Below are positions 1-64,000 of a stretch of 64,000 nucleotides of DNA, piece by piece; position 1 is the first letter of the stretch, and each line of letters begins with the position of its first letter. Position numbers and translations under genes: made by a program. Where the stretch lies: assembly GCA_902771735.1 (NCBI GenBank), contig CACXXO010000002.1:93929-157928 (forward strand). The letters run 5' to 3'. The stretch is from an uncultured Bacteroidota bacterium (GTDB lineage Bacteria; Bacteroidota; Bacteroidia; Bacteroidales; P3). The notes below the pieces were generated by a model. That model was not told the origin of the DNA. It did not search any database and saw only the letters and a program-made list of their open reading frames with translations.

Positions 1-1
1 A

Positions 2-448
2 GGCCTCAACGGTACGCCGGAAAGTGTGGTGGGCCGTCCTGTGGCCGAGAGTTTCCAGCCGATAGACTTCTACAAGGCATACACTAAAAAACAGCGTGTG
101 GAGAACCCGCAGCTGCTCATACAAGCCACCAACCGCTACTTGAGCCTCACTGTGAGCCTGTTGAGTGAGCAGAACTTGCTCTTCGGTTTGATGAAGGATA
201 TCTCCGATATGGTGAACTACGACAAGAAGTTGGAAAAAGTGAGGATGGACACCATCACAACCACCGACGACCTCATCATGAAACAGATGCGTGTGGCACA
301 GGAGATAGCCTCGCTTCTTGGTGAGACTACAGCCGAGACGAAGGTGGCACTGCTGAAGTTGAAGAAAACCCTCTCCGATGGCGAGGGTGATCTTGGGGTG
401 GACGGACGTCCGAAAGATTGGAAAACGGCAAAGGTTAGTGATAAGTGA
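2..448 (+). CDS. 3' end of a PAS-containing sensory [FeFe]-hydrogenase (partial)
   Basis: Only the last 148 codons are in the window; the gene starts upstream. The visible part begins within what looks like the end of a PAS fold (GRPVAESF), continues into a charged helical stretch, and carries RVAQEIASLLGETTAET, a signature I know from the C-terminal tails of hydrogenase-like proteins that end in a PAS domain (group C, sensory). The next gene is a SpoIIE-type phosphatase, the usual partner of the phosphatase-linked subgroup. It probably senses H2 or redox state in the cytoplasm and signals to that phosphatase. The hydrogenase core and its cluster ligands lie outside the window, so the class is inferred from tail and neighbours. 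Confidence 0.72.
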   Translation, partial: GLNGTPESVVGRPVAESFQPIDFYKAYTKKQRVENPQLLIQATNRYLSLTVSLLSEQNLLFGLMKDISDMVNYDKKLEKVRMDTITTTDDLIMKQMRVAQEIASLLGETTAETKVALLKLKKTLSDGEGDLGVDGRPKDWKTAKVSDK

Positions 449-472
449 TTGGTGAATAGTGAAAGGTGAACT

Positions 473-1636
473 ATGAAAAAACTTTGTGTAGAATACGGAT
501 ACACTTCGCTGAACCACTATGGCGAGGAACTCTGCGGGGACAACGTAGAGTTGACCTCGGATGGTGAGTGGACGACGTTGGTGCTTGCCGACGGACTTGG
601 GAGCGGAGTGAAAGCCAACATACTCTCCACGCTCACAAGCAAGATATTATGCACGATGGTCGCTGGCGGTGCCGATATAGAGGATTGTGTCGGTACCATC
701 ATCCAGACGCTACCTGTCTGCAAAGAGCGTGGCGTTGCTTACAGCACTTTCTCTATTATTCATGTTAACAATGAGGGTAGGGGACACCTATTTGAGTTCG
801 ACAACCCTGAAGCCATCTGGTACCATCACGGTCATACCTGCGATTTTCCTCGTGAGGAAATGAACGTTTATAACAAGCGCGTGTTTGTTACTGAACTTGA
901 ACTTGATGAAGGAGACATGGTCTTCGTGATGAGTGACGGCACCATACATGCCGGCATCGGACAGATGCTGAACTTTGGATGGCAGCGCAAGGAAATAATG
1001 GAACACCTTGACCACAACATCGACGCCCACATGTCGGCCCGTGCAGCTGCCTGTCTTCTTGCTTCGGCATGCAATGACCTCTATCTTGACAAACCCGGCG
1101 ACGACACAACGGTGGCGGCCATTCGCATGCGCCCGCGCACTATGGTGCATATCATGGTTGGTCCTCCTGTTGACAAAGAAAAAGATGAGGAATATGTCCA
1201 TCGGTTTATGATGGACACCGACAAACGCATAGTATGCGGCGGCACCACCTCGCAGGTGGTGGCACGTTGCATTGGTCGACAGCTGAAAACAAGCTTCGAC
1301 TTCCCCGACAAGGATGTACCCCCCATTGGGTTCATCGACGGCATTGACCTCGTGACCGAGGGCGTGATAACACTGCGGCGACTGCTGTCGCTATCAGAGA
1401 AATACGCGTCCGAGAAAGACCTTACACCAAAGACATACGCCAAGAAAGACGGTGGTTCGCTGCTGGCAAACATCATCTTTGAGGAAGCCACGCATGTCGT
1501 CTTCTTTGTCGGACAGAACGTCAATGCTGCACATCAGGGACTTGATATAGATATAACTATGAAGCTCAAACTTGTCGAGCGTTTGGCTGCCAACCTCCGC
1601 AAGATGGGCAAAAATGTAACCGTGAACTATGATTGA
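473..1636 (+). CDS. SpoIIE/PP2C-type serine phosphatase of the hydrogenase cassette
   Basis: A 387-residue cytosolic protein. Residues 1-220 form a PP2C-like (SpoIIE) phosphatase domain. The metal-binding motifs are visible: LADGLGSG at 38-45, MSDG at 153-156 and GDDTTVAAIRM at 209-219. Residues about 225-387 are a second domain starting HIMVGPPVDKEKD and containing VCGGTTSQVVAR, which I associate with hydrogenase-linked members of this family. Start ATG 473 follows the upstream stop by 24 nt; that gap is a short AT-rich repeat (GTGAATAGTGAAAGGTGAA). The next gene begins 2 nt after the stop, so the three genes are almost certainly one transcript. The likely role is output phosphatase of the upstream sensory hydrogenase; its target is not visible. 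Confidence 0.85.
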   Translation: MKKLCVEYGYTSLNHYGEELCGDNVELTSDGEWTTLVLADGLGSGVKANILSTLTSKILCTMVAGGADIEDCVGTIIQTLPVCKERGVAYSTFSIIHVNNEGRGHLFEFDNPEAIWYHHGHTCDFPREEMNVYNKRVFVTELELDEGDMVFVMSDGTIHAGIGQMLNFGWQRKEIMEHLDHNIDAHMSARAAACLLASACNDLYLDKPGDDTTVAAIRMRPRTMVHIMVGPPVDKEKDEEYVHRFMMDTDKRIVCGGTTSQVVARCIGRQLKTSFDFPDKDVPPIGFIDGIDLVTEGVITLRRLLSLSEKYASEKDLTPKTYAKKDGGSLLANIIFEEATHVVFFVGQNVNAAHQGLDIDITMKLKLVERLAANLRKMGKNVTVNYD

Positions 1637-1638
1637 TT

Positions 1639-3096
1639 ATGGAGCAGAAACTGTTTGATACTAACGTACAATGGATTAAATATAAAGTTCTCAAGGAGGT
1701 TATCCGTCGTGCCTACGAAGGTGGTCTCGACGAGGCGTATATTGAGATACCAAAGCTCATCAGCCCCGGCCCTAAATCGGAGCTCAACTGCTGCATTTAC
1801 AAGGAACGCGCTATCGTTCAGGAGCGTATTCACATGGCCATGGGAGGTGACAGGAATAACGCAAACCCTGTGCAGGTAATGGAGACTGCTTGCGACGAAT
1901 GTCCCGCAGCCGGCATGCTCGTAACTGAAGCCTGCCGCGGATGCATGATGCACTCATGCAAAGAAGTGTGCCCCAAGGGCGCCATCACCATCGTCAACCA
2001 TCGCTGCCATATAGACAAGGAGAAATGCATCGAGTGTGGCAAGTGCGCCGCCGCATGCCCTTATAGTGCCATCATTGCACAGAAACGTCCATGCATCAAG
2101 AGCTGTAAGCCCAAGGCTCTCAGTATCCGTCAAGAAGACGACAAGGCTGTCATAGACAATGATAAATGTATTTCATGCGGTGCCTGCGTGGTCAGCTGCC
2201 CCTTTGGCGCTATTACCGACCGTTCATTAGTGCTCGACATCATAGACATACTGAAACAGTCGGAAAACAATTCCAAATATCGCGTCTATGCTGTTATTGC
2301 CCCTGCAATTGTTGGACAATGCCGTTTCGGCCGTATAGAGCAAGTGGTCACCGCTATCAAGCGCCTCGGTTTCCATCAGGTAGTAGAAGCCGCTCTCGGC
2401 GCCGACATCACCCTCTATACCGAAGCACGTGAATTCCAGCACAAAGCCTCAGAGAGCGACAGCCCTGTAATGACCACAAGTTGTTGTCCTGCCTTTGTAC
2501 GCTTCATAGAGACCAACTTCCCTGAGCTCAAGGATGCCATCTCCACATCGCCCTCGCCCATGATCACCACCGCACGTCTCATAAAGCGTAGCGACCCCAC
2601 AGCCAAAGTCATCTTTATCGGCCCCTGCGCAGCCAAAAAGTTTGAGTATACGCTTGAAAAAACACAGGGAATGATTGATTGTGTCATGAGCTTTGAAGAG
2701 TTGCAGGCTTTCCTCGACGCACGTGAAATCGATACAACGCAATGTGAGGACACCCGTCTCGACAATGCTTCCTTCTATGGACGCATCTTCGCCAAGAGCG
2801 GAGGTATAGCCCAAGGTGTGGCCCATGTGGCCGAAAAACTGGGAATAGAAGGAGTGACCCCCTGCGTCATGAACGGCATTGACCAGTGCCGTCAGCATCT
2901 CGCTCTCTTGCGTGCCAAGAAAGAGACCGCCAACTTTTTCGAAGGCATGGCCTGCGACGGTGGATGTGTCGGCGGCCCCCTCAGCATCACCCGCTCCCCT
3001 AAGAACGTCTTTGACGTTGACAAGTATGGCAACTCCGCCGCCGAGAAAGACATCGACGGTTCGGTCAACCTTTATAAAATGACAATGAAACAATAA
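1639..3096 (+). CDS. [FeFe]-hydrogenase, group B type, with N-terminal ferredoxin-like clusters
   Basis: A 485-residue [FeFe]-hydrogenase that would couple ferredoxin oxidation to H2 formation or the reverse. Cysteine motifs for [4Fe-4S] clusters run through residues 85-187 (for example [12 protein letters not shown] and [12 protein letters not shown]). The three H-cluster motifs follow: TSCCPAF 280-286, GPCAAKK 328-334 and [10 protein letters not shown] 437-446. Phe in the first motif, where group A enzymes have Trp, and GPC in the second fit group B. I chose ATG 1639; a TTG two codons upstream overlaps the previous stop. The gene sits 2 nt after the phosphatase and 14 nt before pckA. The function class is secure; the physiological direction is not. 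Confidence 0.92.
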
Positions 3097-3110
3097 ATAT
3101 ATATATAGCC

Positions 3111-4733
3111 ATGAACGACAAAATCAGAAAAGACCTCGAAACGCTGGGTATTACCGGCGTGAAGAATATCCACTACAACCCCTCCTACGAGGAACTGTTC
3201 AAGATGGAGATGAATCCCAGCCTGACGGGCTACGACAAAGGTCAGCTCACCGAGCTCGACGCCATCAATGTGATGACCGGCATCTATACCGGCCGCTCGC
3301 CCAAGGACAAATATATCGTGATGGACGAGCAGTCGAAGAACACGGTGTGGTGGACTACCCCCGAGTACAAGAACGACAACCACCCCATGAGCGAAGAGGT
3401 GTGGGGTATGATGCGCGACCTCGCCAAGAAGCAGCTCTGTGGCAAGGAACTCTTTGTGGTCGACGCTTTCTGCGGCGCCAACAAAGACACCCGCATGAAT
3501 GTACGTTTCATCATGGAGGTTGCTTGGCAGGCACACTTTGTGCGCAATATGTTCATCAAACCCACCGACGAAGAGCTTAAGGACTTCAAGCCCAACTTCA
3601 CCGTCTATGCTGCCTCGAAGGCCAAGGTCGACAACTACAAGGAATTGGGATTGAACAGCGACACCTGTGTTGCCTTCAATGTCAGCAGCCGCGAGCAGGT
3701 TATCCTCAACACCTGGTATGGTGGCGAGATGAAGAAAGGTATGTTCAGCATGATGAACTACTATCTGCCCCTGCAGGGTATCGCTGCCATGCACTGCTCC
3801 GCCAATACCGACCTCAAGGGTGAACATACCGCCATATTCTTCGGCCTCAGCGGTACCGGCAAGACCACCTTGAGCACCGATCCCAAGCGCCTGCTTATCG
3901 GCGACGATGAGCACGGCTGGGACGACGAGGGTGTATTCAACTTTGAGGGCGGCTGCTATGCCAAGGTTATCAACCTCGACAAGGAGAGCGAGCCCGACAT
4001 CTACAATGCCATCCGTCGCAACGCCTTGTTGGAGAACGTCACGGTTGCAGCCGACGGTAAGATTGACTTCAAGGACAAGAGCGTCACCGAGAACACACGT
4101 GTGAGCTATCCTATCAACCATATTGAGAAGATTGTCGAGCCTGTGCACGGCAAGAGTGCAGGTCCCGCGGCCGAGAACGTCATCTTCCTAAGTGCCGACG
4201 CTTTCGGCGTGTTGCCTCCCGTGAGCATCCTGACTGCCGAGCAGTGCAAGTACTATTTCCTCAGCGGTTTCACCGCCAAGCTGGCTGGCACCGAGCGCGG
4301 CATCACGGAACCGACACCGACCTTCAGCGCCTGCTTCGGTCAAGCCTTCCTCGAGCTGCATCCCACTAAATATGCCGAGGAACTCGTGAAACGCATGGAG
4401 AAGAGCGGCGCCAAAGCCTATCTGGTCAACACCGGCTGGAATGGCACGGGCAAACGTATTTCCATCAAAGATACGCGAGGAATCATCGACGCCATTCTCG
4501 ACGGCAGCATCCTCAAGGCCCAGACCAAGAAGATACCCTATTTCGACTTCGAGGTGCCCACCTTCCTCCCCGGCGTCGACCCGAAGATTCTCGACCCGCG
4601 CGACACCTATGCCGACGCCAAGCAGTGGGACGGCAAAGCCCGCGACCTGGCCGACCGCTTTGTGAAGAACTTTGTGAAGTTTACCCACAACGAAGCTGGC
4701 AAGGCCCTCGTCGCCGCTGGTCCCAAACTGTAA
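3111..4733 (+). CDS. pckA: phosphoenolpyruvate carboxykinase (ATP)
   Basis: A 540-residue ATP-dependent PEP carboxykinase interconverting oxaloacetate + ATP and PEP + CO2 + ADP. In Bacteroidales it usually runs in the CO2-fixing, ATP-making direction on the way to succinate. The kinase P-loop [11 protein letters not shown] is near residue 245, followed by the metal-binding region [17 protein letters not shown]. Near the N-terminus [11 protein letters not shown] is the substrate-binding signature. Full length, no defects. The start ATG is 14 nt after the hydrogenase stop, with only an AT repeat between, so it may share the hydrogenase transcript. A strong inverted repeat follows the stop. Confidence 0.97.
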
Positions 4734-4739
4734 AAAACC

Positions 4740-4780
4740 AGTCCCCCAAACCCCTCTCAGTGAGGGAGGGGAGGGGGACT
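4740..4780 (+). terminator. GC-rich hairpin after pckA
   Basis: AGTCCCCC at 4740-4747 pairs with GGGGGACT at 4773-4780, and inside it CCCCTC pairs with GAGGGG. There is no T-tract, only AT-rich sequence up to the next start at 4810, so it may be an intrinsic terminator of poor form, an mRNA-stabilising 3' stem, or a small interspersed palindrome. Confidence 0.55.
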
Positions 4781-4809
4781 ATTACAAATAAAAAAAAGTA
4801 GTTGGTCCA

Positions 4810-6363
4810 ATGAAGTATAGAACGATAGTGGTTTGTGTGCTGATGTGCCTTGTGGGCATGGAGGCAAAAGCCTATGATTTCGCCACGCGGTTGAGCAATG
4901 GTGATTCTTTGTTCTTTAATGTCACCGATGCCTCTGCACGCCAGGTTTGCGTGGTTTCTCCGTCGAAGGGGGGGACCAACTATTACTACGGACACCAGCA
5001 ACCATCAGGGACGGTCGTCATTCCGGCCGAGGTGGAGTACAATGGCCAGCAATATACTGTGACAGCTATTGGAGACCGGGCCTTTGCCGGATGCACCAAA
5101 ATCCAACTCGTCATAATGCCCGAAACCGTGGAATCCATTGGAGCATACGCTTTCTATGGTTGTACCGGGATGAAGATCCTCACCATAGGTGTGAATGTGA
5201 ATAGGATAGGCGTGTCGGCCTTCTACGGCTGCACGTTCCTGGCCGAGGTGCATTTCCGGGCCCGCGAATGCAGTTCCATGGGGGTGTCGATGAGTTCGAC
5301 GGTTTTCGGCAATTGCCGAAGCCTGCGCAAGGTGGTCATCGACGAAGGTGTGCGAATCATTCCCGACTATGCTTTCTGTGGGGTGGATGCCCTTAGCGAC
5401 TCCATCGAGTTGCCGTCAACACTGCGTCGCATCGGCGATTACGCTTTTGCCTATTGCAGCAGCTTGAACGACAATCTCGTTATCCCCGACAGTGTGGAGA
5501 CCATTGGCGAGTGTGCCTATCATCAGTGTCATTCGCTCAAGTCCCTCACCCTCGGATCCTCGGTGAGAAGCATTGGGGGCCGGGCATTCTACCATTGCAT
5601 AGGAATGAAGCGAGTGACGGTCAAGTCGTTCATTCCGGCCGAGATAGCGCTAACCTCATTCTCAGAGATATCAAAGACGGCCAAGTTGAGGGTACCTTGT
5701 GTCAGCAAGAAACTTTATGAGAAGCATTCTTTCTGGAAGAAGGTTGCCCTGATGGAGACCTATGGCAAGTGCACCTTCACCATCAACGGAGCAATGGACA
5801 CTGCTGTCTCTGGAATGGTAGTTGGAGGAGGTGAATATGCCTTTGGCGACAGCGTGAGCTTGATGGCTGTGTGTGCTGCCGGCTACGGCTTCGATGGGTG
5901 GACCGATGGGAACCTTGAAAACCCGCGCCGTTTTGTTGCCATGGGCAGTGCCTCATTCACAGCGACAACCCGCCCCTCCGGAACTGTCACCATTGTCGAC
6001 ACCCTCTACCTTGTCGACACCGTCTATGCCGAAGGCTACAAGGTAATCCACGACACCGTGGATCTTGTAGACGTCGCCAAGACAATCAACGACGTCAAAG
6101 AGGTCACATTCGACACGGAGAAAAAGCGTCTCAAATGGAATTTCCCTCGCAAAGAGACCGTCGTCAACGTCTCGCTCTATAACCAAATAGGTGTTTGTGT
6201 CTATTCCGGCGACAGCCGTAAAGGCAACATCAACATGCGCCGCCTCCCCTCGGGATTCTATATTGTCCGCATCGAGACAGTCCGCCGCGTCATCCGTTGC
6301 CGTTTCTTCATCAATGCCGACCGCACATGGAGTGGTATCGACAGAGAGATGAGCATCCAGTAG
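4810..6363 (+). CDS. BspA-like leucine-rich-repeat protein with T9SS sorting domain
   Basis: A 517-residue exported protein. Residues 1-21 are a signal peptide (MKYRTIVVCVLMCLVGMEAKA). Residues about 70-290 hold LRR_5/BspA-type repeats with the recurring pattern IGDRAFAGC, IGAYAFYGC, IGGRAFYHC. Residues about 315-390 resemble a bacterial surface B-repeat (GYGFDGWTDG). Residues about 440-502 look like a T9SS type A C-terminal signal (LYNQIGVCVYSG, LPSGFYIVRIE). Likely a surface-anchored or secreted binding protein. Oddly, about 15 residues (ADRTWSGIDREMSIQ) follow the point where such domains normally end. No TAnnTTTG box is seen in the short upstream gap. Confidence 0.85.
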   Translation: MKYRTIVVCVLMCLVGMEAKAYDFATRLSNGDSLFFNVTDASARQVCVVSPSKGGTNYYYGHQQPSGTVVIPAEVEYNGQQYTVTAIGDRAFAGCTKIQLVIMPETVESIGAYAFYGCTGMKILTIGVNVNRIGVSAFYGCTFLAEVHFRARECSSMGVSMSSTVFGNCRSLRKVVIDEGVRIIPDYAFCGVDALSDSIELPSTLRRIGDYAFAYCSSLNDNLVIPDSVETIGECAYHQCHSLKSLTLGSSVRSIGGRAFYHCIGMKRVTVKSFIPAEIALTSFSEISKTAKLRVPCVSKKLYEKHSFWKKVALMETYGKCTFTINGAMDTAVSGMVVGGGEYAFGDSVSLMAVCAAGYGFDGWTDGNLENPRRFVAMGSASFTATTRPSGTVTIVDTLYLVDTVYAEGYKVIHDTVDLVDVAKTINDVKEVTFDTEKKRLKWNFPRKETVVNVSLYNQIGVCVYSGDSRKGNINMRRLPSGFYIVRIETVRRVIRCRFFINADRTWSGIDREMSIQ

Positions 6364-6419
6364 CCGACAATGATTAGCCATGTATATAAAATGATAATAA
6401 TATAAAAAGGTAAAACAAT

Positions 6420-9269
6420 ATGAAAACTTACAATTTCGCTTCGCGTCACAATGGTGTCTCCAACGAGGCCGACACGAAAAAAATGCTCGAGACCATTGGC
6501 GTAAGCTCGATGGATGAACTTATCGAGAAGGCTGTCCCCGCTGCCATCCGTCTCAAGGAGCCCATGCCCCTTGAAGAAGGCATGAGCGAGTATCAGTTCC
6601 TCAACCATGTCCGTTCGCTGGCCCAGAAGAACAAGATGTATCGTTCCTATATCGGCATGGGCTACTACGGCACCGTCACCCCCGCCGTCATCATGCGCAA
6701 CGTCTTTGAGAATCCCGGTTGGTACACCAGCTACACTCCTTACCAGACCGAGATTTCGCAAGGTCGTCTGCAGGCTTTGATGAACTATCAGACCATGATA
6801 GCCTCCATGACCGGCATGCCCTTGAGCAACGCTTGTCTGCTCGACGAGGCCACCTCTGCCGGCGAGGCCATGATTATGTTCTTCAATGCCCGCTCGCGTC
6901 AAGCTGTCAAGGACGGTGTCTGCAAGGTGTTTGTCGACGAAGGCATCCTTCCGCAGACTCTCGCCGTGATGCAGACCAATGCCGCTCCCCGCGGTATCGA
7001 AATCGTCACTGGCAAAGCTGCTCAGGTCGAGCTCGATGGCAGCTATTTCGCCGCCTTCGTACAGTACCCCAACCAGTTTGGCGAGACTCAGGATTGGACC
7101 GAATTCATCGCCAAGTGCCACGAAAAAGGCATCTTCGTCTGCATGGCCACCGACCTCATGGCCCTTGCCCTGCTGAAGACTCCCGGTGAGATGGGCGCCG
7201 ACTGCGCCGTGGGTAACGCCCAACGTTTTGGCCTGCCCATGGGCTTTGGTGGTCCCCACGCCGGCTTCTTCGCCTTTACCGATGCCTTCAAACGCCTCTT
7301 CCCGGGCCGTATCATTGGCTGGAGCGTCGATGCCAAAGGCAACCCCGCCCTCCGTATGGCCCTCGGCATGCGCGAGCAGCACATCAAACGCGACAAAGCC
7401 ACCTCGAATATCTGCACCTCCGCCGCCCTGGTGGCCAATATGAGTGGTTTCTATGCCATCTGGCACGGACCCGAAGGCATCCGTGAGATTGCCACCGCTA
7501 TTTGCGCCAAGGCCCATCGACTCGCTATGGAGCTCGCAGAGTATGGCTACAAACAGCACAACAAGGTGTTCTTCGACACCCTCGCCCTTCAGTGCCCCGT
7601 GCCCACCGCCAAGGTGCGCGAAGTGGCTTTGAAGCACGAGATTAACTTCCGCTACATCTGCGACGAGTGCATCGGCATCTCCATTGACGAGACCACCTCG
7701 AAGGCCGACCTCGACGCCATCGTGGCATGCTTGGCCGAGGCCGCCGGCAAGAGCGCCAAAGCCATCGAGTGCAAAGGCTGCTGCTGCAAGTTCGCCGACG
7801 AGGCTATCCCCGCTGACCTCAAGCGCACCAGCACCTATCTCACTCAGAAGATTTTCAACTCCTACCACGACGAGACCTCCATGATGCGCTACATCAAGAT
7901 GCTCGAGGAGAAAGACCTCAGCCTCAACCGCGCCATGATACCGCTGGGTAGCTGCACAATGAAACTCAATGCTGCCGCCGAAATGATGCCCCTTTCCTGG
8001 AGCAAGTTCGCTGGTATGCATCCCTTCGTCCCCGCCGACCAGGCCGAGGGCTATATCGAGATGATTAAGGACATCGAGCATCGCCTCGCCGTCATCACAG
8101 GCTTTGCCGGTTGCTCGCTGCAGCCCAACTCGGGCGCCTATGGCGAGTACAGCGGCCTCACTGTCATCCGCAACTACCACATCGCCAATGGTCAGGGTCA
8201 GCGTAACGTCTGCCTCATCCCCGCCTCCGCCCACGGAACCAACCCCGCCTCCGCCGCCAAGGCCGGCATGGTGGTTGTCGTCGTGAAGTGCAACGACAAG
8301 GGTGATGTCGACATCGACGATCTGCGCGCCAAAGCCGAGCAGTACAAGGACACCCTCAGCTGCTTGATGATTACCTATCCGTCGACCCATGGTGCTTTCG
8401 AAGAGGGCATCCTCGACATCATCAACATTATCCACTCCATGGGTGCTCTCGTCTATATGGACGGTGCCAACATGAACGCCCAGGTAGGTCTTACCAGCCC
8501 CGGTTACATGGGTGCCGATGTGTGCCACCTCAACCTCCACAAGACCTTTGCCATGCCTCACGGCGGTGGCGGTCCCGGTGTCGGCCCCATCTGCGTCAGT
8601 CAGAAACTCGTCGACTACCTGCCCACGCATCCCGTGGTTGAAGTCGGTGGCAAGAAGGGCAACACCATGGCGGCAGCCCCCTACGGCAGCGCCTACCTCC
8701 TGCCCATCACCTACGGCTACCTCCTCATGCTTGGCGGCGAAGGCCTCACCGATGTCACCAAACATGCCATCCTCAACGCCAACTACCTCCGCGCCCGCCT
8801 GCAGAAGTACTACAAGATTCTCTACACCAACCGTAACGGCATGTGTGGCCACGAGATGATTGTCGACTTCAACGAGTTCAGCCTCAAGGTCAGTGTCGGA
8901 GACATCGCCAAGCGCCTCATGGACTATGGCTTCCACGCTCCCACGGTGGCCTTCCCCGTCCACAACACCCTTATGGTCGAGCCCACCGAGAGCGAGCCCC
9001 TCAGCGAGATGGACCGCTTCTGCGACGCCATGATTGCCATCCGTCAGGAAATCGACGACGTGATGACCGGCAAGGCCGACGAGAAGAACAATCCCATCTG
9101 CAATGCTCCCCACACTATGCAGGTGGTTTGCGCCGACGAGTGGAACCTTCCTTACAGCCGTCAGAAAGCCGCCTTCCCGCAGCCCCACTGCGAGAAATAC
9201 TGGCCTACCATCAGCAAGATCGACGACGCCTATGGCGACCGCAACTTGCAGGCCGTTTGGGCAGAATAA
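6420..9269 (+). CDS. gcvP: glycine dehydrogenase (decarboxylating), P-protein, single chain
   Basis: A 949-residue PLP enzyme of the glycine cleavage system. It decarboxylates glycine and passes the aminomethyl group to the H-protein lipoyl arm. Both halves of the fused P-protein are present. The PLP lysine is K708 in NLHKTFAMPHGGGGPGVGP, and GSCTMKLNAA marks the start of the C-terminal half. Length matches the fused form. gcvT and gcvH are not in the window, so the system is dispersed. The high frequency of C at third codon positions suggests strong expression and creates long antisense reading frames. An intrinsic terminator follows. Confidence 0.98.
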   Translation: MKTYNFASRHNGVSNEADTKKMLETIGVSSMDELIEKAVPAAIRLKEPMPLEEGMSEYQFLNHVRSLAQKNKMYRSYIGMGYYGTVTPAVIMRNVFENPGWYTSYTPYQTEISQGRLQALMNYQTMIASMTGMPLSNACLLDEATSAGEAMIMFFNARSRQAVKDGVCKVFVDEGILPQTLAVMQTNAAPRGIEIVTGKAAQVELDGSYFAAFVQYPNQFGETQDWTEFIAKCHEKGIFVCMATDLMALALLKTPGEMGADCAVGNAQRFGLPMGFGGPHAGFFAFTDAFKRLFPGRIIGWSVDAKGNPALRMALGMREQHIKRDKATSNICTSAALVANMSGFYAIWHGPEGIREIATAICAKAHRLAMELAEYGYKQHNKVFFDTLALQCPVPTAKVREVALKHEINFRYICDECIGISIDETTSKADLDAIVACLAEAAGKSAKAIECKGCCCKFADEAIPADLKRTSTYLTQKIFNSYHDETSMMRYIKMLEEKDLSLNRAMIPLGSCTMKLNAAAEMMPLSWSKFAGMHPFVPADQAEGYIEMIKDIEHRLAVITGFAGCSLQPNSGAYGEYSGLTVIRNYHIANGQGQRNVCLIPASAHGTNPASAAKAGMVVVVVKCNDKGDVDIDDLRAKAEQYKDTLSCLMITYPSTHGAFEEGILDIINIIHSMGALVYMDGANMNAQVGLTSPGYMGADVCHLNLHKTFAMPHGGGGPGVGPICVSQKLVDYLPTHPVVEVGGKKGNTMAAAPYGSAYLLPITYGYLLMLGGEGLTDVTKHAILNANYLRARLQKYYKILYTNRNGMCGHEMIVDFNEFSLKVSVGDIAKRLMDYGFHAPTVAFPVHNTLMVEPTESEPLSEMDRFCDAMIAIRQEIDDVMTGKADEKNNPICNAPHTMQVVCADEWNLPYSRQKAAFPQPHCEKYWPTISKIDDAYGDRNLQAVWAE

Positions 9270-9285
9270 CGCTCCAGACTATATG

Positions 9286-9325
9286 AAAAAAGCGGGCATC
9301 CTTTCGGATGCCCGCTTTTTTTTTT
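9286..9325. terminator. bidirectional intrinsic terminator between gcvP and the DUF4369 lipoprotein
   Basis: AAAGCGGGCATCC at 9288-9300 pairs with GGATGCCCGCTTT at 9306-9318 around a short loop, flanked by an A-run on one side and a T-run of about ten on the other. It lies between two convergent genes and can serve both. Confidence 0.93.
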
Positions 9326-9329
9326 ATAG

Positions 9330-10091
9330 TTATTGTTCCTGCTGCCGCGCCAGCGCGCTGCGCAGGTGTTCGGTGGTGTTCTTGAAATGCAGTGTGTGGG
9401 GATTGTCGGGCAACAGCTCCTCCAGACCGTCAAGCACTTGGTCGTAGTAGTCGATGCTCGCGGGATCGCGCGGGTCAATGAGGGCGCGGTTGTTGAAAGG
9501 CTTGTAAAGGGCTATCAGTGTTGCCAGCGAACCGGCGTTCTCCTCCACAAAACGGCACACATACTCTTGCTGCTCGACGAAGGCGGCATGGTAGACCGAG
9601 TCCATGGCCTTCTTTTTCACGTCGTAGGTTTTCTTGTCAATCTCGCCGCCGGCAAGCTGCATCTCGTAGCTGTTTACCGAGTCGACCAGCGCGTAGAGAA
9701 TCTTTGAGCCGTCGTTGGTATATTGCTGCAGCTGCCATAGCAGGACGCTCTCCGACGACCCTTTAATATTGTAGGTCAACGAGAGATTGTCGTAGTTTCC
9801 TGTCACCTCGAGGGTCTCGCCCTTGTCGGGCAAGGTGACAATATAGTTGTTTTCCGTGGTGTGGAGGTTGTAGAGACTGCGGTAGGGTGGGGTGTAGCTG
9901 AACTTGAAATGTCCCTTGTCGTCCAAACGGATGGAGTCGATGAACATCGGCCCATCGGGAGCTATCTCCTCGAGCCACAGTGTCTTGTTGGCCCCGTTCT
10001 CCAGAGTGCCTTCGATGGTGAAGCCGTCGTGCTTGCAGCCGGTGGCTATCATCGCCAGCAACCCTGCCATAATGATTGTTTTGTATTTCAT
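9330..10091 (-). CDS. DUF4369-like lipoprotein without a thioredoxin domain
   Basis: A 253-residue predicted lipoprotein: signal MKYKTIIMAGLLAMIATGC with the lipobox cysteine at 19. The region after it (FTIEGTLENGANKTLWLEE, then a beta-rich segment to about residue 130) resembles the DUF4369 domain that precedes thioredoxin-like domains in Bacteroidota cell-envelope proteins. No CxxC motif is present, and the C-terminal half is helical, so the usual redox domain is missing. It is the last gene of the buk-FKBP-aroC unit, 22 nt after aroC. Function unknown. Confidence 0.72.
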   Translation of the reverse strand: MKYKTIIMAGLLAMIATGCKHDGFTIEGTLENGANKTLWLEEIAPDGPMFIDSIRLDDKGHFKFSYTPPYRSLYNLHTTENNYIVTLPDKGETLEVTGNYDNLSLTYNIKGSSESVLLWQLQQYTNDGSKILYALVDSVNSYEMQLAGGEIDKKTYDVKKKAMDSVYHAAFVEQQEYVCRFVEENAGSLATLIALYKPFNNRALIDPRDPASIDYYDQVLDGLEELLPDNPHTLHFKNTTEHLRSALARQQEQ

Positions 10092-10113
10092 AAAATGTTA
10101 TTTTTTTAGACCG

Positions 10114-11034
10114 TTAGACCAAATAATCGGCCAGCACCAGTGCTGTCATGGCTTCGACGACGACAGCGGCCCGTGCCACGTGCCATTTGTCGTGTCGGCC
10201 ACCCAGGGTGATGGTCTTCAGGGTGCCGTCGTCCTTCAGGCAGTCGATGGGCTGCGCAATGCTTGCCACCGGATGGAAAGCCACGCGGAAGTCGATGGGC
10301 ATGCCATTGCTGATGCCTCCCTGGATGCCGCCGCAGTGGTTGGTCTTTGTCAGGGTTGATTCTTTATTGCTCCAGCGGTCGATATATTCGCTCCCTTTCA
10401 TCTGGGCGGCGGCAAAACCGGCACCCATCTCAAAGCCTATGGCAGAGGGAATGGTCATCATGGCCTGCGCCAGACGGGCGTTGAGTTTGTCGAAGACAGG
10501 ATTGCCAATGCCGGCGTCCACATGACTGACCACGCATCTCACCACACCACCCATGGTATCGTTTTCAGGGATGTCCTTTGGACGTTCCTCCGGACAGGCT
10601 TCAATGGTGATGTCGCCCAACAGTTGCTTGGCGATAGCGCCTGCCACCACGCGGGCTACTGTTTCGCGGGCCGAGGAGCGGCCGCCGCCGCGGTGGTCGC
10701 GGATGCCGGAACGCTGTTGCCACGTGTAGTCGGCATGCCCCGGACGGTAGCAGTCGGCCAACACGTCGTAGTCTTCCGGACGGGTGTTTTTGTTGCGGAT
10801 GCAGAAGGCTATGGGGGTGCCCAGAGTGACGCCGTCCTTGATGCCCGACAGCCATTCCACCTCGTCCTCCTCCTGCCTCGGGGCGCCGTAGCGGCGGCGT
10901 GCCAGGTCGGCGCGGATGGCCTCCATGTCAATCGTCATCTTCGACGGGCAGCCGTCTATAATGCCACCAACGGCGAGCCCGTGGGACTCGCCGAAGGTGG
11001 TCAGTTTGAATCGTGAGCCGAAAGTGTTGCTCAT
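10114..11034 (-). CDS. aroC: chorismate synthase, internally shortened form
   Basis: Makes chorismate from 5-enolpyruvylshikimate-3-phosphate using reduced FMN, the last common step of aromatic biosynthesis. Signatures: TTFGESHGLAVGGIIDG at 12-28, PGHADYTW at 98-105, RDHRGGGRSSARET at 112-125, and a C-terminal GGRHDKWHVARA. The protein has 306 residues against about 350-360 for typical family members. The difference falls mainly between AIAKQLLGD (about 140) and NDTMGGVVRCVV (about 160), where homologues carry roughly 40 more residues. The start codon overlaps the stop of the FKBP gene (TAATG), so the two are translationally coupled. Confidence 0.93.
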   Translation of the reverse strand: MSNTFGSRFKLTTFGESHGLAVGGIIDGCPSKMTIDMEAIRADLARRRYGAPRQEEDEVEWLSGIKDGVTLGTPIAFCIRNKNTRPEDYDVLADCYRPGHADYTWQQRSGIRDHRGGGRSSARETVARVVAGAIAKQLLGDITIEACPEERPKDIPENDTMGGVVRCVVSHVDAGIGNPVFDKLNARLAQAMMTIPSAIGFEMGAGFAAAQMKGSEYIDRWSNKESTLTKTNHCGGIQGGISNGMPIDFRVAFHPVASIAQPIDCLKDDGTLKTITLGGRHDKWHVARAAVVVEAMTALVLADYLV

Positions 11035-11795
11035 TATTCCTTTGGATTAATCTCCAGCAACTCCACTTCGAAGATGAGGGTCGAGCCGGCGGGGATGTTG
11101 CCCATGTCGCGGGTGCCGTAGCCCAGGTTGTAGGGCACATAGAGGATATATTTCGAACCCTCGTCCATCAGCTGCAGACCTTCGGTCCAGCCGGGGATGA
11201 CCTGGTTGAGCGGGAAGGTCAGCGGGGTGCCGCGTTCGACACTGCTGTCGAACACTTTGCCGTCGATGAGCTTGCCGGTGTAGTGCACCTTCACCCGGTC
11301 GGTGGCTGTGGGGAATTTACCGTTACCTTCTCTCAGCCGACGGTATTTCAAGCCGCTCTTGGTGGTATAGACCGACTTGTTGTTGCTGATTTCCATCATG
11401 TATTTCTCGCCTTTCTCGATGTTCTCGCGGGCGGCGGCGTTGTTGCGCAGCTCAAACTCGCGCTGGAAACGCTGGAGCAGCGGCATGGCCGTTTCGTCGC
11501 CGAAGAGGGGCTTGCCCTCGGCGCAGTCCATCATAGCTTTTCCGGCCATCTTGGCATTGATGCCCAGCTGCTGCGACTCCCAGTTCTTGTAGATGTCGCG
11601 GCCTATGGCGTAGGAGGCCGAATCGTTGAAGGTGGCAGGGGCTGCGGCCATGCGGTCGTAGGCCTCGGCCTTGGCTTTCAACTCTTTGTACTGGGCTTCA
11701 GTCATCGTGGCCTTGCCTTTCTTGATGGTCACATCCTGTGCGACAGCCGTGCCCATCAGGGCGCAGGCTGCCAGCAGAATAACAGTTTTCTTCAT
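11034..11795 (-). CDS. FKBP-type peptidyl-prolyl isomerase, exported (FkpA/Mip-like)
   Basis: A 253-residue periplasmic prolyl isomerase. Residues 1-19 are a signal peptide ending AVA-Q. Residues 20-140 are a helical dimerisation-type region as in FkpA/Mip. The FKBP domain fills residues about 150-250, with VKVHYTGKLIDGKVFDSS, GWTEGLQLMDEGSKY and YVPYNLGYG. It probably assists folding of envelope proteins. It lies 36 nt downstream of buk and overlaps the aroC start by 1 nt. Confidence 0.93.
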   Translation of the reverse strand: MKKTVILLAACALMGTAVAQDVTIKKGKATMTEAQYKELKAKAEAYDRMAAAPATFNDSASYAIGRDIYKNWESQQLGINAKMAGKAMMDCAEGKPLFGDETAMPLLQRFQREFELRNNAAARENIEKGEKYMMEISNNKSVYTTKSGLKYRRLREGNGKFPTATDRVKVHYTGKLIDGKVFDSSVERGTPLTFPLNQVIPGWTEGLQLMDEGSKYILYVPYNLGYGTRDMGNIPAGSTLIFEVELLEINPKE

Positions 11796-11831
11796 TGTCT
11801 TCTTTGACCGTTAACCAATAACCGTTAAACT

Positions 11832-12923
11832 TTATTTATATTCTTTCACCTGCACGCCGTCGAGCACTTCCTTGCCGCAGATGGCGAGAGCGAGCATCTC
11901 GTTCTCTCCCTTGTAGATTTTCACGGGGGCAATCCAACCCACGCGTTCCTCGATCATGGCCATCCAGGGTTTGCTGTAGGCGATGCCGCCGGTGAGGATG
12001 ATGGCATCCACCTTGCCCTTGACCACGGCGGCCAAACGGCTGATTTCCATCGACACCTGATAGGTGAAGGCGTCGACCAGGAGCTGGCATTTGGCGTCGC
12101 CGGCGAGGGCTTTCTTCTCCACCTCGTAGGCGTCGTTGGTGCCGAGGTAGGCCACGAAGCCGCCTTCGGCGGTGACCATCTTCTTCAGTTTGGCCTCGTC
12201 GTACTTGCCGCTGCAGGCCACCTCGATGAGCTTCGAGGCGTTGATGCTGCCGCAACGGGTGGGCGAGAAGGCACCGAGGCCGCAGAGGGCGCGGTTGACC
12301 TCCACGCAACGGCCGTGCTCGTGGACTCCCACGCTCACGCCGCCGCCCATGTGGGCGATGATGAGGTTGAGGTCCTCATAGTGCTTGCCGAGCTCGCGGG
12401 CATAGAGCTTGCCGGTCATCTTCTGGTTCAGGCAGTGCCAGATGACACCCTCGCGCGAGGGGTCGAGGTCGAACACGGGGTGACCGCTGATTTTGGCATA
12501 TTCGGGACGCTCGTCGACAATGCCGGGGTCGGCGATATAGGCGGCGTCGAGGCCAATCTCGCGGGCTATGGCGTCGCTAATCAAGGCTCCGAGGTTGCAG
12601 GCGTGCTTGCCCTGGATACCGGCGTGGCACTCCTCTTTCATCAGGTCGTTGACGCGGTAGCAGCCACTCTCGCAGGGACGGGTAAGACCGCCGCGACCCA
12701 TGACGACGGCAATCTCGTCGGTGCCCACGCCGTGACGCTTCACCATGTCGAGAATCGCAGCCTTGCGATAATCGAACTGGTCGGCTACTTCATGGAACTT
12801 CTGGATCTCCTCAATGGGGTGGGAGAGGTTCTCGGTGAATACTTCAGTCTCGCCTTCATAGATGGCGGCCTTGGTCGATGTGGCACCGGGGTTGATTACC
12901 AACGTGTACTTCTTGTTGCTCAT
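11832..12923 (-). CDS. buk: butyrate kinase
   Basis: A 363-residue acetokinase-family enzyme converting butyryl-phosphate + ADP to butyrate + ATP. N-terminal INPGATSTKAAIYEGE is the family phosphate-binding signature, and LIIAHMGGGVSVGVHEHGR and ILTGGIAYS are further conserved motifs. The usual partner, phosphate butyryltransferase (ptb), is not adjacent; the operon continues with an FKBP isomerase and aroC. Related branched-chain acyl-phosphates are possible substrates. A good -33/-7 promoter lies upstream. Confidence 0.95.
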   Translation of the reverse strand: MSNKKYTLVINPGATSTKAAIYEGETEVFTENLSHPIEEIQKFHEVADQFDYRKAAILDMVKRHGVGTDEIAVVMGRGGLTRPCESGCYRVNDLMKEECHAGIQGKHACNLGALISDAIAREIGLDAAYIADPGIVDERPEYAKISGHPVFDLDPSREGVIWHCLNQKMTGKLYARELGKHYEDLNLIIAHMGGGVSVGVHEHGRCVEVNRALCGLGAFSPTRCGSINASKLIEVACSGKYDEAKLKKMVTAEGGFVAYLGTNDAYEVEKKALAGDAKCQLLVDAFTYQVSMEISRLAAVVKGKVDAIILTGGIAYSKPWMAMIEERVGWIAPVKIYKGENEMLALAICGKEVLDGVQVKEYK

Positions 12924-12964
12924 AATTATTTTTGTATTATATTATTATATTCTTTTACGAGGTG

Positions 12965-12996
12965 CAAAATTATAAAAAAAAATTGGTATTACCAAA
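12965..12996 (-). promoter_or_regulatory. promoter of the buk operon with an overlapping dyad
   Basis: On the minus strand, TTTG (12993-12996) and TAATTTTG (12965-12972) are separated by 20 nt, matching the Bacteroidota -33/-7 pattern. The dyad TTGGTATTACCAA at 12983-12995 overlaps the -33 element and could be an operator. Positions fit; regulation is a guess. Confidence 0.65.
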
Positions 12997-13054
12997 ACTT
13001 TTTTTTAACAAATGTTAGCAAATATATATAACCTTCTGACACACAAGGTACAAA

Positions 13055-13136
13055 CTACCTATCATCACCCTACCAACGCCCTACCAACTCCTACCGTGGT
13101 AGGAGTTGGTAGGGCGTTGGTAGGTACTTGGTAGGG
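13055..13136. repeat. palindromic 11-nt-unit repeat, copy A
   Basis: Left arm units CTATCATCACC, CTACCAACGCC, CTACCAACTCC; centre TACC-GT-GGTA at 13091-13100; right arm units GGAGTTGGTAG, GGCGTTGGTAG, GTACTTGGTAG. The inner two units of each arm are perfect complements. It lies in the 336-nt gap 12924-13259, which otherwise holds the buk promoter and a terminator and no gene. Four more copies occur in the window. Confidence 0.92.
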
Positions 13137-13186
13137 GGTAGAGGCCTACTCTCCAGTTACCCGTCGCTTCCTATCCCGGACGGCAT

Positions 13187-13220
13187 AAAAAAAAGGGGGC
13201 AGCCATCACATGGCCGCCCC
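13187..13220 (-). terminator. intrinsic terminator after the 75-residue lipoprotein gene
   Basis: On the minus strand GGGGCGGCCAT pairs with ATGGCTGCCCC (one G-U pair) around a 3-nt loop, followed by eight T. It ends the small-lipoprotein transcript running leftward from 13713. Confidence 0.85.
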
Positions 13221-13259
13221 GATTCACATAAAAATGGGTTTTATGTTATAACTTTAGCC

Positions 13260-13487
13260 TTAGTTCCAGGGTGTTCTTTTCAGCTCTTCCACGAGTTCGT
13301 CGTTGTCCTCTTCGAGGCAGTCTACATAGGTTTTGAGGCTTGTCAGTTCGAACTGCAGCGAGTCGTTGAGGGCTTCGAGGTGCTGCTTCTCCGACAGCAA
13401 TGCGTTGTATTCCGTCCGCGAGACGGTGGAGTTGTCGCAAGCGAGGAAAAGTATTGCCAAGGGCAGGTATTTGATTAATCGTTTCAT
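13260..13487 (-). CDS. small lipoprotein with a coiled coil
   Basis: 75 residues: signal peptide with lipobox FLAC (cysteine 17), then an almost entirely helical, acidic segment with a heptad pattern (LLSEKQHLEALNDSLQF). It resembles Lpp-style small envelope lipoproteins only in architecture. It follows another small lipoprotein gene by 4 nt and is followed by a good terminator. Not assigned to a family. Confidence 0.65.
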   Translation of the reverse strand: MKRLIKYLPLAILFLACDNSTVSRTEYNALLSEKQHLEALNDSLQFELTSLKTYVDCLEEDNDELVEELKRTPWN

Positions 13488-13491
13488 AGTG

Positions 13492-13713
13492 TTAGTTCTT
13501 TATTTTTTTAGAGACGGGGCAGGCCCACGTCTCTACAGGGGTTTCGGCGGTGATGCAGTTACCCGGACTTTTCTCCCAGAAGTTATTCGTGCTGTCATCC
13601 GTCCACGTGGGATGTGGCTCGAACCCCTCATCCGTCCGCTCTTCTCTCTGTTTGCTGCAGGAGAGAAGGAGTGCCATCAGGGTTACGATGGGAATTGCAA
13701 TGTTTTTTTTCAT
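13492..13713 (-). CDS. small lipoprotein, unknown
   Basis: 73 residues with a signal peptide and lipobox LLLSC (cysteine 19), then a charged and proline-containing tail with two more cysteines (GNCITAE and TWACPVS). It is upstream of and probably co-transcribed with the 75-residue lipoprotein. No family recognised. The large nested inverted repeat 13741-13873 lies in its leader region. Confidence 0.6.
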   Translation of the reverse strand: MKKNIAIPIVTLMALLLSCSKQREERTDEGFEPHPTWTDDSTNNFWEKSPGNCITAETPVETWACPVSKKIKN

Positions 13714-13740
13714 ATTTGCTTTTAATAAACAGATAAAAGA

Positions 13741-13873
13741 AATCCGTGATACTTTCTGTTGTGTACGGAGGTTCTCGACTACCTACTATCACATACAAGA
13801 AAGCACACGGATTTACCGCGTGCGTTCTGCTTTCTTGAGTGATAGTAAAGAAATTGTCGAGATTTCCGTACAC
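13741..13873. repeat. long nested imperfect inverted repeat
   Basis: Outer arms GTGTACGGA (13761-13769) with TCCGTACAC (13865-13873); next TCTCGAC with GTCGAGA; next ACTATCAC (13785-13792) with GTGATAGT (13839-13846); next CAAGAAAGC (13796-13804) with GCTTTCTTG (13829-13837); loop stem CACACGG with CCGCGTG. Just outside, AATCCGTG (13741-13748) can instead pair with CACGGATT (13806-13813), giving a competing fold. It lies between the chrA pair and the small lipoprotein genes. Candidate leader RNA, attenuator or mobile-element remnant. Confidence 0.8.
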
Positions 13874-13993
13874 CTTGAAAAGCAAAAAACGCTTCTATAT
13901 TATATATTTATCTCTATTTATTTCTCTGTTTTATGATTACTGTTAAGTTGTTTTCAAATTGCAAAGATACGCATAAAATCCGGTTCCGCCAAA

Positions 13994-14581
13994 TTAATAG
14001 ATCAAGAACCCCACCAGGCCGGAGAGGAGGATGAGGAGGATGGGGGAGGCCTTCTTCCTGAGGGAGAGGAAGAAGACGGCGGCGAAGATGATCACGTTGA
14101 AAATGGACAGTTGAAGATTGAAGATGGTGACGGTGCCTGTTGGGGTGGGAGAGAACGCCGTGGGTACGAGCGACAGGGCGGCAGCGGCGATGAGGCCGAT
14201 GACGGTGAGGCGGAGGCCTTTGAAGATGGTGTCGAAGGGAGCCTGGTCTTTGTGTTTGAGGAGCCAGCGGCCGACGATGAGGATGAGCGTCAGGGGCAGG
14301 ATGAGGACGGCGAGGGAAGCCACGACGGCACCTGCGACGGCAACGACGGTGGGATAGCCCTCGGCGATGACGGCGGAGTAGCCGGCATAGGTAGCGGTGT
14401 TGATGCCCACGGGGCCGGGGGTAATCTGGCTGATGGCCAGAATGTCGGCGAATTCCTGCGTGGTGAGCCACGCGTGGTGGTCGACGACGGCGCTCTGGAT
14501 GAGGGCTATCATCGAGTAGCCTCCGCCGAAGGTGAAGAGGCCGATGATGAGGAACGTGTAGAAAAGTTCAAAAAGAATCAT
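13994..14581 (-). CDS. chromate/anion transporter half-subunit (ChrA family), second of pair
   Basis: A 195-residue membrane protein, one half of a split ChrA (CHR family) transporter. The N-terminal motif FGGGYSMIALIQSAVVDHHAWL and the QITPGPVGINTATYAGY segment are family signatures. Several hydrophobic helices follow. Residues near IFNLQLSIFN are encoded by an AT-rich repeat-like stretch (14098-14130) and look inserted before the last helix. It lies 30 nt downstream of the other half; the spacer is a TTTAAGGTTTAA direct repeat. Chromate export is the family name; the real substrate is unknown. Confidence 0.87.
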   Translation of the reverse strand: MILFELFYTFLIIGLFTFGGGYSMIALIQSAVVDHHAWLTTQEFADILAISQITPGPVGINTATYAGYSAVIAEGYPTVVAVAGAVVASLAVLILPLTLILIVGRWLLKHKDQAPFDTIFKGLRLTVIGLIAAAALSLVPTAFSPTPTGTVTIFNLQLSIFNVIIFAAVFFLSLRKKASPILLILLSGLVGFLIY

Positions 14582-14584
14582 TTA

Positions 14585-14630
14585 GGGTTTAAAGATAAAA
14601 AGGTTTAAGGTTTAAAGTTTAAGGTTTAAC
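14585..14630. repeat. TTTAAGG-type direct repeats between chrA halves
   Basis: Tandem copies of GGTTTAA/AGTTTAA fill the gap. The same short repeat appears between truA and prmA (17020-17042), in the pyrB-pyrI gap (40726-40742) and between der and the DUF5723 gene (56239-56258). Confidence 0.75.
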
Positions 14631-15190
14631 TGGTTCGGGCCGTTTTCTTTGGCGGTTTTGTCGATTAACTTGGAATAAGTCCATCCGGCGGCGAGGGCGA
14701 TGAGGATGACGAGGACGGGACTGATGCCGAGGAGCCAGATGAGGAGGGCGGCGAGAAGGGGTATCCATACGGTGCGGAGGGTGACGCCGGCTTTGCGTGC
14801 CAGGTTGAACACGGGTGCGGCGATGAGTGCCACGACGGCGGGACGGATGCCCATGAAGATGTGCTGCACGGCGGGGATGTCCTTGAAACGGCTGAAGAGG
14901 GCGGCAATGAGGATGATGAAGAGGATGGGCATCAGTATGTTGCCGAGCACGGCAACGAGTGCGCCCTTCACTCCGCGGAGGCGCTGGCCCACGATGGCGG
15001 CGATGTTTGCCGCGAGAATGCCGGGCATGGTCTGCGACAGGGCGATGGCGTCGAGCATCTCGGTGTCGGAAAGCCAGTGGCGCCGCCCCACGACCTCGCG
15101 CTGGATGAGCGGTATCATGGCATAGCCGCCACCGATGGTGAAGGTGCCGATTTTAAAAAAAGTTACAAACAGTTCGCAATATTTTGCCAT
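14612..15190 (-). CDS. chromate/anion transporter half-subunit (ChrA family), first of pair
   Basis: 192 residues from ATG 15190 (an in-frame TTG at 15214 is less likely). Motifs TIGGGYAMIPLIQREVV and ALSQTMPGILAANIAAIVG mark the CHR family, followed by hydrophobic helices. Together with the next gene it should form the two-chain version of ChrA in the inner membrane. It is transcribed divergently from terC. Confidence 0.88.
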   Translation of the reverse strand: MAKYCELFVTFFKIGTFTIGGGYAMIPLIQREVVGRRHWLSDTEMLDAIALSQTMPGILAANIAAIVGQRLRGVKGALVAVLGNILMPILFIILIAALFSRFKDIPAVQHIFMGIRPAVVALIAAPVFNLARKAGVTLRTVWIPLLAALLIWLLGISPVLVILIALAAGWTYSKLIDKTAKENGPNQLNLKL

Positions 15191-15223
15191 TGTTGTCGTT
15201 ATAGGAGAATTCAAAGGTCTGAA

Positions 15224-15292
15224 AGTCTAAAGGCTCAAAAGTCTTAATGTTTTTGATTGCCTCCGGCTTTTTGACTTTTAGGCATTTAGACT
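15224..15292. repeat. imperfect inverted repeat in the chrA/terC divergent gap
   Basis: AGTCTAAA (15224-15231) and AAAAGTC (15237-15243) pair with GACTTTT (15273-15279) and TTTAGACT (15285-15292). It lies in a 136-nt gap between divergent genes and resembles AT-rich filler repeats of Bacteroidota. Confidence 0.65.
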
Positions 15293-15326
15293 CCAAAATA
15301 ACGACAACTAAACAATATTATTGTAT

Positions 15327-16280
15327 ATGAATGGATTGTTTTTCGGAATGTTCATGGTCTTTGTGGTCGTCATGCTGATGCTCGACCTCTTTGTGTTCCA
15401 CAAGAAGGACAAGGTGGTAAAGGTGAAGGAGGCGGCTATATGGACCGGAATCTGGGTGGGGCTGGCGATGGCTTTCGCAGTATTGGTTTATTTCTTCGGC
15501 GACTGGATGATGCCCCCCGCTGAGGGTGTGACCGACCTGGCGGCCTATCGCGGCGAGATGGTCCAGGAGTTCCTCGCGGGCTATTTCCTGGAGGAGAGCC
15601 TTTCGATTGACAATATCTTCGTGATGATAATGATTTTCGTCAGTTTCGGCATCAAGAAAGAATACTACCACCGTGTACTTTTCTGGGGCATTTTCGGAGC
15701 CATCGTGCTGAGATTCATCTTCATCTTCGCCCTGGCAGGCCTGATTAGCAAGTTCGCATGGCTGCTGGCGGTGTTTGGTGGCATACTCATCTACAGCGGT
15801 GTGAAAATGTTTCTCGACAAAGGCGACGAGCAGATCGAGACTGAGAATCATCCTGTGGTGCGTTTCGCATCGAAGCATTTCCCCGTTGCTCGCGAGAACC
15901 ACGGCCACGATTTCTTCTACATGGGCAAGATGACACCGTTGTTCCTGGTCCTGTTGGTGATTGAGTTCTCGGACATCATCTTCGCCGTCGACTCCATCCC
16001 GGCCGTCTTCTCGGTGACCAAGAATCCGGTGATTGTCTATACCTCCAACATCTTTGCCATCATGGGATTGCGCTCGCTGTTCTTCCTGTTGAGCGACGTG
16101 GCCGACCGTTTCTGGCTGCTGCATTATGGCTTGGGTGTGTTGCTGGTGTTCATCGGCGTGAAGATGATTGGTGGCGAGATTTTTGGCTGGCATATCCCGA
16201 CACTGGTCTCGCTGGCCGTTATCCTGGGTATCCTGGTGGTGAGTGTTGTCTTTTCGATGTTGATTAAAAAGCGTGCCTGA
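15327..16280 (+). CDS. TerC/Alx family integral membrane protein
   Basis: 317 residues from ATG 15327 (TTG two codons earlier rejected). Multi-pass membrane protein of the TerC family, with the acidic signatures SIDNIFVMIMIFVSF and IEFSDIIFAVDSIPAVFSV that place aspartates in the membrane. Relatives (Alx, MeeF/MeeY) export manganese, and older names refer to tellurite. It ends 6 nt before truA, so the two are probably co-transcribed. Confidence 0.93.
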   Translation: MNGLFFGMFMVFVVVMLMLDLFVFHKKDKVVKVKEAAIWTGIWVGLAMAFAVLVYFFGDWMMPPAEGVTDLAAYRGEMVQEFLAGYFLEESLSIDNIFVMIMIFVSFGIKKEYYHRVLFWGIFGAIVLRFIFIFALAGLISKFAWLLAVFGGILIYSGVKMFLDKGDEQIETENHPVVRFASKHFPVARENHGHDFFYMGKMTPLFLVLLVIEFSDIIFAVDSIPAVFSVTKNPVIVYTSNIFAIMGLRSLFFLLSDVADRFWLLHYGLGVLLVFIGVKMIGGEIFGWHIPTLVSLAVILGILVVSVVFSMLIKKRA

Positions 16281-16286
16281 TCCGCC

Positions 16287-17030
16287 ATGGGGCGCTATTT
16301 CATACATCTGGCCTACAACGGGGCTGCCTACAACGGCTGGCAAACACAGCCGGGGCTGCCCACGGTGCAGCTGACGCTCGAGGAGGCTTTGTCGACGCTG
16401 CTCCGGCAGAAGATTGCGGTCGTCGGCTGCGGCAGGACCGACACCGGCGTCCATGCGAGCGATTTCTATGCCCATTTCGACGCCGAGCCTTTCGACTGCA
16501 AGCATCTTGTTTTCAAACTCAACAATTACCTTCCTCCCGATATCGCCATTTTCGACATCTATCCTGTGGCCGACAACGCACATGCACGGTTCGACGCCGT
16601 TGCTCGCACGTATCAATATCATGTAAGCGACCGTCGCCTGCCGTTTCATCAGGGACAATACTGTCGCATCTACTACCGTCCCGACATGGAAAAGATGAAC
16701 GAGGCGGCGCAGGTGTTGATGGAATATGAAGACTTTACGAGTTTCGCCAAGTTGCATACACAAGTGAAGACAAATATCTGCCACCTGACAGAGGCACACT
16801 GGGACGCAGTGGGGGAGGAGTTGGTGTTTACCATCAGGAGCAACCGTTTCCTGAGAAATATGGTGCGCTCGGTGACGGGCACCCTGCTCGATGTGGGAAG
16901 AGGAAAGTTGACCATCAGCGGCCTGAGAGACATCGTCGAACAGAAGAACCGCTGTGCCGCCGGCGTGAGTATGCCGGCATGCGGTTTGTTTTTGACAAAA
17001 GTGGAATACCCAGCCACCTTAAAACCTTAA
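16287..17030 (+). CDS. truA: tRNA pseudouridine(38-40) synthase
   Basis: A 247-residue enzyme that isomerises uridines 38-40 of the tRNA anticodon arm. The catalytic aspartate is D52 in CGRTDTGVHASDFYAHFD, and the C-terminal FLRNMVRSVTGTLLDVG is the second family signature. Full length. It is followed after a TTTAAGG-type spacer by prmA. Confidence 0.97.
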   Translation: MGRYFIHLAYNGAAYNGWQTQPGLPTVQLTLEEALSTLLRQKIAVVGCGRTDTGVHASDFYAHFDAEPFDCKHLVFKLNNYLPPDIAIFDIYPVADNAHARFDAVARTYQYHVSDRRLPFHQGQYCRIYYRPDMEKMNEAAQVLMEYEDFTSFAKLHTQVKTNICHLTEAHWDAVGEELVFTIRSNRFLRNMVRSVTGTLLDVGRGKLTISGLRDIVEQKNRCAAGVSMPACGLFLTKVEYPATLKP

Positions 17031-17043
17031 ACCTTAAACCAGA

Positions 17044-17874
17044 ATGAAATACATTGAAGTAACATTTACAATGGACGACACCAGTCTGTTCCGCGACATA
17101 CTGGTCGACACGTTGGGCAACGAAGGCCCCTACGAGAGTTTTGTCGAGACCAAGGACGGGGTGAAGGCCTATGTCCCCGCAAACCAATATGACAAGCATT
17201 TCCTCGAGGTGACGGTGGAGACCTTCCCCGTGCCGCTGAAATATAAGGTCGAGGAGATGGAGGACAAGAACTGGAATGAGGAATGGGAAAAGGGCCATCA
17301 AGCCGTCCTCGTGGAATACAACGGCGGCAGCGTATGGGTACGTGCACCGTTCCATCCCCATCGCACGGATGTCGACTACGAGCTGATTATTGAGCCTAAG
17401 ATGAGCTTCGGCACCGCCCATCACCCCACCACCTATATGATGCTCAGCTATGTGGCCGAGCTCGATATGGTGGGCCGCCGTGTGCTCGACATGGGCTGCG
17501 GCACTGCGGTGCTTGGCATTCTCGCCAAGATGCGTGGCGCCGACTATGTGGAAGGCGTCGACATCGATGAATGGGCCTTCAATAATGCTCGTGAGAATGC
17601 CTCTGCCAACAACGTGGATATCACTCTGAAACTGGGCGATGCCGGCACGCTGCAGGGCAATTTTGATATTATCATCGCCAATATCAACCGCAATATCCTC
17701 CTTGCCGACATGGAACGTTACGCTGCCGTGCTCAACGTCGGTGGCACCCTACTGCTCAGTGGCTTTTACGAGGCCGACGAGGGTGTCCTCATCGCTCGCG
17801 CCAATGAGCTGGGCATGACCCTGAAAAGCAAGAAAAACCGCGACGGCTGGAGCGCTTTACAATTGATGAAATGA
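17044..17874 (+). CDS. prmA: ribosomal protein L11 methyltransferase
   Basis: 276 residues. The N-terminal 90 residues form the substrate-recognition domain and the C-terminal part is a class I SAM methyltransferase. The SAM loop VLDMGCGTAVLGILA is at 147-161, FGTAHHPTT (122-130) matches the FGTGxHxTT signature, and IIANINRNILL is the catalytic-site segment. It overlaps the topB start by 4 nt (ATGA). Confidence 0.96.
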   Translation: MKYIEVTFTMDDTSLFRDILVDTLGNEGPYESFVETKDGVKAYVPANQYDKHFLEVTVETFPVPLKYKVEEMEDKNWNEEWEKGHQAVLVEYNGGSVWVRAPFHPHRTDVDYELIIEPKMSFGTAHHPTTYMMLSYVAELDMVGRRVLDMGCGTAVLGILAKMRGADYVEGVDIDEWAFNNARENASANNVDITLKLGDAGTLQGNFDIIIANINRNILLADMERYAAVLNVGGTLLLSGFYEADEGVLIARANELGMTLKSKKNRDGWSALQLMK

Positions 17875-19682
17875 TTGTTTGCATTGCTGAGAAACCAAGT
17901 GTGGCGAAGGAGATAGCCAAGGTGTTGGGTGCCAATACCTCGCACGACGGCTATATGGAAGGCAACGGCTACCAGGTGACATGGACCTTCGGTCACCTCT
18001 GCTGCCTCAAGGAGCCGCAGGACTACTGCGACCAGTGGCGCCGCTGGAGCATCGGCTCGTTGCCCATGATTCCTCTCCGTTTCGGCATCAAACTCATCGA
18101 CAACCAAGGCTACGAGAAGCAATTCAAGACCATTGAGCGGCTGATGCAGGCCGCCGACAGTATCATCAACTGCGGCGATGCCGGGCAGGAGGGTGAGCTC
18201 ATCCAGCGGTGGGTGATGCAAAAGGCCAAGGCGAAATGTCCAGTGCAGCGCCTCTGGGTCTCCTCGCTCACCGAAGAAGCTATCCGCGAAGCCTTTTCGC
18301 AGCTCAAGCCGCAGGACGAATATCAGAGCCTCTACGAGGCCGGCCTCTGCCGCGCCATCGGCGACTGGCTCCTCGGCATGAACGCCACGCGCCTCTACAC
18401 CATCCGTTTCGCTCAGGCCAAAGGACAGGTGCTCAGCATCGGACGCGTCCAGACCCCAACACTGGCAATGATTGTCAAACGCCACTTTGAGATTAAGAAC
18501 TTCAAGCCGGAGAAATACTGGATTCTCAGCACCATATACCGCAATGTGGTCTTCAGCTCCACCAAGGGCAAGATCAAGAATGTGGAGGAAGGGCAGAAAG
18601 CCATGGAGTCCATTAAGGGGAAAGACTTCACCGTCACCTCCGTCGAACAAAAGGCCGGCACCGAGGCGCCACCACGCCTTTTCGACCTCACCAGCCTCCA
18701 GGTGGAGTGCAACAAGAAATACTCCTTCTCGGCCGACGACACCCTCAAGCACATCCAGAGTCTCTACGAGAAGAAGCTCACCACCTATCCCCGTGTCGAC
18801 ACCACCTACCTCTCCGACGATATCTATGCCAAATGCCCCGCAATTCTGCAAGGCTTACGCCCCTACGCACCTCTCATTCAGCCTCTCATGGGCAAGAAGC
18901 TGAAGAAAAGCAAGAAGGTCTTCGACAGCTCGAAGGTCACCGACCACCATGCCATCATCCCCACCGGCACCGATCCCTCGACGGTGAGCATCACACTCGA
19001 TGAGAAGCGTGTCTACGACATGGTAGCGCGCCGCTTCATCGCTGTCTTCTACCCTGACTGCAAGTTCTCCACCACCACCGTCATGGGTGCTGTGGAAAAA
19101 CTGGAATTCAAGGCCACCGGCAAGCAGATCCTCGACGAGGGCTGGCGAATGGTCTTCGGCGGCAAATCAGAATCCTCCGAAAACTCTGAAAATTCTGATA
19201 ATGCCGACAAAGAGCAGACCCTTCCCGCCTTCGAGCAGGGCGAGCACGGCCCCCACGAACCCACCCTCACCGAGAAACAGACCACACCTCCCAAGCCCTA
19301 CACCGAAGCCACCCTCCTCCGCGCCATGGAGACGGCTGGCAAGACGGTGGACAACGAAGAGCTGCGCGACGCCCTCAAAGCCAACGGCATCGGCCGTCCC
19401 TCGACGCGTGCCGCCATCATCGAGACGCTCTACAAGCGGCAGTATATACAGAAGGTTCGCAAGAGTCTGGAGCCTACTCCCACAGGCATTGCCCTCATTG
19501 GAGTCATCCAGGAGGAACTCCTCAAGAGCGCCGAACTCACGGGCCAGTGGGAGAAGAAGCTGCGCGACATCGAGGCACACAAGTACGACTCGCACCAGTT
19601 CATCGACGAACTGAAGCAGATGGTCTGCGAGATTATCCAGCAGGTGATGTCCGATGGCACCCGCCGCATGGTCTATCAGTAG
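17871..19682 (+). CDS. topB: DNA topoisomerase III (type IA)
   Basis: A 603-residue type IA topoisomerase that decatenates and relaxes DNA. The N-terminal Toprim domain starts MIVCIAEKPSVAKEIA, and NCGDAGQEGELIQRWVM carries metal-binding acidic residues. The catalytic tyrosine is Y306 in TYPRVDTTYLSDDIY. LRAMETAGKTVDNEELRDA and GIGRPSTRAAIIETL are further signatures. A low-complexity insert (SESSENSENSDN) is near residue 430. No C-terminal zinc fingers are present. It begins inside the prmA stop, so it is coupled to it. Confidence 0.95.
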   Translation: MIVCIAEKPSVAKEIAKVLGANTSHDGYMEGNGYQVTWTFGHLCCLKEPQDYCDQWRRWSIGSLPMIPLRFGIKLIDNQGYEKQFKTIERLMQAADSIINCGDAGQEGELIQRWVMQKAKAKCPVQRLWVSSLTEEAIREAFSQLKPQDEYQSLYEAGLCRAIGDWLLGMNATRLYTIRFAQAKGQVLSIGRVQTPTLAMIVKRHFEIKNFKPEKYWILSTIYRNVVFSSTKGKIKNVEEGQKAMESIKGKDFTVTSVEQKAGTEAPPRLFDLTSLQVECNKKYSFSADDTLKHIQSLYEKKLTTYPRVDTTYLSDDIYAKCPAILQGLRPYAPLIQPLMGKKLKKSKKVFDSSKVTDHHAIIPTGTDPSTVSITLDEKRVYDMVARRFIAVFYPDCKFSTTTVMGAVEKLEFKATGKQILDEGWRMVFGGKSESSENSENSDNADKEQTLPAFEQGEHGPHEPTLTEKQTTPPKPYTEATLLRAMETAGKTVDNEELRDALKANGIGRPSTRAAIIETLYKRQYIQKVRKSLEPTPTGIALIGVIQEELLKSAELTGQWEKKLRDIEAHKYDSHQFIDELKQMVCEIIQQVMSDGTRRMVYQ

Positions 19683-19684
19683 CC

Positions 19685-20398
19685 TTATTCTCCGATAAGA
19701 AACACGGTGTTACGTTTGTGGAGATTAACTTTCTCTCTTTCCGTTTTCCACTTCCCACTCGTGAGCGAGCGGATTTGCTGCGTCGGCAGCGTCAGGTCGC
19801 AAGCCACGCAAATCATCGTCTGCGGGTTCAATGTGGTGCATAATGCCTCGAGCATCTGGTTGTTACGGTAGGGTGCCTCGATGAATATCTGCGTCTGGTG
19901 CTCACGGTGCATTCGTTCCTCGAGGTGGTGGATGGCGGCGGCACGCTTGCTCTTGTCCACCGGCAGGTAGCCCACGAAGGCGAAGTTCTGGCCGTTGAAT
20001 CCCGATGCCATCAGCGCCAGCATCAGCGACGAGGGTCCCACCAGTGGCACCACCTCGATGCCGCGCCGCTGCGCCACCTTGGTAATCATCGCCCCCGGGT
20101 CGGCCACGCAGGGCAGGCCCGCCTCGCTCAACAAGCCGATGTTCTCGCCACGCTCTGCGGCATCCAAATAGCCGCCTATCTCTTCATGGGTGGTATGCTC
20201 GTTAAGCTCCAGGAAGACAGTGTCATCGATAGGGTAGGGGAACCCTGCCTTTTTGAGGAACCGCCGCGCCGTGCGCAGCTCCTCCACGATAAAGGTATGG
20301 CAGGTGGCCAGCAGCTCCAGGTTGTGCGCCGGCAGCGAGCAGCCCATCTCTTCAGCCCCGATGGGCACGGGGAACAGTATCAGCTTTCCTTTTTCCAT
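19685..20398 (-). CDS. RsmI-like SAM-dependent methyltransferase (tetrapyrrole methylase fold)
   Basis: A 237-residue protein of the family that includes RsmI (2'-O-methylation of C1402 in 16S rRNA). Visible motifs: LLSEAGLPCVADPGAMI and VVPLVGPSSLMLALMASG, both typical. It is shorter and diverged at the N-terminus compared with classical RsmI, as in a second Bacteroidota subfamily, so the exact target is uncertain. It ends 2 nt from the convergent topB stop with no terminator between. Confidence 0.85.
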   Translation of the reverse strand: MEKGKLILFPVPIGAEEMGCSLPAHNLELLATCHTFIVEELRTARRFLKKAGFPYPIDDTVFLELNEHTTHEEIGGYLDAAERGENIGLLSEAGLPCVADPGAMITKVAQRRGIEVVPLVGPSSLMLALMASGFNGQNFAFVGYLPVDKSKRAAAIHHLEERMHREHQTQIFIEAPYRNNQMLEALCTTLNPQTMICVACDLTLPTQQIRSLTSGKWKTEREKVNLHKRNTVFLIGE

Positions 20399-20409
20399 AG
20401 TATTCTTTT

Positions 20410-21507
20410 TCAGTGTCGCAGTCGGTCGACACCCACCAGCTCACCTTGGTCGTTGAAGGTGTAGAATGCTTCGGTTCCGAATTCATAATCCTTCCGCATG
20501 ACGGCACCTATCAGCCACTTGCCTTCGATGCGCTCCACCCAGAACACATTCAGCTGCCCTTCGTCGTCGTGCCGCTGCAAGTCCAGCTGCATGATGTTCA
20601 TCATGGTCTCCAGGGCGGGCATCATCGCTGAGAAGTATTCCTCCATGTCTATCTTCTTGTCCCATGTTTCGGCCATCGATGCCACGAAGTTGCCCGTGCT
20701 GTCGAAATAGGCTCGGGGACCGTTGAGTATGTCATAGCAAAACAGTCCGTCTTCTCTGCGTTGCAGATTTTTTGTCATCCGTTGGTCGCAGAAGGTTTTG
20801 GCGGCTTCGGGAAGTTCCTCTTCGTCGATGTAATTAAAGGGAGCGTATACCCCTGAGTAGAAGCGGCTTTTCTTCCGTAGCCCACGAGGCTCTTTGCTAC
20901 GTCCCGGAACCATATAGATGGTGGGGCCGTTGACATCGAACCACTTCAACTTCCGTGCCGTGAGGTCGAAGTCAGCCTGCCAAAAACCGTCACCTCCGTC
21001 GCAAACCTTTATTATCCCTTGCAGGTCTTCCGGCTCATTGCCGAAGTCAAGGAACGTGATGAACAGGTGCCGATGGCCCGCTGGGTCGTCGTAGAAGAGG
21101 TATTGCCGACTGTGGTCGTAGAATCGCGGCGAGGTGAAGCAGATGTGTACCTGTTGGGCCCAATCTACGTAGTCGTTGAGTATGTCAACCATCTGTTGTT
21201 CAGATTTCCGCAACTCCTTCAGCGTGATGCCGCTGAGGGGTGTCACATCTGTTCTGTGCAGATAAAAACTTATGGTCCATCTTGAGAGAAGGGTGTCCGT
21301 GGGTTCCATCAGGCAGCCGATGAACGTCTCCCTATCGCGTATGGTGCGGTAGGAGTAGCCGTCGTCGGGGCCTTCGCCCTTTTCGGCGGTCGACAGGCTC
21401 GTCATCTTCTTGGCCTTCAGCCGTTCTGACACCTCGGCCGTCTGGCGGAGGCTTCCGCAGGCCACCAGCAGCATCGTCAGCGCTATGATGCTCAGTTTTC
21501 CTTTCAT
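20410..21507 (-). CDS. lipoprotein of unknown function
   Basis: 365 residues with signal peptide and lipobox LLVAC (cysteine 17). The rest is soluble, mixed alpha/beta, rich in aromatic residues, without a motif I recognise. Its ATG overlaps the previous stop (TGATG), so it is translationally coupled to the exported protein upstream, and the RsmI-like gene follows after 11 nt. Confidence 0.7.
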   Translation of the reverse strand: MKGKLSIIALTMLLVACGSLRQTAEVSERLKAKKMTSLSTAEKGEGPDDGYSYRTIRDRETFIGCLMEPTDTLLSRWTISFYLHRTDVTPLSGITLKELRKSEQQMVDILNDYVDWAQQVHICFTSPRFYDHSRQYLFYDDPAGHRHLFITFLDFGNEPEDLQGIIKVCDGGDGFWQADFDLTARKLKWFDVNGPTIYMVPGRSKEPRGLRKKSRFYSGVYAPFNYIDEEELPEAAKTFCDQRMTKNLQRREDGLFCYDILNGPRAYFDSTGNFVASMAETWDKKIDMEEYFSAMMPALETMMNIMQLDLQRHDDEGQLNVFWVERIEGKWLIGAVMRKDYEFGTEAFYTFNDQGELVGVDRLRH

Positions 21508-22955
21508 CAGTATCTTTTTTTAGGTGTTCCAAGCACGATTATCTCGCTGATGCAGAGGTCGTCATACTTGTTGCCTTTGATAATGTCTGTGACTTCAAAG
21601 TGTACATCCTTGATATAAGGTGCTCCTCTATAGACATCTGGACTCCAGTGGGTTTCCTCGTTATAATAGTAGTCTTCGTAACGGAGAGAATACTTTATCG
21701 ACGCGTCAATCAGCCCCTGCCAGTCAAAGCTCTTTGGAATGGAAACTTTTCGCACGCTGTTCCAGTAACTGTTGAACGCAGCGGCCTTAATGCTGCATAT
21801 GCGGCTGTTGTTGTACCACGAGGTGGAGTCTTTGCCGTAGCCGGGAACGATGATGATGCCCGTAACCTCAATTGAATCAATCATGTGCAGCGTGAGTCGG
21901 TATTTCCCCTCTTTGTCCGGCCGCAGCACTGTGGCGGTTTTCAGGTCAAAGTCCAAGAGGTTTCCGATGGGGTATTTCTTGTCCACTCCCGAGGGGATGA
22001 TTTCGTAGTGCGACGGGCTGATGCGCATGGCGAGCAACTGGTTGACAGTGCGTTTTGCATTATCATAATATTGATAACCCATTTTGAAAGGCTCGGCTTT
22101 CGCCAGATCCACATCTTTCAGTGTCAGCGTCCAGCGGCTGTCAGAGGTGTTCTCCATGGGAAATCCTTTGCCGAAGCCCAAATATTCAGCCTTGTTTCTC
22201 ATCCCGATCGTGTCCACTTCAATAAAGAGTTCGTCCACATAGCCGTTGCCCCAGTAGGAGGCTGGGCAGAAGTCGTATTCAAAGGTGGCATAGTCCTGAG
22301 TGCTCTCAAAGATTTCCATCGCTTCGCCCCAAACACCCACTGCGTTGTGGATGCGATAGCTGACGACAAGCTCTACCACCTCTCCGGCTTTGATATTCAG
22401 CGAGGTATAGTACCAGCGGCGGTTCAGGTCGCACTCCACGGTGAAGAATCCGCCGGCATCCCCCACGCTGTCCCACAAGGCTTGGGGTTCTCCCTCCTCA
22501 TGTAACGATTCCGGCAGCGGATGCCCGTGGCGGAGCACCGTGTCGGCCGAGAAAAACGTGATAAGTTCTTCTCCGTCAAGGGAAAAATAGACATCCTGAA
22601 TATAGCGTTCTCTCCAGCCCACCTCCTGGCCGTAGTCGTCGGTGAAGGGTTGCACTGTGGCCAACCCGACGCTGTCCTGGCTTCCGTACCAGTCTATCGG
22701 GAATCCATACCAGAGGTTCTCCAAGGTCTTCTCCGTGGTGTTCTGCAGCAGGTATTTCACCTCCACGTTGGTATAGCGGCCGTCGGGCGTGAAGCGCGCC
22801 TCCTCGCGTATCAACCTCACCTCGGGGCAGTGGCGCATCACCGGAGTTCGTGATAGTCGCATGGCCGACAACTCAATCACCGGGCCGCCGTTGGCATTGG
22901 CGGCAAAGGGTGTGAGCATCAGCGCGATAAAGGTTAAAAGGAACAATCTCCTCAT
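21507..22955 (-). CDS. exported protein with a NADase-type glycan-binding-like C-terminal domain
   Basis: 482 residues from ATG 22955. That start gives a clean signal peptide (MRRLFLLTFIALMLTPFAANA); a longer reading frame to 23072 runs through the promoter. The N-terminal half, with conserved prolines and aromatics (NLWYGFPIDWYG), resembles DUF4424-like beta domains. Residues about 345-480 match the NADase-type glycan-binding pattern: NLLDFDLKTATV, VTGIIIVPGYGKD, WYNNSRICSIKAA. It is probably periplasmic or surface carbohydrate binding; function unknown. Confidence 0.68.
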   Translation of the reverse strand: MRRLFLLTFIALMLTPFAANANGGPVIELSAMRLSRTPVMRHCPEVRLIREEARFTPDGRYTNVEVKYLLQNTTEKTLENLWYGFPIDWYGSQDSVGLATVQPFTDDYGQEVGWRERYIQDVYFSLDGEELITFFSADTVLRHGHPLPESLHEEGEPQALWDSVGDAGGFFTVECDLNRRWYYTSLNIKAGEVVELVVSYRIHNAVGVWGEAMEIFESTQDYATFEYDFCPASYWGNGYVDELFIEVDTIGMRNKAEYLGFGKGFPMENTSDSRWTLTLKDVDLAKAEPFKMGYQYYDNAKRTVNQLLAMRISPSHYEIIPSGVDKKYPIGNLLDFDLKTATVLRPDKEGKYRLTLHMIDSIEVTGIIIVPGYGKDSTSWYNNSRICSIKAAAFNSYWNSVRKVSIPKSFDWQGLIDASIKYSLRYEDYYYNEETHWSPDVYRGAPYIKDVHFEVTDIIKGNKYDDLCISEIIVLGTPKKRY

Positions 22956-22970
22956 CTCTTTTATTTTTTG

Positions 22971-23002
22971 CAAATATACATAATTTTTTCTTCTCAGGGC
23001 AA
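22971..23002 (-). promoter_or_regulatory. promoter of the 22955-19685 operon
   Basis: TATATTTG on the minus strand (22971-22978) with TTG 21 nt upstream (23000-23002), 15 nt before the chosen start codon. This supports ATG 22955 as the start. Confidence 0.6.
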
Positions 23003-23130
23003 TAAAAAGCCCTTTTTTTTGTTTAAAGGTACGTCGGATTCGGAGAGCGTACATATATAATATAAAAGCCAAAATGCCGTTTCTCTATAACCGACCTGTT
23101 TTTTTTAACATAGTTTAACAATAGTGCCCT

Positions 23131-24273
23131 ATGAACAGAATCATTTCAACCATCGCCGTAACTCTCTTGTTTGCAATGCAATCGTGCAACGCTCAACCTG
23201 CCGATACGCCTGCTTCCCAACCCTCTGCCATCGAAACCCAGCAGTCCGCTTCCCGTCCCAGCCTCACCCTCACCGACTTCACCGATGTCGCCGCCGCCAC
23301 CATCGACGGCGTGGTGCACATCAAGACCGAGATGACGCAGCTCACGCCGCTCTACCAGTCGTTCTTCGGCTTCATCATCGAGCGTGGGGTGCAGCGCCAA
23401 ACCTATAGCGCCTACGGCTCCGGCGTCATCATCACCACCGACGGCTACATCCTCACCAACAACCACGTGGTACAGGATGCCGAGCGCATCACCGTCACCC
23501 TCAACGACCGTCGCGAACTGCCCGCCAAGCTCGTCGGCAACGACCCCGCCACTGACCTCGCCGTCATCAAAGTCGAGGCTGAAAACTTGACCTACATCCC
23601 CTTCGGTAACAGCGACCTCGTGCGCATCGGTGAGCCTGTCCTCGCCATCGGCAACCCCTTCAACCTCACTTCCACCGTCACCTCCGGCATCATCAGCGCC
23701 AAAGCCCGCAACATGCACATCATCGACAACCCACGCACCAATGAAACCCCTCTCGAATCCTTCCTCCAGACCGATGCCGCCGTCAACTCCGGCAACTCCG
23801 GCGGCGCCCTCGTCAACTCCCGCGCCCAACTCATAGGCATCGTCACCGCCATCGCCTCCGGCAACAGCGGCAACTACATCGGCTACTCCTTCGCCATCCC
23901 CTCCAACCTCGCTCTCAAAGTCGCCCTCGACCTCCAGCACTATGGTTACGTCCAGCGCGGTTACCTCGGAGTCCAGGTCGCCGAAGTCGACGCCTCCGTC
24001 GCACGCCAAACCAGCGCCCGCGACACCAAAGGACTCTATGTCTTGAAAGTCAACCCCCAAGGTGCTGCCGACCGCGCGGGCATCCTCACTGGCGACATCA
24101 TCCTCCGCGTCGCCGGCAAAGAAGTCAACACCTTCTCCGAAATGATGGAAGAGCTCGGCCTCTTCTCCCCGGGCGACCAAGTCGACGTCGAATATGTCCG
24201 CAACGGTAACTCTCATGTCACCAAAGCCCAACTCCGCAACCACATGGGCAACACCGACATCATCCGCAAATAA
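23131..24273 (+). CDS. HtrA/DegP-like serine protease with one PDZ domain
   Basis: A 380-residue envelope protease for damaged proteins. The N-terminus MNRIISTIAVTLLFAMQSC is a signal peptide, possibly with a lipobox at C19. The catalytic triad is H112 (NNHVVQD), D142 (ATDLAVIKV) and S223 (NSGNSGGALVN). A single PDZ domain occupies about 275-375 (GYLGVQVAEV, GAADRAGILTGDIILRVAG), so the architecture is closer to DegS/HhoB than to two-PDZ DegP. The gene has unusually strong C use at codon third positions, and a MATE gene follows 9 nt later. Confidence 0.95.
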   Translation: MNRIISTIAVTLLFAMQSCNAQPADTPASQPSAIETQQSASRPSLTLTDFTDVAAATIDGVVHIKTEMTQLTPLYQSFFGFIIERGVQRQTYSAYGSGVIITTDGYILTNNHVVQDAERITVTLNDRRELPAKLVGNDPATDLAVIKVEAENLTYIPFGNSDLVRIGEPVLAIGNPFNLTSTVTSGIISAKARNMHIIDNPRTNETPLESFLQTDAAVNSGNSGGALVNSRAQLIGIVTAIASGNSGNYIGYSFAIPSNLALKVALDLQHYGYVQRGYLGVQVAEVDASVARQTSARDTKGLYVLKVNPQGAADRAGILTGDIILRVAGKEVNTFSEMMEELGLFSPGDQVDVEYVRNGNSHVTKAQLRNHMGNTDIIRK

Positions 24274-24282
24274 CCTCCCCCC

Positions 24283-25647
24283 TTGAACCTCGAAGACAAA
24301 TACAACCAGATGACCACCAAGCCCGTCAAAAGCTTGGTCTGCAAAATGGCCGTGCCCACCATCATCGCCATGGTCACCACCGCCCTCTACAACATTGTCG
24401 ACGCCGCCTTCATCGGCCGCCTCAGCACCCCGGCCACCGCTGGCATCGGCATCTCCTTCGCCTACATGACCTTTATCCAAGCTCTCGGGTTCTACTTCGG
24501 ACACGGCAGCGGCAATCACATCTCCAGAGCGTTAGGCGCCAAGAATGTGTCTTCGGCGTCGGTTGTGGCCACTGTTGGTTTCATCACTCCCTTCCTTTTG
24601 GGAGCGGTGGCAGCGCTATTCTTCCTGCCCAATCTTGGATGGCTGAGCCGCATCCTCGGTGCCCCGGAAGATGTGGTACCCTATGCTAATGATTATCTGC
24701 GCTATATCGTTCTTGCTACGCCGTTCATGATGTCTGCTCTTACCCTCAACAACCAACTTCGTCTCCAAGGAAACGCTCAGTTCGGTATGGTGGGTATTGT
24801 CAGCGGTGCCATCCTCAATATTGCTCTCGATCCACTTTTTATTTTCACTTTTGACATGGGGGTGAGCGGTGCTTCTCTGGCCACAGCCATCAGTCAGATC
24901 TTTGCCTGGTGCCTACTTTTGTCTGGAACTTTCCGTCCTGAAAGTGTGCACATAAGATTGCTCGACTTCAAGCCTTCGTTGAAAGTATATTATGAGATAT
25001 TCAGAGGCGGACTTCCTTCTCTTTTTCGGCAGGTGTTCAACTGTGCTGCCGCCGTTTCGCTGAACTATTGTGCCAAACTTTATGCCGCTCCGGGACAGGA
25101 GGCGAGTGCAGTCGCAGCCTTCGCTGTCGTCACTCGCATCATGATGTTCGCCTTCAGTGTCGTGTTGGGCTTCTCTCAGGGATTCCAGCCTGTATGTGGC
25201 TACAACTATGGGGCCAAGCTCTATGGCCGTGTGCGTGAGTCGTGGCTCTTCGCCACCTGTATAGGCACGGCCTTCTTGCTCGTTATCTCTTCTGTCGGCC
25301 TATTGTTCGCACCACAGATAGTTGCACTCTTCCGCGCCGAAGACCCCGTGCTTATCGATATTGGCGCCGTCACCCTCCGCTGGCAGTGCGCAGCCTTCCC
25401 CCTGGTGGCCCTCTTCACCACCACAGGCATGCTCTTCCAGAACATCCGCTTCACCGGCCCCGCCACGCTGCTAAGTGTCTGCCGCAACGGTCTCTTCTTC
25501 CTTCCGGCATTGCTCTTACTGCCCCTCTGGCTCGGCATGACGGGGGTACAGATGGCACAGGCCGTCGCCGACCTCCTCTCCTTCCTCCTCTGCATCCCCT
25601 ACGCAATCTGGATTAACCGCAAACTAAAGAATCTTAACAATTGTTAA
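24283..25647 (+). CDS. MATE family efflux transporter
   Basis: About 454 residues and 12 hydrophobic segments, a cation-coupled drug/metabolite exporter of the inner membrane. N-terminal VKSLVCKMAVPTIIAMV and GFSQGFQPVCGYNYGAK are typical. I chose TTG 24283, because the segment before the first ATG (24310) resembles the conserved N-terminus of homologues; ATG 24310 is the alternative. Codon use changes along the gene: C-ending codons dominate near the start and end, with a more mixed middle. Confidence 0.9.
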   Translation: MNLEDKYNQMTTKPVKSLVCKMAVPTIIAMVTTALYNIVDAAFIGRLSTPATAGIGISFAYMTFIQALGFYFGHGSGNHISRALGAKNVSSASVVATVGFITPFLLGAVAALFFLPNLGWLSRILGAPEDVVPYANDYLRYIVLATPFMMSALTLNNQLRLQGNAQFGMVGIVSGAILNIALDPLFIFTFDMGVSGASLATAISQIFAWCLLLSGTFRPESVHIRLLDFKPSLKVYYEIFRGGLPSLFRQVFNCAAAVSLNYCAKLYAAPGQEASAVAAFAVVTRIMMFAFSVVLGFSQGFQPVCGYNYGAKLYGRVRESWLFATCIGTAFLLVISSVGLLFAPQIVALFRAEDPVLIDIGAVTLRWQCAAFPLVALFTTTGMLFQNIRFTGPATLLSVCRNGLFFLPALLLLPLWLGMTGVQMAQAVADLLSFLLCIPYAIWINRKLKNLNNC

Positions 25648-25648
25648 G
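25633..25648. repeat. perfect 16-bp palindrome over the MATE stop codon
   Basis: CTTAACAATTGTTAAG contains the stop codon TAA (25645-25647). It lies 27 nt ahead of the terminator and is a possible protein-binding site or chance AT palindrome. Confidence 0.6.
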
Positions 25649-25675
25649 TTAAATTTCCAAGCGAAAAATACTCCA

Positions 25676-25707
25676 GGGCACCTCTTATTCCACAGGTGCC
25701 CTTTTTT
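25676..25707 (+). terminator. intrinsic terminator after the MATE gene
   Basis: GGGCACCT (25676-25683) pairs with AGGTGCCC (25694-25701), followed by six T. Confidence 0.93.
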
Positions 25708-25744
25708 CTTGCCTAATCCTTTGTACCACATACGTATGAACTCC

Positions 25745-25819
25745 CTACCATCTCCTTACCAACTCCTAACCAACTCCTACCACGGTAGGTGTTGATAGGG
25801 TTGTGGTAGGTAGTTGATA
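25745..25819. repeat. palindromic 11-nt-unit repeat, copy B
   Basis: Left units CTACCATCTCC, TTACCAACTCC, TAACCAACTCC; centre TACC-AC-GGTA (25778-25787); right units GGTGTTGATAG, GGTTGTGGTAG, GTAGTTGATAT. More degenerate than copy A but with the same register. It lies between the MATE terminator and the sufB promoter. Confidence 0.88.
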
Positions 25820-25898
25820 TTTAAGAGTTGTTAACATTTTGTCTTTCGGGTAGTTTTCATTGTTGATAAAAATACCGCCGTATGTCGTTCTTTTTTCG

Positions 25899-25906
25899 TA
25901 TTTTTG
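25899..25906 (+). promoter_or_regulatory. -7 box of the sufB promoter
   Basis: TATTTTTG fits TAnnTTTG and lies 27 nt upstream of the sufB ATG. No clear -33 element is seen. Confidence 0.55.
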
Positions 25907-25933
25907 CAACCGAAAAGTTATTTTTTTAATATA

Positions 25934-27379
25934 ATGGACAACGACGAAAAAAATATAATTCAGGAAGTTACAAGTGAAGAGTATAAATGGGGATTTACTA
26001 CCGATATTGACACCGAGACGATCCGCAAAGGGTTGGACGAAGATATCGTGCGTTTGATTTCGAAGAAGAAGGGCGAGCCCGAGTGGCTGCTCGAGTTCCG
26101 CCTCGAGGCGTTCCGCCGCTGGCAGAAGATGAAGGAGCCGGACTGGGCCCACTTGGAGTATGAGTCTCCGAACTATCAGGACATCATCTACTTTGCTGCT
26201 CCCAAGCAGGAGAAAAAGAAGAGCATGGACGAGGTAGACCCCGAACTGCTGGCCACCTTCGACAAGCTCGGTATCCCGTTGCGTGAGCGCGAGGCGCTGG
26301 CCGGAGTGGCCTACGATGCCATCATGGACTCCGTGAGCGTGAAGACCACCAGCCAGAAAGCCCTCGAGGAGAAGGGCATCATCTTCATGCCCATCAGCGA
26401 GGCCGTGCAAAAACACCCCGACCTGGTTCGCAAGTATTTAGGTTCCGTGGTGCCGTCGACCGACAACTTCTTCGCCGCCTTGAACAGCGCCGTCTTCAGC
26501 GACGGCTCCTTCTGCTACATCCCCAAGGGGGTGCGCTGCCCGATGGAACTGAGCAGCTATTTCCGCATCAACGCCAAGGGCACAGGCCAGTTCGAGCGCA
26601 CGCTGATAGTGGCCGATGAGGGTGCCTACGTCTCCTACATGGAAGGCTGCACGGCTCCGCAGCGCGATGAGAACCAGCTGCATGCCGCCATCGTGGAGAT
26701 TGTGGTGATGAAGGATGCCGAGGTGAAGTACAGCACGGTGCAGAACTGGTACCCGGGCGACAAGGATGGCAAGGGCGGCATCTACAACTTCGTCACCAAG
26801 CGCGGCATCTGCAAGGGGTCGCACTCGAAGCTCAGCTGGACGCAGGTGGAGACGGGTTCTGCCGTCACGTGGAAATATCCGTCGTGCATACTGCAGGGAG
26901 ATGATTCCACGGCAGAGTTCTATTCTGTCGCTGTGACGAACAACTACCAGCAGGCCGACACCGGTACCAAGATGATACATGTGGGCAAAAACACCCATTC
27001 GACCATCATGAGCAAGGGCATCTCGGCTGGCAAGAGCCACAACTCGTACCGCGGACTGGTGCAGATAGGCAAGGGAGCTGACAATGCGAGGAACTACTCG
27101 CAGTGCGACAGTCTGTTGCTTGGCGACCAGTGCGGCGCCCACACTTGGCCCTACATCAAGGCCGACAACCACACCGCCATCCTCGAGCACGAGGCTACCA
27201 CAAGCAAAATATCTGAGGACCAGCTCTTCTACTGCCAGCAGCGCGGCATCAGTCCCGAGAGTGCCGTGGGCCTCATCGTCAACGGCTACGCCAAGGATGT
27301 GCTGAAGAAACTCCCTATGGAGTTCGCCGTCGAGGCGCAGAAACTTTTATCGATATCTCTGGAAGGAAGCGTAGGGTGA
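25934..27379 (+). CDS. sufB: Fe-S cluster assembly scaffold SufB
   Basis: A 481-residue scaffold subunit of the SUF system, which builds Fe-S clusters with SufC and SufD. Typical features: N-terminal [32 protein letters not shown], then the beta-helix core with [16 protein letters not shown] and [18 protein letters not shown]. Start ATG 25934 follows the -7 box; an upstream in-frame TTG lies in the promoter itself. SufC and SufD are not adjacent: the next genes are a TonB-C lipoprotein and an RNA methylase. Window hydrogenases would need such clusters. Confidence 0.97.
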
Positions 27380-27406
27380 GAATTGAGAATTAAGAATTAA
27401 GAATTG
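27377..27406. repeat. AT-rich AATTGAGAATTAAGAATT repeat after sufB
   Basis: Three copies of an AATT(G/A)AGAATT-like unit fill the gap between sufB and the next gene and include its TTG start codon. Related sequence occurs inside coding regions at 14098-14130, 39040-39070 and 42862-42898. Confidence 0.7.
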
Positions 27407-28213
27407 AAAAGGCTGTGGCTCATAGGTTTTGCGGTGATGCTTGTGTCGTCGTGCGGCAACAAGATAAACGATGTGCAGTATCTGATGAAGAACTACCGTT
27501 TTGTTGACAGTGTACTGGAGCGGCAGTTGACTGATGCTGTTGAGGCGATGGAGGTGCCGGACAGTGTGATGTTGGTGCTGGCACAGTATGATTACGACTG
27601 GACATCGCAGATAAGATCCGTGGGTATAGGTACATTCCATCCAGAGTATCATTATGGATCGGATATCCGGAGTTGCATGATGCGGATGGACGGTGTGACG
27701 GAAATTGCAGGACACAAATGCCTGGTTTCTATCTACCATTTGCCGTTGGAAGAGACGGCAGGGTCGACATTGGTTACCATCAGGGACAGTCTGGACGATG
27801 AGATCGAGATGCTACAGATGGAGGATAATCATTTCTTTTTCCTGGACACCACGGGACGCGTAGTGGGAGACAGCCCCATCTACGATAAGCTGGAATTCTT
27901 TTTCGACAATGTGTTTACTGTTGTTGAGAACGACCCGGAGTTTCCCGGGGGAGAGGATTCGCTGCAGGCCTTTGTGAATCGCAACCTGCGCAATCCACGA
28001 CAGGTGGAGGGGAAGGTGTATGTAGAGTTTGTCGTTGAACGCACTGGACGACTGACGAACCTCAAGGTGCTGCGGGGTATCGACGAGGAGACCGACGAGG
28101 GAGCTCTGCGTGTGATGCGGATGATGCCCCGATGGGTTCCCGGGCGCCAGCGCAACACTCTTGTCCGCGTGAAGTATTACTATGCCGTCAAGTTTAGACC
28201 TACAGAGAGATGA
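27404..28213 (+). CDS. lipoprotein with TonB C-terminal-like domain
   Basis: 269 residues starting at TTG 27404 (KRLWLIGFAVMLVSSC gives a good lipoprotein signal, cysteine at 17; no ATG fits before it). Residues about 175-265 match the TonB C-terminal fold: PEFPGGEDSLQAFVNRNLRNP, VYVEFVVERTGRL, GALRVMRMMPRWVPGRQ. Unlike a true TonB there is no transmembrane anchor plus proline linker, so it is an envelope lipoprotein using the TonB-C fold. Overlaps the next gene by 4 nt (ATGA). Confidence 0.8.
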   Translation: MKRLWLIGFAVMLVSSCGNKINDVQYLMKNYRFVDSVLERQLTDAVEAMEVPDSVMLVLAQYDYDWTSQIRSVGIGTFHPEYHYGSDIRSCMMRMDGVTEIAGHKCLVSIYHLPLEETAGSTLVTIRDSLDDEIEMLQMEDNHFFFLDTTGRVVGDSPIYDKLEFFFDNVFTVVENDPEFPGGEDSLQAFVNRNLRNPRQVEGKVYVEFVVERTGRLTNLKVLRGIDEETDEGALRVMRMMPRWVPGRQRNTLVRVKYYYAVKFRPTER

Positions 28214-28773
28214 CACACAAGCTGACAACCGAGGAGATGCACCGGCTATCGGTGGAGGAGTTTCGCCAGAGCGAGAAGCTGCCGCTGACGGTGGTGCTGG
28301 ACAATGTGCGGTCGTTGAACAACATCGGGTCGGTGTTCCGCACGAGCGACGCTTTCCGTGTGGAGCACATCGCCCTCTGTGGCATCACGGCTACGCCGCC
28401 GCACCGCGAGATACACAAGACGGCCCTTGGTGCCGAAGAGAGCGTGGAGTGGAGCTACCACGAGGACACGGCCGAATACATTCGCGCTCTCAAGGAGCAG
28501 GGCTACAAGGTGTATGCCGTGGAGCAGGTGGACGACAGCATCAAGCTGGGTACGCAGGCGTCTCGCCTGCATCATGCAACCGGGACGGTTGCGCACCTGG
28601 CCATCATCCTGGGCAACGAGATAGAGGGAGTGCAGGAGGGTCTTCTGCCGCTCTGCGACGGTTGTCTGGAGATACCGCAGTACGGCACCAAGCACTCGCT
28701 CAATGTCAGCTGCGCCGCTGCCATTGTGATATGGGAAATGTTTAAGCAGTTAAGATTTAAGAGTTATGACTAA
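28210..28773 (+). CDS. SpoU/TrmH-family RNA 2'-O-methyltransferase with a repeat-derived insert
   Basis: 187 residues with all three SPOUT motifs: LNNIGSVFRTSDAF, IILGNEIEGV and GTKHSLNVSCAAAIVIWEMF. Probably modifies a tRNA or rRNA ribose; the target is unknown. Between VDDSIKL and AHLAIILGNE it carries GTQASRLHHATGTV, encoded by two adjacent 7-bp-stem hairpins (28554-28592), where homologues I remember go almost directly into the strand. The same GTACnCAGGCG hairpin is intergenic at 40748-40766. The next gene overlaps its end by 8 nt. Confidence 0.9.
   Translation: MTHKLTTEEMHRLSVEEFRQSEKLPLTVVLDNVRSLNNIGSVFRTSDAFRVEHIALCGITATPPHREIHKTALGAEESVEWSYHEDTAEYIRALKEQGYKVYAVEQVDDSIKLGTQASRLHHATGTVAHLAIILGNEIEGVQEGLLPLCDGCLEIPQYGTKHSLNVSCAAAIVIWEMFKQLRFKSYD
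28554..28592. repeat. double hairpin repeat inside the SpoU methylase gene
   Basis: GCAGGCG-TCT-CGCCTGC (28554-28570) and GCAACCG-GGA-CGGTTGC (28576-28592), each a 7-bp perfect stem with a 3-nt loop. It is read in frame as part of GTQASRLHHATGTVA. Confidence 0.88.
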
Positions 28774-29122
28774 AGAAGAACGAACAGAGAAGGCCCGTGC
28801 TCTCCACAAGCAGGGCTGCAACTGCTGCCAGTCGGTGGTGATGGCCTACGCAGACAAGCTGCCCATCGACGCCGATGCCGCCATGAAGGTTGCCGCCCCC
28901 TTCGGTCGCGGTCTTGCGGGAATGAGGGAGGTGTGCGGTTGTGTGAGCGGAATGGCGATGGTTTGCGGTCTCACGGGCCACACTGCCGACGTGCGTGCTT
29001 TGGTGGAGAAATTCCGCACCGAAGAAGGCGACATCGTCTGTGGCAGACTGTTGTCCCAAGGCAAGAAACCCTGCCCCGAGATGGTGGCCGACGCCGCCGG
29101 ACTGCTGGCAGAGGTTCTCTAA
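28766..29122 (+). CDS. C_GCAxxG_C_C family redox-type protein
   Basis: 118 residues. Cysteines at GCNCCQSV, VCGCVSGMAMVCG and CGRLL follow the C_GCAxxG_C_C family pattern (with GCVSG in place of GCAxxG). Members are thought to bind metal or a cluster; the role is unknown. It overlaps the methylase gene by 8 nt and ends 6 nt from the convergent clpC stop. Confidence 0.82.
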   Translation: MTKEERTEKARALHKQGCNCCQSVVMAYADKLPIDADAAMKVAAPFGRGLAGMREVCGCVSGMAMVCGLTGHTADVRALVEKFRTEEGDIVCGRLLSQGKKPCPEMVADAAGLLAEVL

Positions 29123-29128
29123 CCAATC

Positions 29129-31708
29129 TTATTCTCCCTGGGTTGCAGGCTCAGGTGCGAGGGCTTCGTCGAGTTGACGGCTGGTTTCGCCTTTCTCAAT
29201 GTTGAAAAAGACGTGGTCGTCGTCGGCAGTGATTTCAATGGTGTCGCCGGGAAGGATGTCGGCCTTGATGATTTCATCGGCCAAGTCGTCTTCGACGTAG
29301 CGTTGGATGGCGCGTCGCAGAGGACGGGCACCATAGTTCTCGTCCCAACCTTTGGCCACAATGAAGTCTTTGGCTTTCTCGTCCATCCGCACTTCGAAGC
29401 CCATCTTGCGGATACGTTCGAAGAGGCCTCGCAGTTCGATGTCGATAATCTTGTGTATTTCTTCGCGACCCAGAGAGTTGAAGTAGATGATATCGTCGAT
29501 ACGGTTGATGAATTCGGGAGCGAAAGCTTTTTTAAGGCTCTTCTCTATGACATCGCGCTGCATCTGAGACTTCTCGGCCTCGCGGGCGGCGGTGGCGAAT
29601 CCCACGCCGACACCGAAGTCTTTCAGTTGGCGGCTCCCGATGTTAGAGGTCATGATGACGATGGTGTTGCGGAAGTCGACCTTGCGGCCGATGCCGTCGG
29701 TGAGTTGGCCGTCGTCGAGCACCTGTAGCAGCACGTTGAAGACATCAGGGTGAGCCTTCTCAATCTCGTCAAGCAGAACGATACTGTAGGGTTTGCGGCG
29801 TACACGTTCGGTGAGTTGGCCACCTTCTTCGTAGCCCACATATCCCGGAGGCGCTCCGATGAGGCGGCTCACGGCGAACTTCTCCATGTACTCGCTCATG
29901 TCGATGCGTATCATGGCGGCTTCGCTGTCGAAGAGGTATTTGGCCAAAATCTTTGTCAGGTAGGTCTTGCCGACGCCGGTGGGTCCAAGGAAGAGGAAGC
30001 TGCCGATGGGGCGTTTGGGGTCCTTCAGTCCGGCGCGGTTGCGGCGGATGGCTTTGGCAATCTGTGCTATGGCTTCGTCCTGTCCCACAACGCTGCCTTT
30101 CAGTTCTTTCTCCATACTCAGCAGGCGGTTGCTCTCGCTCTCGGCGATGCGTTCCATGGGTACGCCGGTCATCATGGCCACCACAGCGGCTACGTCCTGG
30201 TCGGTAACGGTTACTTGTCGTTCGCGCTCGTCGGCGTCCCATTGGCGTTTCAGATCGGCCAACTTGCCATCGAGGTCGCGTTCTTGGTCGCGCAATTCGG
30301 CGGCCTCACTATAGCGTTTCTCGGCCAGCACACTTTTCTTTCGTTCCGCCACGCGTGCTACTTCCTGCTCGAGGTTGACAATTTCCTCGGGCACCTGCAT
30401 ATTGGCAATATGTACTCGAGCACCAGCCTCGTCGAGGGCATCGATGGCCTTGTCGGGCTGCAGGCGGTCGCTGACGTAGCGTTCGGTGAGTTCCACACAA
30501 GCCTTCAATGCGGCCTCGCTGTAGACCACCAAGTGGTGCTCCTCGTATTTTTCTTTTATGTTAGTCAGGATCTCAAGAGTTTCCTCGGCAGTGGCAGGTT
30601 CCACGAGCACTTTTTGGAAACGTCGTTCGAGGGCGGTGTCCTTTTCGATGTATTGGCGGTATTCGTCCAAGGTGGTGGTGCCTATGCATTGGATGACGCC
30701 GCGAGCCAGGGCGGGCTTGAACATGTTGCTGGCGTCGAGCGAGCCGCTGGCCGATCCTGCCCCCACAATGGTGTGAATCTCGTCAATGAAGATGATGATT
30801 TCAGGATGCTGTTCAAGCTCGTTGATGATAGCTTTCATGCGCTCCTCGAACTGTCCACGATACTTGGTTCCAGCCACCAGCGAGGCCAGGTCGAGACTCA
30901 ACAGGCGTTTGCCATAGAGCGTCCGCGGCACACGCCCTTCGCTAATACGGATAGCAAGGCCTTCGGCAATGGCACTCTTGCCCACACCGCTCTCACCAAT
31001 GAGGATAGGGTTGTTTTTCTTCCTACGGCTGAGAATCTGTGCGATGCGATCCATCTCTTTCTGTCGGCCGATGATGGGGTCGAGTTTACCGTCCTGCGCC
31101 AGTTTGGTGAGATCACGGCCGAATGTCTCCAGGGCCGGAGTACCGTTCTTGCCCTTCCCGTTTTCGGCCTTGCTTTTCCCACTTTCTGTCACCGGGTCGG
31201 CAAAGGCATCGTCGATATCGTCGTCGCTGGTCTGGCTGCTAAAGTCTGTGTTGCCGGTAGGCTCCAAGCCACTATCGCTACGTACAAGTTTAGCAAAGCG
31301 ATCGTAGTCAACACCATCGCGATTCAACATACTGGCCACCAGATTATCGTTTTCCTGCAGCATGGCCAGGATGAGGTGCTCGGTTCGTATGTCGGACGAT
31401 TTGAGTTTGATGCTTTCCAGATAACTCAGTCGCAGTACTTTCTCGGTCTGTCGCAGCATGGGAATTTCACTGTCGGCAGCATAGCGTATGTCGCTCTGTG
31501 CCTGACTCACCTGGTTCTCCAGCCGTTCACGGAAAGCGGCTGTATTGACGCCAAGAGTCGACAACATGGTCATGGCCGAGCACTCGGGCAGACGGGCCAT
31601 GCCAAGGAAAAGGTGTTCAACGCCGATGCCGCCGTTTTTCAGACGGATAGCCTCGTCGCGGCTGAAGGCTATGGCCTTCCTTGTATTATCACTTAGGTTC
31701 GCTTCCAT
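29129..31708 (-). CDS. clpC: ClpC-type AAA+ chaperone of the Clp protease
   Basis: 859 residues. Clp N-domain (1-150), first ATPase domain with GESGVGKSA and the Walker [15 protein letters not shown], a middle/UVR-like coiled coil ([19 protein letters not shown]), and a second ATPase domain with [12 protein letters not shown]. It unfolds substrates for ClpP. Full length. It is divergent from gyrA and the 295-nt gap between them has a promoter for each. Confidence 0.95.
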
Positions 31709-31727
31709 TGTATAAAATTTCGTGGTG

Positions 31728-31756
31728 CAAAATTACTACTAATATTTTGATTGCAA
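31728..31756 (-). promoter_or_regulatory. clpC promoter
   Basis: Minus strand TAATTTTG (31728-31735) with TTG 18 nt upstream (31754-31756). No CIRCE-like inverted repeat or other heat-shock operator was seen. Confidence 0.6.
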
Positions 31757-31900
31757 CTTTCATGCCAAAGATTATTATCAACATCACAATGTGAATTAGT
31801 GTTTTCTGTCTGTCAGTGGAAACTTGGTGCGACTCATCTTTATAAATGTTCTTGTTCTCCTTCGCATAGAAGATTGTTAATAAAAAAAAAGGAGGTCATA

Positions 31901-31930
31901 TTGCAATGTCGGATTTTTTTCGTATCTTTG
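31901..31930 (+). promoter_or_regulatory. gyrA promoter
   Basis: TTG (31901-31903), 19-nt spacer, TATCTTTG (31923-31930), 73 nt upstream of the gyrA start; the leader is very AT-rich. Confidence 0.65.
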
Positions 31931-32003
31931 TTTTTTAGCATAGAAACATAATATGCATATAATAAATTAGAATACAATAATATATAATAATATTTAACGA
32001 CTG

Positions 32004-34586
32004 ATGGCTTTAGAAAACGACAGAATCAAAAGAGTCGACATAGAGACGACGATGAAAACGGCCTATATCGACTATGCCATGTCGGTCATCGTGGCGAGGG
32101 CTCTGCCCGACGTGCGCGACGGTTTTAAACCGGTGCACCGTCGCATCCTCTATTCGATGAACGAGAACGGCATCCTCTACAACACTCCTACCAAAAAGTC
32201 GGCACGTATAGTGGGTGACGTGATGGGTAAGTACCACCCTCACGGCGACTCGAGCATTTATGGCGCCCTGGTGCGTCTGGCTCAGGACTGGTCAATGCGC
32301 TACACGCTGGTCGACGGACAGGGTAACTTCGGCTCCATCGACGGCGATTCGCCTGCTGCTATGCGTTATACCGAGGCGCGCCTGAAGCAGATAAGCAACG
32401 AGTTGGTGGCAGATATCGACAAGAATACCGTCGACATGGTACCCACCTATGATAACGAGGGCGAGGAACCTTCGGTGCTGCCCGCCAAGATTCCCAACCT
32501 GCTCATTAACGGATCCAACGGTATTGCCGTGGGTATGGCCACAAATATGCCCACACACAACCTCACCGAGGTCCTCGAGGGCTGCATAGCCTATATCGAC
32601 CGGGGTCAATGGAAAGCTGAGTCTGGCAAATGGGAATCGGAAATCACCATCGATGAACTGATGCAATATATCAAGGCTCCCGACTTTCCTCTGGGCGGCA
32701 TCATCTATGGCTACAACGGCGTCAAAGAAGCATACAACACGGGCCGCGGCAGCATCATCATCCGCGCCATCACCGAAATCGAGGAGGATGCGAAAGGCCG
32801 CAACATGATTGTGGCGTCGACCATTCCCTATGGTGTCAACAAGTCCGAGATGATCAAGAAGACCGCCGAGTTGGTAAAGGCTGGCAAGATTGAAGGCATT
32901 ACCGACATCCGCGACGAGAGCGATAAGGATGGCATCCGTGTGGTGTATATGCTTCGCCACGATGTGGTCCCCAACGTCATACTGAACAAGTTGTTCCAAT
33001 TCACCGAACTGCAGAGTAGTTTTGCTGTGAATAACATCGCCCTGGTGCACGGTCGTCCACAACTGTTGAATCTCAAGCAATTGATTCAGTATTTTGTTGA
33101 ACACCGCGAAGAGGTGGTCACCCGCCGCACCCAGTTCGAGATGGACGAGGCCATGAAACGTGCCCACATCCTCGAAGGTCTGCTCCGCGCTATCGACATC
33201 ATCGACGAAATTGTGGCTCTCATCAAGGCCAGCAAGAATCCCGAGGATGCCCGACAGGGACTGATGGACAAGTTTGGTTTCAGCGACCCGCAGAGCCGCG
33301 CCATCGTCGACATGCGTCTCGCACAGCTAACCGGTCTGAACCACCAGAAACTGCAGGACGAATACGACGAGAAGCTGCGCTTCATCGAGCGCTGCAAAGA
33401 GATTCTCGGTGACCACAACGTGCTGATGAGCGTCATCAAAGGCGAATTTGTCGAACTGAAAGAGAAATATGGCGACGAACGTCGTACCATTATTAAATAC
33501 GATGCAGCCGGTTTCCGCATCGAGGACACCATCCCCGACGAGCAGGTGGTTATCACCATCTCGCACAAGGGCTACATCAAGCGTACTCCTCTCACCGAAT
33601 ACCGTACGCAGAGTCGCGGCGGTGTTGGTTCGAAAGGCAGCGCCGTACGTTCGGAAGACTTCGTGGAGCACATTTTCACCTGCACCAACCACAACTACTT
33701 GCTCTTCTTTACCGAAAAGGGACGTTGCTATTGGATGCGTGCCTTTGAAGTGCCTGAGGGCGAGCGTAACACCAAGGGCCGCCCGATCCTCAATGTCATC
33801 AACATCGAGCCCGACGACAAGGTGAAAGCATATGTTAACGTGGAAAGTCTGAGTGACAGCGAGTATGTGGGCAACCACTACATCGTGATGTGCACCAAGA
33901 ACGGCATCGTGAAAAAGACCCCGCTGGAGGCCTACTCGCGTCCGCGTACCAATGGCATCATCGCCATCGGCATCCGCGAGGGAGACGAACTTCTGACGGC
34001 CTGCCTCACCGATGGTGAAAGCTACATGCTTATTGCTTCAAAGAAGGGCAAAGTGATGATATGCCCCGAGAAGGAGTTCAGAGCCATGGGTCGTGGTGCA
34101 TCGGGTGTGAAGGGCATGGACCTCGATGGAAGCGACGATGCCGCTATCGAGATGCTCTGTCTCCCGAGCGAGGAAGAGAACCTGCTGGTGGTTACCGAGC
34201 ATGGCTATGGCAAGCGCTCGGCCCTGAAAGACTACCGCGCCACCGTCCACCGTGGCGGCAAGGGCGTCAAGGCCATGCAGATCACCGAAAAGACTGGCCC
34301 TCTGGTGGCTGTTACCAACGTCACCGACGACCACGACCTGATGATTATCAATCGCAGTGGCATCACCATCCGCATGAAAGTGGCCGACCTGCGAGTTCTC
34401 GGACGCGCCACCCAAGGTGTCAAACTCATAGATCTCCGCGGCAAAGACTATATTGCCTCCATCACCAAAGTCCCGACTGACAACGAGGAGGAGCAGCCTG
34501 CCGAAAACACTGAAGGTGGAGAAAATATTGCCCCTGAAAGCAATAATATCGAAACAAACGATACTAATAATCAAACGGAAGAATAA
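32004..34586 (+). CDS. gyrA: DNA gyrase subunit A
   Basis: The 860-residue breakage-reunion subunit of gyrase. Numbering matches E. coli in the N-terminus: catalytic Y122 in [10 protein letters not shown], and the quinolone region [10 protein letters not shown] with S83 kept and G at 87. The C-terminal beta-pinwheel ends in an acidic tail ([14 protein letters not shown]). A TPR gene follows after 22 nt. Confidence 0.97.
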
Positions 34587-34608
34587 AAACATAAACTTTA
34601 AAAAAGAT

Positions 34609-35844
34609 ATGAAAATGAAAAAGATTGTCATGACTGCGGCTCTCGCCGCTTTCACGCTGGCCGCAAGTGCCCAATCGCTGAACGTCTCGAGCGCTTTCCA
34701 GGATATGCGCAAGGGTTACCTCAACAAGGCAAAGGCTGAAATCGACGCCGCCTGTCTCCATGAGAGTACTAAAGACGATGCAAAGACATGGTGCTACAAA
34801 GCCCTCATCTATTCTCAGATAGGTGGCGACGCCCAGGCCAAGAAACCCAAATACAAAAATCTGGCTCCCGACTGGGCCGAGCAGGCCTACACCGCCGCCC
34901 TCGAGTGCAAACGCCTCGACCAAAAACAGGAATTTGCCCAACAGGTAAACGAAGTGTTTAGTTTCGTCGGCAACGAGTACTACAAACAGGCTTCGACTTT
35001 CTACAATGAGAAGAACTACACCGAATCAATGGCTTTGGCTGAGAAGTCCATCACCTGCTTCAACAACTCCGGCAAAAGCCAGTTTGCTCAGGATGCCATG
35101 TACATTGCCGGTCTGAGTTCTGTGGCCACCCACGACACAGCCAACATCAAGAAGTACTTCAACAACATGATTCGCAAGCGCACCGATATCAACTATGTCT
35201 ATGTCACTCTCTTCGGTATCTATATCGCCGAGAAAGACAATGCGCAAGCCATGAAGGTTGCCAACAACTATGAGAAGAACTGCAAAAACGACTACCGTGC
35301 TTATCTGCTGAGTGCCACGGGCTATCTCCTCGACAAGAACGTCGAAAAAGGCAAGATGAAGATCAATACCGCTCTCGAGATGACCAAAGACTCCGTCAAC
35401 CTCTATCCGGAAGTGCTGGTGCAGTGCGGTACGCTGCTCGATGAGAGCGCTGGCGACTATGAGGCCGCTGAAGCCAAGTACAATGAAAGCCTCACCCTCA
35501 AACCCAATCAGTTTGCCGCCAACTTCGGCTTGGGCAAGATGCTCTACAACCGCGCTGTCGACAAAACTAACGCCGCCAACGCCGTCGACCCCTTCGACGA
35601 AGAGAAAGCCGGCCTCTTCGACAAACTCAACGAGGAAGCCAAAGGCTACTATGGACAGTCCATCACCTACCTTGAAAAATCCGTTTCCTTCATCGACGGC
35701 CTGACCGACGAGAACGCCAAAGCCATGCAGCGTCCCAACCTCATCAATGCCCTCGTCGCACTTGGCAACGCCTATGCACGTGTCGACAAACTTGCTGAGT
35801 CGAAAGCAGCCAAAGATCGCGTCGAGCAGCTCATGAAGCAATAA
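34609..35844 (+). CDS. exported tetratricopeptide-repeat protein
   Basis: 411 residues from ATG 34609. MKMKKIVMTAALAAFTLAASA is a signal peptide; an upstream reading frame overlaps gyrA and is not used. The mature part is helical TPR-like repeats, such as DYEAAEAKYNESLTLKPNQF near residue 285. Probably a periplasmic scaffold. It follows gyrA by 22 nt and is followed by the start-codon hairpin of the TonB-dependent receptor gene. Confidence 0.87.
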   Translation: MKMKKIVMTAALAAFTLAASAQSLNVSSAFQDMRKGYLNKAKAEIDAACLHESTKDDAKTWCYKALIYSQIGGDAQAKKPKYKNLAPDWAEQAYTAALECKRLDQKQEFAQQVNEVFSFVGNEYYKQASTFYNEKNYTESMALAEKSITCFNNSGKSQFAQDAMYIAGLSSVATHDTANIKKYFNNMIRKRTDINYVYVTLFGIYIAEKDNAQAMKVANNYEKNCKNDYRAYLLSATGYLLDKNVEKGKMKINTALEMTKDSVNLYPEVLVQCGTLLDESAGDYEAAEAKYNESLTLKPNQFAANFGLGKMLYNRAVDKTNAANAVDPFDEEKAGLFDKLNEEAKGYYGQSITYLEKSVSFIDGLTDENAKAMQRPNLINALVALGNAYARVDKLAESKAAKDRVEQLMKQ

Positions 35845-35864
35845 ATTTCAGGCAGCTACACAAT

Positions 35865-35910
35865 AAATAAATCGTTTCATTGTTATATATAGCAATGAAA
35901 CGATTTGTTT
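35865..35910 (+). promoter_or_regulatory. hairpin enclosing the start codon of the TonB-dependent receptor gene
   Basis: AAATCGTTTCATTG (35869-35882) is a perfect reverse complement of CAATGAAACGATTT (35893-35906) with a 10-nt AT loop. With a G-U pair it extends to 18 bp (35865-35910). The ATG at 35895-35897 is inside the right arm, and a T-run follows. It could hide the start codon in mRNA, end the upstream TPR transcript, or both. Confidence 0.8.
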
Positions 35911-38324
35911 TATATCTGGTTCTCTCGCTTTCGCCACTGGCTGTTTTAGGGCAAGGTGTGGTCGAAGGCGTGGTGACCGACGCCAAAAACGGATTGCCGC
36001 TCGAATTTGTCAATGTGGGCATTCCTGGCCGTCAAACTGGCACCGCTACCAACTCCAAAGGTTTTTATAAACTGGAACTAAAAGGCGACGACAGCGTCAC
36101 CGTTCGGTTCTCGTTCACCGGCTACGAGCCGGCACAATTTCGCGTTTCGCGCCGCAATCGCACTGAACTCGACGTGCAGCTTAAACCCATGGCCACACAA
36201 TTGCAGGCTGTCGAAGTCAGCGACGAAAAAACCCGTCAGAGCACCTTTACACAGATTGAAGTAGGCAAACTTGACGAGACCGTAGGTCCAACCGGAGGTG
36301 TCGAAGGTGTTATTAAAATGCTGCCCGACGTGCAATCCAACAACGAACTCTCTTCCCAGTATTCCGTTCGTGGCGGCTCGTTCGACGAAAACCTCGTTTA
36401 TATCAATGGCATCGAGGTTTTCCGTCCAATGCTCATCCGTAGTGGTCAGCAAGAGGGTATGAGCATCATCAACCCTGACATGGTGGACTTTATACTCTTT
36501 TCGCCGGGCGGTTTTGATGCCACTTTTGGAGACAAACTCTCTTCCGTGCTCGACATTACATACTTGCGTCCGCATGACTTCAATGGTAAAGTTAGCGCCA
36601 GCCTGCTGGGAGCCTCTGCCACGGTGCAGGGCAGGGCAGGGGAGCGCCTGAACTATGCCGTCGGCCTGCGCCGCCACAGCAACCAATATGTCCTTGGTAG
36701 CCTGGATACCCGTGGCAGCTATACCACCGCCTATACCGACTTCCAGGCTCTGATGGGATATAAAGTCAACGACCGACTTGACCTCGGTGTTTTGGCCGTA
36801 TGGACCAACAACGTTTACGGCCTGGTGCCCGAGAGTCGCACTACAGCCTTTGGCAGCGCGCTGCAGCCCGGCATGGAAATCGACATCTACTTTGACGGTC
36901 AGGAGCAGGACCGCTACAACACCCTCCTCGGGGCCCTGAGTGCCGATTGGCGACCGAACGAGGACTGGCGTGTGAAAAGCCACATGGCTTTCCAGCATAT
37001 CAATGAGGGCGAACGCTACGACGTGCAGAGCCAATATTGGCTCTACCAAATTGCCACCGGCGAGACTACTGACGACACCACACGTTTCAACCGTGGCGTG
37101 GGCACCTTCCTTGAGCATGCACGCAATCGTCTCACTACCGACATCGCCACCCTCGACCTCCGGGCCAACCGTTATGCCCGTATCGGCAGCTGGGACATGG
37201 GTATCAAACTACAGCTTGAACGCATCGACGACCATCTGCGAGAGTGGAAATGGGTTGACTCGTCGGGTTACGCTCTGCCATCGGTCATCCTTCCTTTCGG
37301 CGACACCACCAATTATCCTCTGCCTCCAGTACTTCAACTCTATGCCAACAGCACCAACTCCTTACAGACTCTCCGCGGAGCCGCCTTCCTCCAACGGGAA
37401 TTGGATTTCCACACCCGCCGAGGCGATGACATAAAAATTCTCGCAGGTGTGCGTGCACAAGTCTACAAAGCCGGCGACAATGAAACCAAGTGGATGGTAA
37501 GCCCCCGTGCCAGCATCAACTACAAGCCCCGAATGAAGCAGGATATGCTCTTCCGTCTGGCAGCTGGCATCTATCGTCAGGCGCCTTTCTACAGAGAATA
37601 CCGCCGCGATGATGGCTCCTTGTGCACCGGCCTCGCCCCACAGACCTCCTATCAGGTCACCGGCACCACCGACTGGCGTTTCCGCCTGTGGGACAAGCCA
37701 TTCACTTTTACCGCCGACATCTATGGCAAATACATCACTGACCTCATACCCTACACCGTCGACAACCTCCGCTTGCGCTACATGCCCGACCAAAAAGCCG
37801 TGGGCTATGCTGTCGGCCTAAGTCTGAGACTCAATGGCGAGTTGGTCGAAGGTCTCGAGTCATGGGCAAGTCTCTCCATCATGCAAACACAGGAAGATAT
37901 CGAAGGCGACAGCCTTGGGTGGCTTGCACGCCCCACCGACCAACGCCTGAGTTTCAAACTCTTCCTGCAAGACAACGTGCCCGAAATGCCTTGGTGGCGC
38001 ATGAGCCTCAACCTCGTCTTCGCCACGGGCACACCCATCACCGTCCCCTTTGGTGACAACGGCGGCAACCAGCTCCGACTGCCAGCCTACTACCGTCTCG
38101 ACTGGGGCAACACCATACGCCTCTCCCAGTTCGAAAAACTCAAACACAAAAAAATCTTCCGCATTGTCGACGACATCCAGATTGGCATCGAAGTCTTCAA
38201 CCTCTTCAACTTCCGTAACGTCGTCTCTTACCTTTGGGTGGCCGACATCGACAACATGCCGCGCCGTGTGCCCAACTACCTTACCGCCCGTCAGGTGAAT
38301 TTTAAAATCACCGTCCTGTTCTAA
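35895..38324 (+). CDS. TonB-dependent outer-membrane receptor with carboxypeptidase-like N-terminal domain
   Basis: 809 residues from ATG 35895 (upstream TTG 35880 lies in the hairpin loop). Signal peptide 1-20; residues about 22-105 are a CarboxypepD_reg-like domain (GVVTDAKNGLPLEFVNVGI); the plug domain follows (VIKMLPDVQSNNELSSQYSVRG, then GFDATFGDKLSSVLDI); the rest is a beta barrel ending in the typical aromatic residue (KITVLF). It takes up an unknown ligand. No SusD partner is adjacent. Confidence 0.93.
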   Translation: MKRFVLYLVLSLSPLAVLGQGVVEGVVTDAKNGLPLEFVNVGIPGRQTGTATNSKGFYKLELKGDDSVTVRFSFTGYEPAQFRVSRRNRTELDVQLKPMATQLQAVEVSDEKTRQSTFTQIEVGKLDETVGPTGGVEGVIKMLPDVQSNNELSSQYSVRGGSFDENLVYINGIEVFRPMLIRSGQQEGMSIINPDMVDFILFSPGGFDATFGDKLSSVLDITYLRPHDFNGKVSASLLGASATVQGRAGERLNYAVGLRRHSNQYVLGSLDTRGSYTTAYTDFQALMGYKVNDRLDLGVLAVWTNNVYGLVPESRTTAFGSALQPGMEIDIYFDGQEQDRYNTLLGALSADWRPNEDWRVKSHMAFQHINEGERYDVQSQYWLYQIATGETTDDTTRFNRGVGTFLEHARNRLTTDIATLDLRANRYARIGSWDMGIKLQLERIDDHLREWKWVDSSGYALPSVILPFGDTTNYPLPPVLQLYANSTNSLQTLRGAAFLQRELDFHTRRGDDIKILAGVRAQVYKAGDNETKWMVSPRASINYKPRMKQDMLFRLAAGIYRQAPFYREYRRDDGSLCTGLAPQTSYQVTGTTDWRFRLWDKPFTFTADIYGKYITDLIPYTVDNLRLRYMPDQKAVGYAVGLSLRLNGELVEGLESWASLSIMQTQEDIEGDSLGWLARPTDQRLSFKLFLQDNVPEMPWWRMSLNLVFATGTPITVPFGDNGGNQLRLPAYYRLDWGNTIRLSQFEKLKHKKIFRIVDDIQIGIEVFNLFNFRNVVSYLWVADIDNMPRRVPNYLTARQVNFKITVLF

Positions 38325-38355
38325 TTATCATCTATAATCTTTTAACTATAAACAA

Positions 38356-39612
38356 ATGGTAGAGCTGCCCCCGACCAACACCCTTGCCCCGCACGAGCAT
38401 AGCCTTGCCAACGGCCGCAAACTTTATTATTTCCCCTCTGCCACCGAGCTGATAAAAATCGACTTGCTCTGCGAAGCCGGCTCGGCCTACCAGCAACGGC
38501 CTCTTGTTGCAGCGGCAGCCAACAAACTTTTCACCGTGGCCTCTGAAAACATGGATGCCGAGCAGCTGTCGGAATTCATGGACTTCCGTGGCATCATTGT
38601 CGAGAGCAACAACACAGCCCTTCAATCTTCTGTCACCCTTTACACCCTTAGCCGCCACATCGACAGCCTTCTGCCTGTCCTTGACGACCTGGTTCACCAG
38701 CCCCTCTTCCCTCAGCGCGAGTTTGACATCTACCGAAACGAGCGGCACCAGAAAATCTTGGCTTCGCAGCAGAAAAGCTCCGATATGGCTCGCCGCCTTT
38801 TCTACGAAAAACTATTTGGTTCCGACCACCCATTGGGACGCTACGCCGTTCCCGACGACGCCCTCCGGCTCAACCTCCTCGACGTCAAGCAACATTTTGC
38901 CGACTACCACCGTCCTGGCGATACAACCATCGTCCTCGCCGGCCATGTCGACGACCGTCTGCTTGCCGCCGTCGACGACCGTTTCGGCCACGACACTCCC
39001 TCCCAATCCCCAAAACATTTGACTCTTCAACCCACACCAATTCTCAATTCACAATTTTCAACTTTCAATTACCCCATTCCCACCGCCGTCCAGTCCACTC
39101 TTCGCGTCGGTCGAATATTGCCATTGCGTTGGGATGACATCAACTATGCCCGCCTCACTATCCTTGTCACCATTCTCGGAGGCTACTTCGGATCGCGTCT
39201 CATGAGCAACCTCCGCGAGGACAAAGGATACACCTATGGCATCTACGCCCGCACCCAAATCTACCGCGGAGTCATTCTCTTCTACATCACTGCCGACGTA
39301 GCAGGCAACGCCACCAAAGAGGCCGAGAATGAAATAATGAATGAGCTGCAACGTCTTATCGACGAGCCCGTTGCAGCCGAAGAACTCGATCTCGTGCGCA
39401 CGGTCCTTGTGGGCGACTTCCTGCGTTCGGTCGACGGCATCTTCGAACGTTCGGCCCGTTTCTGCGACATGCTGGGCTCCGATATTACCGAACTGTTCAC
39501 CGACAACCTCCGCGAGGCTATCCATACGACCACTCCCGCCGACCTCCAGCACCTCGCTTCCACCTATCTCGCTCCCGAGCAGATGACCGTCTGTCGCGCC
39601 GGTGCCCTCTAA
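38356..39612 (+). CDS. M16-family peptidase-like protein lacking the zinc-binding motif
   Basis: 418 residues with the two-domain M16 fold. The first domain has LVAAAANKLFTVASENM where active enzymes have HxxEH, so it cannot bind zinc the normal way; the second keeps the substrate-binding LREDKGYTYGIYA. It resembles non-catalytic M16 subunits, but no active partner is nearby. The interdomain linker near residue 230-240 contains PILNSQFSTFNYP, encoded by an AT-rich repeat seen elsewhere between genes. Copy C of the 11-nt-unit palindrome follows the stop. Confidence 0.85.
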   Translation: MVELPPTNTLAPHEHSLANGRKLYYFPSATELIKIDLLCEAGSAYQQRPLVAAAANKLFTVASENMDAEQLSEFMDFRGIIVESNNTALQSSVTLYTLSRHIDSLLPVLDDLVHQPLFPQREFDIYRNERHQKILASQQKSSDMARRLFYEKLFGSDHPLGRYAVPDDALRLNLLDVKQHFADYHRPGDTTIVLAGHVDDRLLAAVDDRFGHDTPSQSPKHLTLQPTPILNSQFSTFNYPIPTAVQSTLRVGRILPLRWDDINYARLTILVTILGGYFGSRLMSNLREDKGYTYGIYARTQIYRGVILFYITADVAGNATKEAENEIMNELQRLIDEPVAAEELDLVRTVLVGDFLRSVDGIFERSARFCDMLGSDITELFTDNLREAIHTTTPADLQHLASTYLAPEQMTVCRAGAL

Positions 39613-39619
39613 CCTTAGA

Positions 39620-39728
39620 CTACCTATTTTCACCCTACGAAAGCCCTACCAACACCCTACCAACTCCTACCGTGGTAGGAGTTGATAGGGTGTTGATAGG
39701 GTCTTGATAGGTGGTTCATAGGTAGTTT
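39620..39728. repeat. palindromic 11-nt-unit repeat, copy C (longest)
   Basis: Left: an irregular outer unit then CTACGAAAGCC, CTACCAACACC, CTACCAACTCC; centre TACC-GT-GGTA (39668-39677); right GGAGTTGATAG, GGTGTTGATAG, GGTCTTGATAG, GTGGTTCATAG. It begins 8 nt after the M16 stop in a convergent gap; the other content of 39613-39854 is the terminator below. Confidence 0.9.
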
Positions 39729-39795
39729 AACCTTCTCATTTACAAGATGCCCACTTGAAACGGACAGGCGAAATAATACCGTCAGCAGCTACAAT

Positions 39796-39830
39796 AAAAA
39801 AAAAGGACAGTCGGGAATACCGACCGTCCT
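39796..39830 (-). terminator. intrinsic terminator of the 39855-40241 gene
   Basis: Minus strand AGGAC-G-GTCGG pairs with CCGAC-T-GTCCT (one mismatch) followed by nine T. Confidence 0.88.
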
Positions 39831-39854
39831 TGGGGTGTCTACATGACGATGACT

Positions 39855-40241
39855 TTAATTCTCGCGGTTCTTCTTCTCATGATTGATGAGGAGGACGAGC
39901 GAGACGGTCTCGAAAACCAGCATCACGGAGAAACCGATACAGAAGGCGATGGCGAAGAGTTTGGCCTGCTGTGTATGCGTGAAGAGGTAGGCCGCGAAGA
40001 CCACCAGGTGGATGAACAGCGTGGCGACGGTGGTGGCCAGGAAGAACTGCACGAAACGCTTGGGCGATTGGTACATGCTCTTCACCACGAAATAGTGCTG
40101 CACGCCGGTGATGGCGGCGAAATAGAGCGCCAGCAGCGGCATGACCGTGAGGAACCGCTCGGGAGCCGTCCACATCACCACAAAGGAGGCCAGTGCCAGC
40201 ATCAGCGCCACGGCGATGAGCGAAATGTAATATCTCTTCAT
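39855..40241 (-). CDS. small four-helix membrane protein, unknown
   Basis: 128 residues with four predicted membrane helices (LIAVALMLALASFVVM; MPLLALYFAAITGV; FFLATTVATLFIHLVVFAAY; FCIGFSVMLVFETVSLVLL) and a charged C-terminus. No family recognised with confidence. It follows pyrI by 12 nt on the same strand, so is likely the last gene of the pyrB-pyrI transcript. Confidence 0.65.
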   Translation of the reverse strand: MKRYYISLIAVALMLALASFVVMWTAPERFLTVMPLLALYFAAITGVQHYFVVKSMYQSPKRFVQFFLATTVATLFIHLVVFAAYLFTHTQQAKLFAIAFCIGFSVMLVFETVSLVLLINHEKKNREN

Positions 40242-40253
40242 CTATACTATTAT

Positions 40254-40715
40254 CTATTCACTGAACTTCATGGTTTCCTTGGTGGTGAACTTCTCGCAAT
40301 AGTGGCAGCGTAGCTTGAGGTTCTCCTTGTCGACGACGTCGAACTTGGTGGGGACCACCTCGGCGTTGGTGATGCACTTGGGGTTGGCGCAGCGCACAAA
40401 GTTCTCGATATGGTCGGGCACCTCGGCGTTGAATTTCTTCACCACCTTGTAGTCCTCGATGTCGATAATGGTGGCAAAAGGAGCCACAAGGGCAATCTTG
40501 CTGACCTCTTCGACGGAGAAGTGTTTGTTCTTGATTTTGACAATACCTTTCTTGCCCAGTTTGCCACTGCTGAGAAAGTTGCCGATAAGTACTTCGTCTT
40601 TGTATTTCTCGAGACCCAGGATGCGGATGACCTGGTAGACGCTCTCGGTGGGGATGTGGTCGATAACGGTGCCGTTCTCGATGGCGCTAACGACCATTTC
40701 TTTCTTGTTTTCCAT
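40254..40715 (-). CDS. pyrI: aspartate carbamoyltransferase regulatory subunit
   Basis: 153 residues. The nucleotide-binding domain (ENGTVIDHIPTESVYQVIRIL) is followed by a zinc domain with four cysteines in CANPKC and CHYC. It holds catalytic trimers together in the ATCase holoenzyme and carries allosteric nucleotide sites. It lies 61 nt after pyrB; the gap holds a palindromic repeat. Confidence 0.96.
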   Translation of the reverse strand: MENKKEMVVSAIENGTVIDHIPTESVYQVIRILGLEKYKDEVLIGNFLSSGKLGKKGIVKIKNKHFSVEEVSKIALVAPFATIIDIEDYKVVKKFNAEVPDHIENFVRCANPKCITNAEVVPTKFDVVDKENLKLRCHYCEKFTTKETMKFSE

Positions 40716-40747
40716 AGTTTACTTTAACCTTTAAACTTTAACTTTGG

Positions 40748-40766
40748 GTACACAGGCGTCTCGCCT
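40748..40766. repeat. CAGGCG-TCT-CGCCTG hairpin in the pyrB-pyrI gap
   Basis: GGTACACAGGCGTCTCGCCTG closely matches the first hairpin inside the SpoU methylase gene (28551-28570). It sits beside TTTAAGG-type direct repeats (40726-40742). Confidence 0.85.
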
Positions 40767-40776
40767 GCAGTTCAAT

Positions 40777-41694
40777 TTATCTAACTCCGAGTATTGCGGC
40801 CATGAGTGCCTGACGGACGTAGACACCGTTCTGAGCCTGCTGGAAGTAGTAGGCATAGGGCGTGGAATCGACGTCGGTAGTAATTTCATTGACGCGGGGC
40901 AGGGGGTGCAGGATGCGCATGTTGGGCTTGCAACCCTCGAGCATACTGGCTGTGAGGATGCAGCTGTCCTTGACGCGCTCGTACTCCATGGGGTCCGGGA
41001 AACGCTCGCGCTGCACGCGGGTCATGTAGATGATGTCGGCGGTGGGGATAATGTCGCGCAAGTCGGTATACTGGTAGTAGCGCAGGCCGGCATCCTTGAT
41101 GCTCATCTTGACGCTCGAGGGAAGTTTCAACTCCTGCGGCGAGACCAGGTGGAAGGTGGCGTTGAAGTTGCACATGGCTTGGACCAGGCTGTGAACGGTG
41201 CGGCCGTATTTCAGGTCACCCACCATGGCAATCTGCAGGTTGTCGAGAGTACCTTGGGTTTTGCGGATACTGTAGAGGTCGAGCATGCACTGGGTGGGGT
41301 GCTGGTTGGCACCGTCGCCGGCATTAATAACGGGGACCGAGGCCACTTCGGAAGCGTAGCGCGACGAGCCCTCTTTGGGATTGCGCATCACGATGAGGTC
41401 GCTGTAGGACGAGACCATGACGATGGTGTCGTGAAGCGACTCGCCTTTCTGGACGCTGGTGCCACCCGGGTCGGAGAAGCCGATGATACGGGCGCCAAGT
41501 TGGTTGGCGGCACTCTCAAAACTCAGGCGTGTACGGGTGGATGGCTCGAAGAAAAGCGTGGCCACCACCTTGTCGCTGAGGATTTTCTGTTTGGGATTCT
41601 TCTCGAATCCTTCGGCAATGTCCAGCACCTGAATATACTCCTCCTTCGAGAAATCGGTGATGGAGATGAGGTTGCGTCCTTTTAAAGTACTCAT
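40777..41694 (-). CDS. pyrB: aspartate carbamoyltransferase catalytic subunit
   Basis: 305 residues. Condenses aspartate with carbamoyl phosphate, committing to pyrimidine synthesis. Carbamoyl-phosphate motif FFEPSTRTRLSFESA and the HPTQCMLDL segment are intact; MVGDLKYGRTVHSL is also typical. Operon pyrB-pyrI. No pyrL-like leader peptide was seen in the 24 nt upstream. Confidence 0.97.
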   Translation of the reverse strand: MSTLKGRNLISITDFSKEEYIQVLDIAEGFEKNPKQKILSDKVVATLFFEPSTRTRLSFESAANQLGARIIGFSDPGGTSVQKGESLHDTIVMVSSYSDLIVMRNPKEGSSRYASEVASVPVINAGDGANQHPTQCMLDLYSIRKTQGTLDNLQIAMVGDLKYGRTVHSLVQAMCNFNATFHLVSPQELKLPSSVKMSIKDAGLRYYQYTDLRDIIPTADIIYMTRVQRERFPDPMEYERVKDSCILTASMLEGCKPNMRILHPLPRVNEITTDVDSTPYAYYFQQAQNGVYVRQALMAAILGVR

Positions 41695-41718
41695 AATATG
41701 ATGGTTTATTTGTTTTTA

Positions 41719-42624
41719 TTATTTTATCTGTTCCAAGGCCAGTTGCCGGTTGGCAATGGCATTTTTCATCTGAGGGTCGATGGCGAGGGCTTTGTCGAAG
41801 CACTCCACAGCCTGCTCATAGTTGTTGTGATAAGTGAGGGCTATATAACCCAGATTGTGCCATGCGTCGGCACTCTCAGGGTTGAGGTCGAGGATCTGTC
41901 GATAGAGGGGCTCGGCGTTGGCTATGTCCTGCCGATCCTGATAGAAGAGGGCGAGGGCATACATGGCGTTGGTATTGGACGGCTCGAGGCGCAACACCGT
42001 CGAGAGATATTCCACTGCCATGGCGTCGCTGCGCGAAGCATAGAGCACACCAAGTTCCTCGAAGGCGGGAGCATAGTCGGGGAATTTGTCACACACACGA
42101 CGGAAAAGTTGTACTGCGGCGGCCGTGTCGCCTTTCTCCTTGTAGATGAATCCTTTCATGAAAAGAGCGGTGCGATTGTTGGCATCGCGTTCGGTGACAT
42201 TCGAAAGATATTTCAACGAGCGGTCATAGTCTCGGCTGTAGAAGGTTATTTCACCCATCTTGAGCTGCACTTCCTGATTCTTGGGAGCCAGTTTCTCGGC
42301 AGATTCCAGAGCACGATAACTCTCCTCGACATTTCCATTGGCAAAAGCAATATCGGCCTTGAGCATCAGGTATTCAAGGTTCTCCGGGTCGGCTTTGAGG
42401 GCGCGGCTGATATCAAAATTGGCCTCTTTGACACGCTGTAGGTTAAACAGGACTTTTGCCCTGGCGGCGAGGATTTCGGCATTGTCCGGATCACGTTCCA
42501 GATTGAGGTCGAGCAACTCCAGCTTAACACTGTCGGGCATGTCGTCATCAATCTCACGCGGCCCGCATCCTACAGCCAGCAACGGCATGAGCATCAGGAG
42601 ACAGTATGTATATATATATTTCAT
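41719..42624 (-). CDS. tetratricopeptide-repeat lipoprotein
   Basis: 301 residues with lipobox LAVGC (cysteine 20) and about seven TPR units (for example NPESADAWHNLGYIALTYHN). An envelope scaffold; partner unknown. Lies 24 nt upstream of pyrB and 28 nt downstream of the dus gene. Confidence 0.87.
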   Translation of the reverse strand: MKYIYTYCLLMLMPLLAVGCGPREIDDDMPDSVKLELLDLNLERDPDNAEILAARAKVLFNLQRVKEANFDISRALKADPENLEYLMLKADIAFANGNVEESYRALESAEKLAPKNQEVQLKMGEITFYSRDYDRSLKYLSNVTERDANNRTALFMKGFIYKEKGDTAAAVQLFRRVCDKFPDYAPAFEELGVLYASRSDAMAVEYLSTVLRLEPSNTNAMYALALFYQDRQDIANAEPLYRQILDLNPESADAWHNLGYIALTYHNNYEQAVECFDKALAIDPQMKNAIANRQLALEQIK

Positions 42625-42652
42625 CTGTGTATATTACGCAAAAAAGTGTTTT

Positions 42653-43585
42653 TTATTGTAGCAAATCGCAAATCATTTTTTCAACAATTGTCAATTTCTC
42701 TTGATGCAGCACCTCTCTTGCCTGCATCTCGCTGATGGACAATGCCTTCCATACCAGGCACCAATATTCCTTTATTTTTCTAATTTTACTTTGCTCCGTA
42801 GGAAATGTAGCGAGGATTTCTTCAGTGAGACGACGGACAAAATGCTTGTTCTTCTCTGCCAGATTTTCAATTTTCAATGCTTCATTCTCAATTTCCAGGG
42901 GCAGGGTGGGGCGGTAGAGCACTCCACGGCCGACCATCAGATCGGCCACCTGAGGAAACCTTTCCCGTATGCGTATGGCGTCGGCAGCGATACAGATGTC
43001 ACCGTTGTAAATCACTGGAGCCTTGATAAGCGGCAACAACTGTCCGAAGGTGTCGAGGTCGGGATGTCCGTTGTATTGCTGACGTCCCAGTCGCGGATGA
43101 ACGGTGACACTGGCTATCGGATAGTCGTTGAGAATAGGGACGAGGCGGAAAATGTCCTCTTTGTCTTTCAACCCAAGACGCACTTTGACACTGAGCGAAG
43201 GTTTGAGCTGTGGCACAACAACGTCAAGTATGGCCTTCACCTCGTCGGGATAGGGCAGTATGCCACTACCGCGATGTTTGGCAGCCACTTTGCGCATAGG
43301 ACATCCCATATTCCAATTTATCTCCTTATATCCAATGTCATAGAGTCTGTTGCCTAAAGTGATGAATTCATTGGGTTCCTTGCCAAGAATCTGTGGAATG
43401 ACAGGGATGGAGCCCACATTGTTTTCGGGCAGCACATCCTCGATTTTATCCCATGCCTCGGCAAGATTGCCGTGGGTCAGCGAAAGGAATGGCGACACCG
43501 CCACACGTATGGCTCCGGGGAAACATTCCTCGTAGACGCGCCTGAACAGCACCTCTGTCAATCCCTGCATCGGCGCCAGAATCAT
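42653..43585 (-). CDS. tRNA-dihydrouridine synthase
   Basis: 310-residue flavoenzyme reducing uridine in tRNA. Signatures: LAPMQGLTEVLFRR, NWNMGCPMRKVAAKHRGSGIL with the catalytic cysteine, VKVRLGL, TVHPRLGRQQYNG, VIYNGDI and LMVGRGVLYRP. A stretch near residue 245 (LEIENEALKIENLAE) is coded by an AT-rich repeat-like sequence (42862-42898). Overlaps cvpA by 4 nt. Confidence 0.93.
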   Translation of the reverse strand: MILAPMQGLTEVLFRRVYEECFPGAIRVAVSPFLSLTHGNLAEAWDKIEDVLPENNVGSIPVIPQILGKEPNEFITLGNRLYDIGYKEINWNMGCPMRKVAAKHRGSGILPYPDEVKAILDVVVPQLKPSLSVKVRLGLKDKEDIFRLVPILNDYPIASVTVHPRLGRQQYNGHPDLDTFGQLLPLIKAPVIYNGDICIAADAIRIRERFPQVADLMVGRGVLYRPTLPLEIENEALKIENLAEKNKHFVRRLTEEILATFPTEQSKIRKIKEYWCLVWKALSISEMQAREVLHQEKLTIVEKMICDLLQ

Positions 43586-44115
43586 TTTCCTTCCTCCTTT
43601 CCGCCAGTGGTGGTGAGCTTGTCTGTCAGATCTTTGTGCTCTTCAATGAAGTCCTTGAGCGACGAAATAAGCAGATTGCCGGTTTTGTAGACAGGGGTGT
43701 AAAGGATGCTCTTTTCGCGCATCTCACACGAGATTAGTTCTCCTTTCTTGTCAAACAGGACGATACCGTTGAGTATCACGGCGAGCACACACAGCGCCTT
43801 GGCCATCCCGAGCGATGCACCTGCAATCTTGTTGGCCAACGAGAGGTGGACACTCTTGACCATGCGTTCAATGCTGCGCCCAAGCAAATAGGTGAGCACC
43901 AGCGCCCCAACAAAGGTGACAAAGAACGCTATGAGGATGGCGCTCTCGCCGGTAAGACCCAGCAGCGAAGCCACGAGTTTGGAGAAATGGACAGCGGCCC
44001 AAATGCCCGCTACAATGCCGGCCAAGGTGGCGGCTTCGCGGATGACACCTTTCTTCCACCCAAGGAAAACCAGCACTCCAAGCGGAATGATGAGTATAAT
44101 GTCGAGTATCGTCAT
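43582..44115 (-). CDS. CvpA family membrane protein
   Basis: 177 residues, four membrane helices, with the family N-terminus MTILDIILIIPLGVLVFLGW and a small-residue-rich first region. CvpA proteins affect envelope and purine/colicin phenotypes; exact role unknown. Its stop overlaps the dus start (ATGA). Confidence 0.87.
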   Translation of the reverse strand: MTILDIILIIPLGVLVFLGWKKGVIREAATLAGIVAGIWAAVHFSKLVASLLGLTGESAILIAFFVTFVGALVLTYLLGRSIERMVKSVHLSLANKIAGASLGMAKALCVLAVILNGIVLFDKKGELISCEMREKSILYTPVYKTGNLLISSLKDFIEEHKDLTDKLTTTGGKEEGK

Positions 44116-44127
44116 TATTTTAGCCTA

Positions 44128-44160
44128 TAAAAAAGCGCCTTGTCGTTGTCGACACGGCGC
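44128..44160 (-). terminator. intrinsic terminator after the PAP2 gene
   Basis: Minus strand GCGCC-G-TGTCG pairs with CGACA-A-GGCGC, then six T. It separates the obgE-PAP2 transcript from cvpA-dus and lies 70 nt after the PAP2 stop. Confidence 0.9.
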
Positions 44161-44230
44161 CCAAATAACACATTTTCTTTTTCTATCACATGGATAGAAA
44201 TAAGCAAGCACGTCATATATAACGAAGGAT

Positions 44231-44809
44231 TCATTTTTTTGTTTCGTTTTTCTGCAATTTTTTTTCAATCCATCGTGCAACCCCGTGGACCACAAAAGCC
44301 ACCAAAACGCCAAACAAGGCACCGCAGATGAGGTCGCCGGGGTAGTGCTTGCCCAGATAAGCCCGGCTGTAACTGGTAAGGAATGCCCACGCAACCATGC
44401 AGATAGGCACAACCCTGTCTTTTTTCCAATATCTAAGACAGAAAAACACCGCAATGGCGAAGGCGTTGGCTGCGTGCGAGGAGATGAAGCCGTAGAGGCC
44501 ACCGCAACCCTCGCGGAACATGTGGACATTCTCCAGCGCATGGCACGGCCGCAGGCGGCAGACGGTGTTTTTGAACAGTTGAACGCTTCCCTGGTCGGCA
44601 AGCAGAAAACAAAGTCCGATACCTGCAAGCACTATCCACCAACGTTTCGGTTCGTGGCGCAAGGTGCTGAAACAGAATGCCGCCACGATGACAATCAGCC
44701 AACTCCACCTGGCACTGAGCACCCACATCACCCAATCCATCACCGCGCAGTGGTGGCCGTTGATGAAATAGAAGAACTGGGTATCGAGATTGTTAAGGGT
44801 TTCAATCAT
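44231..44809 (-). CDS. PAP2-family membrane phosphatase
   Basis: 192 residues, about five helices. The three phosphatase motifs are present: KNTVCRLRP, the FISSHAAN segment (SSHA for PSGH) and [13 protein letters not shown]. It likely dephosphorylates a lipid phosphate such as undecaprenyl or phosphatidylglycerol phosphate at the outer face of the inner membrane. It starts 8 nt inside the end of obgE. Confidence 0.92.
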
Positions 44810-45794
44810 TGGTCAATTTATCGTAAATCAAGTCTTTCAAAACATCGATATTCTGTCCGCTGACGGCGCTGATGAACACCGCTTCAACACCCTTGGGCAG
44901 GTGGCGTTTCAACTGTTTCTGCATCACCTCGTCCATCATGTCACATTTGGTAACAGCCAGGATTCTCTGTTTGTCAAGTAGTTCTGGATTGTATTTCTTC
45001 AGCTCCTCGAGCAAAATATGATATTCTTTGGCAATTTCCAGTTGTTCGCAACTCACCATAAAAAGGAGAATGGAATTGCGTTCAATGTGTCGCAGGAATC
45101 TCAACCCCAAACCTTTGCCCTCGGCCGCACCCTCGATGATGCCGGGGATGTCGGCAATGCAGAACGAGCGGTCATCACGGTATTTAACAATGCCGAGATT
45201 GGGAACGAGGGTAGTGAAGGGGTAGTCGGCAATCTCGGGACGGGCAGCACTCACGGCACTAAGGAATGTAGATTTTCCCGCATTGGGGAAGCCTACAAGT
45301 CCCACATCGGCAAGCACTTTCAGTTCGATGATGACCCAGCGCTCCACGGCGGGTTCGCCGGGTTGGGCGTAGCGGGGAGTCTGGTTGGTGGCGCTCTTGA
45401 AATGGTCGTTGCCCAAACCGCCGCGGCCGCCCTTGGCAATGATTAGTTCCTGACCTTCCTCGGTCACCTCGCCCAGCATCTCGCCGGTCTCGGCATCGCG
45501 GCAAACGCAGCCCAGCGGGACCTCCAGAATCTGGTCCCTGCCCGTGCGGCCGGTGCACAGGTTCTCGCCGCCATGCTCACCGTCCTCGGCGAAGACATGC
45601 TTGGTGTATTTCAGATGCAGCAGGGTCCAGCGTTGCGTGGTGCCACGCAGGATGACATGGCCGCCACGGCCGCCGTCGCCGCCGTCGGGACCAGCCTTGG
45701 CGTTGTACTTCACTCGCAGCAAATGGGCGCTGCCCGCGCCGCCCTTGCCACTCCGCACCAGTATTTTTACATAGTCTACAAAGTTCGAGGTCAT
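44802..45794 (-). CDS. obgE: Obg-family ribosome-associated GTPase
   Basis: 330 residues. The N-terminal glycine-rich Obg fold ([18 protein letters not shown]) is followed by the GTPase domain with [23 protein letters not shown] and VTKCD. Acts in 50S subunit assembly. No C-terminal OCT domain, as is usual for this lineage. PAP2 is coupled downstream. Confidence 0.96.
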
Positions 45795-45902
45795 GTATTA
45801 TATTTGTTTTATTATAATAACGACGCCGAGGATGTTTTATTGTGATTAATTTAACAAAAAAATGCCCTCGGAAACGGTTAAGTTTCGGTTAGTGCTAACC
45901 AC

Positions 45903-45980
45903 CTATCAACCAGTAACCAACTCCCTACCAACTCCTACCACGGTAGGAGTTGGTAGGGAGTTGACAGGGCGTTGGTAGGG
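45903..45980. repeat. palindromic 11-nt-unit repeat, copy D
   Basis: Left CTATCAACCAG, TAACCAACTCC, CTACCAACTCC; centre TACC-AC-GGTA (45935-45944); right GGAGTTGGTAG, GGAGTTGACAG, GGCGTTGGTAG. It lies between the adk terminator and obgE. Confidence 0.9.
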
Positions 45981-46000
45981 TAATGGGCCTTAGTGGGTAC

Positions 46001-46033
46001 AAAAAAAACTCCGCTTGGTTGAAAGCGGAGTTT
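46001..46033 (-). terminator. intrinsic terminator after adk
   Basis: Minus strand AACTCCGCTT pairs with AAGCGGAGTT around a 6-nt loop, followed by eight T. Confidence 0.94.
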
Positions 46034-46055
46034 TGGGGTGGACCGTAGTCGGGTT

Positions 46056-46613
46056 TTAACCGATGGCCTGACGGATGCGGGCGGCGATGTCCTCGATGGT
46101 GCCGAGGCCGTCGACGACCTTCTGCTTGCCTTGCTTGGCGTAGTAGTCGGCCACGGGTTTGGTCTTGTTGTTGTACTCCTGCAGGCGGTTGTTGATGGTC
46201 TGCTCGTTGTCGTCGGCGCGGCCCTGAATCTTGGCACGCTCGAGCAGACGGCGCATCAACTCGTCTTTCGGCACCTCGAGCTGCACCATGCAGGTGAGTT
46301 CGCGGCCATGCTTGGCAAGGAGTTTGTCGAGGGTTTCTGCCTGAGCCACGGTGCGGGGGAAGCCGTCGAAGAGCATGCCCTTGGTGTCGGCGGAGATGGC
46401 TTTGTCCATCATCTCGACAACGATGTCGTCGCTCACCAGTTGGCCGTTGTCCATGATGTTTTTGATGCGCTTGCCGAGTTCGGTCTGGTCGGCAATTTCC
46501 TTGCGCAGCAGGTCACCTGTGGAGACATGGGTCAAGCCGTAGGTCTCAACGATGAAGTCGCTCTGGGTGCCCTTGCCGGCGCCGGGAGCTCCGAAAATAA
46601 CTATATTCTTCAT
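46056..46613 (-). CDS. adk: adenylate kinase
   Basis: 185 residues, short-lid form. P-loop GAPGAGKGTQ at 8-17, STGDLLRKEI, FDGFPRTVAQAE. Balances ATP, ADP and AMP. Its ATG overlaps the stop of the FKBP lipoprotein gene (ATGA), an unusual coupling of nucleotide metabolism with an envelope isomerase. Confidence 0.96.
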   Translation of the reverse strand: MKNIVIFGAPGAGKGTQSDFIVETYGLTHVSTGDLLRKEIADQTELGKRIKNIMDNGQLVSDDIVVEMMDKAISADTKGMLFDGFPRTVAQAETLDKLLAKHGRELTCMVQLEVPKDELMRRLLERAKIQGRADDNEQTINNRLQEYNNKTKPVADYYAKQGKQKVVDGLGTIEDIAARIRQAIG

Positions 46614-47524
46614 TTTACGCTAACAATTTCGATATCGAACACAAGGGGAGAGTAGGGAAGGATGACGGCACTCATCTGGCGGGGGCCATAGGCGAGGGCC
46701 GAGGGGATGACGAGCTGAAGGACAGTGCCTTCGGGCTGACCCATGACACCCTGTTCCCAACCCTCGATGAGCTTGTCGCGACCCACAACATAGGTCATGG
46801 GTTCGTAGGGACGCTGGGGATTGTAGACGTTGCCTTGACGGGCATCGCTTTCAACGCTGGAGTCAAAGATGGTGCCGTCGAGCAGGCGTCCGGTGTAGTT
46901 CACAGAGATTTCTTTGCCGGTGGCCACCTTGGGACCGTTGCCGCGCTTCTTGACGATGACATAGAGGCCGTCGGCTGTGGGCTTGGCAGTGATGTTGTTG
47001 TCCTTTATGTAGGCGGCGATGTCGTCGGGCTCGCTCTTCATGCGCTCATCCATCGAGTTGTTGAAGTTGAGGCGCTCCTGCTCCATTTCCTCGCGCGAGA
47101 CAATGTCCTGAAGGCTGATTTCGTAGTAGAGCTTCTGGCCGGTGCCTTCCTTGTAGTTGGCGGGCATCAGGTTGGGGTCGACGTACTTGGCAGCCGTGTC
47201 GGCATCCATGGCAAAGGTAGCCACGTCGCCCACATGCATCATCAGCAGACCCTCGCCAATCTTGATTTCGTAGTTGGGAGTGGCCTGGGCAATGCGGCGA
47301 GCCTCGCCTTTGTTAGTGAAGATGGTGGTGGTGTCGAAGCGAATCGTGAGCTCGCCCACCAGCACATCGCCTTCCTGGACCTGCTGGCCATCTTTGTTTT
47401 GTTTGTCGAACCTGTAATACAGGCCGTTGTCGGTTTTCTTGAAACCTTCCTTGTCGCCGTTACAGGCAACCATCATAGTTGCGGCAGCCACGAAAAGGGC
47501 GGCCATTTTGATACTTTTTTTCAT
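46610..47524 (-). CDS. FKBP-type peptidyl-prolyl isomerase lipoprotein
   Basis: 304 residues from ATG 47524 (MKKSIKMAALFVAAATMMVAC, cysteine 21). The N-terminal half is a degenerate FKBP-like unit, and residues about 190-300 are a full FKBP domain (ISVNYTGRLLDGTIFDSS, LIEGWEQGVMGQPEGT, IPSALAYG). Related to gliding-associated isomerases such as GldI. It lies 29 nt after the DHH/FKBP fusion gene. Confidence 0.9.
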   Translation of the reverse strand: MKKSIKMAALFVAAATMMVACNGDKEGFKKTDNGLYYRFDKQNKDGQQVQEGDVLVGELTIRFDTTTIFTNKGEARRIAQATPNYEIKIGEGLLMMHVGDVATFAMDADTAAKYVDPNLMPANYKEGTGQKLYYEISLQDIVSREEMEQERLNFNNSMDERMKSEPDDIAAYIKDNNITAKPTADGLYVIVKKRGNGPKVATGKEISVNYTGRLLDGTIFDSSVESDARQGNVYNPQRPYEPMTYVVGRDKLIEGWEQGVMGQPEGTVLQLVIPSALAYGPRQMSAVILPYSPLVFDIEIVSVK

Positions 47525-47553
47525 GGTATTTTTAATGTACATTAATTTATATT

Positions 47554-49110
47554 CTATTTGATTTTCAGATTCTTTGTCTTTTTCACCTTCATTATCTCCA
47601 TATCGCAGACAAGTACCATGCGACTTTTCACTCGGTGGCCGTCGCCAGCCACTCCGTAGGCTTGTTCCGAAGGAAGAATGGCCACGGCCTTGCTGCCTTC
47701 ATTGAGGGTGAGCAGGGCGGCATCAAGGCCGCGTGTGGGTTGCTGCCGGCCGGCAACGACGGTATCGGTCAGTTTCTCATAAACGATTGTGCCATTGATG
47801 GCTTCAACTCGGTAACGGAAGATAACACTGTCCTCATAAGCCACCTTGGGGCCGTTTCCGTGGAACGTTTCCATGATACGGGCTCCGCCAACCAGACGTT
47901 TCATCTGCCAGTCTCGACGCGACACATAAGCGTCGATTTGTGTTTCCTCACTGTGTGCGATAACGCGGTTGGCATTGATCAAGTTCTCTTTCAATGTGTC
48001 GCCTTTGGCAGGGTGGACTTCCACCACCGGCACATCGCCGCACGAGGATATGGTCAGGCATGCCACTATCATCGTGAGCAGTAGTCCGAGACGTTGCTTC
48101 ACTTTCTTCACCGTTTCGGCCAACGGGAGGTGGCTTGTAGCGCCGGCGGCACGCTCGTGTCCGCCTCCGTCGAAGAGGCTTGCGGCCAACTGATTGACAT
48201 CGGTATGGCATTTGGAGCGCAACGAAAGACGCACCCGGTCGTCCTCTTCACGGATGAGCACGGCGCAGTCTATCATATGGAGTTTCATTACCTCGTTGAT
48301 AAGACCCGTGAGTTCCGAACTCTCAACATGGTAACGTTCCATGTCTTCCTTGCGGATGACCATCACCGCGGCTTCTTTCTCCGGGTATACCTCCAAGAGT
48401 TCACTCATGGCGTGACCAAAGAACTTCAGCCTATTGACGGTGAAAACATTTTTTATTTGGCGGTTGATGTCCATGGGGTCGATACCCATCTGCGACAACT
48501 CGGCGGCAGCCAGATAGACGCTCTTTTGGCGGTTGCTGTAGCTGAAGGTGCCGGTGTCGGTACAGATGCCGGTGAAGAGACTCTTGGCGGCATCGGCGTC
48601 GATGGCCTCGCGGCCAAAGGTGATGCTGGTAGCCCAGAAAATCAGTTCACAGGTGCTCGATATATCAGGGTCGGAGACCACAATGTCAAAACTTTCGCGG
48701 GCAGGATTGATATGGTGGTCGAAAAGGATTCTGGGAACTTTTGTCGCACGCAGGCTGTCGGCCAGCACACCCGTGCGGTCGAGGGTGCTGAGGTCCATGC
48801 AGACTATCAGGTCGGCTTCGGCAATGGCTTTGCTACAACGTTCGCCATCCGTTTTCCCATTGAGAATAATGTCGGTATGAGGCAGCCAAAGCAGGTCGTC
48901 GGGGCAGCCGTCGGGCAGCATGGGCGTGAGTTTGGCGCAGCTTACATGCGAAAGAATGGCATACATGGCCGTCAGCGACCCAACAGCGTCGCCATCGGCA
49001 TTGGTGTGGGCTGTCATGACAATGCTATGAGCATTGCCGACCATCTGTCGCAATTCTTCAACGCTCCAGCCATCGACAAATCCAACCGTATTGTTGCATT
49101 CAATCTTCAT
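47554..49110 (-). CDS. DHH/DHHA1 phosphoesterase fused in frame to a lipoprotein-type FKBP domain
   Basis: About 518 residues. The first 335 are a complete NrnA-like phosphoesterase (oligoribonuclease/pAp phosphatase): TAHTNADGDAVGS, MDLSTLDRTG, FDHHINP and DHHA1 ending GGGHERAAGATS. Then, without a stop, comes KKVKQRLGLLLTMIVACLT with ISSCG, a lipoprotein signal, followed by an FKBP-like domain (GNGPKVAYEDSVIFRYRVEA, LPSEQAYG). GTG codons at 48109-48111 and 48100-48102 could start a separate lipoprotein. Start 49110 chosen; 49116 is possible. Confidence 0.85.
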   Translation of the reverse strand: MKIECNNTVGFVDGWSVEELRQMVGNAHSIVMTAHTNADGDAVGSLTAMYAILSHVSCAKLTPMLPDGCPDDLLWLPHTDIILNGKTDGERCSKAIAEADLIVCMDLSTLDRTGVLADSLRATKVPRILFDHHINPARESFDIVVSDPDISSTCELIFWATSITFGREAIDADAAKSLFTGICTDTGTFSYSNRQKSVYLAAAELSQMGIDPMDINRQIKNVFTVNRLKFFGHAMSELLEVYPEKEAAVMVIRKEDMERYHVESSELTGLINEVMKLHMIDCAVLIREEDDRVRLSLRSKCHTDVNQLAASLFDGGGHERAAGATSHLPLAETVKKVKQRLGLLLTMIVACLTISSCGDVPVVEVHPAKGDTLKENLINANRVIAHSEETQIDAYVSRRDWQMKRLVGGARIMETFHGNGPKVAYEDSVIFRYRVEAINGTIVYEKLTDTVVAGRQQPTRGLDAALLTLNEGSKAVAILPSEQAYGVAGDGHRVKSRMVLVCDMEIMKVKKTKNLKIK

Positions 49111-49155
49111 GTACATCAAACAATTACGTTATCTTTCCCGTACGGAATCCGAATG

Positions 49156-49163
49156 CAAAGATA
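49156..49163 (-). promoter_or_regulatory. -7 box upstream of the DHH/FKBP gene
   Basis: Minus strand TATCTTTG (TAnnTTTG) 45 nt before the chosen start, in the short gap after prfB. Confidence 0.6.
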
Positions 49164-49202
49164 CGATTTTTCCCGTATATTTTATGATATAAATGTAAAA
49201 AA

Positions 49203-50315
49203 TTAGTTCTCCGCTCCGAACTCCATCAAATAAGCTTTGATAAACTCGTCGATATGGCCGTCCATAACGCCGGAAACATCGGAGGTCTGATAGTTGGTGC
49301 GGTGGTCTTTCACTCGTCGGTCGTCCATGACATAGGAGCGAATCTGCGAACCCCATTCAATTTTTTTCTGATTGGCCTTGATTTTGTCTTTCTCTTCCAT
49401 GCGGTGCTTGAGCTCACGGTCGTAGAGCTGCGAGCGGAGGAGGCGCATGGCGTTCTCCTTGTTCTTGGGCTGGTCGCGGGTCTCGGTGTTCTCGATGAGG
49501 ATTTCCTCTTCCTCGCCGGTGTAGGGGTCCTTGTACTGGTAGCGCAGGCGCACGCCCGACTCGACCTTGTTGACGTTCTGTCCGCCGGCGCCGCCGCTGC
49601 GGAAAGTATCCCATGAGAGTTTCGACATATCAACCACCACTTCAATAGAGTCGTCCACAAGCGGTGTAACACTGACACTTGTAAAACTCGTCATGCGCTT
49701 ACCTTGAGCATTGAAAGGAGAGACACGCACCAGGCGATGAACACCGGTTTCGGACTTGAGGTAACCATAAGCAAACTCGCCTTCGATTTGCAACGTACAA
49801 CTCTTGATTCCCGCGCCGTCACCGTCGAGACTGTTGGAAACAACCACCTTGTAGCCGTGGGTCTCGGCATAGCGTATGTACATGCGCATAAGCATCTCGG
49901 CCCAGTCTTGGGCTTCAACGCCACCTGCACCGGCATTGATGCTGAGGACGGCATCGAGACGGTCGCTGTCATTGCGCAGCATGTTCTTGAATTCCAAGTC
50001 CTCGACTTTCTTTTGTGTAATAGCAATCTGAGCTACGAGCTCCTCCTCGGTAGCGTCGCCGGCATCGAAGAATTCACCCATCACTTCGAGGTCGCCACAA
50101 GCGTTCTCGACATCTTTATAGGCTGTCACCCAGTTCTTTTTGGCATTGATTCCTTTTACCACCTTCTGGGCTTCCTTGGGGTCGCTCCAAAAGTCGGGGG
50201 CTTCGGTCTTTTTCTCCTCTTGGGCAATCCATGCGGCGGTAGTGTCGATGTCAAGGAATTTCTTCAATGCGTCCTTGCGCGCGACGAGATCTTTTATCTG
50301 TTCCTGGTTGGTCAT
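49203..50315 (-). CDS. prfB: peptide chain release factor 2
   Basis: 370 residues; terminates at UGA and UAA. The GGQ motif is in RSGGAGGQNVNKVESG and the recognition motif is SPF in HRLVRVSPFNAQG. The N-terminal region reads KKFLDIDTTAAW in a single frame, so the CTT-TGA programmed frameshift of many prfB genes is absent (the site is CTTGAC). The start is 17 nt after the SRP RNA 3' end. Confidence 0.96.
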   Translation of the reverse strand: MTNQEQIKDLVARKDALKKFLDIDTTAAWIAQEEKKTEAPDFWSDPKEAQKVVKGINAKKNWVTAYKDVENACGDLEVMGEFFDAGDATEEELVAQIAITQKKVEDLEFKNMLRNDSDRLDAVLSINAGAGGVEAQDWAEMLMRMYIRYAETHGYKVVVSNSLDGDGAGIKSCTLQIEGEFAYGYLKSETGVHRLVRVSPFNAQGKRMTSFTSVSVTPLVDDSIEVVVDMSKLSWDTFRSGGAGGQNVNKVESGVRLRYQYKDPYTGEEEEILIENTETRDQPKNKENAMRLLRSQLYDRELKHRMEEKDKIKANQKKIEWGSQIRSYVMDDRRVKDHRTNYQTSDVSGVMDGHIDEFIKAYLMEFGAEN

Positions 50316-50329
50316 ATATGTACATTAAA

Positions 50330-50430
50330 AAAGGGCAAGCTGTTTATATCGCACCGCTACAACCAAACACCCTTGCTGTATTCCTACCCTGGGGGATTCA
50401 ATGGGAGCTGGTCGTATAAGACTTGCCCCT
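50330..50430 (-). ncRNA. ffs: signal recognition particle RNA, small bacterial (4.5S) type
   Basis: On the minus strand a GGGCAAG/CTTGCCC closing stem (50422-50428 with 50333-50339) brackets a stem ending in CCCAGGGTAGGAATACAGCA, which contains the GGAA tetraloop and the asymmetric AGCA bulge that bind Ffh. The length of about 100 nt fits. A T-run follows immediately (50327-50332). A good promoter lies upstream. It delivers nascent membrane proteins to FtsY with Ffh. Confidence 0.9.
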
Positions 50431-50477
50431 CTGAGGTTTGTGGAGTTATTCTATTACTCCATTGCCTTTACGAGTTG

Positions 50478-50508
50478 CAAAGATACGACTTTTTTTTTAT
50501 CCTGCAAA
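50478..50508 (-). promoter_or_regulatory. promoter of the SRP RNA
   Basis: Minus strand TTTG (50505-50508), 19-nt spacer, TATCTTTG (50478-50485). It is the clearest -33/-7 pair in the window. Confidence 0.75.
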
Positions 50509-50509
50509 A

Positions 50510-51862
50510 TTATTCTGCAAAATACTTGTAGAACAGTGGTATCGTCTCGATGCCCTTGAAGAACTGCTGCAGGGGGTAGTTCTCGTTGGGGGCGTGGATG
50601 TCGTCGCTGGCCAGGCCGAAGCCCATGAGGATGCTCTTGAGGCCCAGTATCTTCTCGAAGCCGGCAACGATGGGGATGCTGCCGCCGCTGCGGGTGGGGA
50701 TGGGGCGCTTGCCGAAGGTGTCGGTCATAGCCTTTTCGGCGGCCTTGTAGGCTTTGAGCTCCAAGGGACTGACGTAGGCGGCGCCGCCGTGGCAGGGCGT
50801 GACCTTCACGGTGACGTAGTCGGGAGCTACGCTCTCGAAGTAGTTCTTGAACATCTCGCTTATCTTCTCGAAGTCCTGGTTGGCCACCAGACGGGTGCTT
50901 ATCTTGGCATAAGCCTTGCTGGGGAGAACGGTCTTGGTGCCCTCGCCGGTGTGGCCGCCCCAGATGCCGCACACATCGAGGCAGGGACGGATGCCGGTGC
51001 GCTCCTTGGTGGTGTAGCCTTTTTCGCCCTTCAATGCCTTGACGCCGAGGTCCTTCTTATACTGTTCCTCGTCGAAGGGAGCCTGTGCCATGAGGGCGCG
51101 CTCCTCGTCGCTGAGCACCAGCACGTCGTCGTAGAAGCCGGGAATGGTGATGTGGCCGTTCTCGTCGTGCAGGTCGGCAATCATCTTGCAGAGCACGTTG
51201 ATGGGGTTGGCCACAGCGCCGCCGAAGATGCCGCTGTGAAGGTCATGGTTGGCGCCGGTCACCTCCACCTCCCAGTAGCAGAGGCCGCGGAGGCCGCTGG
51301 TAATCGAGGGCACGTCGGGGGCAATCATCGAGGTGTCGCTCACCAGGATGACGTCGGCTTTTAATAAATCCTTGTTCTTCTCGCAGAAGCCGTAGAGGCT
51401 GCCACTGCCAATCTCCTCCTCGCCCTCGAGCATGAACTTGACGTTGCAGGGCAGCTGGTTGGTGCGCACCATGTATTCGAAGGCTTTGGCGTGCATGAAG
51501 CTCTGACCCTTGTCGTCGTCGGCACCACGGGCCCAGATGTAGCCGTCCTTGACCACCGGCTCGAAGGGCTGCGTGCGCCACAGCTCGAGCGGCGCCACGG
51601 GCATCACGTCGTAGTGGCCGTAGACCAACACGGTGGGTTTCTTCGGGTCTATAATCTTCTCGCCATAGACCACGGGGTTACCGTCGGTGGGCATCACCTC
51701 TGCCTTGTCTGCACCTGCCGCAAGCAGCAGCTCTTTCCAGCGCTCGGCGCAGCGCACCATGTCGGGCTTGTGCTCCTGCTCAGAGCTGATGGAAGGAATA
51801 CGGATTAAAGAGAAAAGTTCTTCAAGAAAACGATCTTTGTTCTGTTCAATGTATTGTTTCAT
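50510..51862 (-). CDS. M20-family dipeptidase
   Basis: 450-residue zinc peptidase of the carnosinase/dipeptidase branch. Metal ligands are in VYGHYDVMP, GADDDKGQ, EGEEEIGSGS and SDTSM, and the lid domain starts near SGLRGLCYW. Cytosolic, degrades dipeptides. It lies 25 nt downstream of the cysteine-rich membrane protein gene and may share its transcript. Confidence 0.94.
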   Translation of the reverse strand: MKQYIEQNKDRFLEELFSLIRIPSISSEQEHKPDMVRCAERWKELLLAAGADKAEVMPTDGNPVVYGEKIIDPKKPTVLVYGHYDVMPVAPLELWRTQPFEPVVKDGYIWARGADDDKGQSFMHAKAFEYMVRTNQLPCNVKFMLEGEEEIGSGSLYGFCEKNKDLLKADVILVSDTSMIAPDVPSITSGLRGLCYWEVEVTGANHDLHSGIFGGAVANPINVLCKMIADLHDENGHITIPGFYDDVLVLSDEERALMAQAPFDEEQYKKDLGVKALKGEKGYTTKERTGIRPCLDVCGIWGGHTGEGTKTVLPSKAYAKISTRLVANQDFEKISEMFKNYFESVAPDYVTVKVTPCHGGAAYVSPLELKAYKAAEKAMTDTFGKRPIPTRSGGSIPIVAGFEKILGLKSILMGFGLASDDIHAPNENYPLQQFFKGIETIPLFYKYFAE

Positions 51863-51887
51863 GATATATTATTGTTTGATTATTTTT

Positions 51888-52760
51888 CTATCTGACAATG
51901 ACTTTCACGCCCTCGCGTTCCATCTGTTGGGAGGGACCGTTAGGATCCAGCTCTATCATAGGGATGGTGGACATTCCAATAATAATTTCCTCGGGCAGCG
52001 GTGCGTCGAGCGACATCAATTGAAGGTCTACCACAGTGAAACCCGTCTCTTTTACCTTGATTCCAACCTTCTCATAGAGAAGGTAGCCAACGGAAGACAC
52101 TTTCATGTCATAGGTTCCGGGGTCGAGGCCTTCAATAAGATAGTTGCCGGTGGAGTCAGAAATCTCTTTCGCGAAGAAATTTTCCTCGCCGTCTTTGTAA
52201 AGCAGCACATTGGCGTATGGTACAGGATTTCCAACTTGGTCTTTGATGAGGCCCTTGATTTTGCCTGTGGCGTTTAACGAAACACTTTTGTGGATGGGTA
52301 ACACCGTCGGCAGGGTGTCCACCGGGATGTATTTTATTTTTTGGGGGTCATCCGAAATATACCCCATAAAATATTCACCTGATGGAATCTCAATGATTGG
52401 AATGTTTTCTGCATTCTTCGTGCTGATGGTGTCCTGCGCCGTGGCGGCACCCGGCGCGGCCAACCCCAACGCCAACCCGGCGACGGTGGCCACCTTTCCG
52501 AGCTTTATCCTCTCGGCCAGAGTGTTTTCCAAATACCGCACCTCGGCCTCGCACCGCGGGCAGGTCCCGAGGCACTCACCCTTGTAGGTGCACTCCTTAA
52601 TCTCCAGAGGGATGTCATTTTCCTCGGCGATGCGTCGCCGCACCTCCTTTAGTGCTTCGCACAAGACCTTTCCTCGGCTCGACAAAACAAAACGTTTTTT
52701 GCTCTGCTCTCGCTCCTCTGAAAGGTTTAACTGCTTGCAGATGTTCTTCCCGTGGTTCAT
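51888..52760 (-). CDS. membrane-anchored protein: Cys-rich cytoplasmic segment plus carboxypeptidase-like domain
   Basis: 290 residues from ATG 52760. Residues 1-85 are charged and contain four cysteines (C57, C63, C67, C70; ECTYKGECLGTCPRCEAEVR) that could bind zinc. A hydrophobic helix is at 88-108, and residues about 152-240 are a CarboxypepD_reg-like fold (GKIKGLIKDQVGNPVPYANV). Between CKQL and KEVRRRIAEEN it carries about 25 residues (including SKKRFVLSSRG) that look inserted compared with relatives I recall. Confidence 0.7.
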   Translation of the reverse strand: MNHGKNICKQLNLSEEREQSKKRFVLSSRGKVLCEALKEVRRRIAEENDIPLEIKECTYKGECLGTCPRCEAEVRYLENTLAERIKLGKVATVAGLALGLAAPGAATAQDTISTKNAENIPIIEIPSGEYFMGYISDDPQKIKYIPVDTLPTVLPIHKSVSLNATGKIKGLIKDQVGNPVPYANVLLYKDGEENFFAKEISDSTGNYLIEGLDPGTYDMKVSSVGYLLYEKVGIKVKETGFTVVDLQLMSLDAPLPEEIIIGMSTIPMIELDPNGPSQQMEREGVKVIVR

Positions 52761-52850
52761 TTTTACAATAAAAACATAAATAATAACGTCGAAGGGATAA
52801 TTATATTGTGCCGGGAGGGAAATTGTTAAAATCATCTTGGGTCGAAATGC

Positions 52851-52938
52851 CTACGAAGGCCTTACCAACACCCTACCAACTCCTACCATGGTAGGAGTTG
52901 GTTAGGAGTTGGTAGGGAGATGGTAGGTGGTTTATACG
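52851..52938. repeat. palindromic 11-nt-unit repeat, copy E
   Basis: Left CTACGAAGGCC, TTACCAACACC, CTACCAACTCC; centre TACC-AT-GGTA (perfectly self-complementary, 52884-52893); right GGAGTTGGTTA, GGAGTTGGTAG, GGAGATGGTAG. It lies between the YqiA terminator and the Cys-rich protein gene in the gap 52761-53042, which holds no other feature. Confidence 0.9.
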
Positions 52939-52963
52939 TCTGAGGTAGTTGGTGTTAGGCATG

Positions 52964-52994
52964 AAAAAAGGCGCCCGATATCCGTCGGGCGCCT
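52964..52994 (-). terminator. intrinsic terminator of the der-trxA-DUF58-yqiA transcript
   Basis: Minus strand AGGCGCCCGA pairs with TCGGGCGCCT around a 6-nt loop, followed by six T. Confidence 0.94.
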
Positions 52995-53042
52995 GAGGGT
53001 GGTATTTCGTTCCGGTTTTAACACTTTTTTTGTTAAAGGAAT

Positions 53043-53660
53043 TCAGCTGCCGGAAAGGATTTTCGAAAGCATTTTGGCGGCGGGCTGGTTGAGGCGGTGT
53101 CCGAACTTGTCGCACCAGTGAATCTCGTAGCCGAGGCGTTGCAGCGCGGCGGCGTTCTGCTTGGCGGGTTCGCGGCCCACCAGCTCGTCGTCGGTGGAGA
53201 AGAGCGCTACCATACGTTTCGCGGCTCGCGGGGTGCGCTGGTCGCGGAGGACCATGTAGCGTTTCACGAGGGGTTCGTCGATGGTGTATTCGGTGGCACC
53301 GTCCTCGCGCTCGCAGTGATAAGGATGTTTGCCATAGCCTATGCGGCGCAGGGTGGTCTCGATGTTATAGGTGGGGTTGATGGCGACCTTGACAGCCTCG
53401 GGAGCGTCGAGATAGAGCAGGTAAAGTCCGCCGAGCGAGGTGCCTGCGATGAGGGCGGGGGAGAAGACGTTGACATAATCCTCCAAAATGGCCATGGCCT
53501 CGTCGGGTTCCACGGGCAGTTCGGGCGAGAGCCACTCGTAGCCGTCGAGGTAGTGGCCGAGCGACGACTTGGTGCCGCTCTTGGCTCCGCTGCCCATGCC
53601 GTGGACATAGAGCGCGTAGGGCTTTTCCTTGGGCATATAGGCATAGGGGTCGTAGCTCAT
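53043..53660 (-). CDS. YqiA/YcfP-type alpha/beta-hydrolase
   Basis: 205 residues. N-terminal YALYVHGMGSGAKSGTKSS and the nucleophile elbow GTSLGG match the YqiA/YcfP esterase family, with a C-terminal histidine in DKFGHRLNQP. Substrate unknown, possibly an acyl ester. Last gene of the operon. Confidence 0.85.
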   Translation of the reverse strand: MSYDPYAYMPKEKPYALYVHGMGSGAKSGTKSSLGHYLDGYEWLSPELPVEPDEAMAILEDYVNVFSPALIAGTSLGGLYLLYLDAPEAVKVAINPTYNIETTLRRIGYGKHPYHCEREDGATEYTIDEPLVKRYMVLRDQRTPRAAKRMVALFSTDDELVGREPAKQNAAALQRLGYEIHWCDKFGHRLNQPAAKMLSKILSGS

Positions 53661-53667
53661 AGGTGGC

Positions 53668-54591
53668 TCAAATTTTACTACGTTTCAAAAGGAACGGGAG
53701 GAGTATCTGATGAAAACCCTGGGCGATGTCGACAGGGACATAGTCGATGCGGTACTGCATGGCGCGCTGGCGCAGGGTGGCGAAGAGGTCGGTCATCTGT
53801 CGACGGTAGTTGTCGGCGACCTCCTCGGGCTGAACTTTCAGCTGGCGACCGCTCTCGAGGTCAATGAAGAGGTGTGGCCGCGAGTCGTAGTCGAGGTTCA
53901 CCTCGTGGGCGAAGTCGTAGGTGTGGAAGATGATGACTTCGTGTTTGTTGTGGCGGAGGTGGCGCAGGGCGTCGAAGAGGGGTTCCTGCTCGTCGGGACG
54001 CACAAGGGCATCGGTGAAGAGGACGACGAGGGAGCGCTTGTGGAGTTGCTCGGCGGTGAGGTGGATGGTCTCGGCCAGCGATGTCTCGCGATGGGATTCC
54101 TTGTCGACAGGCTGCAACAATCCATCGAGCAAACCCAGCAGGTATTGCTGGTGGACGCTGTTGGAGCGGCAGGGTGTCTGCTGGTCGATCTGGCCGCTGA
54201 AGAGGCTGAGGCCGAAGGCATCGCGCTGGCGGTGGAGAATCTCTATCAGCACGGCGGCGGCATAGACGGCGAAGGTGAGCTTGTTGGGGTGCTCGATGTC
54301 GCCATGGCATTCGGTGGGGAAGAGCATGGAGCTGCTCTGGTCTATCAGGAGCTGGCAGCGCAGGTTGGTCTCCTCCTCGAACTGCTTGACATAGAGGCGG
54401 TCGGTGCGGCCATAGAGATGCCAGTCGATGTTCTTTGTGCTTTCGCCGGTGTTGTACTGGCGGTAGTCGGAGAACTCGACAGAGAAGCCGTGAAAAGGAC
54501 TTTTATGCCTGCCGGTGATGAAGCCTTCCACCACCTGACGGGCATAAAAGTCCAATGATTTGTACCTGGAAATGTGCTCAGAGGAGAGCAT
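53668..54591 (-). CDS. DUF58 domain protein (vWA-like)
   Basis: 307 residues from ATG 54591. GFSVEFSDYRQYNTGESTKN and IDWHLYGRTDRLYVKQFEEE are the DUF58 signature, and LLIDQSSSM is a MIDAS-like start of a von Willebrand A fold. Such proteins usually accompany MoxR ATPases, but none is adjacent here. The start overlaps the end of trxA by 14 nt. Confidence 0.9.
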   Translation of the reverse strand: MLSSEHISRYKSLDFYARQVVEGFITGRHKSPFHGFSVEFSDYRQYNTGESTKNIDWHLYGRTDRLYVKQFEEETNLRCQLLIDQSSSMLFPTECHGDIEHPNKLTFAVYAAAVLIEILHRQRDAFGLSLFSGQIDQQTPCRSNSVHQQYLLGLLDGLLQPVDKESHRETSLAETIHLTAEQLHKRSLVVLFTDALVRPDEQEPLFDALRHLRHNKHEVIIFHTYDFAHEVNLDYDSRPHLFIDLESGRQLKVQPEEVADNYRRQMTDLFATLRQRAMQYRIDYVPVDIAQGFHQILLPFLLKRSKI

Positions 54592-54892
54592 TAATTTTCT
54601 CAGCAAGGGTTTCCTTGGCCACGAGGCCGACGCTCTTGTCGACGGGCTGGTCGCTGCCGCCTTTGAAGAAAAGGACGGTGGGGACGTTGCGGATGCGGAA
54701 CTTGGCAGCGAGGTCGCTGCACTCGTCGACATCGGCGGTGCCGATCATCACGCGGCCTTCATATTCTTTCTCGAGTTCCTCGATACGGGGGGCGAGGGCT
54801 TTGCAGGGGCCGCACCAGGTGGCGCCGAAATCGACCATCACGGGCTTGCCGGAGGCAATCATTTCGTTGAAGTTGGATTCAGTGACTTTCAT
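54578..54892 (-). CDS. trxA: thioredoxin
   Basis: 104 residues, a single thioredoxin fold with active site ATWCGPCKALAP and cis-proline in NVPTVLFF. Cytosolic disulfide reductant. Overlaps the DUF58 gene by 14 nt and follows der by 41 nt. Confidence 0.94.
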   Translation of the reverse strand: MKVTESNFNEMIASGKPVMVDFGATWCGPCKALAPRIEELEKEYEGRVMIGTADVDECSDLAAKFRIRNVPTVLFFKGGSDQPVDKSVGLVAKETLAEKINALL

Positions 54893-54933
54893 AATGATAT
54901 CTTTTTTTTCGTTGTTTCTTTATTGTTATTATG

Positions 54934-56238
54934 TTATTTTGCACGGAAATAGATGGTCATGGGGACGCCGTGGAAGTCCCACAGCTCGCGCATGCGGTTC
55001 TCGACGAAGCGTTTGTAGGGGTCGCGGACATACTGTGGCAGGTTGCAGAAGAAAACGAACTGGGGGTAGGCCGTGGGGAGCTGGGTGATGTATTTGATCT
55101 TGACCCATTTGCCCTTGACCGAAGGCGGAGGGTTCTGCTCCTTGACGATAGGCAGGAGGGTGTCGTTGAGTTCGGCGGTGGAGATGCGGCGGGAGCGGGC
55201 TTCGTAGACCTGCTTGGCGGTTTCCAACACTTTGAAGATGCGCTGCTTGTTGATGACCGAGGTGAAGACGATGGGAACGTCGTCGAAGGGGGCGATGCGT
55301 TCGCGAATCAGTTTTTCGTAGTCACGGTGGGTATTGGTTTCTTTCTGGACGAGGTCCCACTTGTTGACCACGATGACGACCCCTTTGTGGTTGCGCTGGA
55401 TGAGGGAGAAGATGTTGAGGTCCTGCTGTTCGAGACCCTGGCTGGCATCGAGCATAAGAATGCAGACATCGGAGGCCTCGATGGCACGGATGGAGCGCAT
55501 GACAGAGTAGAATTCGAGGTCTTCGCTAACCTTGGCCTTGCGGCGCAAACCGGCGGTGTCGACAAAGTTGAAGTCGAAGCCGAAGAGGTTGTAGTGGGAA
55601 TAAACAGAGTCGCGCGTGGTACCCGCAATGGGGGTGACGACGGAGCGGTGCTCGCCGGTAATCATATTGATGAAGGAGGACTTGCCAACATTGGGGCGTC
55701 CGACCACGGCGATGCGAGGGAGGCCGTCGGTGGGGTCGTCTTCGCCGGAGTCGAAGTCCTTGACCAAGGCATCGAGGAGGTCGCCGGTGCCACTGCCGGT
55801 GACACCGGCAATGGGGAAGGGGTCGCCAAGGCCGAGGGAATAGAACTCGGCGAGGGTGTCCATCTGGGCGCTGTTGTCGACCTTGTTGGCCGCCAGCACC
55901 ACGGGCTTGGGACACTTGCGCAGCATCTCGGCCACATCTTCGTCCATGGGGGTGAGACCCTCGCGGGCGTCGACGAGGAAGAGGATGACATCGGCCTCGT
56001 CGATGGCGAGGGAGACCTGTTTGCGGATTTCCACCTCAAACTCGTCGTCGCCACCCATAACATAGCCACCGGTGTCGATGACGGAGAAGCGTTTGCCGTT
56101 CCAGTCGGAGTGGCCGTACTGGCGGTCGCGGGTGACGCCGGCGGTCTCGTCGACGATGGCGTTGCGACTTTCGGTGAGGCGATTGAAGAGGGTGGACTTT
56201 CCGACGTTGGGGCGTCCAACAATTGCTATAATGTTCAA
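54934..56238 (-). CDS. der: ribosome-assembly GTPase Der (EngA)
   Basis: 434 residues with two tandem GTPase domains, each with P-loop GRPNVGKS (residues 8-15 and about 182-189), and a C-terminal KH-like domain ([20 protein letters not shown]). Needed for 50S maturation. Separated from the DUF5723 gene by a TTTAAGG-type direct repeat (56239-56258). Confidence 0.97.
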
Positions 56239-56264
56239 GGTTTAAGGTTTAAGGGTTTAGTTTT

Positions 56265-57710
56265 TTATTCGGCAGTGACGACAGAACGGCCACCTTTGCC
56301 AATGAGGATATTGAGACCGAATTTAATATTGAAGGCTTTGGATTCGACGAGGTAGAAGTTGCTGATGTAGTCGGCCATGAGGTAGAGCTGGACAATGGTG
56401 GCGGGGGTGAGGACAAGGCCCACACCGGGGTTGAACGGGTCAAAACTGGAACCATCATAGACAAGGGAATTGGCAGCAATGACTTCGGCCCAATTGAAGA
56501 GGTTGGCACCGATAGAGAGGGTGGTGTTGAAGCGGAAGGTGTTGGAGACGTCGGAACCGGTTTTCTTGCAAAGGAGACCGCGGTCGAGTTGACCATGGAG
56601 CAGAAGACCTGCGCGGAAAATCTTTGCAAAGCTGTAGCTGGCACCGAGGTTGATCTTGGTGGGGACAGAGAACCAGTAATCGCCAGACTGGCTGCGCGTG
56701 GGCGTCATGTTGGAAATCTGGTTGCGGAGGTAGGTGGTGAGGGAGTCGATGTTGAAGTCACCGCTATTGAGGATAGTGGTGACGTTGACGCCGTTGAAGT
56801 TGATGACACCCTGGCCTCCGTCGGGACGCCAAGTGGTGACATTGTTTTTCCAATGTATGCCGGCAGTGAGGTCGTTGATGGCGAAGGAGAATGTGAAGGG
56901 GCCCATCTCATATTTGGCACCAATGTCGAAGGAGAGTCCCATGTTTGTGTTGCCAAAGATGTTGCCCATGGTGACATCCATGTGATGCTTGCTGGTATCG
57001 TAAGGGGCAAAGGTAGAGGACTGAATCTCGTAATAGACACTGGCGGAGACAGAGTCGAAGTTGGAGTTGGTGTTGAATACAATCTTGGTATTGTCGGTCT
57101 GCACGTTGGCAATGCCATAGAGGAGCTTGATACGGGCACCAACGGTGAGGTTGAGCGGATCAAACGTGTAGGCGGCGCCAAGGGCGGTCTCGAGATAGGA
57201 GTTGACGTTGAGAATGTCGCCATCGGCAAGATAAACCTCTGGGACGGGAGCACCATTCTGGTCGACGTTACCATCTACCAAGGCCCTGATGGCAGAAACA
57301 GGAAGGGCGGCATTGATAAAATTGACCATACGGGTGTTGAAGGTGAAGAACATATTCTTCATTTTGAAACCAAAGCCAAGGATGTTGACGTCGGCTCCCA
57401 AACGGAAGGTGTTGTTCTCGCTAAGGTTGTGGAAAATGGTGTCGAGATTGATGAGTGTGCGCTGTGTCGGCTTGTCATAGTAGATGACATTGTTCAAGGC
57501 CAGAGGGCTGCCAAACTGGAAGTCGACGCCGGGAAGCATCAGGTAGAAACTATTGTTGGTGGGGAAGAAGGCAGCGTTGGATAAGTTGGACTGTGGGGTG
57601 CGCAGGGTATGGTAGAAGAGATTATTGGTTTCGTTGAATCCCATTTGGGCGGAAGCGCGCATTCCGAAAACGAGAGCCAAAACTGCGATAAAGACTAATT
57701 TCTTATTCAT
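56265..57710 (-). CDS. DUF5723 family outer-membrane beta-barrel protein
   Basis: 481 residues with signal peptide ending ASA-Q and a long run of beta strands. YHTLRTPQSNLSNAAFFPTN, FNTRMVNFINAALP and VGLVLTPATIVQLYLMADY fit the DUF5723 family of Bacteroidota. Function unknown. It lies 24 nt after the following lipoprotein gene; the pair is probably a unit. Confidence 0.83.
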   Translation of the reverse strand: MNKKLVFIAVLALVFGMRASAQMGFNETNNLFYHTLRTPQSNLSNAAFFPTNNSFYLMLPGVDFQFGSPLALNNVIYYDKPTQRTLINLDTIFHNLSENNTFRLGADVNILGFGFKMKNMFFTFNTRMVNFINAALPVSAIRALVDGNVDQNGAPVPEVYLADGDILNVNSYLETALGAAYTFDPLNLTVGARIKLLYGIANVQTDNTKIVFNTNSNFDSVSASVYYEIQSSTFAPYDTSKHHMDVTMGNIFGNTNMGLSFDIGAKYEMGPFTFSFAINDLTAGIHWKNNVTTWRPDGGQGVINFNGVNVTTILNSGDFNIDSLTTYLRNQISNMTPTRSQSGDYWFSVPTKINLGASYSFAKIFRAGLLLHGQLDRGLLCKKTGSDVSNTFRFNTTLSIGANLFNWAEVIAANSLVYDGSSFDPFNPGVGLVLTPATIVQLYLMADYISNFYLVESKAFNIKFGLNILIGKGGRSVVTAE

Positions 57711-57734
57711 GGTATGTTCCTCCTCGTTTTAGGG

Positions 57735-59033
57735 TTAGAAAATGCCGTTATCGATGACGGGAATATCGACGTTGACAGATGGTTTTACAATGATGTAGCC
57801 TTTCAATTTCAAGAAGTCAGACCGCCGGATGGACACATGTTTGTTGTTGCTATCGGTTTTCAGGTCGACTTTGATGTAGCGTGCCTGGTTGAGTTTGTCG
57901 ATGTCATTGTTGTTCAGAACCGTTTCTGCCGAGGTGTTTCTGTCCCCAATGGCAACCAGGATGGCGGGATTGTCGCTGCTGGGGCCTACGTTGGCCGAGG
58001 CGATGGGGACATCTTTGAAGAGGCCGATGATGGAGTCGCCATTGGCGTTCAGCATGGAAGCATTGAGAACCATGTCCAACGGGATGCCATTGTCGAGGGA
58101 AAGACGGAACCGCATCTTTTCGATGTCGACATTGACACCTTGGGAGATAGAGGCAAGGATGGAGTCGAGGTTGACAGAGGAGAGACCACTGCCAAGGTCG
58201 AGGTTATAGGTGAAGTTCAAGTCATTGAACTGGACGCTAAGCGGCATGGTAACCTTCAAATCGGCGGCATAGATGAAGCGCGTCATCCGGATGGTGTCGA
58301 GGAGCTCGCTATAGGTCATGTTGGCCATGTTCTCGTCGAGCAAGGCTTCATTGACACGGAATTTCATCCTGTAGGTGGTAAAAATGCGACGAGGCATGTC
58401 GTTGACAATGTCGGAGATGTCGATACTGTCGAATTGGCGCTGAAGGCCGTCGGTAATGTCGTCAATATCGATGCGGCCAACGGAGAAGTTGGTAAACGAC
58501 TTGCGGTTGCCATCATGGTCGTCGTAAGAAATGGTGAGATTCTCGAAACGAGCCCTGACGTGGGGCCTCACAATCTCGGAGCAAATACCATAGGCACGGA
58601 CGCCAAGATTGAGCCAAATATGCTCAATGTCAATTTGTCCACGGTAGTCGACATCGTTGAAGAAGTCGATGTCAATGGTATCGACGATGGTGGTGTCTTT
58701 GGAATACCAAATATCACCCTTGCTGCCTTTGATGACACCCTTGCCCATGTTGGTATACTCGATAGCACCACGGATGGTGTCGGAGTAGGCTGTGTCATAC
58801 TCCACCGTGACAACCGGGTCAGGGGTAATCATTCCCTGATAGGTGGCACTGAGGCTCGACAGCAGGTCGTTGATGTTCAGTTCGCCGGAAACAACAGGAA
58901 TTCCATACTGGGGCTCCACAGTTCCGGTAACATGTATGGGATGGCGGAGAATTTCCAAATCATCGCTGCGCAGACAGGATGTCATGGCAACTGCGACGAC
59001 AAGAAACACTGAAAAAAGTACAGTTTTCTTCAT
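57735..59033 (-). CDS. large lipoprotein partner of the DUF5723 protein
   Basis: 432 residues with lipobox VAMTSC (cysteine 20). Mature part is rich in beta strands and Asp/Thr, with no motif I recognise. Conserved proximity to the DUF5723 gene suggests an outer-membrane complex. First gene of the operon running to yqiA; -7 box at 59099-59106. Confidence 0.72.
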   Translation of the reverse strand: MKKTVLFSVFLVVAVAMTSCLRSDDLEILRHPIHVTGTVEPQYGIPVVSGELNINDLLSSLSATYQGMITPDPVVTVEYDTAYSDTIRGAIEYTNMGKGVIKGSKGDIWYSKDTTIVDTIDIDFFNDVDYRGQIDIEHIWLNLGVRAYGICSEIVRPHVRARFENLTISYDDHDGNRKSFTNFSVGRIDIDDITDGLQRQFDSIDISDIVNDMPRRIFTTYRMKFRVNEALLDENMANMTYSELLDTIRMTRFIYAADLKVTMPLSVQFNDLNFTYNLDLGSGLSSVNLDSILASISQGVNVDIEKMRFRLSLDNGIPLDMVLNASMLNANGDSIIGLFKDVPIASANVGPSSDNPAILVAIGDRNTSAETVLNNNDIDKLNQARYIKVDLKTDSNNKHVSIRRSDFLKLKGYIIVKPSVNVDIPVIDNGIF

Positions 59034-59098
59034 GATATAATTGTTTTAATGTTTATTTTTCAATCTGTTATATTTTCCGTATTATAATATTACCCATG

Positions 59099-59106
59099 CA
59101 AATATA
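59099..59106 (-). promoter_or_regulatory. -7 box of the 59033-53043 operon
   Basis: Minus strand TATATTTG, 65 nt before the lipoprotein start, at the end of the gap after the USP-like gene. Confidence 0.55.
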
Positions 59107-59137
59107 AAAAAAAAATCCAAATTGACGGATATTTTTT

Positions 59138-59959
59138 TCAATCGCACATGATATATAGGTCGTCGCGCTGATTGAGGAAAAGGATGGGAATGGTTGGAGC
59201 GTGCTTGAGAAGACGCAAGGCCGGGGGGATGGAAAAAAGGTCGACAATATCGCGGTCGCGCTGATCGGGGACGAGCGCAATGAAGAGGTCGATCCCGGGT
59301 TGTACAATTGCCTTGAGATCGGGATTGGCAAACTGATTGCCTTCAGGAAGGGTCTGTAAATCATATTGTCCGGCTTCGCGCGTAATGTTCAGCGAAGAGA
59401 AGATTTTCTCCATATAGCGAACATTGTTGTCAAGTCGGTGACGGAAAGCGAGGTCGGTATAAGGATGGTGGAAGACCATCGCCTTGCTCCTGCAGAAACG
59501 GATAAAATAGGAAGCCCACAATAGTTTCTCCTTGCTCTCGCGTTGATGGTCGAGGGTCAAGGCGACGTTGACAGGTGGATTGGCCGGTCGGACAAGGGTT
59601 TGGAGCGGATAGACCAAATAGGCGATCTTGGATTGGCGGAAATTTTTTAATACCTGTCTCGGATGGGAGGAACAGCCTCGCGGGGCGTCGAAGTCGGCCA
59701 AAGTCACGGCCAGCACCACATTGAATGCCGTGGGCAAGGCTTCCACTACCGAGGGCCAGTCGCTCTTTAGCGCAGCAAAAGGAACCCCCAATGTTTCCAC
59801 CCAGTTGTCGGCATCGGGACTGACGGTGAAAAGGATAATGCCTTTGCGCAGACTGGCCGCCAGTTGCTGCACCATGGGCATCAACCGTTCGGCATCGTCC
59901 AAACTGTCGGCACAGAGGGCCACAAACTGGTCTTTCTTCTGCTTCTTCTGCTCGGCCAT
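59138..59959 (-). CDS. USP-like cytosolic protein, unknown
   Basis: 273 residues without a signal peptide. Two alpha/beta halves (KGIILFTVSPDADNW; VNVALTLDHQRESKEKLLW; DLFIALVPDQRD) suggest a tandem universal-stress-like fold, but the ATP motif GxxGS is not obvious. Begins 4 nt after the large T9SS cargo gene, so is co-transcribed with it. Confidence 0.55.
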   Translation of the reverse strand: MAEQKKQKKDQFVALCADSLDDAERLMPMVQQLAASLRKGIILFTVSPDADNWVETLGVPFAALKSDWPSVVEALPTAFNVVLAVTLADFDAPRGCSSHPRQVLKNFRQSKIAYLVYPLQTLVRPANPPVNVALTLDHQRESKEKLLWASYFIRFCRSKAMVFHHPYTDLAFRHRLDNNVRYMEKIFSSLNITREAGQYDLQTLPEGNQFANPDLKAIVQPGIDLFIALVPDQRDRDIVDLFSIPPALRLLKHAPTIPILFLNQRDDLYIMCD

Positions 59960-59963
59960 GGGT

Positions 59964-62900
59964 TTATAATATTATTGTGATGTCGCCTTTCAGTTCGGTC
60001 TCCACCTGGTTGTGGCAACGGATGCGGCAGGTATAAGTATAGACTCCCGGCAGGCACCGTGTATTTTTGTAGGTGCCGTCCCATCGGCAGTTGGTCAAAT
60101 CTTCGCTCTCGAAGACACATTCACCCCAGCGGTTGAAGACAGCCACATGTATCTCGCTCAGTATCGGACTGCCGAAATCGACCACGTCGTTGACACCGTC
60201 GCCATTGGGAGTGAATGCGTTGGGGATGACATATTCCGGTGGGCCGCAGACGAGTATGCTTCCTTTGACACAGACGCTGTCGGTGGCTTTGCATCCGTCG
60301 GGGATAGTGACGGTGACTGTGTAGCAGACCATCGTGTCGGAAAGGGTGGCCACAGGATTTGCCACATCGGGCCGGTTAAGGTCGCTGGCAGGTGCCCATA
60401 GGTAGGTTGCGCCGTCCACCTCCTGCCCCAAGTCGGCATGAAGCTGCACCTCGGCACCGACATACAAATGGCTACCCTCGGCCCATGCATGGAGGTTGTC
60501 GAGCTGGTGGTTGCGGACAATGACTGTAGTGTCGGTGAGCGGACATCCGAGGGAGGTGAGATGCGTGATATAGGTGCCGGCGCAAAGTCCGTCGATGAGG
60601 GTGTCCAGGGCGGAAACTTCAGGTATGGCACTGAGGTTGTAGTGGATATTGATCCAACCCGTACAGCTGTCGTTGCACAGCACACCCGAAGTGGTCTTTT
60701 CGTAATAGGGCAGGGGAGGATTGTCGAGGGTGATGTCCTCCTCGAAAAAGCATCCATAGCCCGAGGCAACGATGTGATAGTTGCCGGCTGCAAGGCCCGC
60801 ATAGGTGTAGGTCGTCCCCTCGGGTCCCGTCTGTTGCGTCGGGGCATAATGAATCGCACCACGCGTGAATGTCATCGACACCGAATCGGGATCGAGGCCT
60901 GTTCCAAGCACAAACACCACGCTTCCGTCGGCCGAGTCGTGGCACGAAATGGCCGTGGGCTGCCAACTGCTGATCAATGTATGGGTCTGCACTTCGAAGG
61001 TATCGGTCTCACTGCACCCCGGCGCCGAAACACGCAGCAGGTAAGACCCCGCCGCATCAACCCATGGGTTGGCCACCGTGGCGTCGCTCACTCCTTCGGT
61101 AAGCCATTCATAGGTGGCGCCTATCTGTGGCTGGAGCCCTATCTGTATTCTTTCGCCGGCACACGAAATGAGGGGGGCAAAGCTGTATCCGCCGTCGCCT
61201 ATCACATGCAGCGTGTGGCGCTGTGTGTCGGCATCGGCGCAACCGCCGGGCATGCGGGCTATGAGTGTCACGGTATAGATGCCGCCTTGGGTATACGTGT
61301 GGGTGGGATTGCGTTCGGTCGAGGTGGCGCCGTCGCCAAAATCCCATACAAAAGAGGTGCCGCGCCCTGTGTTGCGGAAGGTCACGCTATAGGGGGCGCA
61401 ACCCGCTGTGGGCGGCACAAATTCGGCCACGGGGAAGTCGTTGGTGACATTGAAGCGGAACAATGCATTGTTGCAGTTCGACGAGCGGTTGCTGTCGCTC
61501 CAGGCCATGGCGGTGGTGGGGAAACCCTGTGTGCCACCACACGAGCCGCAAACCGACTGATAGAGCGTTGCCAGGCGGTCGAAACGCGACGTGCCGCCGT
61601 CCACATGGTCGGCCCCGTTGTTGCTGCGGCCCGAAGGATTGTGCAACTGGCCAAAGAAGGAGGCATATTCCAGCGTGTTGGCATCGGCGTCGATGCTCAT
61701 GATGTAGAAATCCTGTCCGTCGGTCGAGTCGCTCCAGGCGTCGGCGGTGGTCTCCATGCCCCAGGACCCGGCGCTGTACCACTGCACATTGGTGTAGCCC
61801 ACAAAATCGCGCCCCCAGCCCGCAAGGTAGATGCGGTTGCAGATGTCGGCTGCAAAAGCCGTGGGCGAGAGGTTGATGCGGCCCGGAGTGCCGAAAAGGG
61901 TGCTCCACACCCGGTTGCTCAAGTCGGGCAGCATACGCATCAGCAGCATGCCGCTATTATATACGCTGTAGCCCGCGTTGTAGATAAAGTTGCTGCTGCC
62001 CATGGGCTTCGTCTGCCCGAAGAGGAACACCTCGTCGCGGCGTCCCGTGCGGACAAAATAGAGCTGGTCATAGAAACGTTCACCAACAAACGATGACGCC
62101 ATCAACCGGTCTCCGTTATAGGATATCTTGCACACGAAGCCGTCGGCCGAGCCTCCGCCGTAGGTGGTCTGCCAGGCCCCCTCTGTGGTTGGGAAGTTCG
62201 CACTGTTGGTGCCGCCGCACACCAAAAGGTTGTACGACGAGTCGACGTCGATGGAATACACCGCGTCGTCCTGATTGCCGCCCAAGTAGGTACTCCACAG
62301 CAGGGTGCGCAGGTTGTGGTCGAGCTTGAACACCACACCGTCCTGACGCCCGCGGTGGGTGGGCTGAAGCGCTCCGGCGCTGGTGGGGAAGTCGGTGCTC
62401 ATGGTGGTGCTGCCCACATAGATATTGTTCAGGTTGTCGGTAATGATTTCACCGCGTGCACCGTCGCCATAATTGTAGTAGAGCGAGTCGTTGCCCGCCA
62501 TCACTATCCGGTAATTGTAGTTGTTGCTTGAGTCGGGAGTGAAATCCTTGCGGTAGTTCAAGCCGTCGTTGCCGCTGCCGCCGATATAGGTCGAGGCCTG
62601 CAGTTGGGTTCCGTCGGCACTCAGGCGGCTCACAAAAATGTCGCTGCCGGCGGCATAGGGGATGGAATTACTCTCATATCCGAGCCGCACCCCTCCGCCG
62701 TGCTGCCTCTGGTAGGCGCCCTCGGTTGTCGGGAAATCGATCGACCCCGTCGTGCCAAGCACTATCAGCTCGTCGAACGAGTTGACAAACAAGCTGTGCG
62801 GCATGTCCGTGCTGCTGCCGCCCAGATAGGTGGCATACATCCGGTTCTGTCCCACGCTGTCAAACTTGAAGATGCCCAGGTCCACGGTGCCGCCAGGCGT

Positions 62901-63791
62901 CTCCATATAGGCACCCGTCGACACCGGGTAGCCCACGCCGAACACCAGGCCCGCCGTGTAGACATTCTTCTCCGAGTCGTAGGCCGCCGTGGTGCCCCAG
63001 TTGTCGGCCGGCGACCCCGTATAGGTGCTGAATATCAATACCGGGTCAATCACCAACTCGCGCCTGCGGTCATATTCGCCAAGCTCAATCCACACCCGCC
63101 AGCGTCCCTTCTCAATCCTCTTCACCTTCCATCCGGCCTCTATCTCCTGTTCTCCGCGGCTACCTTTTTGATACACATAGGGCTTCAACTCTACCACATC
63201 CCTCACCGAAGTCTTCACCACCAGGTTGCCCTCACGACCCACGCTCACATTCTCCGCACCCTCGTATTCCAAAGCTATGGCCGACGCATCGGCTCCGGCC
63301 TCGACAATGAAGTTGTATTTCAACGCGTTCTTGCCTCCATAAATCTCTAATGCCACACCGGGATAGAGCCCGTCATAGCGTGTCGAGACAAAACTGCCCA
63401 CCTTCGAGCGCCACCGCGATGGGTCGCTGCCAAGAAAATAGTTGCTGTAGCCCTCCATCCGGTCGTAGCCCATGGGCAGGGTGGGGGTGGCACCGACAAA
63501 ATGCATCTTGTAGGCATGGCACCTCACGCCGCTTTCGCTCCCGTGCGACGGGTAGGGATGGGTGTGGCCCTCGCGCAACGCCACCATGATGCCGTCGGTC
63601 TCCAAAAACACCGCCGCATCCTTCAGCTGCACCTCGTATCTCACCCGTGCATCCCACTGGCCCGCGTTCTCCACGAAACTCACCATCGTCCCTGCACCCA
63701 GCGTGTCGCGCTCATTGCGCGCCCACGCCGCAAGGCTGACAATCAGCATCATGGCCGTCAACAAGCCCCGTGCCATATGGTGTCGTTTCAT
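59964..63791 (-). CDS. 1,275-residue T9SS type B cargo with beta-propeller repeats and PKD domain
   Basis: Signal peptide to residue 24. An N-terminal domain with ENAGQW (residues about 37-42) is followed by SBBP-type beta-propeller repeats (GGSSTDMPHSL, GGSGNDGLNYR, GGNQDDAVYS) to about residue 560. A PKD domain is at about 795-860 (FVWDFGDGATSTERNPTHTY). The last 90 residues are the gliding-associated C-terminal domain (PNAFTPNGDGVNDVVDFG, VFNRWGECVFES), the type B sorting signal. A large surface or secreted protein, probably adhesin-like. Confidence 0.92.
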   Translation of the reverse strand: MKRHHMARGLLTAMMLIVSLAAWARNERDTLGAGTMVSFVENAGQWDARVRYEVQLKDAAVFLETDGIMVALREGHTHPYPSHGSESGVRCHAYKMHFVGATPTLPMGYDRMEGYSNYFLGSDPSRWRSKVGSFVSTRYDGLYPGVALEIYGGKNALKYNFIVEAGADASAIALEYEGAENVSVGREGNLVVKTSVRDVVELKPYVYQKGSRGEQEIEAGWKVKRIEKGRWRVWIELGEYDRRRELVIDPVLIFSTYTGSPADNWGTTAAYDSEKNVYTAGLVFGVGYPVSTGAYMETPGGTVDLGIFKFDSVGQNRMYATYLGGSSTDMPHSLFVNSFDELIVLGTTGSIDFPTTEGAYQRQHGGGVRLGYESNSIPYAAGSDIFVSRLSADGTQLQASTYIGGSGNDGLNYRKDFTPDSSNNYNYRIVMAGNDSLYYNYGDGARGEIITDNLNNIYVGSTTMSTDFPTSAGALQPTHRGRQDGVVFKLDHNLRTLLWSTYLGGNQDDAVYSIDVDSSYNLLVCGGTNSANFPTTEGAWQTTYGGGSADGFVCKISYNGDRLMASSFVGERFYDQLYFVRTGRRDEVFLFGQTKPMGSSNFIYNAGYSVYNSGMLLMRMLPDLSNRVWSTLFGTPGRINLSPTAFAADICNRIYLAGWGRDFVGYTNVQWYSAGSWGMETTADAWSDSTDGQDFYIMSIDADANTLEYASFFGQLHNPSGRSNNGADHVDGGTSRFDRLATLYQSVCGSCGGTQGFPTTAMAWSDSNRSSNCNNALFRFNVTNDFPVAEFVPPTAGCAPYSVTFRNTGRGTSFVWDFGDGATSTERNPTHTYTQGGIYTVTLIARMPGGCADADTQRHTLHVIGDGGYSFAPLISCAGERIQIGLQPQIGATYEWLTEGVSDATVANPWVDAAGSYLLRVSAPGCSETDTFEVQTHTLISSWQPTAISCHDSADGSVVFVLGTGLDPDSVSMTFTRGAIHYAPTQQTGPEGTTYTYAGLAAGNYHIVASGYGCFFEEDITLDNPPLPYYEKTTSGVLCNDSCTGWINIHYNLSAIPEVSALDTLIDGLCAGTYITHLTSLGCPLTDTTVIVRNHQLDNLHAWAEGSHLYVGAEVQLHADLGQEVDGATYLWAPASDLNRPDVANPVATLSDTMVCYTVTVTIPDGCKATDSVCVKGSILVCGPPEYVIPNAFTPNGDGVNDVVDFGSPILSEIHVAVFNRWGECVFESEDLTNCRWDGTYKNTRCLPGVYTYTCRIRCHNQVETELKGDITIIL

Positions 63792-63816
63792 GCGTGTATC
63801 CTATAAAATGCAAATG

Positions 63817-63848
63817 CAAAGATACACATTTTTTTTCATTCGCAGCAA
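63817..63848 (-). promoter_or_regulatory. promoter of the T9SS type B cargo
   Basis: Minus strand TATCTTTG (63817-63824), 25 nt before the start codon, with TTG about 21 nt upstream. Confidence 0.65.
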
Positions 63849-63859
63849 AAAATCTTTTT

Positions 63860-64000
63860 TCACTCCACCACCAGCTTCCTCGTTGCCGTCCCCAGCTCGC
63901 TGCTGAGGCGCACGAGGTAGACGCCCGGTGCCAGGTGGCTGATGTCTACCGTGGACGGCGACCCCGCCAACGGCCTCTCCCCAATCACCACGCGGCCCTC
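63860..64000 (-). CDS. 3' end of a T9SS type A cargo (partial)
   Basis: The last 46 codons of a gene entering from the right end of the window. The frame reads VVIGERPLAGSP, then DISHLAPGVYLVRL, ending GTATRKLVVE before TGA (63860-63862). This is the typical Por secretion C-terminal domain (type A sorting), so it encodes another secreted or surface protein. The cargo domain is outside the window. Confidence 0.82.
   Translation of the reverse strand, partial: EGRVVIGERPLAGSPSTVDISHLAPGVYLVRLSSELGTATRKLVVE

What the first reader, a model, noticed from the sequence alone, without database searches (positions are those of the whole stretch)
13055..52938. Five-copy family of intergenic palindromes built from 11-nt units
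Seen directly: near 13055-13136, 25745-25819, 39620-39728, 45903-45980 and 52851-52938, arms made of repeated CTACCAACNCC units mirror arms of GGNGTTGGTAG units around a 10-nt centre TACC-NN-GGTA. The unit length is constant at 11 nt, close to one helical turn, so each copy presents the same face of the duplex 6-8 times. The arms vary between copies by substitutions that often remain complementary. This is not a simple REP hairpin: it looks like a helically phased array of half-sites, possibly for a DNA-binding or nucleoid protein, or a large hairpin in RNA. No transposase or RAYT gene is in the window. Five copies in 64 kb imply hundreds per genome. Centre dinucleotides are GT, AC, GT, AC and AT.
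Basis: seen in the sequence. Interest (0 to 1): 0.85.

Follow-up and report, generated by a model that had tools for sequence, protein, structure and literature searches.

The report
Evenly spaced 11-letter intergenic DNA arrays
A group of gut bacteria keeps short mirror-like DNA arrays, built from 11-letter units, between genes roughly every 12,000 letters of the chromosome; species spell the unit differently yet keep its length and the spacing, which suggests markers for chromosome organisation rather than ordinary repeats.

Summary
The five palindromes are real; about 140 lie in the 2.29-Mb draft genome. They hold an exact 11-nt register to about 60 nt per arm and lie between genes. They are not RNA hairpins kept by pairing: arms of one locus match no better than re-paired arms. 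They are not REP/RAYT: no Y1 transposase in this 95.9%-complete genome; Y1 genes read in relatives carry other, short REPs. Two larger features emerged. (1) Other species of the genus carry intergenic arrays of other sequence but mostly the same 11-nt unit (30 of 39 arrays, 19 species sampled); the five families searched for are each concentrated in one or a few genomes. (2) Arrays are evenly spaced. In 850 kb, 59 elements have mean spacing 13.4 kb, CV 0.56, none closer than 3.2 kb; lag-11 arrays of other sequence fall into the intervals. Later data agree: G022 stretches (CV 0.51, P=0.0005), listed sites of G048 and G028 (0 of 75 spacings under 4 kb). Best reading, unproven: chromosome-organising sites recognised by 11-bp phase. 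Chief rival: a mobile element with target immunity.

The parts
13049..13136 (.). copy 1: inverted array of 11-nt units, centre GT at 13096-13097; between the start of an acetate-kinase-like gene (11832-12923, -) and a short predicted gene (13260-13487, -)
25740..25822 (.). copy 2: centre AC at 25782-25783; between a MatE gene (24283-25647, +) and a SufB/D gene (25934-27379, +); weakest fold of the five
39615..39730 (.). copy 3: centre GT at 39672-39673; between convergent genes (38356-39612 +, peptidase M16-like; 39855-40241 -). Orthologous site filled in G021 and G045; short gap (about 5 to 97 nt) without an array in G002, G014, G035, G022, G048
45897..45980 (.). copy 4: centre AC at 45940-45941; between obg (44802-45794, -) and adk (46056-46613, -). 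Same gap or gene end in relatives: same family in G021 and G045; a different short palindrome in G002; a 9-nt array in G051; a related direct 11-nt array in G028
52850..52938 (.). copy 5: centre AT at 52888-52889; between a CarboxypepD_reg gene (51888-52835, -) and 53043-53660 (-). A copy lies beside an orthologous flanking gene in G021, G045 and G002; none in the 19-nt gap of G014

Best explanation
These are chromosome-organising sites. Each is an intergenic array of 11-bp units, usually two arrays facing each other around a short centre (about 90-130 bp). 11 bp is close to one turn of negatively supercoiled DNA, so every unit presents the same face. I infer that a nucleoid protein, or DNA gyrase or another topology-sensing machine, reads the phased array (or the cruciform it can extrude) and makes each site a barrier or anchor for a supercoiled loop of about 12 kb. 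Because phase and spacing matter more than letters, the unit sequence can drift and be homogenised across the sites of a genome while the sites stay at intervals. Shown here: 11-nt register, intergenic place, even spacing, avoidance between arrays of different sequence in G000, species-specific sequences, retention of sites among relatives of the same family.
For: Even spacing in G000: 59 elements, mean 13.4 kb, CV 0.56, minimum 3231 bp, 2 adjacent pairs under 5 kb; 5000 placements on gaps matched for type and length give CV 0.85 (P=0.0006), 12.9 pairs under 5 kb and median minimum 698 bp, none as extreme for the last two. Two further nulls agree. Occupied gaps of 200 bp or more, counted as gap-element pairs by distance: 0 of 21 within 3 kb, 4 of 27 at 3-5 kb, 19 of 59 at 5-8, 29 of 70 at 8-12, 63 of 139 at 12-20. 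Arrays of other sequence keep away: 0 of 11 within 5 kb of an element against 5.2 expected, P=0.0006; stricter threshold 0 of 8 against 3.9, P=0.003; pooled CV 0.45 against 0.89. Data obtained after that result: G022, 31 arrays in 422 kb, mean 13.6 kb, CV 0.51 against 0.88, P=0.0005; 1 pair under 5 kb against 6.5, P=0.0015; listed sites of G048 and G028, 0 of 46 and 0 of 29 spacings under 4 kb, P=0.0001 and 0.002. 11 is the best lag in 30 of 39 arrays of 19 species. Sites persist: 16 of 17 syntenic element gaps of same-family relatives (12 of 13 distinct G000 gaps) also hold an element in G000, where 59 of 203 gaps of 120 bp or more do.
Against: No binding protein, topology or expression datum. 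Near-identical copies in G011 show recent dispersal, which a fixed structural site does not need. Reuse of the same gaps by other families is only suggestive: 13 of 17 against 10 of 23 gene ends (P=0.038), 13 of 16 against 10 of 17 (P=0.15) when the G000 gap is 200-1500 bp, and two of the 13 come from a G028 array whose sequence resembles the G000 family; an earlier table showed no clear excess. In G022 avoidance between families is 0 of 11 against 2.1 (P=0.07), its two main families alone show fewer close pairs only weakly (1 against 2.6, P=0.21), and its listed sites give P=0.14. G021 and G045 (0 of 38 and 0 of 27 spacings under 4 kb, P=0.001 and 0.03) share the family and many sites of G000, so they are not independent. 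With other-sequence arrays added, one pair in G000 is 1202 bp apart. Some species use 9-nt units (G030, G042, G051), which a helical-turn argument does not predict. Plain autocorrelation of gaps has lag 11 on top in only 7 of 20 genomes. No array was called in 40-kb samples of G039 and G015. Many other-sequence arrays look direct, not inverted. One review reports 10-400 kb domains with apparently random barriers in E. coli (section read).
Confidence: 0.42

Rival explanations
1. A non-autonomous mobile element (MITE-like). Its transposase binds the repeated 11-nt units, copies spread between genes, and target immunity keeps new copies some kilobases from old ones, as known for Mu- and Tn7-like transposons (recalled). 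Species-specific sequences reflect waves of different elements.
For: Near-identical copies at different loci in G011; families concentrated in one or a few genomes; a smooth distance-dependent exclusion curve; gaps without the element in relatives.
Against: In G000 arrays of different sequence also keep their distance, which sequence-specific immunity would not give. No target-site duplication or terminal motif was established. No Y1 transposase in G000 or in G028, G008, G015, G037, G040, all of which carry arrays. In same-family relatives nearly all tested sites are shared (16 of 17), so there is little sign of movement in that clade. No exact match to the 20-base family core in the viral contig collection. 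Other transposase families were not searched for.
Confidence: 0.33
2. The spacing arises by purging: close copies recombine and delete genes between them, so only distant copies survive; the arrays are neutral repeats.
For: Exclusion is strongest under 3 kb; repeats within a family are similar.
Against: Avoidance extends to arrays of different sequence in G000 and to several kilobases; arms of 40-60 bp with scattered differences are weak substrates (general knowledge, not tested).
Confidence: 0.1
3. RNA elements: bidirectional terminators, or large hairpins that protect mRNA ends.
For: Very stable predicted folds on both strands; several window copies lie next to ordinary terminator-like hairpins (read by eye).
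Against: No arm covariation across loci; 20 of 59 between divergent genes; terminator-like hairpins with A/T runs exist separately beside copies; arrays with dyad scores no better than control gaps exist.
Confidence: 0.07
4. Operators for a regulator with many targets.
For: Inverted repeated half-sites upstream of genes.
Against: Convergent gaps also carry them (10 of 59); of ten flanking genes in the window, seven had Pfam matches and these are unrelated in function; the sequence differs between species while the spacing is similar.
Confidence: 0.05

Closest known systems
BIMEs / REP elements of enterobacteria
   Same: Intergenic palindromic repeats in high copy; [quoted passage not shown]
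   Different: REPs are mostly 20-50 nt hairpins (PMC12306157, passages); here 90-130 bp arrays of 11-nt units, evenly spaced, with unit sequence differing between species but the length mostly kept, and no RAYT association found.
REP/RAYT systems (Y1 transposase)
   Same: High-copy intergenic palindromes differing between species; this genus also has Y1 loci with REP-like flanks.
   Different: The Y1 loci read here are flanked by their own short palindromes; the array-bearing own genome shows no Y1 gene.
BrickBuilt MITE of Porphyromonas gingivalis
   Same: Intergenic element of a Bacteroidales species built from tandem units (PMC4596501, abstract and outline).
   Different: 23-nt tandem repeats with leader and tail, 19 copies in one strain; here 11-nt units, mostly inverted in the main families, genus-wide, evenly spaced.
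Genome-wide 11-bp sequence periodicity of bacteria
   Same: About 11 bp, commonly interpreted as the pitch of negatively supercoiled DNA (PMC4132750, start of abstract in listing); in E. coli concentrated in intergenic regions (PMC516772, title and start of abstract in listing).
   Different: That is a periodic nucleotide or dinucleotide bias; here whole 11-mers repeat in discrete arrays. PMC7537859 (start of abstract in the same listing) disputes part of the supercoiling reading.

Membership tests
REP/RAYT | Y1 (RAYT) transposase in the genome | tested here: not met
   PF01797: 0 matches in G000, 95.9% complete; also none in G028, G008, G015, G037, G040, which carry arrays
REP/RAYT | RAYT gene flanked by copies of the repeat | tested here: not met
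   14 Y1 places fetched; 9 had a predicted gene over the hit; up to 420 nt of each flanking gap of these 9 was read by eye: short REP-like palindromes, no inverted 11-nt array; one (L375) has a short direct 11-nt array further out in the gap; the other 5 places were not read
REP/RAYT | single short hairpin of about 20-50 nt | tested here: not met
   11-nt register to about 60 nt on each side
BIME | composite of alternating REP units | tested here: not met
   anatomy: facing arrays of one 11-nt unit, no REP subunits seen
BIME | impedes supercoil diffusion / binds gyrase | not testable with these tools
   needs an experiment
MITE | terminal inverted repeats with target-site duplication | tested here: inconclusive
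   near-identical copies in G011 but no duplication established; gaps without the element in relatives too diverged
MITE | related transposase ends in the genome | not tested
   no candidate transposase other than Y1 was searched for
RNA hairpin or terminator family | compensatory pairing | tested here: not met
   observed 26.16 against 26.87, sd 0.29
RNA hairpin or terminator family | match to an Rfam family | tested here: not met
   at gathering thresholds only a Bacteroidales small SRP elsewhere in the window
BrickBuilt MITE | 23-nt tandem unit | tested here: not met
   unit is 11 nt and arms are inverted

The most novel reading that the evidence does not exclude
A sequence-independent system of chromosome landmarks: genomes of this genus lay 11-bp-phased arrays about every 12 kb as topological boundaries, and the whole set is re-spelled during speciation while unit length, spacing and many positions are kept, much as centromere satellites turn over under a conserved function.
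Probability: 0.35. Interest if true: 0.96.

Novelty: categorically new. Interest (0 to 1): 0.86.

Why it matters
What sets supercoil-domain boundaries in bacteria is open; [quoted passage not shown] A DNA element defined by unit length and spacing rather than by letters, evenly placed along chromosomes of several species, would make that question directly testable, and would be a bacterial case of fast sequence turnover under conserved architecture. If it proves to be mobile, it is a repeat class whose spacing rule extends to arrays of different sequence, which needs its own explanation. My paper searches found no description of it; the library holds only open-licence papers and the searches match words, so this is weak evidence of novelty.

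Tried and rejected
RAYT/Y1 mobiliser: rejected. RNA hairpin by covariation: rejected. Rfam: nothing at the copies. First strict pattern GTTGGTAGGNNNTGGTAG: 0 matches, too strict. Viral contigs: 0. Literature by motif letters and by description: nothing on point in the listings. Orthologous-gap tests: (threshold 30: 5 array gaps, 2 with a G000 element; 29 non-array, 4) shows no clear excess, and at threshold 32 none of 3; (5 of 7 against 4 of 24, P=0.012) is not matched for gap size; one search is the fairest and only suggestive. The coincidences read come from element-centred loci and are biased; they are not used as proof. Outside the genus: 30 kb from two other genera plus two short loci of the same two genera gave no array, but my gene caller, trained on this genus, called hardly any gene there and the sample is far too small. 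Integron attC sites, CRISPR and uptake sequences were considered and set aside on anatomy, without a search.

Limits: draft metagenome assemblies; home-made gene caller; array thresholds chosen by eye and not the same everywhere (28 to 31 of 44), though shuffled gaps gave 0 at threshold 31. Many of the 109 copies used for anatomy come from 72 loci found by a 26-nt pattern that fixes one arm to position 18 and the other to position 8. The spacing effect was found and first tested on the same G000 data; most of the G022 stretches and the G048 and G028 lists were obtained afterwards, the G021, G045 and G022 lists before. In some searches I used only the places printed in the listings (truncated, mostly zero-mismatch) and collapsed neighbouring matches by hand. 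One search dropped contigs with one listed site and left out G011 (11 spacings, smallest 12145); its null is uniform placement between the outermost sites of contigs with three or more, not limited to gaps. Rows include the same G000 gap seen from two relatives and allow one gene in between.
Full report
What is there. The window belongs to a draft genome, called G000 here (2.29 Mb, 37 contigs, 95.9% complete). Each is a dyad around a two-base centre (GT, AC, GT, AC, AT); both arms, read outward, follow GGTAGGAGTTGGTAGGGnGTTGGTAGGGnG. In 109 distinct copies from G000 and relatives, information content is fixed in register with an 11-nt period and fades by about 60 nt from the centre. The G at 5, 16, 27, 38 and the freely varying base at 18, 29, 40 show the unit length.

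Copy number and place. Up to two mismatches to an 18-nt core give 141 forward and 140 reverse matches in G000 against 6 and 13 for the reversed pattern. A position-weight dyad scan of 850 kb (37% of the genome) gives 59 elements, none inside a predicted gene and none in one base-shuffled version; 29 are between tandem genes, 20 between divergent and 10 between convergent genes; 59 of 203 gaps of 120 bp or more are occupied. In the fetched loci, 103 of 109 elements had a predicted gene on both sides: 45 tandem, 42 divergent, 16 convergent, none inside a gene.

Not a hairpin kept by pairing. Folds are very stable, but arms of one locus are no more complementary than arms re-paired between loci: 26.16 against 26.87, sd 0.29; unit 2 is slightly above expectation (z 1.6), units 3 and 4 below (z about -4). 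Elements have two different arms: an asymmetric two-arm model scores -10218 against a mean of -10368, sd 22, best -10335, for 15 re-paired controls (the controls had fewer random starts). At the copy 3 site, G021 and G045 share flanks but differ in both arms in a matched way, which looks like template switching within the palindrome (inference). The palindrome thus seems a by-product of two facing arrays.

Not REP/RAYT. G000 shows no Y1 transposase. In the family, 62 of 149 genomes have one, but G028, G008, G015, G037 and G040, which carry arrays, do not. Of 14 Y1 places fetched, 9 had a predicted gene over the hit; up to 420 nt of each flanking gap of these 9 was read by eye and shows short REP-like palindromes, no inverted 11-nt array. 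One (L375) has a short direct 11-nt array further out. The other 5 places were not read.

A genus-wide class. Among 59 genomes of the genus, own included, the CTACCAAC family is abundant in G000, G021 (151 forward), G045 (112), G007 (33), G035 (32) and G002 (21); all others have at most 5 forward matches. Other species have their own palindromes of 11-nt units: G028 (TTGTTCTTCGA), G022 (TTCTTCAGTAG, CAACGATACTT), G053 (TATGTACGGTA), G011 (TAGTATTACGG), G025 (TATATGTGCTA). In 40-60 kb stretches of each of 19 species, 39 arrays passed a fixed threshold; 11 nt was the best of periods 8-20 for 30, 9 nt for 4; shuffled gaps gave none. 14 of the 19 species had at least one 11-nt array; G030 and G042 had 9-nt arrays (one called as 18), G005 an 8-nt one, G015 and G039 none in the sample. 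G015 does have some by pattern search. Plain autocorrelation of all gaps is weaker evidence: lag 11 is on top in 7 of 20 genomes. Families are narrow: the G022 unit is found 121/121 times in G022, 29/32 in G008, 3/6 in G015 and at most once elsewhere; the G011 unit 94/92 in G011 and nowhere else; the G028 unit 326/358 in G028 with scattered variants in 7 other genomes, at most 7/12 in one of them; the G048 unit 140/154 in G048 and once in G006. Matches are counted per unit pair, so they exceed the number of arrays. Copies in G011 can be identical over more than 100 bp at different loci, so spread can be recent.

Even spacing. In the 850-kb sample the 59 elements have mean spacing 13.4 kb, CV 0.56, minimum 3231 bp. 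Placing 59 elements at random on gaps matched for orientation and length gives CV 0.85 (P=0.0006), a median minimum of 698 bp and 12.9 adjacent pairs under 5 kb against 2 observed (5000 runs, none as extreme for the last two). Keeping numbers per contig and weighting by gap length gives the same. The chance that a gap of 200 bp or more is occupied rises with distance from another element, counted as gap-element pairs: 0 of 21 within 3 kb, 4 of 27, 19 of 59, 29 of 70, then 63 of 139 at 12-20 kb. Eleven other lag-11 arrays exist in the sample at a lax threshold, eight at a stricter one; some may be relatives of the main family (TCGGAGTTG types), others are not (CCTTCGACGAT, CTCTTACTCCT). None lies within 5 kb of an element, 5.2 expected (P=0.0006; stricter set 0 of 8, 3.9 expected, P=0.003). 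Adding the eleven makes the series more even: 70 arrays, mean 11.3 kb, CV 0.45, 3 pairs under 5 kb against 20.4 expected, though one pair is then 1202 bp apart.

Other genomes. After that result I fetched more of G022, 422 kb in all with two stretches held before. Its 31 lag-11 arrays, of several unit sequences (some sharing outer units with the main family), have mean 13.6 kb, CV 0.51 against 0.88 (P=0.0005), one pair under 5 kb against 6.5 (P=0.0015); the two main families alone give CV 0.51 (P=0.0055) but 1 close pair against 2.6 (P=0.21). Its 11 other arrays give 0 within 5 kb of the main families against 2.1 (P=0.07). Sites listed for G048 and G028, also obtained later, give 0 of 46 and 0 of 29 adjacent spacings under 4 kb (simulated means 7.7 and 5.0; P=0.0001 and 0.002). 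Earlier lists give 0 of 38 for G021 (5.1; P=0.001), 0 of 27 for G045 (2.9; P=0.03) and 0 of 19 for G022 (1.7; P=0.14); G021 and G045 share the family and many sites with G000 and are not independent. Median distance is about 12 kb in G000 and G022, although the sequences are unrelated.

Positions through time. Of 19 element gaps in other species whose flanking genes are neighbours (at most one gene between) in the G000 sample, 18 hold an element in G000: 16 of 17 from species of the same family type (12 of 13 distinct G000 gaps), and 1 of 1 each for G011 and G051. For other families, 13 of 17 gene ends that face an array, and whose G000 ortholog faces a gap of 120 bp or more, have a G000 element; for ends facing non-array gaps it is 10 of 23 (P=0.038); with G000 gaps of 200-1500 bp it is 13 of 16 against 10 of 17 (P=0.15); per gap 10 of 13 against 8 of 19. 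Two of the 13 come from a G028 array resembling the G000 family. Reuse of the same gaps by different arrays is suggestive only. Sites can also be without an array: at copy 3, five relatives have gaps of about 5 to 97 nt.

Reading. Two facts need a common cause: unit length is mostly kept while letters change, and arrays keep their distance even when their sequence differs. A sequence-specific transposase explains neither fully. A machine that senses 11-bp phase, or the structures such arrays form under negative supercoiling, explains both and fits the intergenic place. That bacterial genomes carry an 11-bp periodicity linked to the pitch of supercoiled DNA is in the literature (PMC4132750, start of abstract in listing; disputed in PMC7537859, same listing). 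The review section read for domains says barriers are not yet identified, names BIMEs as candidates and gives domain sizes of 10-400 kb with apparently random placement in E. coli (PMC6907758 section 17). Here barriers, if such they are, would be evenly set. The mobile-element rival remains strong because copies do spread. No experiment or expression data bear on either.

Verdict. Observation confirmed; interpretation partly supported and much enlarged. As a class defined by unit length and spacing it failed at least one defining test for REP/RAYT, BIME, RNA hairpin families and BrickBuilt; MITE membership is open. I therefore mark it categorically new, with the mechanism at 0.42.

Noticed in passing
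L369, L370, L371, L375, L378 (Y1 loci of G021, G045, G048, G002, G023): RAYT-like loci in relatives, surrounded by short REP-like palindromes such as GACCCCGTAGGGGTC or CCCCAGACTGCCGTCTGGGG; separate from the 11-nt arrays.
   Followed up: partly
G022 contigs C13 and C6 (L344-L363): Some gaps hold arrays called with 8- or 14-nt periods (for example AAGTGAG, CTTAACTA) instead of 11-nt ones; a different class, not studied.
   Followed up: no
L219:11297-12300 (G030), L232:10437 (G042), L203:1662 and L163:2869 (G051): These species use 9-nt units (GACCCATTA, CCTATTAGC, TCTAGACAA) in similar intergenic arrays, one of them at the obg-adk gap that holds copy 4 in the window.
   Followed up: partly
window 52440-52680: Part of the CarboxypepD_reg gene matches many places in relatives' genomes at about 71-83% identity, probably a multi-copy domain.
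   Followed up: no
L184 and L186, gap beside the copy 3 ortholog: G021 and G045 carry about 1.2 kb of extra, probably coding, sequence beside the copy 3 site that G000 lacks; the array sits at its edge.
   Followed up: no
window 50329-50435 (-): Bacteroidales small SRP RNA (RF04183), 111.6 bits.
   Followed up: no
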